Below, one piece after another: positions 1-64,000 of a stretch of 64,000 bases of DNA. The notes under the pieces were generated by a model. It was not told the origin of the DNA. It did no database searches and saw only the letters and a program-made list of their open reading frames with translations. Positions within the stretch are counted from its first letter, which is position 1. Each line of letters starts with the position of its first letter. The position numbers and the translations under genes were made by a program. This stretch comes from Asparagopsis taxiformis (lineage: Eukaryota > Rhodophyta > Florideophyceae > Bonnemaisoniales > Bonnemaisoniaceae). The stretch is from contig JALQPE010000228.1 in NCBI GenBank assembly GCA_030407315.1, positions 1 to 64,000 of the forward strand, given 5' to 3'.

Positions 1-160
1 TGTAAGCATCCCGGGTAAACGGCTTCGGCTGTAAGCGTTGGGAGTTTCGTCCGTCTCCCACCCTGGGAAGGGTGAGTAGGGAAGTGTGGAGCCGGGAACA
101 TCGTACAACGATGGTTTGGACGACTGTTGACGGCTCTGGGGAAGCACTCTGCGTCGTGCA
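1..160. repeat. Right half of a nested-palindrome module, cut by window start
   Basis: The first 37 bases match the right outer arm seen at the end of the complete modules (GTAAG, CATCCC, GGTAAAC, GGCTTCGGCTGTAAGC). The following ~120 bases match the flank after other modules, for example around 22,950-23,070 and 63,775-63,890. The same flank occurs inverted at about 5,100-5,213. The modules at the two ends of the ParB/oxygenase gene therefore face each other. Confidence 0.7.
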
Positions 161-339
161 AGCCTGGTTTGCGCTGGCTGCACTACCTGGTATTGAACGG
201 TTCTGTGCGCAAAGTTTACTCATGAGGAGGTAGGGTGTTGTGTACCACACCAACCATAGTTACTAACATTTGCAGTGTACCTCTAGTGATGTAATTATTA
301 TTCTAGTTTCTAAGTATACAATGATATTAAGTAAGTCAG

Positions 340-571
340 ATGTGCACAGAGCATGGTCTAAGCCTAGCACGGTAGAGAAAGATGGAAGAAAGATTGAAGG
401 GTAGGCATGCAGAAGTATGAAGGCAGCAGTATGTGTAGACTATGGCAGTGGTAAGAAAATATTTCATGCACCAAGGGTGGGCAGAGTGACATTAGAGAGG
501 TGGTGTGTAGGGGGAAGGTAGGTGGATATGAGGAGGACAACAGAGAATGAAGCGAGGGTTGAGACCAACGG
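340..571. repeat. Spacer repeat preceding a palindrome module
   Basis: The text from 'taagcctagcacgg' onward recurs at 22,467-22,674 and 63,355-63,562, with more diverged versions near 23,430 and 24,470. It is a non-coding repeat always found just before a palindrome module. Positions 160-340 hold nothing I recognise. Confidence 0.65.
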
Positions 572-893
572 CTTACAGATGGAGCAGTTTACCAGGGATG
601 CTTACAGCAAAGTCATCGTTACGATGACTTTGCTGTAAGGAAAGGTTTCATTACAGTGGCCATGATTTCTTTACCCGGTAAAAAAATTCCTGGCCGCTGT
701 AATGAAAACGTTTTCTTACAGCAAAGTCATCGTACGATGACTTTGCTGTCAGGAAACAAAACATTACAGTGGCCATGATTTCTTTACCCGGTAAAAAATT
801 CCTGGCCTCTGTAATGAAACGTTTCCTTACAGCAAAGTCATCGTAACGATGGCTTTGCTGTAAGGATCCTTGGTAAACTGCCTGAGCTGTAAT
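572..893. repeat. Nested-palindrome module 1
   Basis: Three near-perfect palindromes at 601-639, 715-752 and 826-864 share the arm CTTACAGCAAAGTCATCGT. Each pair is separated by a second hairpin with CATTACAG-GGCC arms around TTTACCCGGTAAA. The whole unit is enclosed by outer inverted arms (CTTACAG...GTTTACCAGGGATG and its complement). It lies 200 bp upstream of the ParB/oxygenase gene. Its regular build suggests transposase or other protein binding sites, or cruciform-forming termini; that is inference. Confidence 0.8.
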
Positions 894-1097
894 TGTCGTA
901 CAACGAAAAGTGATGTGGAAGGTTCGGATTGGTCAACCGCTGAATATCATTACCAGGGTGTATACTAATAGGAATATGTCAGTTCTCTAAGTTTCGCCTA
1001 TCTTACTCAGCTTACGCAGCAAAACAGCTTGTCGTTCAGATCTTCTTCTCTCTTTCTCAATCTTTCACTCTTCGTTTGTCAATCACTCACCAAAGCA

Positions 1098-4000
1098 ATG
1101 GCTCAACAATCCCCCAACGCTTTCGACCGCCAGGTGCGCTCTGCCAGCCGCCGTGACAACGATTCTCCCACTCCTTCTCCCTCTCCTTCTCCCTCTCCTT
1201 CTCCTTCTCTGGCCCCCCCTGTCCCCATGGACGTTTGCGAAGCTGCTGCAGCGCTGACCCAGCTCAGCCCAGCACCTAAGCCCGTCCCCTCCCCCCCTTC
1301 CGCTTCCGATCCCGCGGTTGTCCCGACAATCGACGCTGGCGTTCCCGCAACTCCGCTTCCGGCTCAATCTGCCGAAGCGGCGCCAGCCGTCGAGGGATCT
1401 GGTGCTCCTCTGCCTAGCTCGCCTGCTCCGGACATGATCATCGCGTCCGGCAGCGACTTGGCAGAGGATGCGGAGAAGGTCGATGATCACAACGCTCGTG
1501 ACATCGTACCGAACAAGCCTCTCCGCAGCACCAGGCTGGCCTACCCTGGCACAGTGCCCATCCCGGTGGATGTGGACTACGACATAAGTCCGGAGAGCTG
1601 CCGAAACATTCCAGTCTTCATTTCCCCCCTGGATGTTTCTCCTCCGGCAGTCGTGTCCAGGGTGGTCAGGCCGCATCGCGTTGATGAGTTGAAGAAAACG
1701 TTTCTCACTCAGGGATTTTCCGTGATTGCTTCACGCGTGTCCGTCTGCGAGGTGATTGATTCCAATGCAAAAGTACGACTGCAATATGTCGATGGATCTC
1801 ACCGAGTGACCGCGTTGAAGGCCATTCTCGAGTCGGCTGGACCTGCTCCTGCGAAGGACAGTCCAGAGTGGGAGGAGTTTGTCAAGTCTGACATCTACCG
1901 TCGATTTGGAACTATTCCAGTCGACTTTCTCCTCCCACCGACTCGGCTTGGCCGGGATGTCTTCTGCTCCGAAGAAGTACTCCCGCTTTCACGGCTGATG
2001 AACTTCCACACCCACAATGTCAGCGAGGTAACAGTTGCTGACAATGTGTGCTCTGTGATGGAGTTCATCAATATCCACCGCCTGGGAAAGAAGAAGATCG
2101 AGCCGACCGTTCAATACATAAAGAACGGAAAGCGCTGAGCTGGATTCGTCCGAGACAGCTCATGCGCTACGTCTCGATCGCCCGAGGTTCAAGACCATTG
2201 AAAGCCCTGCTTTCAAGTACTGGTCGAGCATCCCGAACAGGCCGGAGTTCGTGCAGTTCTCTTCGACCGAGGATCTGGCTGGTTGTACGGTGAACTTGTT
2301 GTTCAATGGGTCGTTCAGGAGTGCTCCGGATGTGCAGAAGTGTTTCATCCTGGAGATGACGGCGCGCTACACTTGTAGCCGTCGGTCGGCCGGGCTGAAA
2401 CCGTACTCGGTTGGTACCATTGGGCAGGAATGGATTGCTGGTTTGTTGGAAATCTTCGGGTACGTGAAGGAGGTGGCCGAGTACTGGAACGTGTCGGATG
2501 TGTTGAGGATGCTGGATGGGTCAATTCCCAGCGTGGGTGACCCGAGCAAGAGCTTCGACATTCGCTCGCGCGTTGTCGAAGTTCTTGCTCAGATGGTCCC
2601 CAAGAAGGGGTGCTGGGCAGACTTCCGTCCCAAGGAAGGCCCCCCCGATGGTTACAAGTCGGAGAACATTTTTCCCCGTAAGAAGTCTGTCTTCGGGAAG
2701 GACGCCAGGAAAATGCTCCTGCGCGTCACTGGGTACCGCGACATGATTATGCGGAAACGCTTTCACGCGATGTACCCAGACATCCCACATGCTGCGCTCC
2801 CAGCCACATGTGGTGATGATGCCCCCATCCCTTCCTCTTCCAATTCCTTGCCCATCCCTTCATCCTCCATTCCTTTGCCCCCACCACCTCAACTGGAATC
2901 TTCCAGCAATTCCGAGGTTGCCCCTGTTCCTGTCTCTACCCCTGCCGTGTCTGCATCCTCCCCTGCGGTGACCCGGTCAAGCCGACTGCGCGTGGTCCCC
3001 AGGATGGCAGCGAACGCTCTGGTCCAGTTTCCCACGCCGGGACTGGTACCCCCAACCGTCCTGTCCAAGCCGCGCAGGAGCAGGTCTCACCGGCTTCGCA
3101 GCCTGAGCCTGCGACTCCGGCTGCCGAGCAGCACCCTGCTGCTCCGGCCCCCGCTGTCGAAGCTTCCCGTTCTGCATCTGCTAGCAGTTCGGGAAGCTCC
3201 AGCGATGACAGTTTCGTCCCTTCACCATCCGGTGGGGTGGACAGAAGACGGTTGCGAGGATTTCGACGGAGGGCCCTACTCCCGAGAATGTGGTCGAGGG
3301 CAGCAGTGCGAAGGGCGGTGCAGATCCTGACGAAGATGTCATTGAAGTCAGTGATTCTGCACCGCCCGGAGTGGAAACTTCTGGGAGGAAAGTGATGCCC
3401 AGAAGGAGTACCCGCCTGCAAGCGAGTCGTTCCGGTCGTGGTGGAACGGCGGGTGGTGCTGTGGAGGTCGTCGAGCTGGAGAGCGCCCCCGAGGATGCGG
3501 GTGAAAACTCCATCCTCGGGAAGCGTAACTTGGAAGCCGCTTCTGCGACGCCCGAGCCTTCTACCAAAAAGAGAAGGCTCGGTGAGACTTCTCAAAGTCG
3601 TCGTCAAAGAAATCCAAGTCGGCTTCCCGAGGTCGCTCTCGGGAGCCGGTTCTCCAGTTCGACGACGCCCAGGAGAATCCCATTCCCGACAGTATCGTCG
3701 ATGAGAATGTGGCCGCCGTTCTCCCCAGCGCAATTGCGTCTGGCAGCCGGATGAAGTACTATATGGAAAGTACGACGGTGGAGACGGTTCGGGCGGAAAT
3801 GAGGGCGGCAGCATTCCAGGTAGCTGCATCGCCGGGTGCTGAGGATACGGTGGTGGAACAGGTACTTTGCGGTGAAGAAGGGCGTTGCTGGAAAACTTGG
3901 GGGTTATTGTTTGGAACGCTTGTTGGATCGTCCACGGCTGGTAGTGCGACGCATGAGTTGTTCGGTCACTTCGCTAGGCAGTTCCCGCTGGTTGAGGAGG

Positions 4001-4739
4001 TTGAAAAACCCTCCCAGCAGTCTGATTCTAACGATGACGACAGGGAGCCACAGGACGAGCCGCCAGCTTTCGCAAAGCCCGGCTTCGATCCTTCGCCGTG
4101 GCAGTTCATCCACAACGTGGGTGATGCGAAGGACCGCATCGATGGTGGTCGTGGGCGCCTCTCTCTGCCGCGGCGTGAGTTGTGCGACAAGTTGGAGGAG
4201 GGGAATTTGGAGATGTACAAGAACAAGTTGGTGGCAGAGCTTGCTCTTGGTGTTTGTGCGGAGTTCTTGAAGTTGGGAATGGAGGGTGAGGATCCTGTCT
4301 TCTTCCCGAAGACAGGATTGCGGCTGCTTCTTACAGCAGATGGGGCTGCGGACCAGGATGGGCACACGGACTTCAAGGTATCAACGAGTAGTGTTGGAGA
4401 CCTACCGAGTCTCCATCATATTTCATGATGTCGAGCGGAGCCGATGGGTTCTCTATAGTAGTTGCCCCTTATAGTCATGTATGCCTGGCCAATCCGGACG
4501 CCGATATGTGGAAGGTTCCCATTCATAGGCTTTTGGGTGCCACCCTATTCCGTATTGGTTGGTCGCGGTGACCTTTACCATTACGGGGTCGGCTTCAGCG
4601 CGGAGATCTTCCTGCGGGCGAAAAGTTAGTCTATGGCCTGCCCACGCGCGGCCACATCTACTTGAAGACGGAGAAGGACGTCCTCACGGACCACATCCAC
4701 ACCGTCGAATATTACAAGTACGATAGGAGCAATAGATAG
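1098..4739 (+). pseudogene. ParB-like / 2OG-Fe(II) oxygenase-like fusion, frameshifted
   Basis: The start ATG at 1098 is chosen because it follows a stretch of leader-like sequence and opens the Pro-rich N-terminus. Residues ~190-330 form a ParB/sulfiredoxin-like domain with the motif YVDGSHR. A Pro/Ser/Ala-rich linker with an NLS-like KKRRLGE follows, then an oxygenase-like domain with HTD (near 4,365) and a distal His in RGDLYHYGVG (near 4,590). The domain matches the intact gene at 13,809. Reading it through needs about six frame changes, near 2,115, 3,000-3,090, 3,240, 3,590, 4,380-4,440 and 4,535. At 3,590 one base is missing relative to the copy at 19,540, and at 4,535 one is extra. It is most simply a recent pseudogene, although sequence errors could explain part. 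It is bracketed by palindrome modules at 572-893 and 5,214-5,450, which suggests mobile cargo. Confidence 0.7.
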
Positions 4740-5213
4740 CATATCAGAAGTATTAAAACCTATACTACTGTTCCCTGCTATAAAGTTCTGTCTTTCTCAT
4801 CTCAACATTGTTACCTTAGCCCACTTTTCAATTCTCATCTATACATCTGTCCTTCATCTCATAGTTTAGTGCTACTCAGCAGATTGCTTGCTACTTTTTA
4901 ATATTAGTCTACAACGTTGTATGATTTTACTAGCTAGGCCGTAGGGGGAGACTAGTTTCAACCCTTGACAACGCGCAGATTTCGACTACGAGAGCCGTCA
5001 CTGTGATAAATTATTGGTAGAATTTTCGTCTATCTTCCCACCTACACTAGGCTACCTATATATATACAGGGTATACCTGAACAGAGACCACGTGAGGTAA
5101 AATACTCCTGAGAGCTGCTCACAGCCGTACAGACCTTTGCTGAGCAATTTTCCCGACTTCACACTTCGCTTCTTACCTTTACCAAGATGGGAGAAGGACG
5201 AAACTCCCTGCTG
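4740..5213. other. 3' flank of ParB/oxygenase gene, conserved in copies
   Basis: No coding region is seen. The stretch from 4,740 to about 4,960 matches 20,709-20,930 and 61,568-61,790. The last ~110 bp is the inverted version of the module flank at 1-160. It looks like the downstream end of the repeated cargo unit. Confidence 0.6.
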
Positions 5214-5450
5214 CTTACAGCCGAAGCCGTTTACCAGGGTTCCTTACAGCAAAGTCATCGTTACGATGACTTTGCTGTAAGAAAGGAAAACATTACAGCA
5301 GCCACGATTTCTTTACCGGGTAAAAAATCAGCAAGAAATTTTACCGGGTAAAAAAAGTTGTGGCCGCTGTAATGAAACGTTTTCTTACAGCAAAGTCATC
5401 GTAACGATGACTTTGCTGTCAGCATCCCCGGTAAACGGCCCGCACTGTAA
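5214..5450. repeat. Nested-palindrome module 2
   Basis: Two palindromes with CTTACAGCAAAGTCATCGT arms at 5,243-5,281 and 5,384-5,422 surround a hairpin region containing two TTTACCGGGTAAAAAA blocks. Outer inverted arms (CTTACAGCCGAAGCCGTTTACC and its partner) close the unit. It ends the ParB/oxygenase cargo unit on its 3' side. Positions 5,451-5,726 hold no recognisable gene and form the 3' flank of the next gene. Confidence 0.8.
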
Positions 5451-5726
5451 TGGGGTGACTGCTTCTCCTACATCGCTCTGTTACTGGTGTTCTACATGCT
5501 GCGTTGCTACACAATTTCGCACTCACATCTTTCTAGTTTCTCTCCTTTTCGTATCCATAGGTATAGCAGTAGAAAAGTGGATAGTTTGCACTCCAGGCCG
5601 CAGATGCCTTCCTGCAGTCATGTCACGATTGTTGTAGTGTAGTCTATAATATCTAGCGCTCTTGGAAGATGATGCACAGTCTATTGTCTCTGTCAATGCG
5701 TGTTTACTCAAATCTATCAAAGTAGC

Positions 5727-8700
5727 TCAGTTAGCTGGCCAATATTTTCTACCATAGTCAGCAAATATCTCCTCATCAGCTTCAACGTCTCTGGTCAGAA
5801 CGACCTTGACAGCATGGGGATTCTTGATATTTGAAGCAAAGTCCGGTTTGTCTATGGCATCGCCTTGTCGAAACTCGGCTGACTGTGTTCGACTCACCTC
5901 GGTCGCTTTCTCCGTTCCGTCAATGACCCGACAATCATTGAGGTAGCTGGTACAATTATAGACCGCTGGAACGAGCCAGACCTTCCGAACAGGTGCACCC
6001 CTCCCTATGTACGTGGTTTCCAATTCCATGTTGTAGTCCTGGAACCTCTCTCCTGTGCACCCAAATCCTTCCGGGCCGTACATCACTGATCTCTGCGGTT
6101 CCGAGTCTCGAATCTTCGCATAGAAAATCGTCCCGTTGTACCAGCCAATGACCGTCCCCTTCTTCAGTTTCTTCGCCGCGAATACGCCAAACCCACCACC
6201 TCTTACCTCCGATTGCGAAACATAGACACCGTAGAATGCGGCATCAGCAGCCAGAATCGCGTCCGGGTCTATGCTCCAAAACGAGTGCATGTCCTCGGCC
6301 GGCCACTGGTCCATAGGCACCCCGCTCAATCTGTGAAGCATAGACCCGTCCTTCTTCATTGACGCAACGAACACAAGCAGATGGTTCGGCAATGCTGTCA
6401 CAGCAGGTAAACCTTCTGGTGCATCTGAGATGTGCTTCTGACGAAGCCTTGGAGCTTTTCCTGTGACCGGTACCGACTCGTCCCCAAGAATACTCTCCAC
6501 CTCACGCTGCAAGATCCCCCCATATCGCCCGGCTTTCACCTCACTGACGAAAGCATGCAGTATCCACTCCTGCGATGCATCGTGGCACCTTTTTTCCTTC
6601 TCACACCCAATGAACCGACGATACGTACCATCCCTCAACGTCATACACGCTATGGCTGTGCTGTATGTTCCCGAGAAGAAATCCATCACGATATCGTTCT
6701 GCTTCGAAAATCGTTCCAGAAGCTCACGAAGAGTGGTCAACGCCTTCTGCTCATGGCGCAGTCGGTTGTTCTGCCCATCGTATTGAGCTTCACCAGCCGA
6801 CAACCTCGGAACGTTGTCAATCGCGTTGGTGAACCCAGGGTGCCTCGATATGTCCGGATTGTGCAACCTGTAATCCACCATATCGTATGCAGCCATACCC
6901 TTCCCCCGCTTATACGCATGGATAACGAAATCGTGCATATTATGCAGTGTGCACGTTTTCGTCGATGGATTGGACGTAAAGCTGTGTGGTCGGCGAGATA
7001 GCACGACTGGAACACTGTCCACAATCATCTTGCCAGGCTCGGCATTTCTGATTGCATCCATCCATGCCACGAGTTGGCGCACGCTGGAATAGATTAGAGC
7101 ATGACCGCCAGGCCGAAGAACTCGAACTATTTCACACGCAACACTCGCCAACTCTTCCGGCTCCAGAATATCGTACTCCGAGTTTTCTCTGCCGCCTTCC
7201 CGCCTCGTGTTGAATGGAGGATCAGTGAGCACAAGCTGAACACTGTCCTCCAACACGCCATCTTCCAGGAAACTAATTTTGTCCTCCACCTCTTTGGCTA
7301 CATCAGTGGCGTCACAATTCACAGTGTGAATGTAACGCCCCATCACAGCTTCCAGCTTGGTGACATATTCCGGCTTGGATTCCTTTCCGACGTCAACGAG
7401 CGGTGCTTCTGTAGGCGATACAGTGTCAACCTCCATAGCGTCATCCTCGGCCGCACCTTCTCTTGTTGCTGTTTCGCTAGCAACCGCCGCATTATCGTCC
7501 TCTCCACCACCGCGCTCCAGCCTAGCCTTCTTCCTCTGTGGCTCCAGACTATCCTCTTCTATATCCTCGCTGCCATTGTTTGGCACTGCTGCGGATATTT
7601 CCATCTGCGCAGGTGCACCTTCAAGGATGCCAGGCTCGGGCGTATCCTCAAGACTGTGCAACTCATCCATGGTCAGAGGAAGCTTTCGTTGCTCTCGGGT
7701 TCGCAATAACCAAGCCTTCAGCCTCCTCTGACCATCCAGGGCATGAGACGTGTTCAACTTGGCTCGCATGAACGAGTTCAAGCCGAACTTGTCAGGAGTG
7801 TCGAAAAGCAAGGCTCGAAGTCTCTGCATCAGCTGACCACGCTCGGCGAACACATTCACCTCAGTGACACATTGGCGTATCGACAGCAGGAAGGCGCTTG
7901 TCAATGATCGCAGCCTTGCATCCACAGCCACTGGAAGGTCGGCACAGAACCCGTTTTCACTGTCTACAGTTTTCGGGACAATGGTCAGGTTTTTCCGATG
8001 CTCCTCGACCGCGCAGCCATCAGACCGATTCGGGAGTGACCTGAAGCAAAGGCTCGCAGGATCGAATACCATGAACGGCCAGCACATCGATTCAACATCC
8101 TCATACCCCAACACTCTTGCCCCGGTATCCCACGCAGCTAACACACGGTCGACAACAAATCCAAGCTGGTTGGCTTGCGCACTGGATGTTGCAATTCCAA
8201 CCATTCCACCACCACCAATGGCCCCGGATGTGGCTCTGGCCCGCCTAGATGGCACACTGCCCATCTCCTTACTGCGAATAGCCAAGATACACTGGCACAT
8301 CATAACCATCAGCCTCCTGAACCGCTTCTGGCTAGCCTGCAAAGAATCTTGCATGTCGGATGTAGCGCCGTCTAGAAAGTACCTGCTCGAAAGCAGTTCG
8401 CGGTTCAGTGGAGAGGACAATTCTCCGCGGGGTGTCTTGCCAAACATTTCGACGGCACGAGAACTAGTCACCCCCACCTGTTTCGGAAACTCAACCATCC
8501 TCGGAGAATCACCCATCTCTGCATTGAGTCCCCATGCATGACAAAACATTTGCCACAGACGCAAATCAATCGCACTCGAATCTTCTGCTCGGTGATACGG
8601 CCGAAGCACAGCCAGGATAGACATGCATGAGCTGTACTGCGGTTTACCACTCAGGCTTGAAGCAATTTGGCCGCTTGGATCGCAGGATTTGATCCAGCCC

Positions 8701-9203
8701 AACACATCGGCCATCCTCACAGACGAAATATGAGCGTACTTGTCCTTTCCGTTTTGGACCCAGTACTCGTCTCTGAGATCAACGGCGATCATCAGATACT
8801 CAACAAACATCATGCGCCTTTGCAGGCCTGCAATGTCGTTGGATGTCGTCGCTCTCACACGGTCCAGCACAACAGCAGTACTGCTGTTGGTGTCCGCCAC
8901 GATAGACTCTTCTCGCATAGGAATCGTAACGCCAGGAGGAAAGACGCCCTTCTCCATTCCACGTACAATTGCCATGCAGCGGTGCGCTCCATCCAATATC
9001 TCCAGAACGCCTTCTCGAAACCTGCCAGTCACGGGATGAGCTGTGTCATAACCGCTGTTGCGAATGCTCTCCATGAGCGCTTCCACATGACTTGCATCAA
9101 CATCGCGAATCGATACGAATTTGCTGACTTGATTGGGGTCGATGAACACCCATCCGTCGTGCTTTTCACCGTGATTGTGGAACGTTCCTTCCATGGCGAA
9201 CAA
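5727..9203 (-). CDS. Module A: ParB-like / beta-class DNA methyltransferase / SET protein
   Basis: One uninterrupted frame of 1,158 residues. Residues ~18-110 are ParB-like, with LEILDGAHRCMAI around 67-79. An NLS-like PQRKKARLE lies at 555-563. The methyltransferase has motif IV as VLTDPPFNT (DPPF 661-664) followed much later by the AdoMet motif as MDFFSGTYSTA (843-846). That IV-before-I order is typical of beta-class N6-adenine/N4-cytosine DNA methylases. Residues ~990-1,152 resemble a SET domain: GGGFGVFAA, KKGTVIGWYNG, a YLND segment and EEIFADYG near the end. ParB-methylase fusions are known in phages and bacterial mobile elements; joining a SET lysine methyltransferase is unusual. The gene is divergent from the WWxA protein at 9,708. 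Target base and histone target are unknown. The family call is firm for the methylase, good for SET and moderate for ParB. Confidence 0.88.
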   Translation of the reverse strand: MFAMEGTFHNHGEKHDGWVFIDPNQVSKFVSIRDVDASHVEALMESIRNSGYDTAHPVTGRFREGVLEILDGAHRCMAIVRGMEKGVFPPGVTIPMREESIVADTNSSTAVVLDRVRATTSNDIAGLQRRMMFVEYLMIAVDLRDEYWVQNGKDKYAHISSVRMADVLGWIKSCDPSGQIASSLSGKPQYSSCMSILAVLRPYHRAEDSSAIDLRLWQMFCHAWGLNAEMGDSPRMVEFPKQVGVTSSRAVEMFGKTPRGELSSPLNRELLSSRYFLDGATSDMQDSLQASQKRFRRLMVMMCQCILAIRSKEMGSVPSRRARATSGAIGGGGMVGIATSSAQANQLGFVVDRVLAAWDTGARVLGYEDVESMCWPFMVFDPASLCFRSLPNRSDGCAVEEHRKNLTIVPKTVDSENGFCADLPVAVDARLRSLTSAFLLSIRQCVTEVNVFAERGQLMQRLRALLFDTPDKFGLNSFMRAKLNTSHALDGQRRLKAWLLRTREQRKLPLTMDELHSLEDTPEPGILEGAPAQMEISAAVPNNGSEDIEEDSLEPQRKKARLERGGGEDDNAAVASETATREGAAEDDAMEVDTVSPTEAPLVDVGKESKPEYVTKLEAVMGRYIHTVNCDATDVAKEVEDKISFLEDGVLEDSVQLVLTDPPFNTRREGGRENSEYDILEPEELASVACEIVRVLRPGGHALIYSSVRQLVAWMDAIRNAEPGKMIVDSVPVVLSRRPHSFTSNPSTKTCTLHNMHDFVIHAYKRGKGMAAYDMVDYRLHNPDISRHPGFTNAIDNVPRLSAGEAQYDGQNNRLRHEQKALTTLRELLERFSKQNDIVMDFFSGTYSTAIACMTLRDGTYRRFIGCEKEKRCHDASQEWILHAFVSEVKAGRYGGILQREVESILGDESVPVTGKAPRLRQKHISDAPEGLPAVTALPNHLLVFVASMKKDGSMLHRLSGVPMDQWPAEDMHSFWSIDPDAILAADAAFYGVYVSQSEVRGGGFGVFAAKKLKKGTVIGWYNGTIFYAKIRDSEPQRSVMYGPEGFGCTGERFQDYNMELETTYIGRGAPVRKVWLVPAVYNCTSYLNDCRVIDGTEKATEVSRTQSAEFRQGDAIDKPDFASNIKNPHAVKVVLTRDVEADEEIFADYGRKYWPAN

Positions 9204-9707
9204 AGGTAGAGTTTTTAAGAAAGGGATAGTTGGTTGCTGCTTGACCAGGGTGGCGCAAAGCAGAAGTTGGTTGTTTAAAACAAAGTGTCAGCGAGTGGTA
9301 GCACTTCGGTGGCTGTTTCCTTTCCACCCCTGTCCGAACCTTTACAAGATAACTACATCGACTGTTAGCTCAATAATCAATGTAATACTAAAGTAATACT
9401 CAAAATATTTTTCCATGCAATTTATTGGGCCCCGTAACATCTCTAAGCGTATCTTTGTAGTCCAATCGTATGCATCCGACATTCACTTCTAGAACGATTA
9501 TTCACATCAAATTTTATGCTGCAATCAGTTCATGGCAGACATCATCCACACTGACGTGTCAATTTTGTCAATTGTCCATTCTATTTCTACACCACCTAAA
9601 CATCTCTTCTGGACCTTTCCAATCCTCCTAGTATATACTACTCTTTAGCAGAAGGTAACGGTTAGGCTTTCACTAATACAACAATTCTATCCCATAGCTA
9701 TCCCAAC
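9204..9707. promoter_or_regulatory. Shared divergent upstream region of module A
   Basis: This 504-bp AT-rich gap separates two head-to-head genes, so it must hold both promoters. A TATATACT stretch near 9,632 lies ~75 bp before the ATG at 9,708 and could act as a TATA element for the plus-strand gene. No repeat family of the window occurs here. Confidence 0.35.
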
Positions 9708-11069
9708 ATGCTTCCTCTCGCTCCAAACGACGTTATAGAAGTTCAATGGGAACTTCGGCCGTTTGGGAGGAAACGAAAAATTGTGTGGTGGTCTGCAATC
9801 GTCAAGGAAATTACTCAGGTCAAGACTGAAACAGACCCATTCCTCCATGCATTGCTCGAATACAAAGCTGAATATGGTTTCGACTCTACCCTTTCTCAAG
9901 TCAAGATTTCAGATCGTAACGAGCTCGTCGACAAGGATTCCGGAAGGGTTCTCCCGTGGCGAAGTGGTGAGCTTCGCAGTATGGACTCACCTGCATCCCC
10001 AGCAGAGAGAGACCCGGACTACGGCATTGACCACACTCGCCACCGCCACCGCGGCATCCTTCAAGATTGCACTGCGGATCAAATGAAGAAGACCATAGCA
10101 GAAATGCTGGCAAGATTGGAAAAGCTGGAGTCAGCTGCCAAACATCCTCTTCCCCCTCCATTCGATTCCAACAGCTCCATGACCTCCTCTGCTCTGACTG
10201 TATGTAGCATTCTGTTTCAGAAGCTTGGTGTGTACACGGACAAGCCCCTCTCCCTCCGGATGACAAAATCCGAGCACTCCAGGGGAATGCGACAAACATC
10301 GCAAGAAGAAATCAGAGTACAGGCTGACTGCTCCCTTGCTCAATTCCGCACTATTGCCATTCAATGCAAGGCGAAAGAGAATCGTGACGTTCTCTTCCAG
10401 CCGTCCTTTGAGGACATCACCTTTCCCTCTGGAAATGAGTCGGATCTTTCCATCATTTTCCCCACCTTTCAGGCACTATGTGACTCCATAGGTACCTCGC
10501 AACACGGGTTCCAGAAAATATTGGTGAAGAGCAGGGCGGAACGCGATGGAGGCAGCTCATCGATTGTCCGAATTTTAGGAAATCTAGTCGACGTTGATTG
10601 CTCTCATGATGCTCCTTCTTCCGCATTTCTCGTCGGCTCATCTGCTTACGTCCTGTCCAGCCCAGACCAACGTATGACAGTTCTTTGCAGAGACTCCTAC
10701 GAGTTTGACCACGTCAACAATACATTTTTACATCCCCTATGTCTTAGCCAACTATCACAGTCTAGCATCGTGGACTCTTTCCACCTACGTGATAAGGCTA
10801 CTGTTACTTATGGAGCAACGTTTTCGTTACTGTGGAGACGTATTCAGCGCCGAGCTTGTTACAGCACTTTCCAGCCTCTATCAACCGCAGAGACGTTTGG
10901 TACACTACATCTACGCTTACCTTGCTGTATTTTCAGTGGTACTACTATATGCCAGGAGCTTGAAGACATTGGCTATGAGGCTATCTCTCGTCTTGGCTTC
11001 AATGCGGATTCAGACACTACCCACCCACCCTCTCCTCCACCTGCCACCTGCAGTCCGGAGCAAAAATGA
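9708..11069 (+). CDS. Module A: WWxA (Tudor/Agenet-like) putative reader protein
   Basis: 453 residues in one frame. Residues ~5-85 form a small beta-rich domain with the signature IVWWSAIV (WW 27-28), followed by an LLEYKAEYGF segment. This resembles Tudor/Agenet or chromo-like modules, though I cannot assign a named family. A short amphipathic, probably coiled-coil stretch lies at ~119-140. The C-terminal half has no known fold but is shared with the protein at 38,674-40,368: compare VRILGNLVDV with LRLFGTILCS and GTLHLRLPCCIFSG with GTLRVHMPYVIFRG. A role reading a histone or DNA mark set by its divergent partner is inference. It converges tail-to-tail with the coiled-coil gene at 11,345. 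Confidence 0.75.
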   Translation: MLPLAPNDVIEVQWELRPFGRKRKIVWWSAIVKEITQVKTETDPFLHALLEYKAEYGFDSTLSQVKISDRNELVDKDSGRVLPWRSGELRSMDSPASPAERDPDYGIDHTRHRHRGILQDCTADQMKKTIAEMLARLEKLESAAKHPLPPPFDSNSSMTSSALTVCSILFQKLGVYTDKPLSLRMTKSEHSRGMRQTSQEEIRVQADCSLAQFRTIAIQCKAKENRDVLFQPSFEDITFPSGNESDLSIIFPTFQALCDSIGTSQHGFQKILVKSRAERDGGSSSIVRILGNLVDVDCSHDAPSSAFLVGSSAYVLSSPDQRMTVLCRDSYEFDHVNNTFLHPLCLSQLSQSSIVDSFHLRDKATVTYGATFSLLWRRIQRRACYSTFQPLSTAETFGTLHLRLPCCIFSGTTICQELEDIGYEAISRLGFNADSDTTHPPSPPPATCSPEQK

Positions 11070-11344
11070 TAAAGCACACCTATCCGTAGTTATCCTGTTC
11101 CTGGGTATTCCATTCTAGAGCTCCTGTGGCCATCAATTTCTAGTAAAGACGGATACCCTCGCCCCTTCCTACTTCGACTATTCCACTACCTGTCTCTGCG
11201 CTTTTCCTTCGACTTGACACTATCGTCTGACTGGTTTCCTGATGTCTCGCATCTATCTACTTCCATCTATTACAAAATTCACCTCAACAGAAATTTTATT
11301 TCTTCATTCTTCGTCTACTACACCGAAACTGGTTTCATCCGATA

Positions 11345-12871
11345 CTACTCCCCTTCATTCTCGATTTCATCATCGACGAATACCTTCACATATTCTGCAT
11401 CTCCTCCGTCCTCTTCCATAGACCTGAAGCTCTCCTCCAGCACTGATTCCCCCCCATCGTCTACATTCAGTTCTTCATATCTATCACGCGATATAGTCAA
11501 AACCTCCTCATTCATGAACCGACTACTCACCCGCTCCCCGGGAAGAAGCAGTTTCACTGCTTCATTGATTTCCCGGATTTGCGCTCCTTCCACCTCTGTT
11601 CCACTTTGAAATTTCAAAATCGTTCGGAACCCGTATGCAAGTATGTAGATGAATTGCAAGGAGTATTCTGAACGTCGCAGGAACATGTTCTTATCAGAAC
11701 ATTGCGTGTAGGCGACTGCAAAGTTCAGTGCAACCTCTACTAAATTGATCCTCCTAGTCAAAAACCTCTTGTCCGGTTCTCCAATTATTTGAACTTCGTA
11801 CTCGACTTTGAATAGCATTTCTTTTCGCACTGCAATGAAGTCGCGAAGAATCTTCATATTCTTGTCATCCATTGCTGCACGCTCCGCTGCATTCATTTTC
11901 CTCTGCGCCGAGTACAGACTTGGAACTGACTCAATGTCCAGCCCACCGTCGTGCAAATGATGCTCCATTCGGACTGAACCTTGAAACCCACTGTATAGAA
12001 CGAATCCAAGATCTCGGATGAACCGGTTTCGCACATGATCTCTGGACTTGTTCATAAACCCGGTCACTGCTGTGAGTGCCGATTTCGTCACAGTGATGCC
12101 TACCTCCTTTCTGTGCAACGGCCCATTGTCACCAACCTTTCTTCGCTTCTGCTTTCGAGCGGCCCCATCACTTCCCTCGGACGTCCCATGCATTCCATCC
12201 ATGCGAGCAGAGTCCGTTCCGCGAATTGTCTCCTCAATGGTCCCGGTAGTCACATACCCCCGCGCCCTCCACCGTTCGATACCTTCCGACGTTCCATTGG
12301 AGCTGGAACGGTCTCCTCCCTCTCTGAAAGAATTGTTTTGACACGTATTCTTGATTAAAGAGGTCACAACTTGGCAGCGCAATTCAATGTGGTTCCGGCC
12401 GGCAAGCGTCCTATTGAACACATCCTTTCGCTCATTGCTCTGCCTGGCGAACATCAGCGTATTGATTAGCTGGCATCCGTTGAAATGCCTATCCCTCTTA
12501 TCCACCATTGCCTTCGTGTACGTTGGAACAACAGCACACAGCACAGCACACACCATTTCGAACGTGAACGATTTCTCCGCATCCTGCGCAATGCGGAGAC
12601 GTTCCCTGTCCTTCTCGGAGGCGATCTTCTTCGGATGTCCTTGTCCCTGGCTCAGAAGCCCATCGACGATGCTCTTGACCTCCTGCATATCGGTGTTTAG
12701 CATGGAGACAGTCTTGGCGACATTTCCGAGAGTCTCGCGTAATTGAATGGTGCTCTTCTCGACGGCATCCATTTTATCACTCAGGGCTTTCAACTCTGCA
12801 GTGATGTTCGAAAAGCCCTCACGCGTTATTTCGGAAAATGCGGCGATGCTTACGGAGGTTTCGGGATTCAT
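11345..12871 (-). CDS. Module A: coiled-coil partner protein of unknown function
   Basis: 508 residues in one frame. Residues ~10-75 form a heptad-like, Ala/Leu/Glu-rich coiled coil. A basic NLS-like KQKRRKV lies at ~240-246, followed by an alpha-helical region at ~255-430 and an acidic C-terminus. It is distantly related to the plus-strand protein at 36,874: FIAVRKEMLFKVEYEVQI corresponds to FILSRPELHIQVTYIVQV, and both follow with a hydrophobic segment leading to a TQC motif. It ends 275 bp from the WWxA gene, tail-to-tail, as in module B. No catalytic motif is visible, so I call no function. Confidence 0.72.
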   Translation of the reverse strand: MNPETSVSIAAFSEITREGFSNITAELKALSDKMDAVEKSTIQLRETLGNVAKTVSMLNTDMQEVKSIVDGLLSQGQGHPKKIASEKDRERLRIAQDAEKSFTFEMVCAVLCAVVPTYTKAMVDKRDRHFNGCQLINTLMFARQSNERKDVFNRTLAGRNHIELRCQVVTSLIKNTCQNNSFREGGDRSSSNGTSEGIERWRARGYVTTGTIEETIRGTDSARMDGMHGTSEGSDGAARKQKRRKVGDNGPLHRKEVGITVTKSALTAVTGFMNKSRDHVRNRFIRDLGFVLYSGFQGSVRMEHHLHDGGLDIESVPSLYSAQRKMNAAERAAMDDKNMKILRDFIAVRKEMLFKVEYEVQIIGEPDKRFLTRRINLVEVALNFAVAYTQCSDKNMFLRRSEYSLQFIYILAYGFRTILKFQSGTEVEGAQIREINEAVKLLLPGERVSSRFMNEEVLTISRDRYEELNVDDGGESVLEESFRSMEEDGGDAEYVKVFVDDEIENEGE

Positions 12872-13282
12872 CTTGACCTTGCAATTGGAGTTTGCTAAAA
12901 GGAGAATTGCTTTGAAGGAAGGATGTCACGCTTAGTACAGCAGTGTTGTAGCAAATATCATTTCAGTGGATGCATCCATCCTGGTCTACTCTACATAATA
13001 ATAATGCTTCTCAGTGCTCCGTAACGGTTATTTTTCATAATTTAGTGGTGGATGGTGCGTATTCTTTCCTTTGCCACCACCCACGTCCTGTGCATACCAC
13101 ACCTCGCTACCAGACTGACGTCTCCTACTAGACACTTTCAATGCAAAGATAGATAGGTATAATTTGAAATGCTAAACTCAACATATTATAGCTACTCTGT
13201 ACATTCTCTCCTTACGGTGAGACAAACCAGATATGTTCTGTTCTCCCAATCTTCCTTTCTACAACGTCCTATTCAGCATCTA
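12872..13282. other. Upstream region of the coiled-coil gene
   Basis: AT-rich, no supported ORF. It should contain the promoter of the minus-strand gene starting at 12,871. No repeat of the window begins until 13,283. Confidence 0.4.
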
Positions 13283-13777
13283 GCTTCCCCGCACCCAACT
13301 ATCTGTAAAGCACCATCACAATTAATATAGTCGTATACCACACACCATTCCAATATTTACCTTCACACCAACACTATGCTCCATATTTCCTCTAAGTCCA
13401 CTCCACCAGACAGTGTTGTCAAACAATGCACGGTACTACCCGCAGACAATACAATTTGCTATCTACACTACTGTCTACAGATTTCCCCAGACAGTGCAGT
13501 AATACAGTACAATGTATTGTCTCAGACAGTAAAATGTACTGTCTGCACATACTGTCTGGCGGCAACACTTCCGGACAGTAAAATTTACTGTTCTGGACAG
13601 TAAATTTTACTGTTTTTGGTACTGTCCAGATTTCGTGCCAGTTTACTGCTGCAGCAGTATTCTGAAATTTCCAGACAGTAAATTTTACTGTCTCCGCGCA
13701 CTGTCTTGGCCAGACAGTAATTTTTACTGTCTCAGACAGTAAATTTACTGTCTTTTTTCATTCTCAACACCGTAGTG
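13283..13777. mobile_element. Right terminus of a CACTA-like element (element 1)
   Basis: This 495-bp stretch is repeated at 31,285-31,780. From 13,400 on it is packed with short palindromes built on ACAGTA/TACTGT, the type of subterminal repeat expected for CACTA transposons. It ends in CAACACCGTAGTG, the complement of the left-end sequence CACTACGGTGTTG at 15,960 and 56,971. The base triplet just outside is TAA. The matching left end would lie before the window, which would place the ParB/oxygenase gene and module A inside this element. Confidence 0.65.
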
Positions 13778-13808
13778 TAAGCAGACCGGTGAGGCTCCGC
13801 GGAGTACG

Positions 13809-15263
13809 ATGGGAGGGAAGGCGCCCATATCCCGGGAACCAGCCAAGAAAACTGCCTCTGGAACACCGCGGCGGGGAGAAAAGAGGAGGAGAGAGCCGAC
13901 CACTCCTCCTCCGACTCGGATGACTCGGTCCAAGACCAGAAGTGCCGCTATCGCAGAGCAACTCATCGCTCTCGGTAGCCCGTCTTCTCCCCCTGTCTCC
14001 CTTCCGCTTCCTGCACAGCCAACCTCATCTGGCGAAAAGGAGCGTGAAGGTGAGATAGAAGACGGCGAAACCCCTACAAAGACGAAGGTGAATTCCAAGG
14101 GGTTTCGGGTACACAGGTATGAGGACGAGCAGCCACCGCCACCTTCCTTTCTCACGGAGCAGACCACGCTTGCCCAAGCTGCTACGTTCGTGCGTTCAAT
14201 TTCGGGTCTGCTCCATCCTGAACACCGCTCTGGGTTCATCATGACGAGTGGGGAGGTGGAGGAGATCAGGGAGGATATCAACTCCGCGGCTGGTGGTACA
14301 TCCGAGGAGAGGATTGTTTATTGGGAGCGGGCAAGGGCTAGTATTGATTTCGATGGATACATCGTCCTCGAAGACATACTAGGAGCTTCCGATGTACGGT
14401 CTGCAATCCACGAACTGCTCTCTGGGTTTGCCCAAAAGTTCGATGACAATGTGGAAGGGGCGTGGGGCACGATTCTGAACTCCGGTTCAGCTGCCGAGGA
14501 TGCCCGGGGTGGCGCGTCTCGCCAGCGGTACATGACCCCCCGCTCGGCTGTCATTAAAGACCTCGACGGGGAGCAATCCATGTCGCTGGCTCATGACAAG
14601 GTTTCCGTGGATGTCATCCTCGCAATTATAGCGGAAATGTTGCACTTGGAGGATTCCGTTTCATCTTTGAACGGATTCGAGAAAGGCTCCAAGCTGCGCT
14701 TTGGGAGGACAGGACTTCGGATGCTCCTGACGGGTTCCAACTGTACTCGTCATATCTCGCATCTCGACTTCACGTACCCAGGACCGCCACGCGAGGAACC
14801 GAACCGCTATTGTGGGACCCCTGCACCAGACCCAGACTATTCTTTCATAGCTACTGGTGCAGTTGGGTCCCCAATTCTGGTACGACCGCGGAGTCATGCC
14901 TTCCTCAACGCCCCTCGTGATGCCTTCCTGGCCGTCTGGCCCCATCTCCATCCAAAATTGGTTTGGATTCCACCCTTCTCTGTTCTCGTGACTCGTGGTG
15001 ATGTAGAGCACGCTGGTGCGGGATGGCAGGATTACGACTTCGTGAAGGACAAAATTTCTAAGACTGGAGTACAATACGGTCATCACATTCGAGTCCATAG
15101 CATGGTTGTACGTGATTCTTCCGAGCTAGTCAATGATCTCGTCTACGCACCGGTGCAGAGTGACGAACCCAATCGTCTGCCGAAACCTTACGAGTTCGCA
15201 CACGACTTTGAGTCGGACGATGAGGTACCGGATAGTAGTGAAGATTACATAACAGTTGAGTAG
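13809..15263 (+). CDS. 2OG-Fe(II) oxygenase-like protein, intact
   Basis: 484 residues in one frame. The N-terminal ~115 residues are basic and Pro/Ser-rich with NLS-like GEKRRREP. The domain opens with IDFDGYIVLEDIL (~179-191), like many phytanoyl-dioxygenase-type enzymes. It carries a full candidate metal triad, H318-x-D320 (ISHLDF) and H401 (RGDVEHAGAG), plus a candidate 2-oxoglutarate-binding Arg 428 (HHIRVHS). It aligns with the C-terminal part of the ParB fusions (GLRMLLT/GLRLLLT; PFSVLVTRGD/PYSVLVDRGD). The start lies 31 bp after the end of a CACTA-like terminus, and the frame is open back to a stop within that terminus. It may therefore be an N-terminally truncated relative lacking ParB. 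The substrate could be DNA, RNA, protein or a small molecule; sequence does not decide. Confidence 0.75.
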   Translation: MGGKAPISREPAKKTASGTPRRGEKRRREPTTPPPTRMTRSKTRSAAIAEQLIALGSPSSPPVSLPLPAQPTSSGEKEREGEIEDGETPTKTKVNSKGFRVHRYEDEQPPPPSFLTEQTTLAQAATFVRSISGLLHPEHRSGFIMTSGEVEEIREDINSAAGGTSEERIVYWERARASIDFDGYIVLEDILGASDVRSAIHELLSGFAQKFDDNVEGAWGTILNSGSAAEDARGGASRQRYMTPRSAVIKDLDGEQSMSLAHDKVSVDVILAIIAEMLHLEDSVSSLNGFEKGSKLRFGRTGLRMLLTGSNCTRHISHLDFTYPGPPREEPNRYCGTPAPDPDYSFIATGAVGSPILVRPRSHAFLNAPRDAFLAVWPHLHPKLVWIPPFSVLVTRGDVEHAGAGWQDYDFVKDKISKTGVQYGHHIRVHSMVVRDSSELVNDLVYAPVQSDEPNRLPKPYEFAHDFESDDEVPDSSEDYITVE

Positions 15264-15959
15264 GTAGGATTTCACCTATAGGTTGCTCTCAACTAAAGTT
15301 TCTATTGTTTTCTTAATGTTCCTCCATTGCTTCACCTGTAGCATAGTATACTATATACTAACAGTATACTCTTCCCCATTGCTTACAGACAACTTGTGAC
15401 ATTCTGTGATCTACGATATTGTTTTCCTCTCAACCCAGACTAACGAGTGCGTATCCATGAGCTAAGAGCGCTCCCGACCTCAGCAGTACCTCTACTTTGT
15501 CTTTTCCAGCTGCTATTCAGGTCCTAAAATTACCAAATTTTAGACCCATCCGGCGCCCACCTGTTCCAGATTTGGACAACCGCTCCTGCCCCAAGCTACG
15601 TCAAGTTCATACATTCCATGCTTTACTGATGTTTCTAAACATTCCAAATGCTACGCTTCTTCGCTGGATGGTCGTTGACGAACATTGACGGCGCATTGCA
15701 GCTCTGTTCAAAACCGAACCGGTATTACCATGACGTGCATCTATGTCCGTCTACTTCCCTCTTCATACAATCTTGAACATCTAGTCATCGTGATGCATCG
15801 AGACAGTTGTGCACCAATAGTCGATAAACCTAATTGCACCGAATTATAGGAGGTGCTGCCCACGTGGTGCTTACTCGTGGTGGTGAGTGTTCCATGGCAT
15901 ATGGTCGCTGGTACAAAGTAGGACGGAGTACGAGCCATACGGTCACTACGAGTGGGGCA
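15264..15959. other. Gap between oxygenase gene and CACTA left end
   Basis: No gene is supported. A fragment at 15,526-15,547 (TAAAATTACCAAATTTTAGA) matches one end of the foldback MITE found at 31,783 and 35,944. The gap ends with the triplet GCA before CACTACGG. Confidence 0.5.
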
Positions 15960-16650
15960 CACTACGGTGTTGAAAAGGGGGCCTCAGACAGTACTGCGAG
16001 ACAGTGATTTTTACTGTCTGAGACAGTAAAAATCACTATGCGGCAAATGAAAATTAATGCCACACTTGGAGACAGTGATTTGCACTGTCTGGCAGACAGT
16101 AAAAAACACTGTCTCACAGTACTGTCTGAGGCAGTGAATGGAGACAGTAAAAATTAATGATTTATTCAATAGTTGGATATGATGTAATTTACTGTACTGG
16201 GCAGTGTTGGCGGATAGTGTTTTGTATTGGCCAAGGCAAAATGGCCGGATAGTGAAATACGCTGCCTGGGACAATAGATGGAACCAACACGGTGCACTGT
16301 CCTGGGCAGTACCTGGAGACAGTGATTTTCACTGTCCTGGGCAGTACCTGGAGACAGTAATTTTCACTGTCCTGGGCAGTACCTGTAGACAGTACTTTGT
16401 GCTGCCCTGGGCAGTACCTGTAGACAGTACTCTGTGCTGCCCTGGGCAGCACCTGTAGACAGTATTTCGTGCTGCCCTGGGCAGCACCTGTAGACAGTAT
16501 TTCGTGCTGCCCTGGGCAGTACCTGTAGACAGTATTTCGTGCTGCCCTGGGCAGCACCTGGAGACAGTATTTCGTGCTGCCCTGGGCAGCACCTGGAGAC
16601 AGTATTTCGTGCTGCCCTGGGCAGCACCTGGAGACAGTAAAAGTAGTGTC
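15960..16650. repeat. Left subterminal array with nine 35-bp repeats
   Basis: After the terminal CACTACGG, short inverted GACAGTAAAAATCAC-type repeats run to about 16,200. From ~16,316 to 16,640 nine head-to-tail 35-bp units (GACAGTATTTCGTGCTGCCC then TGGGCAGCACCTGTA or close variants) follow. The copy at 57,347-57,500 has four units. Each unit itself contains the small palindrome GCTGCCCTGGGCAGC. Confidence 0.85.
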
Positions 16651-18557
16651 CTGATATAGTAAAATTCGGTGTCTGGGAGTGGTGGATGAGATGGAGCGTC
16701 ACGCTGTCGTGGGCATCTTTCTGGGGTAGAGGAAGGCAGTTCTAGCGCTATGAGGATGGGGCTTGGACGGTATTCATATGGGAATGGACAGAATAGTACG
16801 GCTAGGAATTTTTATTTCGTAGTGACTATGAGCTAGCGAGAGGTATACGCGGTAGGATAGGTAGCAATCTAAGAGGGTGCGATATGGGAAGCTTCACTCT
16901 GGATTTGTTTATTTGCGCAGGCTACATTGAGAATAAACAATCCCTATGTTAAAAATGCTACTACAACTAACACTATTCCGACGAGTAAAACTAAAACCAC
17001 TAGAAAAGTCTACAAATCTATCAACTGATTGAGCTGCATGAATAAGCTAGGAAATGAAGAGAAGAAGAAAAAATGATGTAGAGAAAGGAAACAAGTTAGT
17101 GACGTTGAATTGGAGAGGGAAATTGATGGTGATTAGGAGACTAACGTACCTTAACAAATACCATTGCATCCCAAATTGAGATATGTACTCACAGGCAGAA
17201 AAGAAAAGTAGTGGAGAAGTGGTAAGAGAAAAAGATAAATGAAAGTAGAAGTGGAACACTCACCGACTGGAAACCTGAGAAAGAGAAAACAAATAGAAAA
17301 CTGGGTTAGTGGCGTGAGTTGTGGAAACGTACCATCATGGTTCATATCTGTCGGAGACAAAGCAACAACTTTGGCCTTGGAAGCCGTATTGATGATCTAA
17401 AACTTACGCTTTGGAAGCAGTTTAGATGATCTATACGGCTTCCACGGCCAGGGTTGTTGCTTTGTTTCCGACGGATATGAAGATGGAAACAGGGATTTCC
17501 AGAATCTTTGTTTAAGTAGTACTCTACGGGCGGAAATGACGTGTAGGAGAACAATAGAGGGATGAGTTTGAAACGGAGCGGTGCGATGGGAGGCCCAGAA
17601 AAACGATACCTAGGCTGCGAATTACGCTTGGAAGCACATGATCTGGCAGAGGAGGCGCACATTATCGTATCTTCTACCGCCTTTTATTGTCTAGAATGAC
17701 GTCATCACTACAGAAATATAGGAAAAACACTAGCATATGGGGCCTACAGGACAGGCGGAGGTGAAGAGTAAGAAAAATGGCGCACTTTCCTGGACGAGGA
17801 GTCCGCGCTTCCAGTGATGATGTGGATGGTATATATCGATAACGTCATTGTATGCTCCGAGTACACTTGGCAGGCAGTCAAAGCGGGCCACGTGGATGGT
17901 GGCGGTTAGGAAACAGCAGTGTCGAAGAATTTTTATAATTTTCATGTTTCAAGCGAGCAGTGAGTCTGCATTGCAATATATAAATGTATCCTAATTTAAG
18001 ATATCACACCGAGTACGATTCAACGAGACATCGTGTTTTCACCTTGTGAATAGGGCCGAGAATATGGTAGAGTATACGAGTAGGAACTACGTGCATGAGA
18101 AAATCAGATTCAGTATTAGTGCTTAGAGCATCACTGCGTAACAAACGGAAGTGGATACGTCTTGGCCAGGATGGTGTTTAGGGAATGCGATACAAGATAG
18201 CAAAACGATATTGAGTAGGTCGAGCCCGGATGAAATAGCAATCATTGTGCATAAAGTAATGAGCATAGGACAAATCATTGTGGTGAAACAGTTCATTGGA
18301 TCGAATGAAAGCCAGGAAAGGTTTCTTAATGGTTGAATTTAGTGGCGGAGAAATATAATTCTGCACTATAGCGGAGAAGTAGCGGAAAAGAGTAAATCTC
18401 CTTCAGCAAGCGAGACATGCATCAATATTGCCCAGTATAGTTCGTCTGAAGTGCAAGTTGAACCTCGCAAAGTGAATATCAGAGGTCGTTGGCTAGTGGT
18501 TGAAGAAGTCTGCAACGATGGAGCAATTCTTGAAAACGGATTTGGCTGCAGAAAACT
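16651..18557. other. Element interior without a supported ORF; foldback and splice-like signals
   Basis: No long ORF is present, and the same stretch recurs at 57,510-59,416. On the minus strand there are sequences like splice sites: ATGATG|GTACGT near 17,330, CTCAG|GTTTCCAGTCG|GTGAGT near 17,263-17,283, and a short 71-residue ORF at 17,730-17,945. This may be an intron-containing minus-strand gene or its remnant. No product is recognised. Confidence 0.3.
17343..17479. repeat. 137-bp foldback inverted repeat
   Basis: Two ~60-bp arms face each other across a ~16-bp loop. The left arm runs ATATCTGTCGGAGACAAAGC and onward; the right arm ends GCTTTGTTTCCGACGGATAT. Arms differ at several positions. 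The identical structure sits at 58,202-58,338 in the duplicated copy. Confidence 0.85.
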
Positions 18558-20708
18558 ATTCCGAACAGGCCAGAGTTCGTGCAGTTCTCTTCGACGGAGA
18601 ATCTGGCTGGGTGTACGGTGAAATTGTTGTTCAACGGATCGTTTAGGGGTGCTCCGGACGTCCAAAATTGTGTCAACCTCGAGATGACGGCGTACTACAC
18701 TTGTAGCCGTTGGTGGGCCGGGCTGAAACCGAACTCGGTTGGTACCATTGGGCAGGAATGGATTGCTGGTTTGTTGGAAATCTTCGGGTACGTGAAGGAG
18801 GTGGCCGAGTATTGGAACGTTTCGGATGTGTTGAGGATGCTGGATGGCTCCATTCACAGCGTGGGTGACCCGAGCAAGAGCTTCGACATTCACTCACGCG
18901 TTGTCGAAGTTTTTGCGCTGATGGTGCCCAAGAAGGCGTTCTGAGCGGACTTACATCCCAAGGAAGGCCCTCCCAATGGCTCCAAGTTTGAGAACATCTT
19001 TCCCAATCGGAAGTCTGTGTTTTGAAAGGACGCCAGGAAAATGCTCCTGCGCGTAACTGGCTACCGCGACATGTAAATGCGGAAACAATTTTACGTGGTG
19101 GACCCACACATCCCACATGCTGCGCTCCCAGTCACATGTGGTCATGATTCCGCCAACCCTTCCCCTTCCATTTCCATTTCCCTGACCATCCCTTCATCCT
19201 CCATTCCTTTGCCTTTGAAGAATCCAATTGAGGTAGTACCACCTCAATTAGATTCTTCCAGCTATTCCGAGGCTCCCTCTGTTTCTGCCACTACCCCTGT
19301 CGTGTCTGCATCGTCCGGAGTGGAAACTTCTGGGAAAGTGATGCCCAAAAGGAGTATCTGCCTGAAAGAGAGTCGTTCCGGTCGTGGTGGAACAGCGACG
19401 GCGGGTGGTGCGAGCCCTGTTCAGGTCGTCGAGCTGGAGAGCGCACCCAAGGATGCGGGTAAAAGCTCCATCCTCGGGAAGCGCAACTGGGAAACCGCTT
19501 CTGCGACGCCCGAGCCCTCTACCAAAAAGAGGAAGCTCAGTGAGACTTCATCAAAGTCGTCGTCAAAGAAATCCAAGTCGGCTTCCAGAGGACGTTCTCG
19601 GGAGCCGATTCTCCAGTTCGACGACGCCCATGAAAATCCTATTCCCGACAGTATCGTCGATGAGAATGTGGCCGCCGTTCTCCCCAGCGCAATTGCGTCT
19701 GGTAGCCCGATGAAGTACTACATGGAAATTACGACGGTAGAGACGGTGCGGGCGGAAATAAAGGCGGCAGCATTCCTGGCAGCTGCATCGCCAGGTGATG
19801 AGGACTCGGTGGTGGAATAGTACTTTGCGGTGAAGCGGCGTTGCTGGACAACATGGGGGTGGTTGTTGTGGAAGGCCTCTTGCAGTCGTCCACGGCTGGT
19901 AGTGCGACGCATGACCTCTTCAGTCACTTTTCTCGGCAGTTCCAGCTGGTTGAGGAGGTTGAAAAGCCACAGAAACCCTCCCAGCAGTCTGATTCTGATT
20001 ATGAAGACAGGAAACCACAGGACGAGCCGCCAGATTTCGCCAAGCCCGGTTTTGATCCTTCGCCGTGGCATTTCATCCACAACGTGGGTGCTGCGAAGGA
20101 CCGCATAGATGGTGGTCGTGGGCGACTCCCTCTGCCGCGGTGTGAATTGTGCGACAAGCTGGAGGAGGGGAATTTGGATATGTACAGGAACAAGTTGGTG
20201 GCAGAGCTTGCTCTTGGTGTTTGTGCGGATTTCTTGAAGTTGGGAATGGAGGGTGAGGATCCTGTCTTTTTCCCGAAGACAGGATTACGGCTGCTTCTTA
20301 AAACAGATGGGGCTGCGGACCAGGATGGGCACACGGACTTCTGAGTATCCCAATTTTGAGGAGTCGGACCTACCCAATCCCCATCCTATTTCATGATGTC
20401 GAGCGGATCCGATGGGTTCTTTATAGTAGCTGCACCTTATAGTCATGTATGCCTGGTCCATACGGACGCCGACATGTGGAAGGTTCCCGTTAACCACTTT
20501 TATGTGCCACCCTATTCCGTCTTAGTTGATCGCGGTGACCTTTACCATTACGGGGTCGGCTTCAGGTGAGGAGATCTTCCTGTGGGAGCAGAATTTAGTC
20601 TATGGTCTGCCCACGCGCGGCCACATCTACTTGAAGACGGAGAAGGACGTCCTCACGGACCACATCCACACCGTCGAATATTAAAAGTATGACAGGAGCA
20701 ATAGATAG
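18558..20708 (+). pseudogene. 5'-truncated ParB/oxygenase copy 2
   Basis: The text from 'ccgaacaggcc' onward matches the copy at ~2,220-4,739; everything upstream, including the ParB domain, is absent. In-frame stops appear after VPKKAF (18,942-18,944), in the TGTGTTTTGA stretch near 19,022, after DSVVE (~19,818) and directly after HTDF (~20,341). The oxygenase motifs HTDF and RGDLYHYGVG remain readable. The nuclear-type KKRKLSE motif is retained. The stops at 18,942, 19,022, 19,818 and 20,341 are shared with copy 3, so decay began before the duplication. Confidence 0.85.
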
Positions 20709-21103
20709 CATACGAGAAGTATTAAAACCTATGCTATTGTTCCCTGCTATGAAGTTCTGTCTTTCTCATCTCAACATTATTCGCTTAGCCCACCTTTCTA
20801 TTTTCATCTATACATCTGACCTTCATGTCATAGTTTAGTGCTACTAAGCCTATTGATTGCTACATTTTTGTATTAGTCTACAACTTCACATGATTTCACT
20901 AGCTAGACCGTAGGGGGGACTAGTTTTAGACCTTGACAACCCGTGAGGTTCGACTATAAGAGACGTTGCTGAGATAACACATGACACAGAATGCTCCTGG
21001 AAGCCACTCACAGCCGTACAAACGTTCTGCTGAGCCATGTTCCTGACTTCCCAATTCCTTGCTCACCCTTCCCTAGGTGGGAGGGGGACGGAACTCTCAG
21101 CCC
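20709..21103. other. 3' flank of copy 2
   Basis: Non-coding. The first ~220 bp matches 4,740-4,960; the last ~110 bp is the inverted module flank. No gene seen. Confidence 0.5.
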
Positions 21104-21539
21104 CTTACAGCGGAAGCCGTTTACCGGGGATTCTTACAGCAAAGTCATCGTTACGATGACTTTGCTGTAAGAAAGCGTTTCCATTACAGTGGCCAAGAAT
21201 TTTTTCACCGGGTAAAAAAATCATGGCAGCTGTAATGATTTATTTTCTTACAGCAAAGTCATCGTAACGATGACTTTGCTGTAAGGAAACGTTTCCATTG
21301 CAGTGGCCAAAGAAATTTTACCGGGTGAAAAATCGTGGCTGCTGTAATGATTTATTTTCTTACAGCAAAGTCATCGTTACGATGACTTTGCTGTAAGAAA
21401 GCGTTTCAATTACAGTGGCCAAGAATTTTTTTACCGGGTAAAAAATCATGGCTGCTGTAATGATTTATTTTCTTACAGCAAAGTCATCGTAACGATGACT
21501 TTGCTGTAAGCATCCCTGGTAAATTGCTTCCGCTGTAAG
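21104..21539. repeat. Nested-palindrome module 3
   Basis: Four palindromes with CTTACAGCAAAGTCATCGT arms lie at 21,133-21,171, 21,247-21,285, 21,359-21,397 and 21,472-21,510. Three hairpin spacers with TTTACCGGGTAAAAAA separate them, and outer arms (CTTACAGCGGAAGCCGTTTACC and its partner) close the unit. It is the most expanded module in this copy. Confidence 0.85.
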
Positions 21540-22159
21540 CGGCAGGGACTTCCGTCCTTTTCCGACCTAGGGAAGGGTGAGGAAGGAATTATGAAGTCAG
21601 GAAACAGGGTATAGGAATGGTATGGACGGCTGTAGGCGGCATTAGGTAACACATTGTGTTGTTTACACCCGGTTTGAGCTGGGTGTTGTGTCTAGTATGG
21701 TTGGAGGAGTTTACGAAATTTCTACCACGTGCTCGGAAATGGTTCAATTTTCTCACGACAGAGATTCTGACTTTCGAAATTCAAACTCGTTAAAGTGGGC
21801 TGGAGTTGGTGTGAATACCTCCAGGACCTCTGGGAAGGATCTGGTAACACATGTCCTGTGACTGCACGCGGTTATCCTCTCTGAAATCAACCATAGATTA
21901 TCGGAGGGCAAAATCTACTCTTGGTGCCGTGTGGCACATTGACTATACAAAACCGTCTGTTTCCAGTTTTTATATACTTTACTCTCGAGTAGATAGGATT
22001 TCAGCTGTCCAAGTAAAGAATGGGCCATATAAATGTTTCATTTCAACACAAGCATTGTGCAATTCAACCTCTTCCAGGTCCAAAAACTTGTCCAGAGTAC
22101 ACTTCCAGGCCATCGCCTAGGAGCGTACTCTGGACAATTTTTTGGACTAAGTGCACTTT

Positions 22160-22370
22160 CAAGTGCATGCACTTGGAGGCATCCAGTCCAAATCTACGTC
22201 GTTCCGACAAAGTTGAATTTTGGCCATGGCCGAAATTCATCACATCTGCAGTTGTGAGAATCTGATGACCAAAAATCGATGCATTCTGCCAGCCCTAATG
22301 CGCAAGCCAGAAGCTTTACGGACAGATAAAACACCTTTCTGTACTCCCCAGAGCCACTCCAGCCCTTATA
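22160..22370. repeat. Single 175-bp satellite monomer
   Basis: The text from 'ggcatccagtccaaatctacg' to 'gccactccagccc' matches the tandem monomers at 24,820-25,540. The duplicate lies at 63,048-63,258. Confidence 0.6.
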
Positions 22371-22440
22371 CACTACGGTGTTGAAAAGGGGGCCTCAGAC
22401 AGTACGGTGAGACAGTGATTTTTACTGCCTCACTGTACAA
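22371..22440. mobile_element. Internal fragment of a CACTA-like left end
   Basis: About 70 bp starting CACTACGGTGTTGAAAA matches the left terminus at 15,960 and 56,971, then breaks off. It sits in direct orientation inside element 2. The duplicate is at 63,259. Confidence 0.75.
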
Positions 22441-22674
22441 TGATCTCCAGGAAGTAGGATATTCTCTAAGCCTAGCACGGGAGAGAAAGATGGAAGCGTA
22501 GGCATGCAGAAGTATAGAGGCAATAGTATGTGTAGACTATGGCAGTGGTAGAAAAGTATTTCATGCACGAAAAGGACTGGTAGAGTGACACTAGAGAAGT
22601 GATGCTTAGCAGGAAGGGAGGTGGAGATGATGAAGGAGGACAACAGACATGAGATCGAGGGTTGGGACCAACGG

Positions 22675-22948
22675 CTTACAGACGGAGCAGTTTACCAGGG
22701 ATGTTTACAGCAAAGTCATCGTTACGATGGCTTTGCAGTAAGGATACAATTCATTACAGTAGCCATGATTTGTTTACCCGGTAAAAAATTCTCCGGCCAC
22801 TCTAAGAAAAAAATTCATTACAGTGGCCAAGAATTTTTTTACCGGGTAAACAAATCATGGCTACTGTAATGAATTGTTTTCTTACAGCAAAGCCATCGTA
22901 ACGATGACTTTGCTGTAAGCATCCCTGGTAAACTGCCTCAGCTGTAAG
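22675..22948. repeat. Nested-palindrome module 4
   Basis: Outer arms CTTACAGACGGAGCAGTTTACC... and their complement enclose two slightly diverged CTTACAGCAAAGTCATCG palindromes and a large central hairpin with ATTACAGTAGCCATGATT arms. It differs internally from its duplicate at 63,563-63,772. Confidence 0.8.
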
Positions 22949-23637
22949 CGGCTGGGAGCTTAGTCCCTCCCTCACCTTGGGAAGGGTGAGCAAGGAATTG
23001 TGAAGCCGTAAAACATGGCAGAGGGATGGTTTGGACGGCTGTTAGCGGTGTTGGGGAGCACTCTGCGTCGTGCTAACCCAGTCTGGGCTGGGTGCCCTGC
23101 CTGGTACGGCGGGAGGAGTGCACAAAATTTCAAACACAATTTCCTCAAGAGTGAAATTCTGATTGTCGAAACTCAACCTCCCTAAAATGAACTAGAGCTG
23201 GCATGAGCACCTCCACGACGTCTGGAAAGGTACTGACAGCACGTTTTCGGAGCATTGGCGCAGCTGTCTCTCTGAGATCAAGCATAGAGTATCCGTGGCC
23301 AGATTCTATTCCTGGTGCCGTGTGGCACAGTGACCACACCAAATCGCCCTTTTTAGCAGACTATAGATTTGAGTTCCTAGGAATCTAGCTGCCTTCAATA
23401 CCAACATAGTTGGTAAGTAGGCTAGCCTAGGATTGTAGGAACATCAGGAAGGATGGGAGGGTAGGTATGCAACAACATGAAGGGGGTAGTATGAGTAGAT
23501 AATGGCGGTGGTAGACAAGGATTGCACTCACCGAAGGGTCGGCTGGAGTGACACCAGAGTCGACACAGGAAGGAAGGTTGGGATAGGCTGGGATGAAGGA
23601 GGACAAGAGACATGAGAGAGAGGGTGAGGCCAGACCG

Positions 23638-23984
23638 CTTACAGCTGAGGCAGTTTACCAGGGATGCTTACAGCAAAGTCATCGTTACGATGACTTTGCT
23701 GTAAGAAAGGAAAAATTACAGCCGGCACGATTTTTTACCCGGTAAAAAAATTCTTGGTGATTTTTTACCCGGTAAAAATTCTTCGCCAACTGTAATGTTT
23801 CCATTTCTTACAGCAAAGTCATCGTTACGATGACTTTGCTGTAAGTAAACGTTTCATTACAGTAGCCACGATTTTTTACCCGGTAAAATCCTTCGCCCAC
23901 TGTAATGTTTTCTTTTCTTACAGCAAAGTCATCGTAACGATGACTTTGCTGTAAGCATCCCTAGTGAATTGCCTCAGCTGTAAG
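23638..23984. repeat. Nested-palindrome module 5
   Basis: Three CTTACAGCAAAGTCATCGT palindromes with TTTTTTACCCGGTAAAA hairpins between them, enclosed by outer arms with GAGGCAGTTTACCAGGGATG. Flanks on both sides repeat those of modules 4 and 8, so 21.1-25.7 kb is a loose tandem array of modules and spacers. No gene is supported in 20,709-26,164. Confidence 0.8.
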
Positions 23985-24819
23985 CGGCTGGGAGCTTTGT
24001 CCCTCCCTCACCTTGGGAAGGGTGAGATAGGAATTGTGAAGTCGGGAACGTTGTGGAAGGATGGTTTCGACGGCTTCGGGTGGCTTTCAAGAGCAATCTG
24101 TGTCTTGTTCATCCGGTCTGAGGTAACTAAAAAGTTCAGTATTGCGAGAGGAGCACGCAAAATTTCAACCACGATTTTCTCATGACAGAGATTCTGGCGG
24201 TCGAAATTCAAACTCGCTGAAATGGACTAGAGTTGGTGTGAACACCTCTAGGACCTCTGGAAAGGTACTGCCTGCACATTTTCCGAGGCTACAAGAGGCT
24301 GTTCTCTCCAATATCAAGCATAGATTATCGATGCGCAAAATCTACTCCTGGTACTGTGTAGCACATTGACTATACAAAACTGTCCGTTTACCGTTATAAT
24401 ACACCCTACTTTCAAGTAGGTAGGAATCTAGATATTCACTTTACATCGATGATTATGAAGCAGGTTAGGCTAGGACAGGAGGGTAGGCATGGAGTGAAAT
24501 GAAGGCAGTGGTATGAGTAAACTATGGCAGTGGAAGACAGGTATTTAATTCACAAGAGGGGCGTGTGAAGTGACACCAGAGGCACGGTGTGTCACAGGAA
24601 GGGAGATTGGGATGATAAAGGAGGAGTAGAGACTTGAGAGATGGGTTGTTGAGGAATGATTCTAGCTCCAGTACATAACTACATTGCTCCTCTATAGGCT
24701 ACGGCAATCGACTCCAGCAGTCCAAGAAAAAATGGACTATACGAATGTTTCATTTCAATATCAGAATTGTGCAGTTGAGCCTCTTCAAGGTCCGAAAGCT
24801 TTCCCAGAGTACGCTTCCA

Positions 24820-25540
24820 GGCTACTTGAAGGCATCCAGACCACTTGCACATCGTTCCGACAAATTTCAATTTTGGCCATCACATCTCCAGTAGTGAGAA
24901 TCTGGTGACCAAAAATTGATACATTCTGGCATCCCTACCACGCAAGCCAGAAGCTTTGTGTACAATTAGACCATGTCTCAGTGCTCCCTAGAGCCACTCC
25001 ATCCCTTCTAGACCACTTCCACATCGTTTCGAAAAAGTTCAATTTTTGCCATCACATCTCCAGTTGTGGGAATCTGGTTGCCAAAAATCGATGCATTCTG
25101 TCAGCCCTAACGCGCAAGCCGGAAGCATTGCGAACGCATAGAACACTTTTCCGCACTCCTCAGAGCCGCTCCATCCCTTCCAGACCAATTCCACATCGTT
25201 CCCACAAAGTTCAATTTTGGCCATCATATCTCCAGTTGTGAGAGTCTGATGGTCAGAAATCGATGCATTCTGTCAGCCCTAACGCATAATCCAGCAGCTT
25301 TACGAACGCATAGAACACTTTTCCGTACTCCCTAGAGCCACTCCAACCCTTACAGACCACTTGCACATCATTCGGACAAAGTTCAATTTTGGCCATCACA
25401 TCTCCAGTTGTGAGAATCTGGTGACCGAAAATCGATGAATTCTACCAGCCCTACCACGCAAGCCAGAAGCTTTGAGTGCAATTAAAACACGTTTTAGTGC
25501 TTCCTAGAACCACCCCAACCCTTCCAGACCACTTTGCAGC
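24820..25540. repeat. ~175-bp tandem satellite, about four monomers
   Basis: The phrase 'ccagaccacttgcacatcgtt' (variants) recurs near 24,835, 25,008, 25,183 and 25,358, with a final partial near 25,530, giving a period of about 175 bp. Monomers are clearly diverged from each other. Confidence 0.75.
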
Positions 25541-25588
25541 CTTTTTCGCGGGGTCCGAAATCGTCTCCTTCTTCTTCCCGAGTGAGAA

Positions 25589-25707
25589 ACATTACAGCAA
25601 AGTCATCGTTAAGATGACTTTGCTGTAATGTTTTGTTTTCTTACAGCAAAGTCATCGTAACGATGACTTTGCTGTAAGCAACCTGGGTAAACTGCCTTTG
25701 CTGTAAG
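25589..25707. repeat. Nested-palindrome module 6, reduced
   Basis: Two adjacent palindromes of the CAGCAAAGTCATCG type (25,589-25,628 and 25,639-25,677) are followed by one outer arm. The left outer arm is missing. Confidence 0.75.
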
Positions 25708-25900
25708 AAAACTGAATAGCAGTTCCGACAGCTTGTCCTGAAGAGGCAAATCCGCCTTAACGATGACTTTGCTGTAAGAAAACAGAGAACTCTGTACAGT
25801 TTTGACAGCTTGTCCTGAAGAAAAAAATCCGCCTTAACGATGACTTTGCTGTAAGAAAACAGAGTAATTACAGTTCTGACAGCTTGTCCTGAAAACCCGT
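25700..25900. repeat. ~75-bp direct repeats from a module arm, upstream of LPMO gene
   Basis: The block GCTGTAAGAAAAC ... GACAGCTTGTCCTGAA ... CTTAACGATGACTTT occurs three times, at about 25,700, 25,771 and 25,848. It reuses the right arm of the palindrome as a direct repeat. It lies 260-460 bp before the LPMO start and could have been co-opted as promoter sequence; that is speculation. Confidence 0.7.
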
Positions 25901-26164
25901 CCTCCCGCCCAAGTTTATTCTTCCTACCCTAGAGCTCTACTGACGTTCCCAGTCGCAAGTATCGTACCACTTGAACACTATCACACAGCTAGAATTGTCA
26001 CCTGTCCCTCATGGCGACCAGCGCCGAGCGAAGAGCGAAACAAGGGCCACAAGCACAGTCGCAAAAGTTCCATTCTCTCCACTGATCTCCCATATGACGA
26101 TTCTACATAGGCGACAGTTTCACTCGATGCAGTCTTCGCAAGCTGCGTCTCTATCGTCTGAGAA

Positions 26165-27049
26165 ATGTCGCATCTACGCATCGCATCTGTAGCCATCCTA
26201 CTTGCGACAGCATTCTCACACGGTCTGCTGTCCGATCCGCCACAACGCGGGCTCCTCTCCGGCAGCGAACTATCGCCCTCAATATACTTTCATTCGGCGC
26301 CGCGTGATCGCTATGCGCATTTTCCTACTGGACTGAAAAGCACCGTTCGAGGTGCCGGATCGCGCTCTCAGGAAGTTGCGGGCGCACATAATTGGACGCT
26401 ATTCGATCCCATGGCGCAGAGCGATACATGGCGCTCCGGTGTGTGTGGTGACGAGAAGGGGGGCCCGCAGCAGCATCTTCGTGGTGGTAGGTTTTATTAT
26501 CGTGGCAGGATTTCGCGCAAGTACACCAAGGGCCGAGTTATTGAAGTCTCGACTGTTGTCATCGCCAATCATGGTGGATTCATGCAGTTACACTTATGTG
26601 ATGTGTCCAAGTGCAACGGCGAGATCTCAAAACAGTGTTTCAAACGTGGTACATGTCATGAACTGAAGCGTGCTAAATCTGTCTGCGATTATGGTGCGGA
26701 GCGGTGTGGTCCGATTGATGAAAAGCATCCTGGGAGATGGTATTTACCGTGTAAGATTGGGAACGGGCTGGAGAGATTTGGGGGAGCCACGATGAGATAT
26801 CGTCTACAGAAAGGTGTTAAAAGCCGACATTGCGTGTTACACTGGTACTGGGCTAGTGCTCATCAGTGTAGTGCACCGGGGCTGTCGGAGTATTTTGAGA
26901 GGATGGAAGGTGCTTGGGGCAAATGTAGGGGCCCCTACAGATACTGGTATCTCAAGAAAACCATGTGGTGGGGAGGTGTTTCCGCAGGAGTTTCATCAGT
27001 GCTCTGATGTGAGAATTGTTGAAAAGAAGCGTCTGAAGAGAGATTGATT
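26165..27049 (+). pseudogene. AA15-like lytic polysaccharide monooxygenase, C-terminal frameshift
   Basis: A secreted copper enzyme type that oxidatively cleaves chitin or cellulose. A hydrophobic signal peptide (residues 1-18, ending ATAFS) places His19 at the mature N-terminus (HGLLSDPPQRG), as the copper histidine brace needs. The second brace His is H136 in ANHGGF. WRSGVCGDEKGG and YLPC...CVLHWYWAS fit the family. The expected C-terminus (CGGEVFPQEFHQCSDVRI) is in another frame, so a small indel lies near 26,925-26,945, next to the palindrome TGTAGGGGCCCCTACA. In the given sequence the protein would end at 27,007 with an unrelated tail. It could be a sequencing error, but the two genes downstream are broken at palindromes too. 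Family call is good; substrate unknown. Confidence 0.72.
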
Positions 27050-27737
27050 ACGAATTAGAATTGGGACAAGTTGATTCAAACACTGCCTTGAGGCAGTTTG
27101 AGAAATTCGATAGTGCACTTCTCTAGCGATAGATACAGTGGCTGAAACTGTAATAGTTTGTCGATCAGGGATGCGATGGCAGCACGCTGAACGGCGACAG
27201 TGCCAGAGACCCAGATCAACATCCTTGTAAAAGTTTTCTGACTGCTTCCACCAGCCAAGTTTGGTAGTTGGCCTAAACAGCAAGCACCAATTCAGCGCAT
27301 TTCTGTTGCTCGGCATCTAATGAAAAGGTTGAAAACGCTCTATATCTCAAACGGCATCACATCGTGCACTGCCCAACGGCCAGAATCTCCTGACTTATCC
27401 TTCCACCGCATAAACTAAACAACAACGCAATGGTCGGCATCAACCCCGCTTGTCGCAAATCAACACGATCGGCATTCCAGCACATTGGGTCGAACCATAA
27501 CACAACAGTGTTAGCCGAGACACTGCGCATGGCCGTGATCGATAAACCACCGATACCAAGCTCATAATGCCCGAATCCTCCACTCGGCAGCATCACTGGT
27601 GATTTCCCGTTGTTTCCGCCATGCCTGTCGACCTTCACCCTCCATGCCACGCATTCGACCGGTGAAATAACCGCACCAGCCGGCCATCACGTGCACCATT
27701 CCACGACGACCCATCTAGATGGCAGCTGCGCAGCAGC
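27050..27737. other. Gap between LPMO and Sel1 gene
   Basis: No supported gene; short ORFs on both strands lack recognisable content. It should contain the Sel1 promoter. Confidence 0.4.
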
Positions 27738-29397
27738 ATGGCAGGGCTAAGTCTGCCGGAGATGGTCGAAGTGGGCATGACCGTGGAGGTACTGTGGCCG
27801 GTCGTGATCTGGGGCACGCGCAAGAAGGAAACCCCAACAAATTCTTGGTGGAAAGCGTGCGTGCTCGAGATTTGGTGCAATGGCATTGAAAATTGCGGGC
27901 GCATCGAGTACCATGAGAGCTTTGGTCATCCACGCACGATTTGCGTAGTTCGCTTTCTGGAAGGAAAACTCGTGGATTATGGCTCTCCGTCACGCGACGA
28001 CTCGGTACAAATGCCGTCTATGAACCTGAAATGGCGCATTGCAAACGCATCAAATCCGACGGAAGATGTTCAAATAGCTTCTGCGTCACGCAAAACGACA
28101 CGCGGTGCACGTCACACTGCAGCCGCTGAAAGCTCGCTGCTCGCACAAAAAATTGCAGCTATGAGTCGCCAGCTCGACGACGTCCAGAGCTTGCTGCGCG
28201 AACACACGGATCAATGGGCGGTGATTGCCGATTGTGAATCATCTCGCGTTTCGACAGACGTCGCGCAGGTACCGCTCATGCGGAATTTGGCACAACTTTA
28301 TGAAAAAGGCTGCCAGCCGAACAGCGAAGAGGCAAGCGTAAGGTACAAACGCTGCGCATTGGCGGAAGATATCACGTCCGGACTTCAGCTGGGAAAAAAG
28401 TATCGCGATGCGGATGGCAGCGAAAGAGACTATGAACAAGCAGTGGCGCTGTTTCGTCGCGCAGCAGCCTCGGGATCGCTGGAGGCCAAGGTTCATCTTG
28501 GAAACATGTATGAGAATGGACATGAAGTGCAACAGGACTTGAAAAGGGCGTACGCCCTTTTCAAGTCCTGCTGCAACGTTGCAATTGTATCGGGAGGCAG
28601 CGGATGGAGGACTAGCAGTCGGCAGAACGAATATTGCAATCATGTACGAGACGGGACACGGCGTGGAGATGGACGGGGCGCGTGCAGCACAGTTGTACGA
28701 AGAGGGAATTATGGGCGGCGATATCTCGGCAAAGAATGATCTTGGCGTCATGTTTGAGGAGGGATGCGGCGTGCAGAAGGACATTGCAGAAGATTTTCGA
28801 CTGTACAAGTCGGGATCTGATTACGGAGACGCAGATTGTATGAACAATCTCGCGACGCTGTACGACAATGGAAATGGTGAAGGGACTGATAAGAAGCGCG
28901 CTTTTGAGCTGTATGAGCGGTCAGCGCAGAGTGGGAATGCGTTTGCAATGTACAATTTAGCATGCATGCTGGAGAACGGCGAGGGCATTCGACGGGATTT
29001 GCGACGTGCGGTAACGCTGTATGAATCGGCGGCACGCAAGGGGAATGTCGCAAGTAAGACGTGTTTAGCAGAGATGTATACATCGATATATCGAGGCGGA
29101 AAGGGTATTGATGTGGATTTCGTATAAGCGAGAGTGCTTTATGAGGAGGCGGTCCAGAAGTTTGACGTGGACGCGATGTATAGTCTGGAAAAGATTTACG
29201 AAACTGGGCTGGGTGTCGCGGTGGACTTGAAGAGGGCTTGGCGATTGTACGTTGATGCGCACTTGCATGGTGCTATTGAGGGAACGTGTGGGATGGAGCG
29301 GTTGGATCAGATCAAGGATGGCGTTGAGGTGAAAGAGGAGCGCAAGATGGACGCCGCTGTAGTAGTAAGTAAGCGGAAACGCAGTGGACGTAGTTAG
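27738..29397 (+). pseudogene. WWxA domain plus Sel1-like repeat protein, broken
   Basis: The N-terminus (~1-90) carries the WWxA signature NSWWKACVL followed by RIEYHESFG, as in the module A reader. After a coiled stretch (~140-160) come Sel1/TPR-like repeats (LGNMYENGHEVQQD, NIAIMYETGHGVE, NNLATLYDNGNGEG, YNLACMLENGEGIR). The frame breaks at 28,552-28,579, where 28 extra bases form an inverted copy of the preceding text; removing them would join KRA to LQLYREA. A second lesion is a TAA at 29,125-29,127, with Sel1-like coding continuing in frame to 29,397. Sel1 proteins are usually adaptors or scaffolds. A link to the chromatin genes rests only on the N-terminal similarity. Confidence 0.75.
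28529..28574. repeat. 46-bp palindrome at the Sel1 frame break
   Basis: GCAACAGGACTTGAAAAGGG is followed by its inverted partner ending CCCTTTTCAAGTCCTGCTGC, with GGGCGTACGCCC at the centre and one mismatch. The right arm is the extra sequence that breaks the gene. Confidence 0.9.
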
Positions 29398-29980
29398 CAA
29401 CGTACCATCCATGATCAACACTGAAAATTGAGTTCAATTCTCCGAATTATTTCGTGTAGTCGCCAAAGTTTTGCTTTCATCCAAAATGTGGAAATACACG
29501 AATTCATGTGTGCCTTTGACGAGTATTCCACGTCGCAGTACGACATCGGTTGGGCATGGCGCTGAAGAGCACAAATGTCCCGATGAACGCCATAGATTTC
29601 AGCTCTTTACGACGCGCTGCTTGTGTCATGGGTTACTCACTGCTGTTAACAGTACCACGTTCTGTTAACAGCACCTACGCCCAATTGGGCGTAGGTACTG
29701 CTATTGACCATCTGTGCTTGGAATGTATGGTAGGAAACACCAATTCAACGATGGGAACTGAGTTTGGACCTTTACCAAGACGGCATCCAAGCGGAGACAT
29801 GTCCCGTCCGATTCCGGCATTTTTTTGAACAAAATAACATTGAGATCTAAGAAAACTAGAAACCAACCTCGCCCACCACATCATCCTGATCAACCCGTCG
29901 GAAGTCTATCTCGCCCTCATCACAATGCCGCTCAATACAGCATTTCTGCCAGCTACAGCTTGCATCTTTTGATCGAATAG
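29398..29980. other. Gap with a 30-bp palindrome
   Basis: No gene is called. AGCACCTACGCCCAATTGGG and onward forms a palindrome at ~29,668-29,697 with one mismatch. A 92-residue plus-strand ORF crosses it (29,550-29,828) but has no recognisable content. Confidence 0.4.
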
Positions 29981-30581
29981 AAACAGCACATTTGTGAAGA
30001 GGTTCAAACCAGCCCAGTCAACGCAGATCGTGTGCAATTTAGAAGTCGCGTCTGCACGCGACTATGCGCTCAGCCGACAGCATGCGCAACATCAGACGCT
30101 GGTGACAACAAGCAGGAAGAACGTGATCCGTACGTTCTGAACGAGAAGGAGCTTGCAATTGCTGGTGAATTTCCCCCTGAGATCCCCTGGCTGAACAAAG
30201 TGGTTTTGACGGGTCGGCTGGAACGCGACCCGGAATTGAAGCAAATGAGGCCAGATTTCAATGTATGCAAGTTCTCGATGGCGGTGGAGAATACGTGGGA
30301 TCCTGATTGGGGGCCTGATCAGGAGAGTAATAGTTGGTATGATGTGAAGCTCTGGGCCCAGAGCTCCACGTCATACCAACTATTCCTCTGGGTCTCCGGG
30401 TGACAGAGCTGCGTCGACAGCGAAGAAGGGGCTCCGAGTTGGTATTTCAGGCGGAATTGGTATCAATTCATGGACTAGTGCCGATGGTGAAACAAGGACC
30501 AATATTGTAGTTACAGCTGAGTCGTTTGAAATTCTGCAGTCGCGGTCGGAGCCGTCCCCTGGCCTCTCCAATGGTTCTTAG
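29981..30581 (+). pseudogene. Mitochondrial-type single-stranded DNA-binding protein, broken
   Basis: The OB-fold of bacterial/organellar SSB is readable: NKVVLTGRLERDPELK, CKFSMAVENTW, WYDVKLW, then in another frame KKGLRVGISGGIGINSW and IVVTAESFEIL. A basic, Arg/Cys-rich N-terminus would fit an organelle transit peptide. The frame is open from 29,981 but has no in-frame ATG before the domain, so the start is lost or in another exon. At 30,357-30,400 about 44 extra bases, mostly an inverted copy of the preceding text, separate LW from GDRAASTAKKG. Taking them out would give the usual LWGDRAA. SSB would coat single-stranded DNA in organelle replication. Confidence 0.75.
30330..30383. repeat. 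54-bp palindrome inside the SSB gene
   Basis: Left arm ATAGTTGGTATGATGTGAAG and onward to GGG; right arm begins CCC and ends CATACCAACTAT. Two mismatches. The centre is CTCTGGGCCCAGAG. Weaker pairing extends a few bases further on both sides. Confidence 0.9.
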
Positions 30582-31284
30582 CGCAGTAGAAGGGACGCGT
30601 ACCAACGCAATTACAACGAAAGCCGGGTAGAGCCTGATAACAAGCTAAATGACCTGCAATTCTAACTATTTTGTTCCAAGCCAAACCAAAATATAATAAA
30701 GCCTATGGAAACTGTCAACCAAGTTAGCTATAGCTAACTTGTTATAACAAAAGTGAATTGATAGAGACTGTTTAAACTTTAGTGTTGGACTCGCTCGTAA
30801 TACAGCAGGTAAGCCTCGCTGTTCAGAACACCATTCCATAGTCTGTTACGCATTGTGATATTGAGTACAATTCCTTCACATTCTTTGGCAGCCGTGGATA
30901 TGTATAACACGCAGCGCGGGGAGAGAAGTGTCCTCAAGACGAGCTGCTGACATTCGAAAGTGGAATTGTGTCATTTGTAAACATATCAACGGTCAATGAA
31001 CCGTTTCTCTGGGCATCTACGAAAGCAGCACAGTGTAGTACTTATGCAAGGTATTTATTGTCTTTATTCTCATTGAAATCTTTACAATCGACAGAACTAA
31101 TACATAAACTCCCCTAAATTAATCTAAGCCTCAAACTGTGGCTGGAACTGACAACGTGCAGCGGCTGTGATTCATTCAAAATGTTGGAAAGTTGATCCTA
31201 TCGTGTGAATGTGTGACACAAATCATCGTTCCCATCTGAGTGCGGTCTATCTGCTCTCCTCTAGAAGTTATACTCCCTCGTACT
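30582..31284. other. Non-coding stretch before the CACTA right end
   Basis: AT-rich with no supported gene. A perfect 20-bp palindrome AAGTTAGCTATAGCTAACTT lies at ~30,719-30,738. Confidence 0.4.
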
Positions 31285-31780
31285 AACTTCCCTGCATCCA
31301 ACTATCAGTAAAGCTCCCGCACAATTACTATAGTCGTATACTACACACCATTCCAATATTTTCTTCACACTAACACTATGCTCCTTATTTCCTCTCAAGT
31401 CCACTCCACCAGACAGTGTTGCGAACCAATGCACGGTACTACCCGCAGACAATACAATTTGCTATCTACACTACTGTCTACAGATTTCCCCAGACAGCGC
31501 AGTAATACAATACAATGCACTGCCTCAGACAGTAAAATGTACTGTCTGCACATACTGTCTGGCGGCAACACTTCCGGACAGTAAAATTTACTGTTCTGGA
31601 CAGTAAATTTTACTGTTTCTGGTACTGTCCAGATTTCGTGCCAGTTTATTGCTGCAGCAGTATTCTGAAATTTCCAGACAGTAAATTTTACTGTCTCCGC
31701 GCACTGTCTTGGCCAGACAGTAATTTTTACTGTCTCAGACAGTAAATTTACTGTCTTTTTTCATTCCCAACACCGTAGTG
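31285..31780. mobile_element. Right terminus of CACTA-like element 2
   Basis: Matches 13,283-13,777 over its full length with scattered substitutions. Carries the ACAGTA/TACTGT palindromes and ends CAACACCGTAGTG. The outside triplet is CAT. Confidence 0.75.
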
Positions 31781-31782
31781 CA

Positions 31783-31904
31783 TAAAATTTGGTAATTTTT
31801 TGGGCTCAAAAATTACTGCAGTAAAAACTGATCTAGCAAAGTGCACTTCACTAGATCAGTTTTTACTGCAGTAATTTTTGAGCCCAAAAAATTGCCAAAT
31901 TTTA
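31783..31904. mobile_element. Foldback MITE copy 1
   Basis: A ~122-bp near-perfect inverted repeat starting TAAAATTTGGTAATTTTTTG and ending with its complement, with a central AAGTGCACTT. It sits 2 bp from the end of the CACTA-like terminus. Confidence 0.88.
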
Positions 31905-32284
31905 GACTAGTCTGGCGACCGTCTGTAGCTAATGGGGGGGCTTGAATTTAGGTGCAGTGTCTCTGTATTATTAGTGAAGCTGGCTCAAGGTTGTGGAGAT
32001 TTTGTTTAATGCACTGTCATGATACAGAATGCGCCCAAGCTGCATACCCGTTCAAAAAATTGCACCCCTTCACCAATCTTCAACAACAAAACTCCAAACT
32101 CTTTCATCATCCCGCGACCCCTCGTCAGAAATCGAGGCTTCCATAAATTCCAATTTCAAATTTTGCGGGCGCGCGGAAAAATCTCCTTGCCGTCCTGTCA
32201 GGCACATGTGCCGGATTGCATTGCAATCTTCTCTACCAATCTATCGCATTCTCTCTTCTCCCTCGTTCCCGAGCATCCCCTGAA

Positions 32285-33715
32285 ATGGCGCAGCCACAAC
32301 CCCGGCACGGGCTTGTCGAAACGTACAGCGAAGATGGGCCGATGCATCCATCTGACAAGTACGGAAACGGAACCATTCTATGGGTTGATCCCGCTCGCGT
32401 TGTTTCAATTCCTGCTATCGCAGGGGCTAGCACCCCAGCCTCCGATGTCACATCCGTAGTGCATCTGGATTTCGAACGTCTCTATCTGTACGGTAGCATT
32501 GCGGACAATGGTGACGTAACCTTGGTGGGAGGCATGGACGTGTGCGAGGAGGTGTGGTCGCGCCCCCGACGGAACACATCGAGATATTTACTTCGCATGA
32601 GCTACGAATCTATTACTACCAAACCACATACGCTTGCCTCTATTCTCTTTCATCTCCTGGAGAGGGAAAGGATTATTCCGTTCTACGAAAGTGTAGCAAT
32701 AGTCGCTCACATGCGAGACTGTTGGCATGAAGCTGAGAAGAAAGAGGATCATGTGCCCCTTACAGAACGTACGCTCACAGCGTTTCGAAGGGCTGTGAGC
32801 AGTATGTACAAGTTTGACCTGCCAGCGAATGCTTCAATCGTTCTGGATAAATGGTTCTCGTATGCCTACCATCGTCACACCTTTAACATTGTGCAAGCAG
32901 TCCGAAACTTCACCATTTCTGCTGGTGAAGATGGTAGTGTAGATATAGACACACGGGTATGGGATCTATTCCTCACGAGCTGTGGGTTGCTGGATTTATC
33001 CGTATCCTTCTTTATTCCCGTGTTTGTCCATGAGCGTGATGGGCAATCAGCAGAGGATCCACTCAAAAACTCTCAGAGTCCTGGACCACCACTTCCAGTT
33101 CAGAAAGAGTTCTACACCGAGCATAACTTCTCCCAGTCCGCGATTGGTCGAGATGCCTTCTCAAGACAATCACTAGCATGCCAATTCTTCGTTTCACAGA
33201 CCCAGGAGCGCGCTTCGCATCAAGATAGCTGGACAACTCCGAGACTTACCACAACTTTCGAGAGGGTTGTATTTCTCATGGCATTGATACAAATGGACCG
33301 AGACTGGAAGTTGCAGGCAGAATCCCGGCCACGCTCACGTACAAGAACGAGGTCTTCGAATAGACCCACGCCGCTTTTCAAGAAGGATAGTCCGTGGACT
33401 GCCCAGCGTCTTGGATATGGTATTCATGTGATTCTGAAGTCATGGGATGTATTGGCAAAGTCGCTAGGGGCTACCAATACCGAGGAGCTCTTGCAACCGT
33501 ACCTTCTGTACGACCAGAGAGTATTCACGTACCACGTCCTGGACTCGGAAAATAGGGGCTTCGCACCGCTTCGAGAGCTGAAGACTTTGTTGCACGGCAG
33601 AGGAGCTGTTCGAAGAGTGCAGCACTCGGCAAGCATCTCGAGTGCGGCTGTCCATCGTACGCTGCTGCAAGATGCTCAGATGCGCCTCTGCGCACGTCCT
33701 TCTGGGAGCACATAA
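32285..33715 (+). CDS. Module B: ParB-like N-terminal half of methyltransferase/SET gene
   Basis: Starts at ATG 32,285 (MAQPQPRHG), aligned with the start of the module A protein: ILWVDPARV corresponds to WVFIDPNQV. The ParB motif DGAHR of module A is replaced by GGMDVCE, so this ParB domain has probably lost its active or binding centre. The middle region is helical and aligns loosely. The frame ends at 33,715 while homology continues in another frame from about 33,650-33,690, so a 1-base-type frameshift splits the gene. Joined, the two halves would give about 1,155 residues, against 1,158 in module A. No convincing intron is visible. Confidence 0.72.
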   Translation: MAQPQPRHGLVETYSEDGPMHPSDKYGNGTILWVDPARVVSIPAIAGASTPASDVTSVVHLDFERLYLYGSIADNGDVTLVGGMDVCEEVWSRPRRNTSRYLLRMSYESITTKPHTLASILFHLLERERIIPFYESVAIVAHMRDCWHEAEKKEDHVPLTERTLTAFRRAVSSMYKFDLPANASIVLDKWFSYAYHRHTFNIVQAVRNFTISAGEDGSVDIDTRVWDLFLTSCGLLDLSVSFFIPVFVHERDGQSAEDPLKNSQSPGPPLPVQKEFYTEHNFSQSAIGRDAFSRQSLACQFFVSQTQERASHQDSWTTPRLTTTFERVVFLMALIQMDRDWKLQAESRPRSRTRTRSSNRPTPLFKKDSPWTAQRLGYGIHVILKSWDVLAKSLGATNTEELLQPYLLYDQRVFTYHVLDSENRGFAPLRELKTLLHGRGAVRRVQHSASISSAAVHRTLLQDAQMRLCARPSGST

Positions 33716-35754
33716 TGACGATCTGTCGGCACAAAGAATTGTTCGACCAAACCGTTTCTTCACCGCGAGCAATACCTTTCCTACAGGGCTTCCAGGCGTC
33801 GACTGGTTCCCCGGATGCTGGGAGGTTTACGACTATTCGGGCTCTGGGTATGGTTGAAAGGCAACTCACGGCATTCAGCCTCACAGAAGAGCCACAATCA
33901 ACGCCCGACCCTAATGAGGAGCTGTTCGGAGACACTGAGAGAACAGCTTCTCCAGTACGGGATTCTCCGCCCGGCGGGAACGGAACGAGCCCGAATGCTA
34001 AACGCAGACGACTAGATGAAAGCCCTTCTGGTGCAGGAAGCTCGAGCAGGAATAGCGGTAACAGCGGTACCGCCGAAGCGGCCAGAGCTGATATAAAATC
34101 CATGCGTGCAGAAGATGAAGTGTTGATTCCTCCAGAAATGGACAACATGAAAGGATCTGTCCTGCATACTTTCAACTGCAGCTTCAGAGACCTTTTGAAG
34201 AACTATGACGCTGTTGACAATCCTCGAAAGCTGCAAATCCGGGAAGGTGCTCAGTTGGTACTCACTGACCCGCCGTACACTAGGTGTATGTCCGGCAGAG
34301 GAAACTCTGGTTACGATGTCCTCCGTCAGGAAGAAATCGAAGACACGGTAGCTGAAATTTCCAAGGTGACGCGCAAGGGTGGTCATGTTCTCATATTCAC
34401 ATCTGCTGCTCTGTTCTACAATTGGGTATACGAGCTTCGCAAAGTGAAATACTCTACGGGTAGTCCTATGTTCGCGGTTGATTCGCAGCCTATCGTCTGT
34501 ACTCGGAGCCCCACCCATTTTACTTCGCCTCCGTATAGGATTACGACCAGTTTGTTAAATATGGTCGAGCTGGTTGTACATGCTGCGAAGCTGGGTAAGG
34601 GTAAAGAAGGCTGGGGGATGGTGAACTACCGAAATGCAGGATACATCCCTTCTAGGTTCAAGGCTTGGACAAATGTCATCGAAAACATCCCGCGCATCAC
34701 AGCATCGGAGACAGTGAAATATTTGGACAAGGACAAGAAAAAGGTTACGTTGCGCCCCGAGCAGAAGACCATAGCTCTCATGCAAGAGCTCATTGGACGT
34801 TTCTCAAACCAGGGAGACTTGGTCGTGGACATGTTTGCTGGCACTTTCTCTACTGCAGTTGCATGCTTTCCTATGCACCACGGTCAGTACAGGAGGTTTG
34901 TGGGGTGTGAGAAGTTCACGGACTGCTTTGAACTATCCCTTCCTAGAGTCAATCTTGCATTTCTGCAGCAGGTCTCCATTGGGAACTTTGCTCAACAGTC
35001 CACGCCCGCCCTGCAGCAGCTGGCCACTTCTCAACTCGGAACTTCCGATGACGATTCCCACTCGAAGAACCCCTCCAGTTTACCAAGTTCGACACAACTT
35101 CCACCCCACCTCATCAGCTTTCTGACCGCCATTTGGTGCATCCCAGACCACCACAATGACTTGATAGACCTTCCTATTCACAAATGGCCACAATCACTGC
35201 TGGGCTTGTTGTCCACCATGGATAGTAAAACCCTGCTATCAATTGATGCAATGGCACACAATGTATACGTTGCAACTTCAACTATACCTGCAGCTGGTGA
35301 TGGACTCTTCGCAAGAGTAGATATTGATCCAGGAGATATCGTCGGGTACTATTTTGGGGCAGTGGTTTACAAGGATCTCTACCAAGCAAAACTGAAGACG
35401 TTTGGTACGGGTCCGACTTCGTTCTCGATTGAGCGCTTCCAGAAGTACGCAGTTCAAATCAAGGACCCAAATATCACCTGCTTGCTTCCGTCTACGTCTA
35501 GCCGCCCCATCTTCATTGTTCCATTCGAGTATTGCGCTGCTTCGAAAATCAACGACCCAACGTTCGTGGATCCAGCAGAGGGAACCGATCGCCCGTCGCG
35601 AACTGCTAATGTTAGTTTCTCCTCCCCTGTACAAGAACTCATCAGTGAGAGCTCTGTGTCTAGCTACCAAGTTGTATGTGTTACTGCTAACGAGGCTATC
35701 TCAGCTGGATCCGAGCTGTTTATCGAATACGGTCATGATTACTTCACTGTCTAG
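33715..35754 (+). CDS. Module B: beta-class DNA methyltransferase / SET C-terminal half
   Basis: 679 residues are open from the listed ATG, but the true N-terminus is likely the upstream frame. An NLS-like AKRRRLDE lies at 95-102. The methyltransferase has VLTDPPYTR (DPPY 185-188), NSGYDVLRQEEI and then VDMFAGTFSTAVA (372-384), again IV-before-I as in beta-class N6A/N4C methylases. The SET-like domain spans ~517-675: AAGDGLFARVDI, GDIVGYYFGAVV, SKINDPTF, TANVSF and SELFIEYG. All key motifs are intact, so catalytic ability may survive even if ParB is lost. Downstream lies the plus-strand coiled-coil gene. Confidence 0.82.
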   Translation: MTICRHKELFDQTVSSPRAIPFLQGFQASTGSPDAGRFTTIRALGMVERQLTAFSLTEEPQSTPDPNEELFGDTERTASPVRDSPPGGNGTSPNAKRRRLDESPSGAGSSSRNSGNSGTAEAARADIKSMRAEDEVLIPPEMDNMKGSVLHTFNCSFRDLLKNYDAVDNPRKLQIREGAQLVLTDPPYTRCMSGRGNSGYDVLRQEEIEDTVAEISKVTRKGGHVLIFTSAALFYNWVYELRKVKYSTGSPMFAVDSQPIVCTRSPTHFTSPPYRITTSLLNMVELVVHAAKLGKGKEGWGMVNYRNAGYIPSRFKAWTNVIENIPRITASETVKYLDKDKKKVTLRPEQKTIALMQELIGRFSNQGDLVVDMFAGTFSTAVACFPMHHGQYRRFVGCEKFTDCFELSLPRVNLAFLQQVSIGNFAQQSTPALQQLATSQLGTSDDDSHSKNPSSLPSSTQLPPHLISFLTAIWCIPDHHNDLIDLPIHKWPQSLLGLLSTMDSKTLLSIDAMAHNVYVATSTIPAAGDGLFARVDIDPGDIVGYYFGAVVYKDLYQAKLKTFGTGPTSFSIERFQKYAVQIKDPNITCLLPSTSSRPIFIVPFEYCAASKINDPTFVDPAEGTDRPSRTANVSFSSPVQELISESSVSSYQVVCVTANEAISAGSELFIEYGHDYFTV

Positions 35755-35941
35755 CTGTTACCCTCTCACAGTCAAATTTCACAAGTAAATCCTTCTCCAT
35801 TAATGTTTTCACTCTGTTTCCCATACCTTCAATTTATTTTTATCGTAATGTACTCTTTCCCCCCAAGCAAGCAATGCGTAGAAGAATTTCCCGTTTGGTA
35901 CGTAATGCGTCTGCATAAGGTTGGACAAGGTATATTCTGTG

Positions 35942-36067
35942 CGTAAAATTTGGTAATTTTTTGGGCTCAAAAATTACTGCAGTAAAAACTGATCTACCCG
36001 AGTGCACTTTGCTAGATCAGTTTTTACTGCAGTAATTTTAGAGCCCAAAAAATTACCAAATTTTACG
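35942..36067. mobile_element. Foldback MITE copy 2
   Basis: Same family as 31,783-31,904, with arms starting GCGTAAAATTTGGTAATTTT and ending with the complement. Nearly identical arms indicate a recent copy. Confidence 0.88.
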
Positions 36068-36453
36068 CTGCCTTGTATGTGTTCTGGCATAGCCACGGGC
36101 ACCACACAACCCTACATGGCATGTCGAAGGCTGAGGTTTGGATACCAGCCGTTCTTAGTTGTTTGCCTTGTTCCACATGCGGACGGTGTCCGCTTGTTTT
36201 TCAGCACAATGACAATGTAGAGAGAAATGCAGGTACCACAACTGTCTTGTACATTGTACATCCATTCTCGCATTTCGTACATCATGCATGTACCACACGC
36301 AGGAAAAGCTGCTCAATGTACATTCTATGTGGTATGAAGTTTAACGCTTCTATAATTATAGCGTTAACGCTCCTAGCAACAAAACAGCCCGGAAGAACAA
36401 ACTGAGCCGTGGTCATCTACATAGTCAGCTAGTGCTGCTTACATAGTGCTGAG

Positions 36454-36574
36454 ATTAAATTTCGGTAATTTTTCTAGCTATGAAATTACTGCAGTAAAAA
36501 CTAATCTACCTATGTGCACTTGGGTAGATCACTCTTTACTGCAGCAATTTCAGCGCAAAAAAGATTACCAATTT
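36454..36574. mobile_element. Foldback MITE copy 3, diverged
   Basis: Starts TTAAATTTCGGTAATTTTTC and keeps ATTACTGCAGTAAA and GTGCACTT, but the arms have several mismatches. Confidence 0.75.
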
Positions 36575-36873
36575 CCTTGCCCCGAATATACCTTAGCCTA
36601 CGTTCTGCAAACACATAGAGATGTAACCAAAATAACTTCTCTGGCTGATTGCATTGCTGGCTCCATTGCTTTTGGGTATGCCCAGGACCGTTACTGCCCG
36701 CAGCTTTTGTAACGGCCGTACCAATGTCCTTATCCGTTACATCTTCCGTCCATGCTCGAGACAAGTTTCCCCCTGGTCTCTTCTACTTATCCTTCCCTTC
36801 TCCTCAGCAACGTTTCCAGTTCTACTCAAGTACTCTATCCTGGGCGTGAACCATTCAACGGTTTCCAGCAAAA

Positions 36874-38547
36874 ATGAGAGATGATTTATCTTTGACTAGG
36901 TTTGCAAAGTTCGAAGAACGGTTCGCATCCCTCGAACAGTACATGCGCGATTCCCTTTCGTCTATTCAATTGGAGCTGGCGTGTATTCGATACATGGCCT
37001 CCGCTGCTGCCGGAACAAACACTGTCCCTTCAGTTGTTCTGGATGAGAGATCAAGAAAAGCAGGTCAAATTGCCACGCTGGTGTCTTCTCTGTTCAACAA
37101 CAGGCAGGTGACATCTCGATTCGTCGCTTTCAGAACTGTTGCAGAGCTTGTTAAAACCTTTGTTGACGCCAATTTGCTCAACAATTGTAATTCGAGGTCT
37201 GCAACATCACCACAGGTGGATTCCTGCACAACGTTGCTTCTTGCTGCCCTGTCGTTTTCGCAGACTTCAAGTTCAAATTCTGAGGTAAGGCAATCCAAGA
37301 GATCTCTTATCGGAACGGCAGTAGGGAAACGACATGTGTTCTTAAAACGCTCTATTATCGGAACTGCGTTTATTTCAATGGCAAATGACAGAATTGTGCG
37401 ATGGAAGGACTCGACGAGCAGGAATGCTGGGGTCCTCGATCCTGGGGAGGAGGAGGACTTGAACAGCAATACTCTATCTCGAGACTATGCACTACGCAAT
37501 GCTACAGTAGTGCCCATCGAAAAGCCGTCTTGGCTGCACATTTCCCAACGAGCTCTTTTCCATGCCATGGATATTTCGATGCCCACGGAGGCAGAACGAA
37601 ACGTGGAACAGTCTACGCATTTGCAGGTTACTCTTTCAAAGCGTCGCCGACTGTCTGGTTCGAAAGAAGCACGCCGTACTGGTACATCCTCTTCATCTTC
37701 TTCCGCTGTATCCAACCTTTCTCCGTCTGACTTACAGTCTATTCCGATTATTACCTCTGCACTACGGCAGCTTACACAGTTCTTCAACACTTCCCGGAAA
37801 CAGATGAAAATGGAATTGGTCAAACAAGCATTCTTCCTCATCCACCGAGATATGAAGGCAACTGTGGATGTTTCTTCTGCCCATGCTGTTTCCACAACAG
37901 AAATGTGTCCACCTGACTCTATTCCGACAACTTCGAGAGCTTACGGAACAGGAGAAGAAGCTCTCGAAGTGTATTCAAAAAATGATTCCATCTTCTCAAA
38001 TTTCATTCTGAGCCGTCCTGAGCTTCACATTCAGGTTACTTACATAGTTCAGGTGAGCGGTGATATCGATGGTGAAAACATTGCGAGTACGCGAGTGGAG
38101 AAGTTGGCTGTCTGTTCATTCTCCTTTCTTACTCTAGCTATGATATTGTTATGCAGTTTTTGCCAATGTACACAACTGGAGATGCTCTGTCATGAACCTC
38201 ATGCTATTCAAGCATGTTATAAGATTGCAATATGCCTCCAAGGTTTATTTAACGAAGCCCTGAAACAACAGCCTACATCTCATTTTGGGAAGGATGGATT
38301 CCCCTTGCGCGTTACATGGGGACATCTTGAGCTCCGGGACTACCTCATGGGAGGTGACTGCCTCACGGGGATCATTAGAAAGAAGAGAAACCTAACAGCA
38401 CAAGAATACGAGTCTGTCCGTTTCGTTTCAGGCTTCAGACATACTGAGCGCTCAGAAGATAACCCAGCAAACAGACCAGTTTCCAATCATGATTGTGTAC
38501 CTCTCGAGGAGGATGATGAACTTGGTATTTCTTTAATTGGCATGTAG
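36874..38547 (+). CDS. Module B: coiled-coil partner protein of unknown function
   Basis: 557 residues in one frame. A coiled coil at ~8-45 (FEERFASLEQYM) opens the protein. An NLS-like SKRRRLSG lies near residue 253. A hydrophobic helical region (~395-440) follows FILSRPELHIQVTYIVQV, which corresponds to FIAVRKEMLFKVEYEVQI in the module A partner. The C-terminus is acidic. It stops 126 bp from the convergent WWxA gene, the same tail-to-tail pairing as in module A. No catalytic motif recognised. Confidence 0.72.
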   Translation: MRDDLSLTRFAKFEERFASLEQYMRDSLSSIQLELACIRYMASAAAGTNTVPSVVLDERSRKAGQIATLVSSLFNNRQVTSRFVAFRTVAELVKTFVDANLLNNCNSRSATSPQVDSCTTLLLAALSFSQTSSSNSEVRQSKRSLIGTAVGKRHVFLKRSIIGTAFISMANDRIVRWKDSTSRNAGVLDPGEEEDLNSNTLSRDYALRNATVVPIEKPSWLHISQRALFHAMDISMPTEAERNVEQSTHLQVTLSKRRRLSGSKEARRTGTSSSSSSAVSNLSPSDLQSIPIITSALRQLTQFFNTSRKQMKMELVKQAFFLIHRDMKATVDVSSAHAVSTTEMCPPDSIPTTSRAYGTGEEALEVYSKNDSIFSNFILSRPELHIQVTYIVQVSGDIDGENIASTRVEKLAVCSFSFLTLAMILLCSFCQCTQLEMLCHEPHAIQACYKIAICLQGLFNEALKQQPTSHFGKDGFPLRVTWGHLELRDYLMGGDCLTGIIRKKRNLTAQEYESVRFVSGFRHTERSEDNPANRPVSNHDCVPLEEDDELGISLIGM

Positions 38548-38673
38548 AACTGTTCTAGCTGGAACACCGCCGTCTTCATGTGACTGTAGTAGTTCCCATT
38601 GCTTGCCTCTGCTCCGCAATGTATGCTTCAGAATAATTAAACTAGTTCTTCCATGTTCATCTCACTACCTGTA

Positions 38674-40368
38674 TCATTTTATGTACTCCTCTGCCCTTTT
38701 CTCTGACACACTATACCCCACCACATCATTGACCACATCTTCCGATATTAACTTGCCTATTCTACATGGTTCTTCCACACCACGGAATATGACATACGGC
38801 ATATGCACTCTCAATGTTCCCCACAACATGTCACCAGCCCTTCCTCTTTTCCTTTGCGTCGTAGGTTCCCATTCAATGCGGAAACATTTCTTTCTTTCGC
38901 TTCTCCACCCTTCTAGACTCCCGTCACCATCGAACCCCCCGTGCACGCCACATATCGAGGGACATTCCTGCAGCTCCATTCCGTTCACATATTCACCTTG
39001 GACTACAGCACTACCGTTGCGAGCCAGACACCATACGTTCGATTTAGATCCGGCAATGCAGAACGAGCTACTGCCAATTGCAACAGATGTCGACTGTGCT
39101 TCCATCGTTTCCGAGCACAATATCGTACCAAACAACCGCAGAGCACATGGCCTCGCTGTTCCGTTCATGTCACCACACTCTTCATTCTCCTCCCCTTCCG
39201 AGTTGCTTATGTTACGCCTATAAACCAGAGACTCAGTTCGCCATCTGTGCCCCAATCCTAGCAGATCCGATAGTGTGGAAAAACTGGAACACGTAATGTT
39301 CACAGCTTCTCCGCCATTTCCAGCCACTGCCGCGTGAAGCCCTGGGTACACTTTGTAATACCCCCCTCGATAGGTTTCTGCTGTTCCCTTTAGCATTTCC
39401 CGGAATAGCTCAGTGCTCAATGAGATTGGAATCTGGACAGGTCCGCTAATAGCCGTTCCACTCGTGCATGCACCGTCAATCTCACCATGTGGGTAGCCAC
39501 CCCCTGGGGTTGACAAAGTGCTTCGATTAACCTGTTCCACAACTTTCTCTACCGCACGCTGCAAGAGCATTAACAAAATCTTTCCAGCCGATACTGTTGA
39601 TGCACAATTTAGAACCCTTTCGTTCCAACCAAGCCGAATCTCGCTAGCATTTCCAGAAAGCATTATATTTTCTAGTGTTCTCAGCCTTGTCTCCATACCA
39701 CTGTATGTTTTGACGTCAAGTGCTGATTCCACTTTTGGCTTCTTCCTCTGCGGTGATATCGCTTCAGATTCTCCATCTGATTGGTCATGACATTCTACTC
39801 TCTCCGCTTCGTAATCCACAGCCTCTCCATTGCTCGTTCGCCACGGTGTCGGGGGCTGGCCCCCCGACATCAACTTATTTCCGAGCAGAAACTTTACGTT
39901 TTCGTAGGCGACACAAGGATAATTCATTTCAGGAATAGCATCGTATAACAATCTGCCTTCTGCCACTGCCATTTCATTATGACTCGGCTTCACAGCGTTC
40001 GAATGCCGCCACGTAGTGACTTCCAAGACTGAAATCTCCTTTTCCTCCCTCGTCAACCTCACGATTGCATCATCCACATCCTTTCCATTCTGCTCCACCA
40101 CACCAGGCGTGTACATTCCATCTCCTCTGTCTACGTCGATGCGGTCTCCCACTGACGGCTTACCACTGCAGACAGGATACTGCTCAGGAAGTTTCATTTC
40201 CACAACCGTAGCCTTCCACCATATTGCGTCATCGCCAACTTGGAACCATACGTCTATTTCCGTTCCGACACATGGGAGTGCATCTACGGCAGCTGCCCGC
40301 TCACGCTCACGACCAGCTTTCGCTTTTTCGCTCTGTCGCCTAATTCGCAATGATTCACGCCTCGTCAT
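38674..40368 (-). CDS. Module B: WWxA (Tudor/Agenet-like) putative reader protein
   Basis: 564 residues in one frame. A very basic start (1-25) precedes the WWxA domain (~35-125) with AIWWKATVV (WW 50-51). A second SH3/Tudor-like half may follow (VGDRIDVDRGDGMYTPGVV). NLS-like PQRKKPKVE lies at 206-214 and a short coil at ~222-240. The C-terminal half matches the module A protein (LRLFGTILCS, GTLRVHMPYVIFRG). An acidic linker separates the halves. It faces the coiled-coil gene tail-to-tail. Reading of a chromatin mark is inferred from fold resemblance only. Confidence 0.75.
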   Translation of the reverse strand: MTRRESLRIRRQSEKAKAGRERERAAAVDALPCVGTEIDVWFQVGDDAIWWKATVVEMKLPEQYPVCSGKPSVGDRIDVDRGDGMYTPGVVEQNGKDVDDAIVRLTREEKEISVLEVTTWRHSNAVKPSHNEMAVAEGRLLYDAIPEMNYPCVAYENVKFLLGNKLMSGGQPPTPWRTSNGEAVDYEAERVECHDQSDGESEAISPQRKKPKVESALDVKTYSGMETRLRTLENIMLSGNASEIRLGWNERVLNCASTVSAGKILLMLLQRAVEKVVEQVNRSTLSTPGGGYPHGEIDGACTSGTAISGPVQIPISLSTELFREMLKGTAETYRGGYYKVYPGLHAAVAGNGGEAVNITCSSFSTLSDLLGLGHRWRTESLVYRRNISNSEGEENEECGDMNGTARPCALRLFGTILCSETMEAQSTSVAIGSSSFCIAGSKSNVWCLARNGSAVVQGEYVNGMELQECPSICGVHGGFDGDGSLEGWRSERKKCFRIEWEPTTQRKRGRAGDMLWGTLRVHMPYVIFRGVEEPCRIGKLISEDVVNDVVGYSVSEKRAEEYIK

Positions 40369-41324
40369 AGTTCCTCCACGAAATAAAGATACTACAACGC
40401 ACTATCTGCAATTTTGTTTAGGACAAGTCTTCGTCGACTTCTTCACTAGATACTACTTCACCCATGTCTGTAACGTCCAATTTTTCATTTTTATCGTATG
40501 ATACGAATTCACTACCTTGTTCCCTACTGCCGCACAAGTTTTCAAATCCACTAATACTGCGTTTAAGATACTAGTAACGCTTAAAGCCAGGGCGGAACTC
40601 ACTATTCAGGTCAATCTTGTGTATGCGGGAGTGACTTTATTGCAAAATTTTGCGACTTCGACAGTAACTATGCCGTAGTATCTGTGCTAAAAATCAACAT
40701 AGATGGTGCCATTCTTTACTAAGTAATACTACAGAAACTAAACTCAAGTACAATTATCTACTCTTTCGACCGTACCCTACCTATGGTAGAACAATGACCA
40801 TAACGAGATTAGCTAGTTCACGTCATACACTCTGTATCTCGCCTCTTTCATATGATTCTGCATGGACGTCCAAAACGTGACGTCATCGAAGCGTATGGCG
40901 CGTTGGAACAGTCAGTACCACTCCATCCCTCTACCATCACTACATTGCTACGACTACCACCAGTACCTCAGACCGGCGTGACCATCAATGTTCATGGTTC
41001 GAGTCCAACATGGTACTGTCATACATATGGTTCCCTCGTCTCGTGATTCCAGCAAGTAAATTCTAAAAATAATGGAATATGCCACCTCCGGTCACCGTCA
41101 TGACCAACGCGACGTGTCTTTGTCCTTTCCAGTGTTATTTTTCCGTACAGTAGTGGAAAATTCCACCATGTCACGGTGCTTATACCCACTCCCACGGCGC
41201 AGTTTCATTCCACTCTATTCTTTATGGTATTTCCATTACTTATCTATGGCACGGCGCCGGTAATTTCTGCGATTTTTTTATGGTTTGCCATTCCACTAAT
41301 TTCTAATGGTCCAGACCATAAAAA
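40369..41324. other. AT-rich gap upstream of module B reader
   Basis: No supported gene. It should contain the promoter of the minus-strand gene starting at 40,368. Base composition changes sharply to GC-rich at about 41,350. Confidence 0.4.
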
Positions 41325-42028
41325 TTACTGGTTTTTCAAAAAATTGCTTATCCTGTGCAGCGTTTCACCGTTGGCTAGACGAAGCAACTTCTGCCCGTAG
41401 AGGTCGGTCGCGGGTATCGTGATGCAGCGTCCGTCAGCGCCCGTGGTGACTTCGATAGCTCGCGTCGCGTGCGGCGGAATCGACGTGCGGCGCGCAACGC
41501 GGATTGGTGCGAATTCTGTCGGTCGGGTAGTCTTGGGGGTCGGTGCGCGGCGCGGTTTCGTCGGCGTGCGTGGGAGCATCGGAACGTGGTCTCCATAGCG
41601 GGTTCGCAACGCGCGCTGCGGCGCAGTATAGATCATCCGAACCACGCGGTCGATGAAGTCTGCTCCCAGAATGCAAGGGACGGATAAGCGCGGCATCACC
41701 AGGAAAGTTTGAAGGTGCGCGCGGGCACCTAGAATAACGCTAAGTCGCAACGACGCGTTCGGCGCGAGGCGTCGTCCATTCGCGTCGATAATCGCGCAGC
41801 GCAGCGCAGCGTCGGCAGCGTAGCGTGGCGCTTCCAATCAGCGCCTAATACGTTCTCGCGAATGAGGCTCGGGCCCGCGCCGGTATCAAGCACAGCGGTC
41901 ACCGCGGTGGCCGTGCGTAGATTATATCCGACGCGTATCTCGAGTTTGTAGTTCGCGGTAGGGGTCTGAAACAGGACCACTGTTTCGGGTGGTAACGGAG
42001 GCGGTCTTTCGCGCGGCGGTTGCGTCAT
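41325..42028 (-). pseudogene. Retroviral-type aspartic protease region
   Basis: The active-site motif VLDTGAGPSLI is in one frame (42,028-41,729) and the second typical motif, PCILGADFID, in another (41,837-41,325). One frame change near 41,800 is needed. The coding text stops near the AT-rich junction, so the protein is fused to nothing downstream. Family assignment is from the DTGA and ILGAD motifs. Confidence 0.7.
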
Positions 42029-42072
42029 CGCGCGTCGCGTGTCCGTTGAGTGGAGAGGAGTCGGCCCACCCG

Positions 42073-42717
42073 CTACGACTCCTCGTAGGCGTTTCCCGGG
42101 TCTTCTGCGAAGCGAACCGAGTGGGGCGTGAGCTGCTCGCCGTCGTGCGCGTCATCTTCGCGCGTGCGTTCGCTTTCGCGCTCGCGTGCGTCATCGTCCG
42201 CGGAAACTTCGAAAACCTGAACGTTGCGCTGCAGGTTCAGTTCTTCGGGCGTTAGACGCGCGTGGCTATGCATCTCGCGAATCGCGGCCTGTTGCTCGGA
42301 TGAGAGCAGCGGGCAGCTTACCATGGAGTGTCCGAACTTCCGGCATATCAGACAGCGGAACGCCGCTGTGCGAGACGTGTCGGCCGGTGCCGTCTGCCTC
42401 ACGATAGGCGGTGGGTAAGTTGCGCGCGGTATGTGCGCCGTGTACGGTCCCGCGCGTTCGCGTTCCCGGTCGTCGTTATGCGCAAAGCGGCGCGAGCGGT
42501 CGGCGGGCGATGCGTCGCGAGAGCGTGGCGTGCGATAATTCGACGAAGGGGTGCCAAGCGAGGTTGGACTTCGCATGGGGCTCGGGGTCGAGAACTTCCG
42601 TTCGCGCGGAGCGTGCGGCGTCGCTGCGGAGGTTGAGACGTTTAGCGATGAGAAGCCTGATGGCGGGGTGTGCCCCACGGTCAGTGCCTGCAGCGTCGGT
42701 GTCTCGTCTTCTTCCAC
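42073..42717 (-). CDS. Nucleocapsid region with CCHC zinc knuckle
   Basis: 214 residues, Arg/Pro/Ser-rich, with FRCLICRKFGHSMVSC matching C-x2-C-x4-H-x4-C, the nucleic-acid-binding knuckle of retroelement gag proteins. It begins 16 bp beyond the stop of the capsid ORF in another frame, so it was probably one gag reading frame, now shifted, or made by programmed frameshift. Confidence 0.65.
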   Translation of the reverse strand: MEEDETPTLQALTVGHTPPSGFSSLNVSTSAATPHAPRERKFSTPSPMRSPTSLGTPSSNYRTPRSRDASPADRSRRFAHNDDRERERAGPYTAHIPRATYPPPIVRQTAPADTSRTAAFRCLICRKFGHSMVSCPLLSSEQQAAIREMHSHARLTPEELNLQRNVQVFEVSADDDARERESERTREDDAHDGEQLTPHSVRFAEDPGNAYEES

Positions 42718-42732
42718 GTAGAGCGCAGGAGT

Positions 42733-43770
42733 TCACCGTAATAGCGGTCGCGCGCTCGTCGTCGGCGCCATCGCTCGGTGCGTGTCCCCGTGGCTCTGCG
42801 CCATGGAGACTAGCTCTCGAAAGGTGTATCGACGCGGGTCGCGAGACAGCGCGTCCCGCACGAGGTGTTGCGCATAGGGTCGTAGACCGTCGACGAAAAT
42901 AGAAACAAGCGTTCGCTCGCTAAACCCATCGCCGCAGCGCAGCGCGCGGCGTCGTAGTCTCGTATCGAATTGCGTTTCGGTTTCCTTCGGGTCTTGCGTT
43001 TGTTGCGCCACGTCACGATACGCTTGCGCGACGTCGCCTTCACGCGCATAGGTTAGCAGGAGCCACTGAACGGCTTCCGCGTAGCACGTAATCGAATCGA
43101 CGCCCGCGCGCACTCCTCGGAACGTTCGTCCCACGTACGTTTGGAACGTGTCGCGCGCCTCGTCGGCGAGAAAATACTTGAGAATCGGCAACGCTGCGCC
43201 TTCGGATACGCCGGTGTCGTCGCATGCGCTCTTGAAATACTTCAGGAACGATAGCACGGCGATTCCGTCAGCGCCCGTGAAATTCTCTCCTTGCATCGAA
43301 TGGCGCACCATTTTCGCGGTGTTAGCCAATTCGCACGCAATTGCTCGGTTAAACGCGCGGTCCGTATTACGCAAGCGATACGTGCGATACGAAAGCGCGC
43401 GCGTGAACAGCTCGTCCAACGGCTGGATCTCTACCAGCCCGGGATGTGCGGGTCCATTGTCGCTATCCGAATGCGGGTGGTCGTCGAATGACAGGTCCTG
43501 GCGCGCCAGTTCCAGCCGTCCTTCGGGGTCCGCGTTGCGCGCGTAGTTCGTAGGGGTCGCGCGCGCTGCGGTTCGCGTTCCGTTTTCGCGCGCAGCGACG
43601 TTCGCGCGTTCGGTGTTGCGCTCCTCGCGGGAGTCCATCGTAGTGACGATTAGGTTGTGGACTTGCGCCCTCATCTGAGCCGTCAATCCACGTGATTGGC
43701 CTTTGATAGCTCGGTCCACCGCAGCTCGTACTTCAGCCTGGAGCATGCATTGGAACGTAGGGTCGTCCAC
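42733..43770 (-). CDS. Gag capsid-like protein
   Basis: 345 residues in one frame, rich in helices, resembling Ty3/Gypsy gag capsid (retrotrans_gag type): a YFLADEARDTFQTYVG segment, then RAGVDSITCYAEAVQWLLLTY and ETQFDTRLRRRALRCGDG. Codon use is strongly GC3/CG-rich, unlike the neighbouring algal genes. An 88-residue Pro-rich ORF (44,043-43,777) in another frame directly upstream may be the original gag N-terminus. Assembly into virus-like particles is the family role. Confidence 0.65.
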   Translation of the reverse strand: MDDPTFQCMLQAEVRAAVDRAIKGQSRGLTAQMRAQVHNLIVTTMDSREERNTERANVAARENGTRTAARATPTNYARNADPEGRLELARQDLSFDDHPHSDSDNGPAHPGLVEIQPLDELFTRALSYRTYRLRNTDRAFNRAIACELANTAKMVRHSMQGENFTGADGIAVLSFLKYFKSACDDTGVSEGAALPILKYFLADEARDTFQTYVGRTFRGVRAGVDSITCYAEAVQWLLLTYAREGDVAQAYRDVAQQTQDPKETETQFDTRLRRRALRCGDGFSERTLVSIFVDGLRPYAQHLVRDALSRDPRRYTFRELVSMAQSHGDTHRAMAPTTSARPLLR

Positions 43771-45410
43771 TACTTGTCAAACCAAGCTCGGAAGCGTTGC
43801 GGATGGCGTAGCGTGCACGTCGGAAACGCGGAACTCGGCCTCGCGCTTCGTTGCGGCGCCATCGTCGGACGTTTGCGCGTCGTCGTCAATGCTCGCGAGC
43901 GCTTGCGTCGGTAGCGGCGGCCGCGGTGAAGCGGTAGGGTCAGGGATATGTGAAGCGACCAGCGCGTCGACTGCGTGCGTTTGCGACGCGACTGGCGGCG
44001 GTTCGGTCGGCGCGTTCGATCGCTCGGGCGCGGATGGATCCATCGGCGCGGTTGCGTTCGATCGTCGCCTAGGGAAAAGGGAAAAAGGGATGATGGGGAA
44101 GGAGAAAGGGGAATTCGGCGCGCGTCAAAATCTCGCGTCGGCGCGTCGAAAAATTGGCACGTAAAAAGGGAAGCGCTTCCCGAAAATTGTCTGCGTATCG
44201 GGCGCGCGTAGTAGGGGTGAGGGGGACGAGTTCGCTCGCAAGAGGGCTTCTTCCTCGCTCGGAACGCGCAAAGACGGATCTCGATCGTCCGCGAACCCAG
44301 TATTTTCGGCACCGCCGAACCCGCGTTAGGGTTGCGAACTAGCGCGCGCACGCGCTGCGTCTTCGATCGCGTCGTTCCGCGCTGCGAACCGTCGTAGTAG
44401 GGATAGGGTAGTTATACAAACCAGAGAGGCTATAGCACCGCTTCCGGGATAGCGATACGCGCGCACGCGTCAATCGCCCTCGCTGTCGCGCACGACGAAC
44501 GGAGAAAGGGAAAGTTAGAGTAAGCGATAGGTTTGGCGTCCCGTGGTTTCCCCAAGCGGAGTTTCTGTGCTTCGCTGAGTTCGCACGTCGGTTCGCGCAA
44601 TTCTAGGTCGAGAGACCAGTTGTAGGACCAGCCGAGGTGGCGATCGCTAAGGGAGTTCTAGAATTGCAGCCGTGTCAGGGCGTGGTGAACCGTAACGCGC
44701 TGGTTGAACTTGCGTTCGCGCGTCGCTCGGTCGCGCTGGCGAACGGGTGGTACAACGGCGGAACGCGTAGGGAACGATCGCAACACGGGATTCGCGGGCC
44801 GGCGCAAGCCGTGATCTCAGGGGGAGATCACCGAGTAAACTCGAGCACAACGCGATCCACACAAGGGTCGTAAATCCCTGGCCTAGTGGCGTGCGACGCA
44901 ACGCGCGCTATCGCGGTGCGACGCGGTTCGACGATCGGTTTATGCGCAGCGCGAACGCGAACGTCGGCGATCGTGAGCAACCCGCACGCAGCGTTTCAAC
45001 GCAATCGGTCCTCACGATTCGCTAAACGCTTAACTCGTACCTGCGAAGATGCTGGCTGTTTATTGGTAAGGTGCGAAGCAGAACAACCATTAGTAGCTAA
45101 CTACCTAGGACAGGTTGTCCTTGCGCGGCCGGCCGGCGGCCGCTCGCTCGCACGCAAAAAGGGAAATATTTGGGAAAAAGACTTTCGTCATAAAAAACCC
45201 AAAAAGGAAAAATAAAGGGAAATTCGCAAAAGGCGCTACACGTGGCGCCAAGCGCGCAGGTTCGTTCGCGCGCACGCGTTCGCTCAGGCGCGCCGTGACA
45301 CGTAATCGAATCGCTACGCGTACGCTCGCTTACTAACTAACTAATTCGCGGATGCATGCGGACTCAGCCAGACGCAGTCGTTACGAGCGCGCGCGCGTCG
45401 ACCGAATAAA

Positions 45411-46239
45411 TTGTACCACACCCGGTTCGGGAATGACCAATGGAAACAGCCTCGCTGTATCTCGCCCAAGTCAAGGGAATGGACCCATTTGTACAACTAA
45501 AGACCCCACAAGGGGCAAATTTTAACTAAGCTGACTCAGCTAACTTTACACTGTAACACTAACAGTTGGTGATCTCGCGGGCTCCCGCAGTCGCCATAAT
45601 CAGGGATCTGATTGGTGCACATAAGGATATTTATTCCTAACTGTCTACCTACCCTAACTGTATACAGTAACTTAGACTAGTATAAAACGCCTCTGGATTA
45701 GCCATAGTGCTTAACCTTTTAGAGGTAACGTAAACTCACGTGGAAATTACGACTCCACTGAACAGTGTTTGCATTGCTCTATTCCATCCTTCCAGGACGA
45801 ATTAGCTTTAGCTATACAGCTCGACGGGTTACGTATTTCGCTCCATCAATACGCACTTCGTGCGTGAGCACCCCCAACCTTCACCCGGCATTACCGGAAG
45901 ACCTTTCGTGGTATACTCGCCATTGGCGGTTGACGCAAGATTCGCTTGCTCTACCACACTACCGAGGCTCGGGACACCTGTAGGGTGGTTTTGCCGCTTT
46001 GCGGATTTTCTACCTACTACAAGATAGGGGGTGTTTTCCCTATTCTGAGGTAGTATGAGGACTGGTTGTACGAAATCTGTACGGTAGAGCAGAAAAGTAG
46101 GTATGGAATGGAGGTGTGCACCGTGGAAGCGGGGATAGGTAGCTGAAAATACGTGCTAGAGTGGTATTGGGGGTGTTTGAGGTACAGTACGGGGGAGGTG
46201 AGCACCAACTGGAAGGGGGTGTGAGCGAGAGGATGAAAA
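45411..46239. other. Unassigned stretch beyond retroelement leader
   Basis: Starts with TGTACCACACC near 45,411 and contains CTACTACA near 46,015, which would suit LTR ends on the minus strand. No second copy is present to confirm it. A TATAAAA element lies near 45,682 on the plus strand. No gene supported. Confidence 0.3.
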
Positions 46240-46640
46240 AATTAAAGACAAAATTGGAGTCGACCGACAAGGAAAAATAGGCGTGGTCGCCGTGATGGAT
46301 GCGGACATCCATGTCGAGCACGGCGGCAGAAATTTCTGGGCTCGAAATTTTTGAATTTCTGAACCGGCGCCCGTCCTAGGTGGACATAGACTTGGTGGAA
46401 GTCCATCCCCAGGGGGACATCCGTGGTACTAGAAATAATGAATGTCGTCCTAGTAATACTAGACATACTAGACCGCATGGACGTCCGGTTCTAGGCGGAC
46501 ATCCAAAAATACTGGAGAATATGGACATCCGCCTAGTAATACTAGGTGTACTAGAGGTGGTGGACGTCCGCGTCCATTTCCGAGAACACAGACGTTTGGT
46601 GGGACTGGAGGCCATCTGTAAAGGCTAAAAGAGTGTGAGC
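46240..46640. repeat. GGACGTCC / CTAGTAATACTAG palindrome-rich repeats
   Basis: CCTAGTAATACTAG occurs at 46,449 and 46,531, each followed by a TACTAGA..TGGACGTCCG block, a ~83-bp tandem pair. Further GGACATCC words occur at ~46,300, 46,420, 46,498 and 46,523. Both core words are palindromes or near-palindromes. Looks like a subterminal repeat zone of another element. 46,641-47,039 holds nothing recognisable. Confidence 0.6.
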
Positions 46641-47039
46641 GCAGATGTTTGTATCTGGAATGATTGTTAGTCTGTGTGCAGCTAGCTATGAGTGACGCAG
46701 TGGTGCACCGCGCACGAGCAGACAGTACGTATCAATGTCTGCAATACATTGTGCACTTCCCCCGGCTACTATGATTTCCTGAGTAATAATGGTGCACATG
46801 GATTACAGTACAGAAGTGAACGTTTCGGGAGTCCTGTGATTAAATCACTGTGATATCGATACATCGAACCTTCAGGGAGAAAGGATGAGCGGCATCGTTA
46901 CTAGTAGAATTTCTACTGATGCGGTACAAGAAGCCGGATAAGATGGGATGGTAGTAAGTACAAATAATCCGACTTGTAGGACCTTAGCCCTTTTAGATAG
47001 ATTGTACCTCCGAGGAGGATTAGTAGATAGGGATAAGGC

Positions 47040-47850
47040 TTCGAACTCACGAGTGAGAGCGCCGATTCCACGAGGCTGACGCCTCGTGCGATCCTAGTAG
47101 CCCGAGGGCTGTGTCGGATGGATAGATCCCTCGGAGCCCGGACACCTGTCTCCCAACCCGGTAGCGGGTGGTAGAGCGGGGTCCGGGACGGCTGGATCCA
47201 ACCTGCCGGAGGGATCTATCGGCCGTGGTCGTCCTCAACCCACTCAAGGGTTAACTAGGCACTTTGCGCGATGGATCCCCGCGGGGAATTGTGGTCTCCT
47301 CCACGCGTGGCTGCCCACACAGCGGAATCCGCAACTGTGATACCGCCGGCGGCTGCGGTCGAGACCGATTCAGAAGCCCACGGGCGTTCGCTCGGTTGAC
47401 CGGCTGGGAGTGCCGAACCGACAGCGCTCCCAGTCGGTAGCCTTATCCCGGTGGGCGGAAGGCCACTCCCGGTCGCCTGCCGTCGTTAAAAGAAGCGGGA
47501 AGGTGGTCCATTACCGCGGAGACGAAATTCCCTAGGGCAATCCACGTGCACTCCCGCCGGAGGAGGCTCGCGGCGGGCAATTGGGGAAATGTGCGAGCGA
47601 TCCTCAATTGGAGATCGAAACGGAGCAGCGGGTACCCGGTAAGGGAACTGCCGCCGCCGTTTAGTTGTAAGTTAAACGACCACGGTCGAAAGATTTGGAA
47701 CCGAAACGATCTGCCTTTATTGTAGCTTAGTGGTCAGTCCGTTGACCTGAAATGGTCAACGAGACTGCCGGGACCGGACCAGGACCAATGGTCCCGGTCC
47801 GGCGTCCAATGGACCTTGTGGGGTGTTTATGCGGCCCAGGGGCCTTACAG
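47040..47850. other. GC-rich, hairpin-rich stretch, possible structured RNA or element leader
   Basis: No supported ORF. Several complementary pairs stand out: GATAGATCCCTCGG (47,110) with CGGAGGGATCTATC (47,208); CTGGGAGTGCC with GCGCTCCCAG (~47,405-47,440); CGTTGACC-TGAAAT-GGTCAACG (~47,740); CCGGGACC...GGTCCCGG (~47,768-47,797). A tRNA A-box-like TAGCTTAGTGGT lies at ~47,724, but no B box follows. Ordered stems suggest a folded RNA, but I cannot name a family. Confidence 0.3.
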
Positions 47851-48400
47851 AATAAGCTGCTACGTTGCTACGTGTAAACTAAATAGAAACGGCCAGACAT
47901 AACGTACACGTGCACAGTTGTAACGGGAAAATCTTCCCGCTCGCACACGTGTGCGACTAATCGGGCCTATATCGCTACACGTTGCACACTCGTCGAAGAG
48001 TCCCGCGCAAGCAATGTGGCCCGGTGCCAATGCAAGGCGGCACGCGCCCATTCGCCCTTGGGCGACAATTCCTTGCCACGTCACCACAGCCAGCGATTAG
48101 CAACGCGGCTCTTCGCGGCTGATTCCTTACCGAACACCACTCACGCTCGCGAGCGTACCGCTTAAGCGATCCCTCCTGTCGCCCTTTCCAGACGCCTGTA
48201 ATTATCCCCCCGCGACCGCTCGCAGCGCAATACGGGACGAGTCCCACACGACTATCAGGGAAAATAAACGAAAAGGCCAGCACACTAGCGGCAGTTTACT
48301 ATTGCCCTATTGTTAGCCAAACGCAGGTACATAGCGTTTCGTCAAATTCAGACCGGTGCTGAGTACTTTGCGTGGAGAGGCTGCCAACTCTGTAGGCAGT
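47851..48400. other. No recognisable feature
   Basis: Short ORFs on both strands without recognisable content or repeats. Confidence 0.3.
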
Positions 48401-48429
48401 GAACGTTATGTGGTATGCGCGTACAATGT

Positions 48430-48780
48430 GTCCAAGCAGTGTACGTTTGGTTTTGTGTATGTGCAGAGCGAAAAACAAACTGCAGTGTGCGCTAGCGACC
48501 AAGAGAAGCCAATATTCCCAGACAGTGTTCAGATGCAAGGGGACGCACGCGACGCGTAACGTTTCCAACCAGTTTACGCTTGGCAGTTTGCAGGCCCAGA
48601 GTGACCCACAATCGGTGCAGGTGTTCGGTAAGTTGGGTGCGACACAAGGGATGAGCAGTGTTGCAGGCAGAGTGCGCTTGGTGTTTGGCAGGTGCAGAGC
48701 GACAGGCTGGGCGCGGCGTACAACTGCGAGGCGGTGTGCAAGTGGGAGAAGGCGTGAAACAGCGGTGCACACAGTTCAAC
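48430..48780. repeat. Diverged tandem repeats with a 157-residue minus-strand ORF
   Basis: Variants of CGCTTGGTGTTTGGCAGGTG followed by CAGAGCGAC recur near 48,440, 48,575 and 48,670. On the minus strand the repeats read in one frame as ALHLPNTKRTLPATL and ALHIHKTKRTLLGHI (48,772-48,299). Whether this is coding or a translated repeat cannot be told; no family recognised. Confidence 0.4.
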
Positions 48781-49130
48781 CAGTGAGGGCCTTTCTTCGA
48801 ACTCGATTCTGCTTGCTTGCTCGCACGCAAGCAGGAAATAGAAGGATATCATTGGGAGATAATATTACGATGGAGTAGTGGTTTTGATAAATAATGAAGT
48901 GTGAAAACTACAGAACCTCTCCACTTGTCCTGCCACTACTGGTTCCAGCTGAAGAAAACCGACTCGGTGCGAGGTGTTCTTCAGTATCCCAGGCTCCCCA
49001 AGAACCTCCCAGAACAAATACAGACTGTCTATCATTTGATCATCACACCAACACTTTGCCGTTCCATCACACAACCCTGTGGAACCCCCCGAACTCCACC
49101 CCGCATTCCAATTACTCATAAGAAATACAG

Positions 49131-49694
49131 ATGGAACAGACCACTCCGTTGATACGCGAAATTTCAGATATTTCCGACTCCGACGATAATGCAGATGAAG
49201 CCATGTTGATAATAATGCTTTGGTTCCTGCTTTGCGAACACGGAGTTCATGATTTGAAGCACGCTACTACTACGGATCCGCCAAAAAACCAACATCACAG
49301 ATGTATTCCTGACCTTGAAACTCCAACTAATTTCTTGGGATCCGCAGACTTTAGTCGGGTGTTTAGAATGAGCAGGAAATCATTCTACTGCCTTGTTGAT
49401 CTTCTTGAAAACAGTAAACCCAGATCGAAGAGAAATCACAGAAACAAGAGGCAAGTCAGTACCGAAGTGCGACTAGCTATAACATTGCGGATGCTCGCAG
49501 GTGGGAGCTATCTGGATCAGAGGATTAGTTTCAGGTTATCAGTCAGTTGTATTTACAAGGTATTTCATGAGGCTTGTGCGGAGCTCATGGAGGTTTTGAA
49601 GCTCCCCGGATTGCCTTCAGATTCTATACATCTTGATGAAATTGCCTTCGACTTCAAAATGTCTCGCAGAAATCCTAGCCCACTTAACCACTGA
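49131..49694 (+). pseudogene. PIF/Harbinger-type transposase, N-terminal fragment
   Basis: 187 residues. The layout FSRVFRMSRKSFYCLVDLLE, then VSTEVRLAITLRMLAGGSYLD and FRLSVSCIYKVFHEACAELM, is the N-terminal helical part of HARBI1-like transposases. The text reaches LKLPGLPSDS, just before the first catalytic Asp is normally found, then diverges and stops. The DDE nuclease domain is absent, so it is a truncated transposase. It probably marks an insertion or deletion junction near 49,640-49,700, next to the neighbouring element. Confidence 0.68.
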
Positions 49695-49835
49695 TTTCGC
49701 TATGAACAGAACGTACTTTCCAAACCAGAATCCAACTTTCTGAAGTTGATTGAACATGAGAGATGTTTTTTCATATTGATTGAATAGGATAACAAAGTTG
49801 ATTGAACTACTCGTGTCGTCGAAGACGAGGCGTTT

Positions 49836-52211
49836 TTACTTCGGAATAGACGCCAGGCCTGACCTGATCTCTTTCTCTACCCCAGCTCTTATCATCTTGT
49901 TTGTTAGTGAAGGGAACTCTGCAATGACGGTGTCAACCGAAATATGTCCCTTCCAAGCCACTGTTGTTCTCCCCTTGCGAAGCATGGCAGGCCTATACTT
50001 ACCTGACCATGCGTCTCTTCCATCGTAGACCTCGTACCACCGAACACACAGCTGACAAATAACCCCTTCGTTGTTTTTCTTACAACTCATAATTTGTCCT
50101 AGCCAGAACGGCATCTCAGTAGTACAGTCTTCTCCATTTACAGCCACGAAGCGATTCACCGAGTAGGGCAAGTCTGATAGTGGTATGCAATCTGCAGTCG
50201 ACATGAGTTCCTCCTCCATCGGGACGACGTTCCGATTCCCTTTTCGATACATGCCATTCATCTCGAAACATTCGGTGAGGTTCCAATGAAAAGAATCTTC
50301 CCTTTCCTCATAAAGCTGTCGTAGAAGCTCATGTAGCTGATCCATTTTAGAATTGTTATTGACCCTGCTCTCTTCCGAACGAAAACGGAGCAGGACCTCA
50401 TGTCGATCTGGAGGAGAACGTATGATATTACTCGGTGTTCGTTTCAGTTCAGGAGGCTTAACCAGGAAACCATTCAGCCCCGGAGTGAGAACTGGGAGAG
50501 GCTTCCAGTTGTCTTCACAAAATATCTTAACATCGCATGCAGTTCTGTAGAAGTCATAACTTTTTCCTGTATCTTGGGATCGGTGAAACCTGAAGTATCT
50601 GAATTTTGAGAAAGCATGCACTTTTCCAACCGAATTCTCACTCCGGCAGAGACCGGAGAAGTTTGCCACGTGCAACATACGAGAGACAGAGGGTTCCGGA
50701 GTATAGGACACTCTGAGTTGTTCAACTAAATCTTCCATAGTGACGGCGTTGTGGGAACGTAGCCTGCGAGAGGTACAGCTAAAGGCCTGGTCGATGTCTG
50801 CATGGGTGTGGCCGATGGGTAGGAAAGAAGCGTGTACTTCTTCAAACACACCCCAAGCAACGAGACATTCTAGATAGCAAAACAGAAACGTGTTCTTGTT
50901 CTCTCTTGTGCAATTGTCTACCTGCAAGTACAGTGTTCCCTGAAGACTCGAACCCATAGCCTTTTTGGTAAGAGTCCTGTGAATTGCCTCGATGATATGA
51001 TTTGCCCCAGTTTCGAATTCAGCAGTAAGTGTGTACAACGAAAGATGCTTTCGGACACCATGTTCGAGAACACCTATGAGTCTCACCTTCAAACTATGAC
51101 CAACAGTCGCTTTTGTACATACCGTGAAATGGGGAAGACCGTATCCTGGTTGATCAGCCCCGTCTACGATCAGAGACGTGAACCTGGAGGGATATAGTGA
51201 CGCTTCTTCACACTTATTTTGATACTCCCTGCGTTCCCGTGCCACCATCTCGATATGACGCTGGCGACGTTCCAGAAGCGGAGCAGTGCGTTGAATATCT
51301 GTCCCGATGGCTTCCAGTTTATCACGTATGTACTCACATTCCGAACATTTCGTGAACCTCTGGACACGCCGAACCTTGATATTCGCGCAAAACGTGTTCC
51401 AGGTGTTGTAGAAGTAGCTCAAAGTTGGTGGGTTCCGGTTCGAGTATAATAACGTAAATTGGTCGCAGAACATCTCGTACACAGCCTTCTTCTCGAAAAG
51501 AGGCAGATGCTTCTCTCCACTGTCTGGCATCATATCAGCAGTCGAGGCAGACAAGCGTTCAAGGAAGCAGATCACTGCATCTCTATGTGGAGAGCCAGAA
51601 ATTCGTTTCGGAGAAGCCATAAATGGAAGACTCCCATTCTGGCAAGCTTTCTTTACCGAGGTCTGCAGGTGTCGTGAAAACTTGAAGCTGTACTCTAGGA
51701 ATTCGCAACACACAGGCTTCCCAGAGAAGTAGAACCGGTTACTGTTTGGTTCCAGTAGAGCGTGCAGATACCTGCGGCGATCGTCCCTGTTGTACAACAA
51801 AACTCGTTCTGCTTCATTCCGAAGGAAAACATGGTCGGTTTTTCTGAAGCATCCCTTATTGCAGCATGGTATTCTTCTTATATCTGTTTTGGGCAGTGAC
51901 AAACTGAACTTCACCCGCCTCTCTAGCATGCTGCTCTTTCGACGAACTGAACTGGACCTCGTCACACTTTCATAATTCTTCCTGTGTTGTAGTCGTGAAA
52001 ATGGTTTATACATCGAAGCCGTGGATCGGAAAGAGTCGGAAGAAGTACCCACTATTCCATGCATCACTTCATCGTGGCTACGCGGCACAGATATGGTTTC
52101 AACAGAAGGAGCGTGTTCTGATTCGGAGTCCCTAGAAAGAGATTTCATGTATGATTCGGCTTTCTCCAGTGCGTCATTCCTAGCTTCGGCGAGATGAAAA
52201 CGCGGAGCCAT
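49836..52211 (-). CDS. DUF7869-like transposase-type protein
   Basis: The frame is open from 52,349; I prefer the ATG at 52,211 (MAPRFHLAE), giving about 790 residues. Counting from 52,349: a Cys motif PCCNKGC (~161-167), CSECEYIRDKLEAIG with a long basic helix (~335-385), SLIVDGADQPGYG (D396), YLQVDNCTRENKN (D478) and FLPIGHTHADIDQAFS (~509-524). These resemble DUF7869-type proteins of invertebrates and protists, as I recall, which look like RNase-H-fold transposases; D396, D478 and the HxDID acids are candidate catalytic residues. The C-terminus (~755-815) looks like a BAH/Tudor-type chromatin domain (PFWLGQIM, RWYEVYDG). It is 260 bp downstream of a ParB-methylase gene on the same strand. 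Confidence 0.72.
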   Translation of the reverse strand: MAPRFHLAEARNDALEKAESYMKSLSRDSESEHAPSVETISVPRSHDEVMHGIVGTSSDSFRSTASMYKPFSRLQHRKNYESVTRSSSVRRKSSMLERRVKFSLSLPKTDIRRIPCCNKGCFRKTDHVFLRNEAERVLLYNRDDRRRYLHALLEPNSNRFYFSGKPVCCEFLEYSFKFSRHLQTSVKKACQNGSLPFMASPKRISGSPHRDAVICFLERLSASTADMMPDSGEKHLPLFEKKAVYEMFCDQFTLLYSNRNPPTLSYFYNTWNTFCANIKVRRVQRFTKCSECEYIRDKLEAIGTDIQRTAPLLERRQRHIEMVARERREYQNKCEEASLYPSRFTSLIVDGADQPGYGLPHFTVCTKATVGHSLKVRLIGVLEHGVRKHLSLYTLTAEFETGANHIIEAIHRTLTKKAMGSSLQGTLYLQVDNCTRENKNTFLFCYLECLVAWGVFEEVHASFLPIGHTHADIDQAFSCTSRRLRSHNAVTMEDLVEQLRVSYTPEPSVSRMLHVANFSGLCRSENSVGKVHAFSKFRYFRFHRSQDTGKSYDFYRTACDVKIFCEDNWKPLPVLTPGLNGFLVKPPELKRTPSNIIRSPPDRHEVLLRFRSEESRVNNNSKMDQLHELLRQLYEEREDSFHWNLTECFEMNGMYRKGNRNVVPMEEELMSTADCIPLSDLPYSVNRFVAVNGEDCTTEMPFWLGQIMSCKKNNEGVICQLCVRWYEVYDGRDAWSGKYRPAMLRKGRTTVAWKGHISVDTVIAEFPSLTNKMIRAGVEKEIRSGLASIPK

Positions 52212-52349
52212 CTGCTGTGGGAGCAGAACGAATGATCTCTGAACGGTAGTTAGATTTGCAGGTATCGTGGAAAAGAGATGGCTGCAAGACGAGTATATCG
52301 GTTTATCAAGATGCATGGTGAGTAGGAATGACACCGGTGAGACGTTCAT

Positions 52350-52608
52350 CTAATATGGATGCAGAGTGGCCTCCTCGACGGCGATAGTTGGCCCAGGATA
52401 CAGCGCCAAATACCTATGTCAAATCAATCTCTGTTGTGAATGGAGTACGGCTGATTGGTTGATTTGTCCTCTTCATGCGCCCATGATTACGGGGAAAAAT
52501 GACAACAATCTTTCCTCTCTGAAGGTTTACAAATGGTACGAAACAGAGGTAAAGGTTTATTGCAGCGGTTTTGTTCAAATCTGCCGGGCGAAACTATACG
52601 TAATAAGA
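52350..52608. other. Short gap between transposase-type and methylase genes
   Basis: Both neighbours read on the minus strand. The gap should hold the promoter of the transposase-type gene and the polyadenylation region of the methylase. No repeat seen. Confidence 0.4.
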
Positions 52609-55600
52609 CTAAGACAACGGCCTCATCTTGTTCAAGTCCCATGCGAATATCCCGTTCAGCCCTTTCAAAGTTCCAGGAGGAGGTTCAATACCACCGTATT
52701 TGTACGGGTAAGGACAATCCAAACAACATTCGTTCGGTTCGAACATATAACAAGATACAAGTTTCTGATCCTCACCTTGAAAGTTCGCTAGAGGTACATT
52801 GTGTATTGTAGTTTGGAACCTCTCATCACTAGTTCCTGCACAAAGGAGAGACGCTTTTCCGACGACCTGATCCAAAATGTATAGTTCAACAGAATCTCCT
52901 CCTTTCAGTACTCTCTCTATTCCTTCGATAGTGGATTTACCGGCATTTGTATTATCATCTTTTCCCTTTTTCTGTAGCGAACAGATTTTCGGTTGGCTTA
53001 GCAGAACGCCATCCTCTGCATGATTCCCTGTTCTCCTTTTCTTCGATCCGATACGTGATCTCAGATCATTATGATACAAAGCATCGGCAATAGAACGAAG
53101 TCTTTCATGAGCGAGACGGAAAATCTTGGTACTAGCTTCCACAACCACACATGAACGGGCTGTCTTCATCGCTGCGATCGCAGTAGTAAGTGTTCCTCCG
53201 TAAACATCAATAACTGAACCCCTCTCAGGAGAAAACGTGTTGATTATCTCGGATAACATTCCAATATGTTTCTCTTCTGTTAGAACAGGAGATTTTGTTC
53301 CTGGAGTGAGAAGTTTGTCTTTCGAAACGGGAATTCTGGACATTGCAGCGAATTTCCGTTTCGTTTCTGTTGGGACGAGGTGATATTGGCTTCGAAGGTC
53401 TGGCTTGAAACCGTCCTTACGATGTCCGGGAGCCCTGGCAACAACTGCAAACTCGCACGCGTTTTGTGGGAACATATCTCCGCGATGTGCTTGTACAGTG
53501 TTCGTGTCTTTCATGAATACGAAAGGGTATTCCGGACCGTCGAAACCGACGTTTCTCAGCTCATGCAGGAATGCTGGAAAGTTTCGGAATGATACAAAAC
53601 AGAAAAACCAGCCACCTGGCTTCAAGGCTCTCCTTGCAAACTGGCATAATGCATTGATTTCCTTGTCACTTATGAAATTGTTATATGCGGTATTACGAAG
53701 GGATTTAGAATTCGGAGTTCCATACGGAGGGTCGGTAAGAACTAAATCCTGAAGAGGGTACTCATCTGTCCATATTTTCTTGTCGAAGTCCTGCCATTTC
53801 ATCTGATAGCATTTAATTCCCATTTCAAGAACGTAGTCTTTTCCTTCTGGCTCATTCGTACCAGATGAACCGCGTTTAGAATGAAGGTTGAGGCGGTCTG
53901 AGTTGATACTAGGTGAAGCAGAGACATCGTTCTCTGTTATCATTCGGTCCACTGGAATAGAAGTTTTCGGTCCGGTGATAACCTTTTCGGAAGCGTCAAC
54001 TTCATCTTGTACAGATTCTTGCGTTATCTGGCTCATCTTCGGTACCGAGACTATATCCTCATCACATATTTCGGAGCCTAGTTGAGGAACACTATCTTCC
54101 TTCGAGACATCTTTTTGTTTCTCTTCTTTCGCGTCCCTTGTATCTGCATTTTCGTTATCGGCTGCCGTCTTGCCAATTTCCTGACAGAAAGAATCGGGAT
54201 CTGGTTCTTTTCGATGGCTTTCCCGATACTTCTCTTCCTTCATGGGAGCAATTTGAGGGCAAACTTTCCGGTACTGCTTCAAAAGAGCACCCAGAATATT
54301 ATAATCGTTTCCCATGTTCTCCATAACATCAGTATCGAACTTTGATGAGCGAAGTAGATTCTGCTTGATTGATTCCATGCCCTTTGGCCATACCTGTCCT
54401 TCATGAAGAACCTCGAACTTACGCGCTTCTTTCATCACTGCGCATGTGTATTCGTATTGCTGGAGGGTATCTTTGTATGATACTGGTTTGAATTTATTCA
54501 ATCTGGAGATTCCCCGAAGCCTGTAAAGAGTATGAACTTGAACTTCTTCAGCATCAGTACCCGAAGCATTCATGAACTTGGTTGCAGATTTCAAAGATGT
54601 TAAATTCACAAATTTGCGATACACGCGACAGTCAACGCTTGTCATTGGGGTATTAGTACCCTTTCTCCGAGTTTTCAATGCCATACTGTTGCTAGAAGGA
54701 GGTTCTGCCAAGTCTGGATGCTCCGAATTCATAATTGTTCCAATCTCTTCGATCACTCGCACAGGAAGGCGCAATGCCGTCGCAGCAGTCTGTCTCACGG
54801 TGTTATCCTTGAGGTGGGAGCAACCATCATATGCGGCAGCAACTTGTTTGGCTGTAGGTGGCTTTGAGGTCATGCTCTGCATCCGGTGGGCTTCTTCTTT
54901 CATTCCGCTCAGGATATCATAGAACGTGGTTTCGACATATAATGTTGCATCATGCTTACGGTTCTGATGTCTGCCTAGTTGTTTCAGAACTTGGATAGAA
55001 TGACCTCCTTTCAGTATCGTGACAGGCCACATAAAAGAGTCCCACCTCTCCGGGTTCTCATCTATTAACTCCTGGATTGCAGTCAGTCTGTGCATACCGT
55101 CAACAACTCCGTACCAAACGGAACGGCATTCGGACTTCTCTTTCGCCTCACTGTCAGAAAGAAAATCACCCTGAGGACCGCGTATCGTTTTGAAAAAGTC
55201 AATAATGTGGCGCTGGAACGACCCGGTCAACTCGACTACGATCGCATTGTCGGAGCCCGAAATGAATCCATCAATTCCGTTTGTTTCATCTTGTTCTCGA
55301 CATTGTGCTGACTTTATGTTTCCAGAAAATATCGACTTCAATCGCAACACACCAGAGCGCACTACTTGTCGAACAGCAGTGAGTGGGATGCATGCCCGCG
55401 GATCAACACGTGTGTTCGTAGACCCTTCCATGACGTCTGCAAATAAGGCGGTATTAGTGTGCTTCATGGTGGAAGTACCCGGTTCCTCTTCTGGAGGACC
55501 TGATTTGGAACTGAGTCTGGACCCAGTCCTCTTGAAGAATCTCGTCATGTCATCCAGTTCTGAAATAATGAAGTGCCGGGTAAGAAATGAAGGGGAAACA

Positions 55601-55641
55601 GAAGCTATAAAACTCTGTATCAATTTCTCGCACTTTCGCAT
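52609..55641 (-). CDS. Third ParB / beta-class DNA methyltransferase protein
   Basis: 1,010 residues in one frame. ParB-like domain ~80-220 with GVVDGMHRLTAIQ (DGMHR 181-185), the clearest ParB/sulfiredoxin motif in the window, followed by a helical, HTH-like region (TAKQVAAAYDG...DNTVRQTAATALRLP, ~263-295). The methylase has LVLTDPPYGTP (DPPY 637-640) then SVIDVYGGTLTTAIA (~808-822), beta-class order. Basic SKKRRTG at 866-872. Unlike modules A and B there is no SET domain; the C-terminus has a Cys-rich NECCLDCPYPYKYGG. It is the closest of the three to prokaryotic ParB-methylases in layout. It likely methylates adenine-N6 or cytosine-N4. It pairs with the transposase-type gene downstream, suggesting element cargo. 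Confidence 0.85.
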   Translation of the reverse strand: MRKCEKLIQSFIASVSPSFLTRHFIISELDDMTRFFKRTGSRLSSKSGPPEEEPGTSTMKHTNTALFADVMEGSTNTRVDPRACIPLTAVRQVVRSGVLRLKSIFSGNIKSAQCREQDETNGIDGFISGSDNAIVVELTGSFQRHIIDFFKTIRGPQGDFLSDSEAKEKSECRSVWYGVVDGMHRLTAIQELIDENPERWDSFMWPVTILKGGHSIQVLKQLGRHQNRKHDATLYVETTFYDILSGMKEEAHRMQSMTSKPPTAKQVAAAYDGCSHLKDNTVRQTAATALRLPVRVIEEIGTIMNSEHPDLAEPPSSNSMALKTRRKGTNTPMTSVDCRVYRKFVNLTSLKSATKFMNASGTDAEEVQVHTLYRLRGISRLNKFKPVSYKDTLQQYEYTCAVMKEARKFEVLHEGQVWPKGMESIKQNLLRSSKFDTDVMENMGNDYNILGALLKQYRKVCPQIAPMKEEKYRESHRKEPDPDSFCQEIGKTAADNENADTRDAKEEKQKDVSKEDSVPQLGSEICDEDIVSVPKMSQITQESVQDEVDASEKVITGPKTSIPVDRMITENDVSASPSINSDRLNLHSKRGSSGTNEPEGKDYVLEMGIKCYQMKWQDFDKKIWTDEYPLQDLVLTDPPYGTPNSKSLRNTAYNNFISDKEINALCQFARRALKPGGWFFCFVSFRNFPAFLHELRNVGFDGPEYPFVFMKDTNTVQAHRGDMFPQNACEFAVVARAPGHRKDGFKPDLRSQYHLVPTETKRKFAAMSRIPVSKDKLLTPGTKSPVLTEEKHIGMLSEIINTFSPERGSVIDVYGGTLTTAIAAMKTARSCVVVEASTKIFRLAHERLRSIADALYHNDLRSRIGSKKRRTGNHAEDGVLLSQPKICSLQKKGKDDNTNAGKSTIEGIERVLKGGDSVELYILDQVVGKASLLCAGTSDERFQTTIHNVPLANFQGEDQKLVSCYMFEPNECCLDCPYPYKYGGIEPPPGTLKGLNGIFAWDLNKMRPLS

Positions 55642-56147
55642 GAAGGACTTGAAATGATTGTCATGAACGCCATACTCAAGTACAGTGTACTTTCACCATG
55701 CATAGTACACTGGCCCAGACCCGAAATGACCGTTCACATTGGATCCAATGTGAACGGTCATTTCGGTTTTGGGCCAGTGCACTATGCATGGTGAAGCATC
55801 TTGGCCATGCAGGACACGACACGGCTCAAACCGGATTACGACGGCGGTGGTGGCCCGAGTATCGTGGTTACCATTGCTTGGAAGACAATTGAAGTGGATA
55901 GGAGACGCAAGCACTCTCCCAATGATTACCAGTCAGAAATATAAGTAGCGGGGTATTCTAAAAATTATATTGCGCCGGGCCGTGTCCATCCAGATGATGG
56001 AATGATTTGGCAATCTGATTTGCTATATTGCTCACAACACTTGGCATATTTTTTTTCATATTTCCCAGGAATGGCCCATCTCACCAGGACTATTTCCTAT
56101 ACAGGAAATGGGCCGTACACATCATCTTTTCGCTGCTAATAGCAGAA
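55642..56147. other. Gap with a 100-bp palindrome
   Basis: Contains the palindrome listed separately, and a small ATTTCCTATACAGGAAAT hairpin at ~56,090. Plus-strand reading beyond the palindrome gives only short ORFs with no recognisable content. Confidence 0.4.
55694..55793. repeat. 100-bp near-perfect palindrome
   Basis: Left arm begins CACCATGCATAGTACACTGG, right arm ends TATGCATGGTG; the centre is CACATTGGATCCAATGTG. Only three mismatches in about 47 paired positions. It lies 50 bp upstream of the third ParB-methylase start. Confidence 0.92.
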
Positions 56148-56576
56148 ATGTCTGAACAGGTTTCGCCACCTTCCCCTCCGATACCAATATTACCGAACAG
56201 GTCTGAGTATCTTGCACACCGAAAAACCATTCTCATTTCCCCATTGCAATGCCATTTTTCAGTAAACAGCGCAGCTACCAGGTTTCTTTCATCCCTTAAT
56301 ACATTCCATATCCTACATTACACCTTAGAGTACATTCCTACCCACTGCAACTTAGACGATAAACAATGCATATTAGAAATAGAAACTCAGACCGAAAGAA
56401 CATTATTATTGCTTGAACGGTGCACAAAGCAGGCCTGCCGAAAAGTAGTACGTTGTACTGTTCTCAAACTACAGAAGCTTGATTCGATTTTTGTACAACT
56501 AAAATGGTGTTTACAAGGTTCAGGTGCAATAGCATGCACCTTGATACATATAAATGGTAGAACATTTACATTATGA
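56148..56576 (+). CDS. Hypothetical ORF, 142 residues
   Basis: Open from further upstream (56,028); the ATG at 56,148 (MSEQVSPPSPP) is a plausible start. Pro/Ser-rich N-terminus, then a Leu-rich helical part with several Cys. No family recognised; it may be a chance ORF in AT-rich DNA. Confidence 0.25.
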   Translation: MSEQVSPPSPPIPILPNRSEYLAHRKTILISPLQCHFSVNSAATRFLSSLNTFHILHYTLEYIPTHCNLDDKQCILEIETQTERTLLLLERCTKQACRKVVRCTVLKLQKLDSIFVQLKWCLQGSGAIACTLIHINGRTFTL

Positions 56577-56970
56577 CTCCATTCAATGAACAGAATATTG
56601 TTCTACGAACATGTGGAATAATAACGGGAGCAGATAATGAATCGTTCCCACCAAGAGTATTCGGATTAGAGATCAGACAGATAACATGTCTTTCCACAGT
56701 CATTGCTGGTTGAACTACGACTGGCACGCTGGAATCCTTCAATTCAAGAGAGTTCCGGGCGTCCAATGAGATCGATGGATTCAAGGCTCATAATTCAAGA
56801 ATACATCTCGTTCCGAAAAGTACAGAAAGCGCTCATTTGTGACATATTTACATCCTGAACGTTTATAACTGATTAGAAGCTGGTTCCCGTTCTGGTATAA
56901 AGCAGGACATGTGCTGCAAGTCCCCGACACTTTCGCCCCATACCACCTCCATCAACAATGACCGAATCAT
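56577..56970. other. Gap before CACTA-like element 3
   Basis: No supported gene. It ends with the triplet CAT immediately before CACTACGG. Confidence 0.4.
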
Positions 56971-57346
56971 CACTACGGTGTTGAAAAGGGGGCCTCAGAC
57001 AGTACGGTGAGACAGTGATTTTTACTGTCTGAGACAGTAAAAATCACTATGCGGTAAATGAAAATTAATGCCACACTTGGAGACAGTGATTTGCACTGTC
57101 TGGCAGACAGTACGGAACACTGTCTGCAGACAGTAAAAAACACTGTCTCACAGTACTGTCTGAGGCAGTGAATGGAGACAGTAAAAATTAATGATTTATT
57201 CAATAGTTGGAAATGATGTAATTTACTGTACTGGGCAGTGTTGGCTGATAGTGTTTTGTATTGGCCAAGGCAACATGGCCGGATAGTGAAATACGCTGCC
57301 TGGGACAATAGACGGAACCAACACGGTGCACTGTCCTGGGCAGTAC

Positions 57347-57500
57347 CTGGAGACAGTGATTTTCACTGTCCTGGGCAGTACCTGGAGACAGTGATTTTCA
57401 TTGTCCTGGGCAGCACCTGGAGACAGTACTTTGTGCTGCCCTGGGCAGCACCTGGAGACAGTATTTCGTGCTGCCCTGGGCAGCACCTGGAGACAGTAAA
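57347..57500. repeat. 35-bp array, four units
   Basis: Same unit as 16,316-16,640 but with five fewer repeats; the offset between the two copies changes by exactly 175 bp across it. Confidence 0.85.
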
Positions 57501-58201
57501 AGTAGTGTCCTGATATAGTAAAATTCGGTGTCTGGGAGTGGTGGATGAGATGGAGCGTCACGCTGTCGTGGGCATCTTTCTGGGGTAGAGGAAGGCAGTT
57601 CTAGCGCTATGAGGATGGGGCATGGACGGTATTCATATGGGAATGGACAGAATAGTACGGCTAGGAATTTTTATTTCGTAGTGACTATGAGCTAGCGAGA
57701 GGTATACGCGGTAGGATAGGTAGCAATCTAAGAGGGGGCGATATGGGAAGCTTCACTCTGGATTTGTTTATTTGCGCAGGCTACATTGAGAATAAACAAT
57801 CCCTATGTTAAAAATGCTACTACAACTAACACTATTCCGACGAGTAAAACTAAAACTACTAGAAAAGTCTAGAAATCTATCAACTGATTGAGCTGCATGA
57901 ATAAGCTAGGAAATGAAGAGAAGAAGAAAAAATGATGTATAGAAAGGAAACAAGTTAGTGACGTTGAATTGGAGAGGGAAATTGATGGTGATTAGGAGAC
58001 TAACGTACCTTAACAAATACCATTGCATCCCAAATTGAGATATGTACTCACAGGCAGAAAAGAAAAGTAGTGGAGAAGTGGTAAGAGAGAAAGATAAATG
58101 AAAGTAGAAGTGGAATACTCACCGACTGGAAACCTGAGAAAGAGAAAACAAATAGAAAACTGGGTTAGTGGCGTGAGTTGTGGAAACGTACCATCATGGT
58201 T

Positions 58202-58338
58202 CATATCCGTCGGAGACAAAGCAACAACTTTGGCCTTGGAAGCCGTATTGATGATCTAAAACTTACGCTTTGGAAGCAGTTTAGATGATCTATACGGCTT
58301 CCACGGCCAGGGTTGTTGCTTTGTTTCCGACGGATATG
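58202..58338. repeat. Foldback inverted repeat, duplicate
   Basis: Same structure as 17,343-17,479. The surrounding 57,510-59,416 has the same non-ORF content as 16,651-18,557. Confidence 0.8.
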
Positions 58339-59416
58339 AAGATGGAAACAGGGATTTTCAGAATCTGTTGTTTAAGTAGCACTCTGCGGGCGGAAATGAC
58401 GTGTAGGAGAACAATAGAGGGATGAATTTGAAACAGAGCGGTGCGATGGGAGGCCCAGAAAACGATACCTAGGCTGCGAATTACGCTTGGAAGCACATGA
58501 TCTGGCAGAGGAGGCGCACATTATCGTATCTTCTACCGCCTTTTATTGTCTAGAATGACGTCATCACTACAGAAATATAGGAAAAACACTAGCATATGGG
58601 GCCTACAGGACAGGCGGAGGTGAAGAGTAAGAAAAATGGCGCACTTTCCTGGACGAGGAGTCCGCGCTTCCAGTGATGATGTGGATGGTATATATCGATA
58701 ACGTCATTGTATGCTCCGAGTACACTTGGCAGGCAGTCAAAGCGGGCCACGTGGATGGTGGCGGTTAGGAAACAGCAGTGTCGAAGAATTTTTATAATTT
58801 TCATGTTTCAAGCGAGCAGTGAGTCTGCATTGCAATATATAAATGTATCCTAATTTAAGATATCACACCGAGTACGATTCAACGAGACATCGTGTTTTCA
58901 CCTTGTGAATAGGGCCGAGAATATGGTAGAGTATACGAGTAGGAACTACGTGCATGAGAAAATCAGATTCAGTATTAGTGCTTAGAGCATCACTGCGTAA
59001 CAAACGGAAGTGGATACGTCTTGGCCAGGATGGTGTTTAGGGAATGCGATACAAGATAGCAAAACGATATTGAGTAGGTCGAGCCCGGATGAAATAGCAA
59101 TCATTGTGCATAAAGTAATGAGCATAGGACAAATCATTGTGGTGAAACAGTTCATTGGATCGAATGAAAGCCAGGAAAGGTTTCTTAATGGTTGAATTTA
59201 GTGGCGGAGAAATATAATTCTGCACTATAGCGGAGAAGTAGCGGAAAAGAGTAAATCTCCTTCAGCAAGCGAGACATGCATCAATATTGCCCAGTATAGT
59301 TCGTCTGAAGTGCAAGTTGAACCTCGCAAAGTGAATATCAGAGGTCGTTGGCTAGTGGTTGAAGAAGTCTGCAACGATGGAGCAATTCTTGAAAACGGAT
59401 TTGGCTGCAGAAAACT

Positions 59417-61567
59417 ATTCCGAACAGGCCAGAGTTCGTGCAGTTCTCTTCGACGGAGAATCTGGCTGGGTGTACGGTGAAATTGTTGTTCAACGGATCG
59501 TTTAGGGGTGCTCCGGACGTCCAAAATTGTGTCAACCTCGAGATGACGGCGTACTACACTTGTAGCCGTTGGTGGGCCGGGCTGAAACCGAACTCGGTTG
59601 GTACCATTGGGCAGGAATAGATTGCTGGTTTGTTGGAAATCTTCGGGTACGTGAAGGAGGTGGCCGAGTATTGGAACGTTTCGGATGTGTTGAGGATGCT
59701 GGATGGCTCCATTCCCAGCGTGGGTGACCCGAGCAAGAGCTTCGACATTCACTCACGCGTTGTCGAAGTTTTTGCGCTGATGGTGCCCAAGAAGGGGTTC
59801 TGAGCGGACTTACATCGCAAGGAAGGCCCTCCCAATGGCTCCAAGTTTGAGAACATCTTTCCCAATCGGAAGTCTGTGTTTTGAAAGGACGCCAGGAAAA
59901 TGCTCCTGCGCGTAACTGGCTACCGCGACATGTAAATGCGGAAACAATTTTACGTGGTGGACCCACACATCCCACATGCTGCGCTCCCAGTCACATGTGG
60001 TCATGATTCCGCCAACCCTTCCCCTTCCATTTCCATTTCCCTGACCATCCCTTCATCCTCCATTCCTTTGCCTTTGAAGAATCCAATTGAGGTAGTACCA
60101 CCTCAATTAGATTCTTCCAGCTATTCCGAGGCTCCCTCTGTTTCTGCCACTACCCCTGTCGTGTCTGCATCGTCCGGAGTGGAAACTTCTGGGAAAGTGA
60201 TGCCCAAAAGGAGTATCTGCCTGAAAGAGAGTCGTTCCGGTCGTGGTGGAACAGCGACGGCGGGTGGTGCGAGCCCTGTTCAGGTCGTCGAGCTGGAGAG
60301 CGCACCCAAGGAAGCGGGTAAAAGCTCCATCCTCGGGAAGCGCAACTGGGAAACCGCTTCTGCGACGCCCGAGCCCTCTACCAAAAAGAGGAAGCTCAGT
60401 GAGATTTCATCAAAGTCGTCGTCAAAGAAATCCAAGTCGGCTTCCAGAGGAAGTTCTCGGGAGCCGATTCTCCAGTTCGACGACGCCCATGAAAATCCTA
60501 TTCCCGACAGTATCGTCGATGAGAATGTGGCCGCCGTTCTCCCTAACGCAATTGCGTCTGGTAGCCCGATGAAGTACTACATGGAAATTACGACGGTAGA
60601 GACGGTGCGGGCGGAAATAAAGGCGGCAGCATTCCTGGCAGCTGCATCGCCAGGTGCTGAGGACTCGGTGGTGGAATAGTACTTTGCGGTGAAGCGGCGT
60701 TGCTGGACAACATGGGGGTGGTTGTTGTGGAAGGCCTCTTGCAGTCGTCCACGGCTGGTAGTGCGACGCATGACCTCTTCAGTCACTTTTCTCGGCAGTT
60801 CCAGCTGGTTGAGGAGGTTGAAAAGCCACAGAAACCCTCCCAGCAGTCTGATTCTGATGATGAAGACAGGAAACCACAGGACGAGCCGCCAGATTTCGCC
60901 AAGCCCGGTTTTGATCCTTCGCCGTGGCATTTCATCCACAACGTGGGTGCTGCGAAGGACCGCATAGATGGTGGTCGTGGGCGACTCCCCCTGCCGCGGT
61001 GTGAATTGTGCGACAAGCTGGAGGAGGGGAATTTGGATATGTACAGGAACAAGTTGGTGGCAGAGCTTGCTCTTGGTGTTTGTGCGGATTTCTTGAAGTT
61101 GGGAATGGAGGGTGAGGATCCTGTCTTTTTCCCGAAGACAGGATTACGGCTGCTTCTTAAAACAGATGGGGCTGCGGACCAGGATGGGCACACGGACTTC
61201 TGAGAATCCCAATTTTGAGGAGTCGGACCTACCCAATCCCCATCCTATTTCATGATGTCGAGCGGATCCGATGGGTTCTTTATAGTAGCTGCACCTTATA
61301 GTCATGTATGCCTGGTCCATACGGACGCCGACATGTGGAAGGTTCCCGTTAACCACTTTTATGTGCCACCCTATTCCGTCTTAGTTGATCGCGGTGACCT
61401 TTACCATTACGGGGTCGGCTTCAGGTGAGGAGATCTTCCTGTGGGAGCAGAATTTAGTCTATGGTCTGCCCACGCGCGGCCACATCTACTTGAAGACGGA
61501 GAAGGACGTCCTCACGGACCACATCCACACCGTCGAATATTAAAAGTATGACAGGAGCAATAGATAG
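59417..61567 (+). pseudogene. 5'-truncated ParB/oxygenase copy 3
   Basis: Near-identical to copy 2 at a constant offset of 40,859 bp, with the same inherited stops after VPKKGF, in the TGTGTTTTGA stretch, after DSVVE and after HTDF. It adds a private TAG at 59,618-59,620 where copy 2 has TGG. The oxygenase motifs remain readable. Confidence 0.85.
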
Positions 61568-61963
61568 CATACGAGAAGTATTAAAACCTATGCTATTGTT
61601 CCCTGCTATGAAGTTCTGTCTTTCTCATCTCAACATTATTCGCTTAGCCCACCTTTCTATTTTCATCTATACATCTGACCTTCATGTCATAGTTTAGTGC
61701 TACTAAGCCTATTGATTGCTACATTTTTGTATTAGTCTACAACTTTACATGATTTCACTAGCTAGACCGTAGGGGGGAACTAGTTTTAGACCTTGACAAC
61801 CCGTGAGGTTCGACTATAAGAGACGTTGCTGAGATAACACATGACACAGAATGCTCCTGAAAGCCACTCACAGCCGTACAAACGTTCTGCTGAGCCATGT
61901 TCCTGACTTCCCAATTCCTTGCTCACCCTTCCCTAGGTGGGAGGGGGACGGAACTCTCAGCCC
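61568..61963. other. 3' flank of copy 3
   Basis: Same non-coding content as 20,709-21,103. Confidence 0.5.
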
Positions 61964-62427
61964 CTTACAGCGGAAGCCGTTTACCGGGGATTCTTACAGC
62001 AAAGTCATCGTTACGATGACTTTGCTGTAAGAAAGCGTTTCCATTACAGTGGCCAAGAATTTTTTCACCGGGTAAAAAAATCATGGCAGCTGTAATGATT
62101 TATTTTCTTACAGCAAAGTCATCGTAACGATGACTTTGCTGTAAGGAAACGTTTCCATTGCAGTGGCCAAAGAAATTTTACCGGGTAAAAAATCAGCAAG
62201 AATTTTTACCGGGTGAAAAATCGTGGCTGCTGTAATGATTTATTTTCTTACAGCAAAGTCATCGTAACGATGACTTTGCTGTAAGAAAGCGTTTCAATTA
62301 CAGTGGCCAAGAATTTTTTTACCGGGTAAAAAATCATGGCTGCTGTAATGATTTATTTTCTTACAGCAAAGTCATCGTAACGATGACTTTGCTGTAAGCA
62401 TCCCTGGTAAATTGCTTCCGCTGTAAG
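61964..62427. repeat. Nested-palindrome module 7
   Basis: Four CTTACAGCAAAGTCATCG palindromes, as in module 3, but the second hairpin spacer is 29 bp longer because an extra AAAAAATCAGCAAG-type arm piece is present. Confidence 0.85.
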
Positions 62428-63047
62428 CGGCAGGGACTTCCGTCCTTTTCCGACCTAGGGAAGGGTGAGGAGGGAATTATGAAGTCAGGAAACAGGGTAT
62501 AGGAATGGTATGGACGGCTGTAGGCGGCATTAGGTAACACATTGTGTTGTTTACACCCGGTTTGAGCTGGGTGTTGTGTCTAGTATGGTTGGAGGAGTGT
62601 ACGAAATTTCTACCACGTGGTCGGAAATGGTTCAATTTTCTCACGACAGAGATTCTGACTTTCGAAATTCAAACTCGTTAAAGTGGGCTGGAGTTGGTGT
62701 GAACACCTCCAGGACCTCTGGGAAGGATCTGGTAACACATGTCCTGTGACTGCACGCGGTTATCCTCTCTGAAATCAACCATAGATTATCGGAGGGCAAA
62801 ATCTACTCTTGGTGCCGTGTGGCACATTGACTATACAAAACCGTCTGTTTCCAGTTTTTATATACTTTACTCTCGAGTAGATAGGATTTCAGCTGTCCGA
62901 GTAAAGAATGGGCCATATAAATGTTTCATTTCAACACAAGCATTGTGCAATTCAACCTCTTCCAGGTCCAAAAACTTGTCCAGAGTACACTTCCAGGCCA
63001 TCGCCTGGGAGCGTACTCTGGACAATTTTTTGGACTAAGTGCACTTT

Positions 63048-63330
63048 CAAGTGCATGCACTTGGAGGCATCCAGTCCAAATCTACGTCGTTCCGACAAAG
63101 TTGAATTTTGGCCATGGCCGAAATTCATCATATCTGCAGTTGTGAGAATCTGATGACCAAAAATCGATGCATTCTGCCAGCCCTAATGCGCAAGCCAGAA
63201 GCTTTACGGACAGATAAAACACCTTTCTGTAATCCCCAGAGCCACTCCAGCCCTTATACACTACGGTGTTGAAAAGGGGGCCTCAGACAGTACGGTGAGA
63301 CAGTGATTTTTACTGCCTCACTGTACAATG
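63048..63330. repeat. Satellite monomer and internal CACTA left-end fragment, duplicate
   Basis: Duplicates 22,160-22,440; the CACTACGG fragment starts at 63,259. Confidence 0.65.
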
Positions 63331-63562
63331 ATCTTCAGGAAGTAGGATATTCTCTAAGCCTAGCACGGGAGAGAAAGATGGAAGCGTAGGCATGCAGAAG
63401 TATAGAGGCAATAGTATGTGTAGACTATGGCAGTGGTAGAAAAGTATTTCATGCACGAAAAGGACTGGTAGAGTGACACTAGAGAAGTGATGCTTAGCAG
63501 GAAGGGATGTGGAGATGATGAAGGAGGACAACAGACATGAGATCGAGGGTTGAGACCAACGG

Positions 63563-63772
63563 CTTACAGACGGAGCAGTTTACCAGGGATGTTTACAGCA
63601 AAGTCATCGTTACGATGACTTTGCTGTAAGAAAACAATTCATTACAGTAGCCATGATTTTTTTACCGGGTAAAAAATTCCTGGCCACTGTAATGAAAACG
63701 TTTTCTTACAGCAAAGTCATCGTAACGATGACTTTGCTGTAAGCATCCCTGGTAAACTGCCTCAGCTGTAAG
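63563..63772. repeat. Nested-palindrome module 8
   Basis: Two intact CTTACAGCAAAGTCATCGT palindromes around one TTTACCGGGTAAAAAA hairpin with complete outer arms. It is the minimal complete form of the module and a good reference for the family. Confidence 0.85.
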
Positions 63773-64000
63773 CGGCTGGGAGCTTGGTCCCTCCCTCACC
63801 TTGGGAAGGGTGAGCAAGGAATTGTGAAGCCGTAAAACATGGCAGAGGGATGGTTTGGACGGCTGTTAGCGGTGTTGGGGAGCACTCTGCGTCGTGCTAA
63901 CCCAGTCTGGGCTGGGTGCCCTGCCTGGTACGGCGGGAGGAGTGCACAAAATTTCAAACACAATTTCCTCAAGAGTGAAATTCTGATTGTCGAAACTCAA

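Follow-up and report, generated by a model that had tools for sequence, protein, structure and literature searches.

Methylase-SET fusion genes as probable cargo of large DNA transposons from two families in the red alga Asparagopsis taxiformis

A stretch of 64,000 nucleotides from Asparagopsis taxiformis (contig JALQPE010000228.1; hereafter the window) carries two sets of the same protein types: a DNA methylase-like protein joined to a SET domain, a WWxA protein and a coiled-coil protein. Why should such a trio occur twice at one locus? An earlier note, made from the sequence alone, saw a twice-copied module that writes and reads DNA and histone marks. The open frames that it listed are confirmed and all three types are present in both sets, but the B methylase-SET gene of the window is frame-broken and a dioxygenase-like gene also belongs to both. 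We propose instead that the trio is almost certainly accessory cargo of large DNA transposons from two families, A and B, which lie nested in the window (Table 1). The fuller explanation, a transposon-borne kit that opens or marks element chromatin, is the one we favor, with some reserve.

Table 1. Features of the window, in order of position
Feature	Positions	Strand	Basis or state
Right ~13.8 kb of CACTA-like element A (~25 kb in full)	1..13777	+	shared end; full-length copy C74
A dioxygenase-like gene, ParB-like motif near N-terminus	1029..4736	+	several broken frames in window copy
A methylase-SET: ParB-like N-terminus, putative beta-class amino-methylase, SET	5727..9203	-	open frame; Pfam
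A WWxA protein, 453 aa	9708..11069	+	open frame
A coiled-coil protein, 508 aa	11345..12871	-	open frame
Right terminus of element A, CACTACGGTG read inward	13768..13777	-	end-motif matches
Element B, piece left of nested E2, holds dioxygenase-like gene	13778..15959	+	contiguity in other copies
B dioxygenase-like gene, HxD...H...R	13809..15263	+	5' end removed by A insertion
Element E2 (15.8 kb) lying within B, with A-type ends	15960..31780	+	2-bp target duplication CA/CA; empty site
Right part of element B, with right end ...GCTTATCCTGTG	31781..41357	+	homology to C1000 ends at 41357
B methylase-SET, two overlapping frames (32216-33715 / 33715-35754)	32216..35754	+	frame-broken in window copy
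B coiled-coil protein, 557 aa	36874..38547	+	open frame
B WWxA protein, 564 aa	38674..40368	-	open frame

Element A is a cargo-carrying DNA transposon. Its family has inverted ends and GACAGTA subterminal repeats, duplicates 2 bp of target sequence and is linked to a transposase gene. The window begins at contig base 1, and the left part of the element lies beyond it. Contig C74 holds a full-length copy with inverted ends CACTACGGTG, subterminal repeats, a matching 2-bp target duplication and six genes, encoding a transposase, two dioxygenase-like proteins and the methylase-SET, WWxA and coiled-coil proteins. On the right, the base equivalent to 13777 is the end point in all 30 loci, the window's own included, and a degenerate 19-mer that represents both types of end has 1293 exact matches in the genome, against none for its reversed control. 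The A coiled-coil protein is 100% identical at at least 85 places, indicating recent movement of the element; together with at least 93 copies of the A WWxA gene and at least 66 matches of the B methylase-SET gene, this shows that the trio is no chance association. Two findings count against our explanation. Three of the six C74 genes (the second dioxygenase-like, methylase-SET and coiled-coil genes) are frame-broken, and among the copies read none has all six open. A matching 2-bp duplication was found in five of ten candidate end pairs and is missing from the other five, including those of the A-bearing C168 and C44, in a count that excludes 9 of 20 end stretches (C75, C24, C122, C20, C35) whose ends are not oriented toward each other as left and right partners.

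Element B is a separate family that carries the same cargo types, including a dioxygenase-like gene, in a different order. Only its right end, of the GTG type, was found; this end has 87 exact 21-mer matches in the genome (reversed control, 0). No left end and no transposase of family B were seen. Element A is inserted within the B dioxygenase-like gene, and P0004, a relative of the encoded protein, extends upstream of that junction. The nesting of E2 is documented by an empty site, ...GTGGGGCATAAAA, in all three other B copies read there; in the stretches read of C1840 and C2881 the left B piece runs directly into 31780 onward, and C1000 retains only 15171-15959 of it. Gene order differs between the families (A: methylase-SET -, WWxA +, coiled-coil -; B: methylase-SET +, coiled-coil +, WWxA -); in both, the WWxA and coiled-coil genes converge, as had been noted. 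These two genes lie 280-281 bp apart in 54 of 54 cases testable among the matches listed, and two families share the cargo types, making co-retention stronger than was claimed. Such co-retention and the open frames of A would also be expected had a host epigenetic module been duplicated once, but the number of identical copies (at least 85), their defined end, the target duplications and the empty site of the nested E2 speak against this highly improbable course; copy number, defined ends and nesting led us to reject it.

To which superfamily does element A belong? Its ends are inverted 5'-CAC...GTG-3' (CACTA), and subterminal repeats are typical of CACTA/EnSpm transposons. The target duplication at the E2 empty site is 2 bp, not 3 bp as in EnSpm/CACTA, and we therefore regard element A as CACTA-like rather than EnSpm proper. 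Some relatives of the A transposase match tnp2. A model of one relative (37% over 74% of the query) is RAG1-like by fold comparison; that the model is of a relative and that its TM-scores to RAG1 are low (0.27/0.40) count against our explanation. A PDB search with the sequence profile of the transposase gave no transposase. The catalytic pattern of the CMCT clade, D...D...C(2)C...E, is present in an alignment of 26 rows (D291 in 25, with one gap; D377 and E688 in 26; C396 in 25; C399 in 26), the residues having putative roles, and several conserved histidines are candidates for the H(3-4)H motif of that clade. The model points to a RAG1/Transib-like RNase H fold (CMCT clade) in this relative. 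Element A resembles CACTA/EnSpm and RAG1/Transib elements in its ends, repeats, tnp2 match and predicted core; it differs in its 2-bp rather than 3-bp duplication, its ~25 kb, its six genes and the BAH-like C-terminus of the modelled relative.

The methylase-SET protein of A, which likely starts at an ATG near 9194, has 1155 residues. As the earlier note held, a methylase is joined to SET in both copies: Pfam N6_N4_Mtase and SET match above cut-off in A (5727-9203; E 2.3e-16 and 4.1e-6) and B (33715-35754; E 8.6e-11 and 7.1e-6), SET scoring 27.6 and 26.8 bits against a cut-off of 22.4; the amino-methylase profile also exceeds its cut-off in C. The two proteins are 33% identical (E 6e-88), and among the 28 full-length matches to the B gene with at least 95% identity, 20 lie in stop-free frames of 1202-1204 aa. 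We take the methylase domain of A and B to be a beta-class DNA amino-methyltransferase. A DPPY/F motif followed by a SAM-binding FxGT-type motif in six of six proteins (A, B, C, D, P0002, P0003) suggests an adenine-type enzyme, with adenine the most likely amino-group target. Homology to SET is clear, and lysine methylation is predicted from it. The canonical SET motif is NHS; it is absent from A, B, D and P0002, which have LND/IND instead, and this counts against our explanation. The pattern was not found in P0003.

A SET profile search of the genome gave 1661 places, 140 of the best 150 scoring 33.4-35.5 bits. That some 140 lower-scoring SET places are copies of A was considered and rejected, C228 being absent among the best 150 of 1661. 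L088, the one low-scoring SET place read, is a methylase-SET (family D) whose identity is 22% with A and 28% with B. A viral-contig scan gave one weak locus, L087, with the methylase only, and three database proteins match A methylase-SET, one at 100% identity. A search for C5-cytosine methylases in the genome gave none.

The N-terminus of A methylase-SET matches phrog_4272 (function unknown; E 1.7e-5) and the ParB-like phrog_1033 (E 0.003), which invites a reading as a weapon of conflict: the ParB-like domain would attack unmodified rival DNA, the methylase would protect the element and the dioxygenase would counter the marks of rivals. Bce_0392, a bacterial fusion of ParB to an adenine methylase, nicks DNA, and polyvalent proteins of phages and plasmids are described in the same source (PMC5512222). 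A methylase-SET shares that fusion and differs from it in a weak ParB assignment, an added SET and its place on a eukaryotic transposon. Since no Pfam ParB match was obtained and a restriction-like function leaves the SET domain unexplained, we consider this role decidedly unlikely.

The A dioxygenase-like gene is a single 1238-aa frame in copy C168. HxD...H...R is kept in six of six aligned rows (two 98% alike, one read through stops). Pfam gave no dioxygenase profile for these proteins and TET/JBP profiles no match at E up to 1 or 10; the sole PDB profile match was ectoine hydroxylase (E 1.8), and the predicted structure (pLDDT 33) is too poor to show a double-stranded beta-helix fold or its absence. 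More generally, searching the PDB with one protein at a time yielded nothing useful. A 2OG-Fe(II) dioxygenase identity is possible from the motifs, a footing that weighs against our explanation. So does the likeness between the N-termini of the methylase-SET and A dioxygenase-like proteins, which is not significant (blastp E 0.18); the latter showed a DGSHR motif only, with no Pfam or PHROGs match. In a host without a C5-methylase the dioxygenase substrate is hard to name, a further point against. Two database proteins match the B dioxygenase-like protein, one at 98% identity.

The coiled-coil proteins of A and B are related, as judged by their sequences (blastp E 1e-9, a score reached by 0 of 300 shuffles; single-sequence hhalign probability 73%). 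For the WWxA pair, homology is borderline (E 0.001; 1 of 300 shuffles; hhalign 1.1%; two-sequence profile search, E 6e-4), again to the detriment of our explanation. The profile comparison that the earlier note proposed therefore bore out the first pair and did not clearly bear out the second. Its Tudor/Agenet fold for the WWxA protein was not confirmed, Pfam giving no such match to E 10. Between B WWxA and a diverged relative, dN/dS is 0.27 (456 codons).

How might such cargo serve a transposon? The methylase-SET protein would methylate DNA amino groups, most likely of adenine, and histone or other lysines at the element; the writing of both marks, as first suggested, is plausible from motifs. 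The HxD...H...R proteins would remove or oxidize methyl groups, the WWxA and coiled-coil proteins may bind element ends or chromatin, and the kit would hold the chromatin accessible to the element's own transposase against host repression. We give this self-derepression an even chance. A bolder version, which we find doubtful, is a private chromatin code licensing transposition in a host with no detectable C5-cytosine methylase: one polypeptide would write DNA amino-methyl and lysine marks, dioxygenases would erase them, and the RAG1-like transposase, whose modelled relative bears the BAH-like domain, would read them. Conversely, the element could label its own copies with a repressive mark on DNA and histones and so be tolerated by the host in large numbers. 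Bdelloid rotifers, which lack C5-methylases as A. taxiformis appears to, silence transposons through an amino-methylase that they captured and for which a partnership with SETDB1 is proposed (PMC8885841), and retrotransposon DNMTs are capable of de novo methylation (PMC5890265). Many identical copies, however, point to recent successful transposition, and a dioxygenase-like gene beside the methylase suits erasure better than pure silencing; such self-limitation is unlikely.

The claim that no described system resembles this one was too broad, transposons with SET or TET being in print (PMC12730594). Fungal DNA transposons (KDZ, EnSpm, Plavaka and others) carry TET/JBP (Kojima 2025, PMC12730594); they too include EnSpm/CMCT lineages with CAC..GTG ends and carry a putative methyl-base dioxygenase as cargo common to different lineages, whereas A and B, in a red alga, have a dioxygenase-like family with no TET/JBP profile match, an amino-methylase-SET and two orphan proteins. 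The Phytophthora transposons HarbingerS and MuDR, of other superfamilies, also carry SET genes, not described as DNA-methylase fusions where cited in PMC12730594. Dinoflagellate and charophyte retrotransposons bear a DNA methyltransferase as well, a C5-cytosine enzyme with no SET mentioned in the abstract of PMC5890265. Bdelloid N4CMT likewise joins a bacterial-type amino-methylase to a chromatin domain in a eukaryote that lacks C5-methylases; it is a host gene with a chromodomain that silences transposons (PMC8885841), unlike the transposon-borne A and B proteins. Among titles and abstracts of the open-licence literature, no transposon with a methylase-SET fusion turned up, and an earlier description elsewhere may exist. 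For an amino-methylase-SET fusion beside a dioxygenase-like gene, this limited search found no precedent.

Transposons are normally subject to host epigenetic silencing. The DNA transposon described here seems equipped with writer and eraser chemistry of its own, including an adenine-type DNA methylase joined to SET, in a red algal lineage on whose transposon control a limited search found little literature. If active, the fusion would be a ready-made eukaryotic writer for DNA and histone and a direct route to testing 6mA function in algae, and a RAG1-clade transposase might be linked to chromatin reading.

The trio of genes encoding a methylase-SET fusion, a WWxA protein and a coiled-coil protein occurs twice in the window, with frames and domains where the earlier note had placed them, once in A, a CACTA-like transposon of about 25 kb, and once in B, a second element family. 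In both, the WWxA and coiled-coil genes converge tail-to-tail, as claimed. Gene order differs between A and B, and the 20-kb spacing of the copies was seen but is a product of nested insertions, because A and E2, an element with A-type ends, lie within B. The methylase-SET proteins are 33% identical over a 555-column alignment. Sequence and profile comparison supported the proposed similarity of the coiled-coil pair (22% over 165, E about 1e-9, score reached by 0/300 shuffles, hhalign 73%) and left that of the WWxA pair borderline (E 0.001 only, 1/300 shuffles, hhalign 1.1%); this result and the broken frame of the B methylase in the window copy leave the original observation partly confirmed.

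Coordinates of features, with matching 2-bp target duplications
Feature	Contig	Positions (strand)	Duplication
A, left end beyond contig start	window	1-13777	
B	window	13778-15959; 31781-41357	
E2	window	15960-31780	CA
LPMO_10-like frame in E2	window	26165-27007	
WWxA-like N-terminus with Sel1 repeats in E2	window	27738-28739	
6.4-kb stretches, 98% alike	window	16472-22823; 57331-63711	
Additional element-end copies	window	22371; 63259	
Gag-like frame	window	42733-43770 (-)	
Third methylase and adjoining DUF7869 protein	window	49836-55641 (-)	
Full-length A copy	C74	32666-57929	GC
Elements with ends as in A	C104		GA
	C19		AG
End pair	C64		AT

The A coiled-coil gene is present in at least 85 copies, all with 100% protein identity (best 85 of 1539 candidates), and the A WWxA gene in no fewer than 93, with identities that round to 100% (best 93 of 1224). 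On contigs common to both listings, the two genes converge at 280-281 bp in 54/54 coiled-coil copies, the remaining 31/85 being on contigs absent among the WWxA matches listed. WWxA sequence lies within the 1.5-kb flanks of 30/30 coiled-coil loci, and the methylase-SET 3' end was found at the expected distance in 8/8 A copies sampled further left. All 30 fetched A loci, the window's own counted, finish at the same terminal base, ...CACCGTAGTG, and of the flanks beyond, available for 29, only those of L017 and L018 are identical to each other; the rest differ. In the genome, a degenerate 19-mer that fits either end type occurs as a perfect match 1293 times (651+642), the reversed pattern never. 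Matching 2-bp duplications flank 5/10 facing end pairs, a match having a chance of 1 in 16 assuming equal base frequencies, and are absent from those on C168, C44, a second C64 pair and two alternative C10 partners. That the trio is transposon cargo is strongly supported; the functions of its genes we infer.

The C74 copy (25.26 kb) encodes, in order, a transposase-like protein of 1267 aa, one relative of which is P0093 of Gracilariopsis chorda, proteins of 1086 and ~1215 aa with mutually related, dioxygenase-like C-termini, and the methylase-SET, WWxA and coiled-coil proteins. GACAGTA/TACTGTC repeats number 18 in its first 1 kb, 13 in its last ~0.75 kb and 2 elsewhere. Its second dioxygenase-like gene, methylase-SET gene and the end of its coiled-coil gene are frame-broken; the same six gene types span 26.1 kb on C168, where the breaks lie instead in the transposase gene and the first dioxygenase-like gene, and the second dioxygenase-like gene is open. 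None of the copies read has all six frames open together. The C104 and C19 elements (14.4 kb, 9.9 kb of each read) look non-autonomous, since C19 holds no frame above 157 aa in the part read.

At the right end of B, homology to the copy on C1000 ceases at 41357, ...GCTTATCCTGTG; a 21-mer from this end occurs 87 times in the genome (control 0). A left end and a transposase of B were not found. The empty site of E2, 15959 joined straight to 31780 with a single CA, is present in C1000, C1840 and C2881. In C1840 and C2881 the dioxygenase-like gene runs on unbroken into the remaining B as far as read and is therefore part of it; C1000 retains only its end. A is inserted inside this coding sequence, because P0004 (549 aa, 98% identical to the B protein) extends upstream of 13809 and the bases directly after A's end encode residues matching it. 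The B methylase-SET has at least 66 genome matches, at least 42 at ≥95%, 7 at 78-84% and 17 at 69-70% (best 65 of 3470 candidates scored).

In 6/6 methylase sequences, among them family D and C, the third copy, which has no SET, DPPF/DPPY precedes an FxGT-type motif. The nearest solved structures are MboIIA, CcrM and an adenine methylase entered as DpnA, which we take to be H. pylori M.HpyAVI; those nearest to the SET domain, which lacks the NHS motif, are EZH2, KMT5A, SETD7 and KMT2 entries. The dioxygenase-like family carries an HxD...H...R motif, and a Pfam search matched it to no dioxygenase. The N-termini may be ParB-like, judging from two PHROG matches in methylase-SET and, in the dioxygenase-like proteins, from just a motif; the two show no significant similarity to each other. 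Selective constraint acts on the B-type WWxA gene, with a dN/dS of 0.27 across 456 codons; four lower-divergence comparisons gave weak values of 0.39-0.79.

An exon-wise search of the genome, which is rich in near-identical transposon copies, yielded 0 C5-cytosine methylase candidates (control positive in 10/14 prokaryote genomes). Because of this and a CpG observed/expected ratio of 0.84-0.89 in A, E2 and B, the putative eraser, the dioxygenase-like protein, is unlikely to act against 5mC; a likelier substrate would be an amino-methyl mark, perhaps that of the transposon itself.

The third methylase (1010 aa, no SET, a DGMHR ParB-like patch) adjoins a DUF7869 protein with at least 150 genome matches (best 150 of 502); because many have identical scores and frame lengths, the pair looks like another methylase-bearing transposon type. 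Family D methylase-SET is high-copy, with at least 140 lower-scoring SET places and many frames of ~1084 or ~1154 aa; in L088, the sole member read, the ParB region is not recognisable. The WWxA-like/Sel1 and LPMO_10-like frames of E2 (the latter at E 4.8e-4, below cut-off) are possibly captured host genes. The additional end in each 6.4-kb stretch, with CCAGCCCTTATA before it, looks like a fixed internal end of one subfamily. The gag-like frame, which resembles retrotransposon gag at E 1.5e-4 and narrowly misses the cut-off, lies in a GC-rich (63%) stretch. Phycobilisome-family matches number 13, 11 of them on C469, as a red-algal plastid would be expected to give; with the Gracilariopsis chorda relative of the transposase, they make a red-algal host most probable.

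Maize CACTA TnpA removes methylation from its own promoter. Published accounts describe TET carried by fungal transposons, EnSpm included, and SET genes in HarbingerS/MuDR transposons (PMC12730594), DNMT genes in retrotransposons (PMC5890265), the amino-methylase N4CMT in rotifers (PMC8885841) and a ParB-methylase fusion (PMC5512222). The cargo of A and B would be a further form of transposon-borne epigenetic modifiers.
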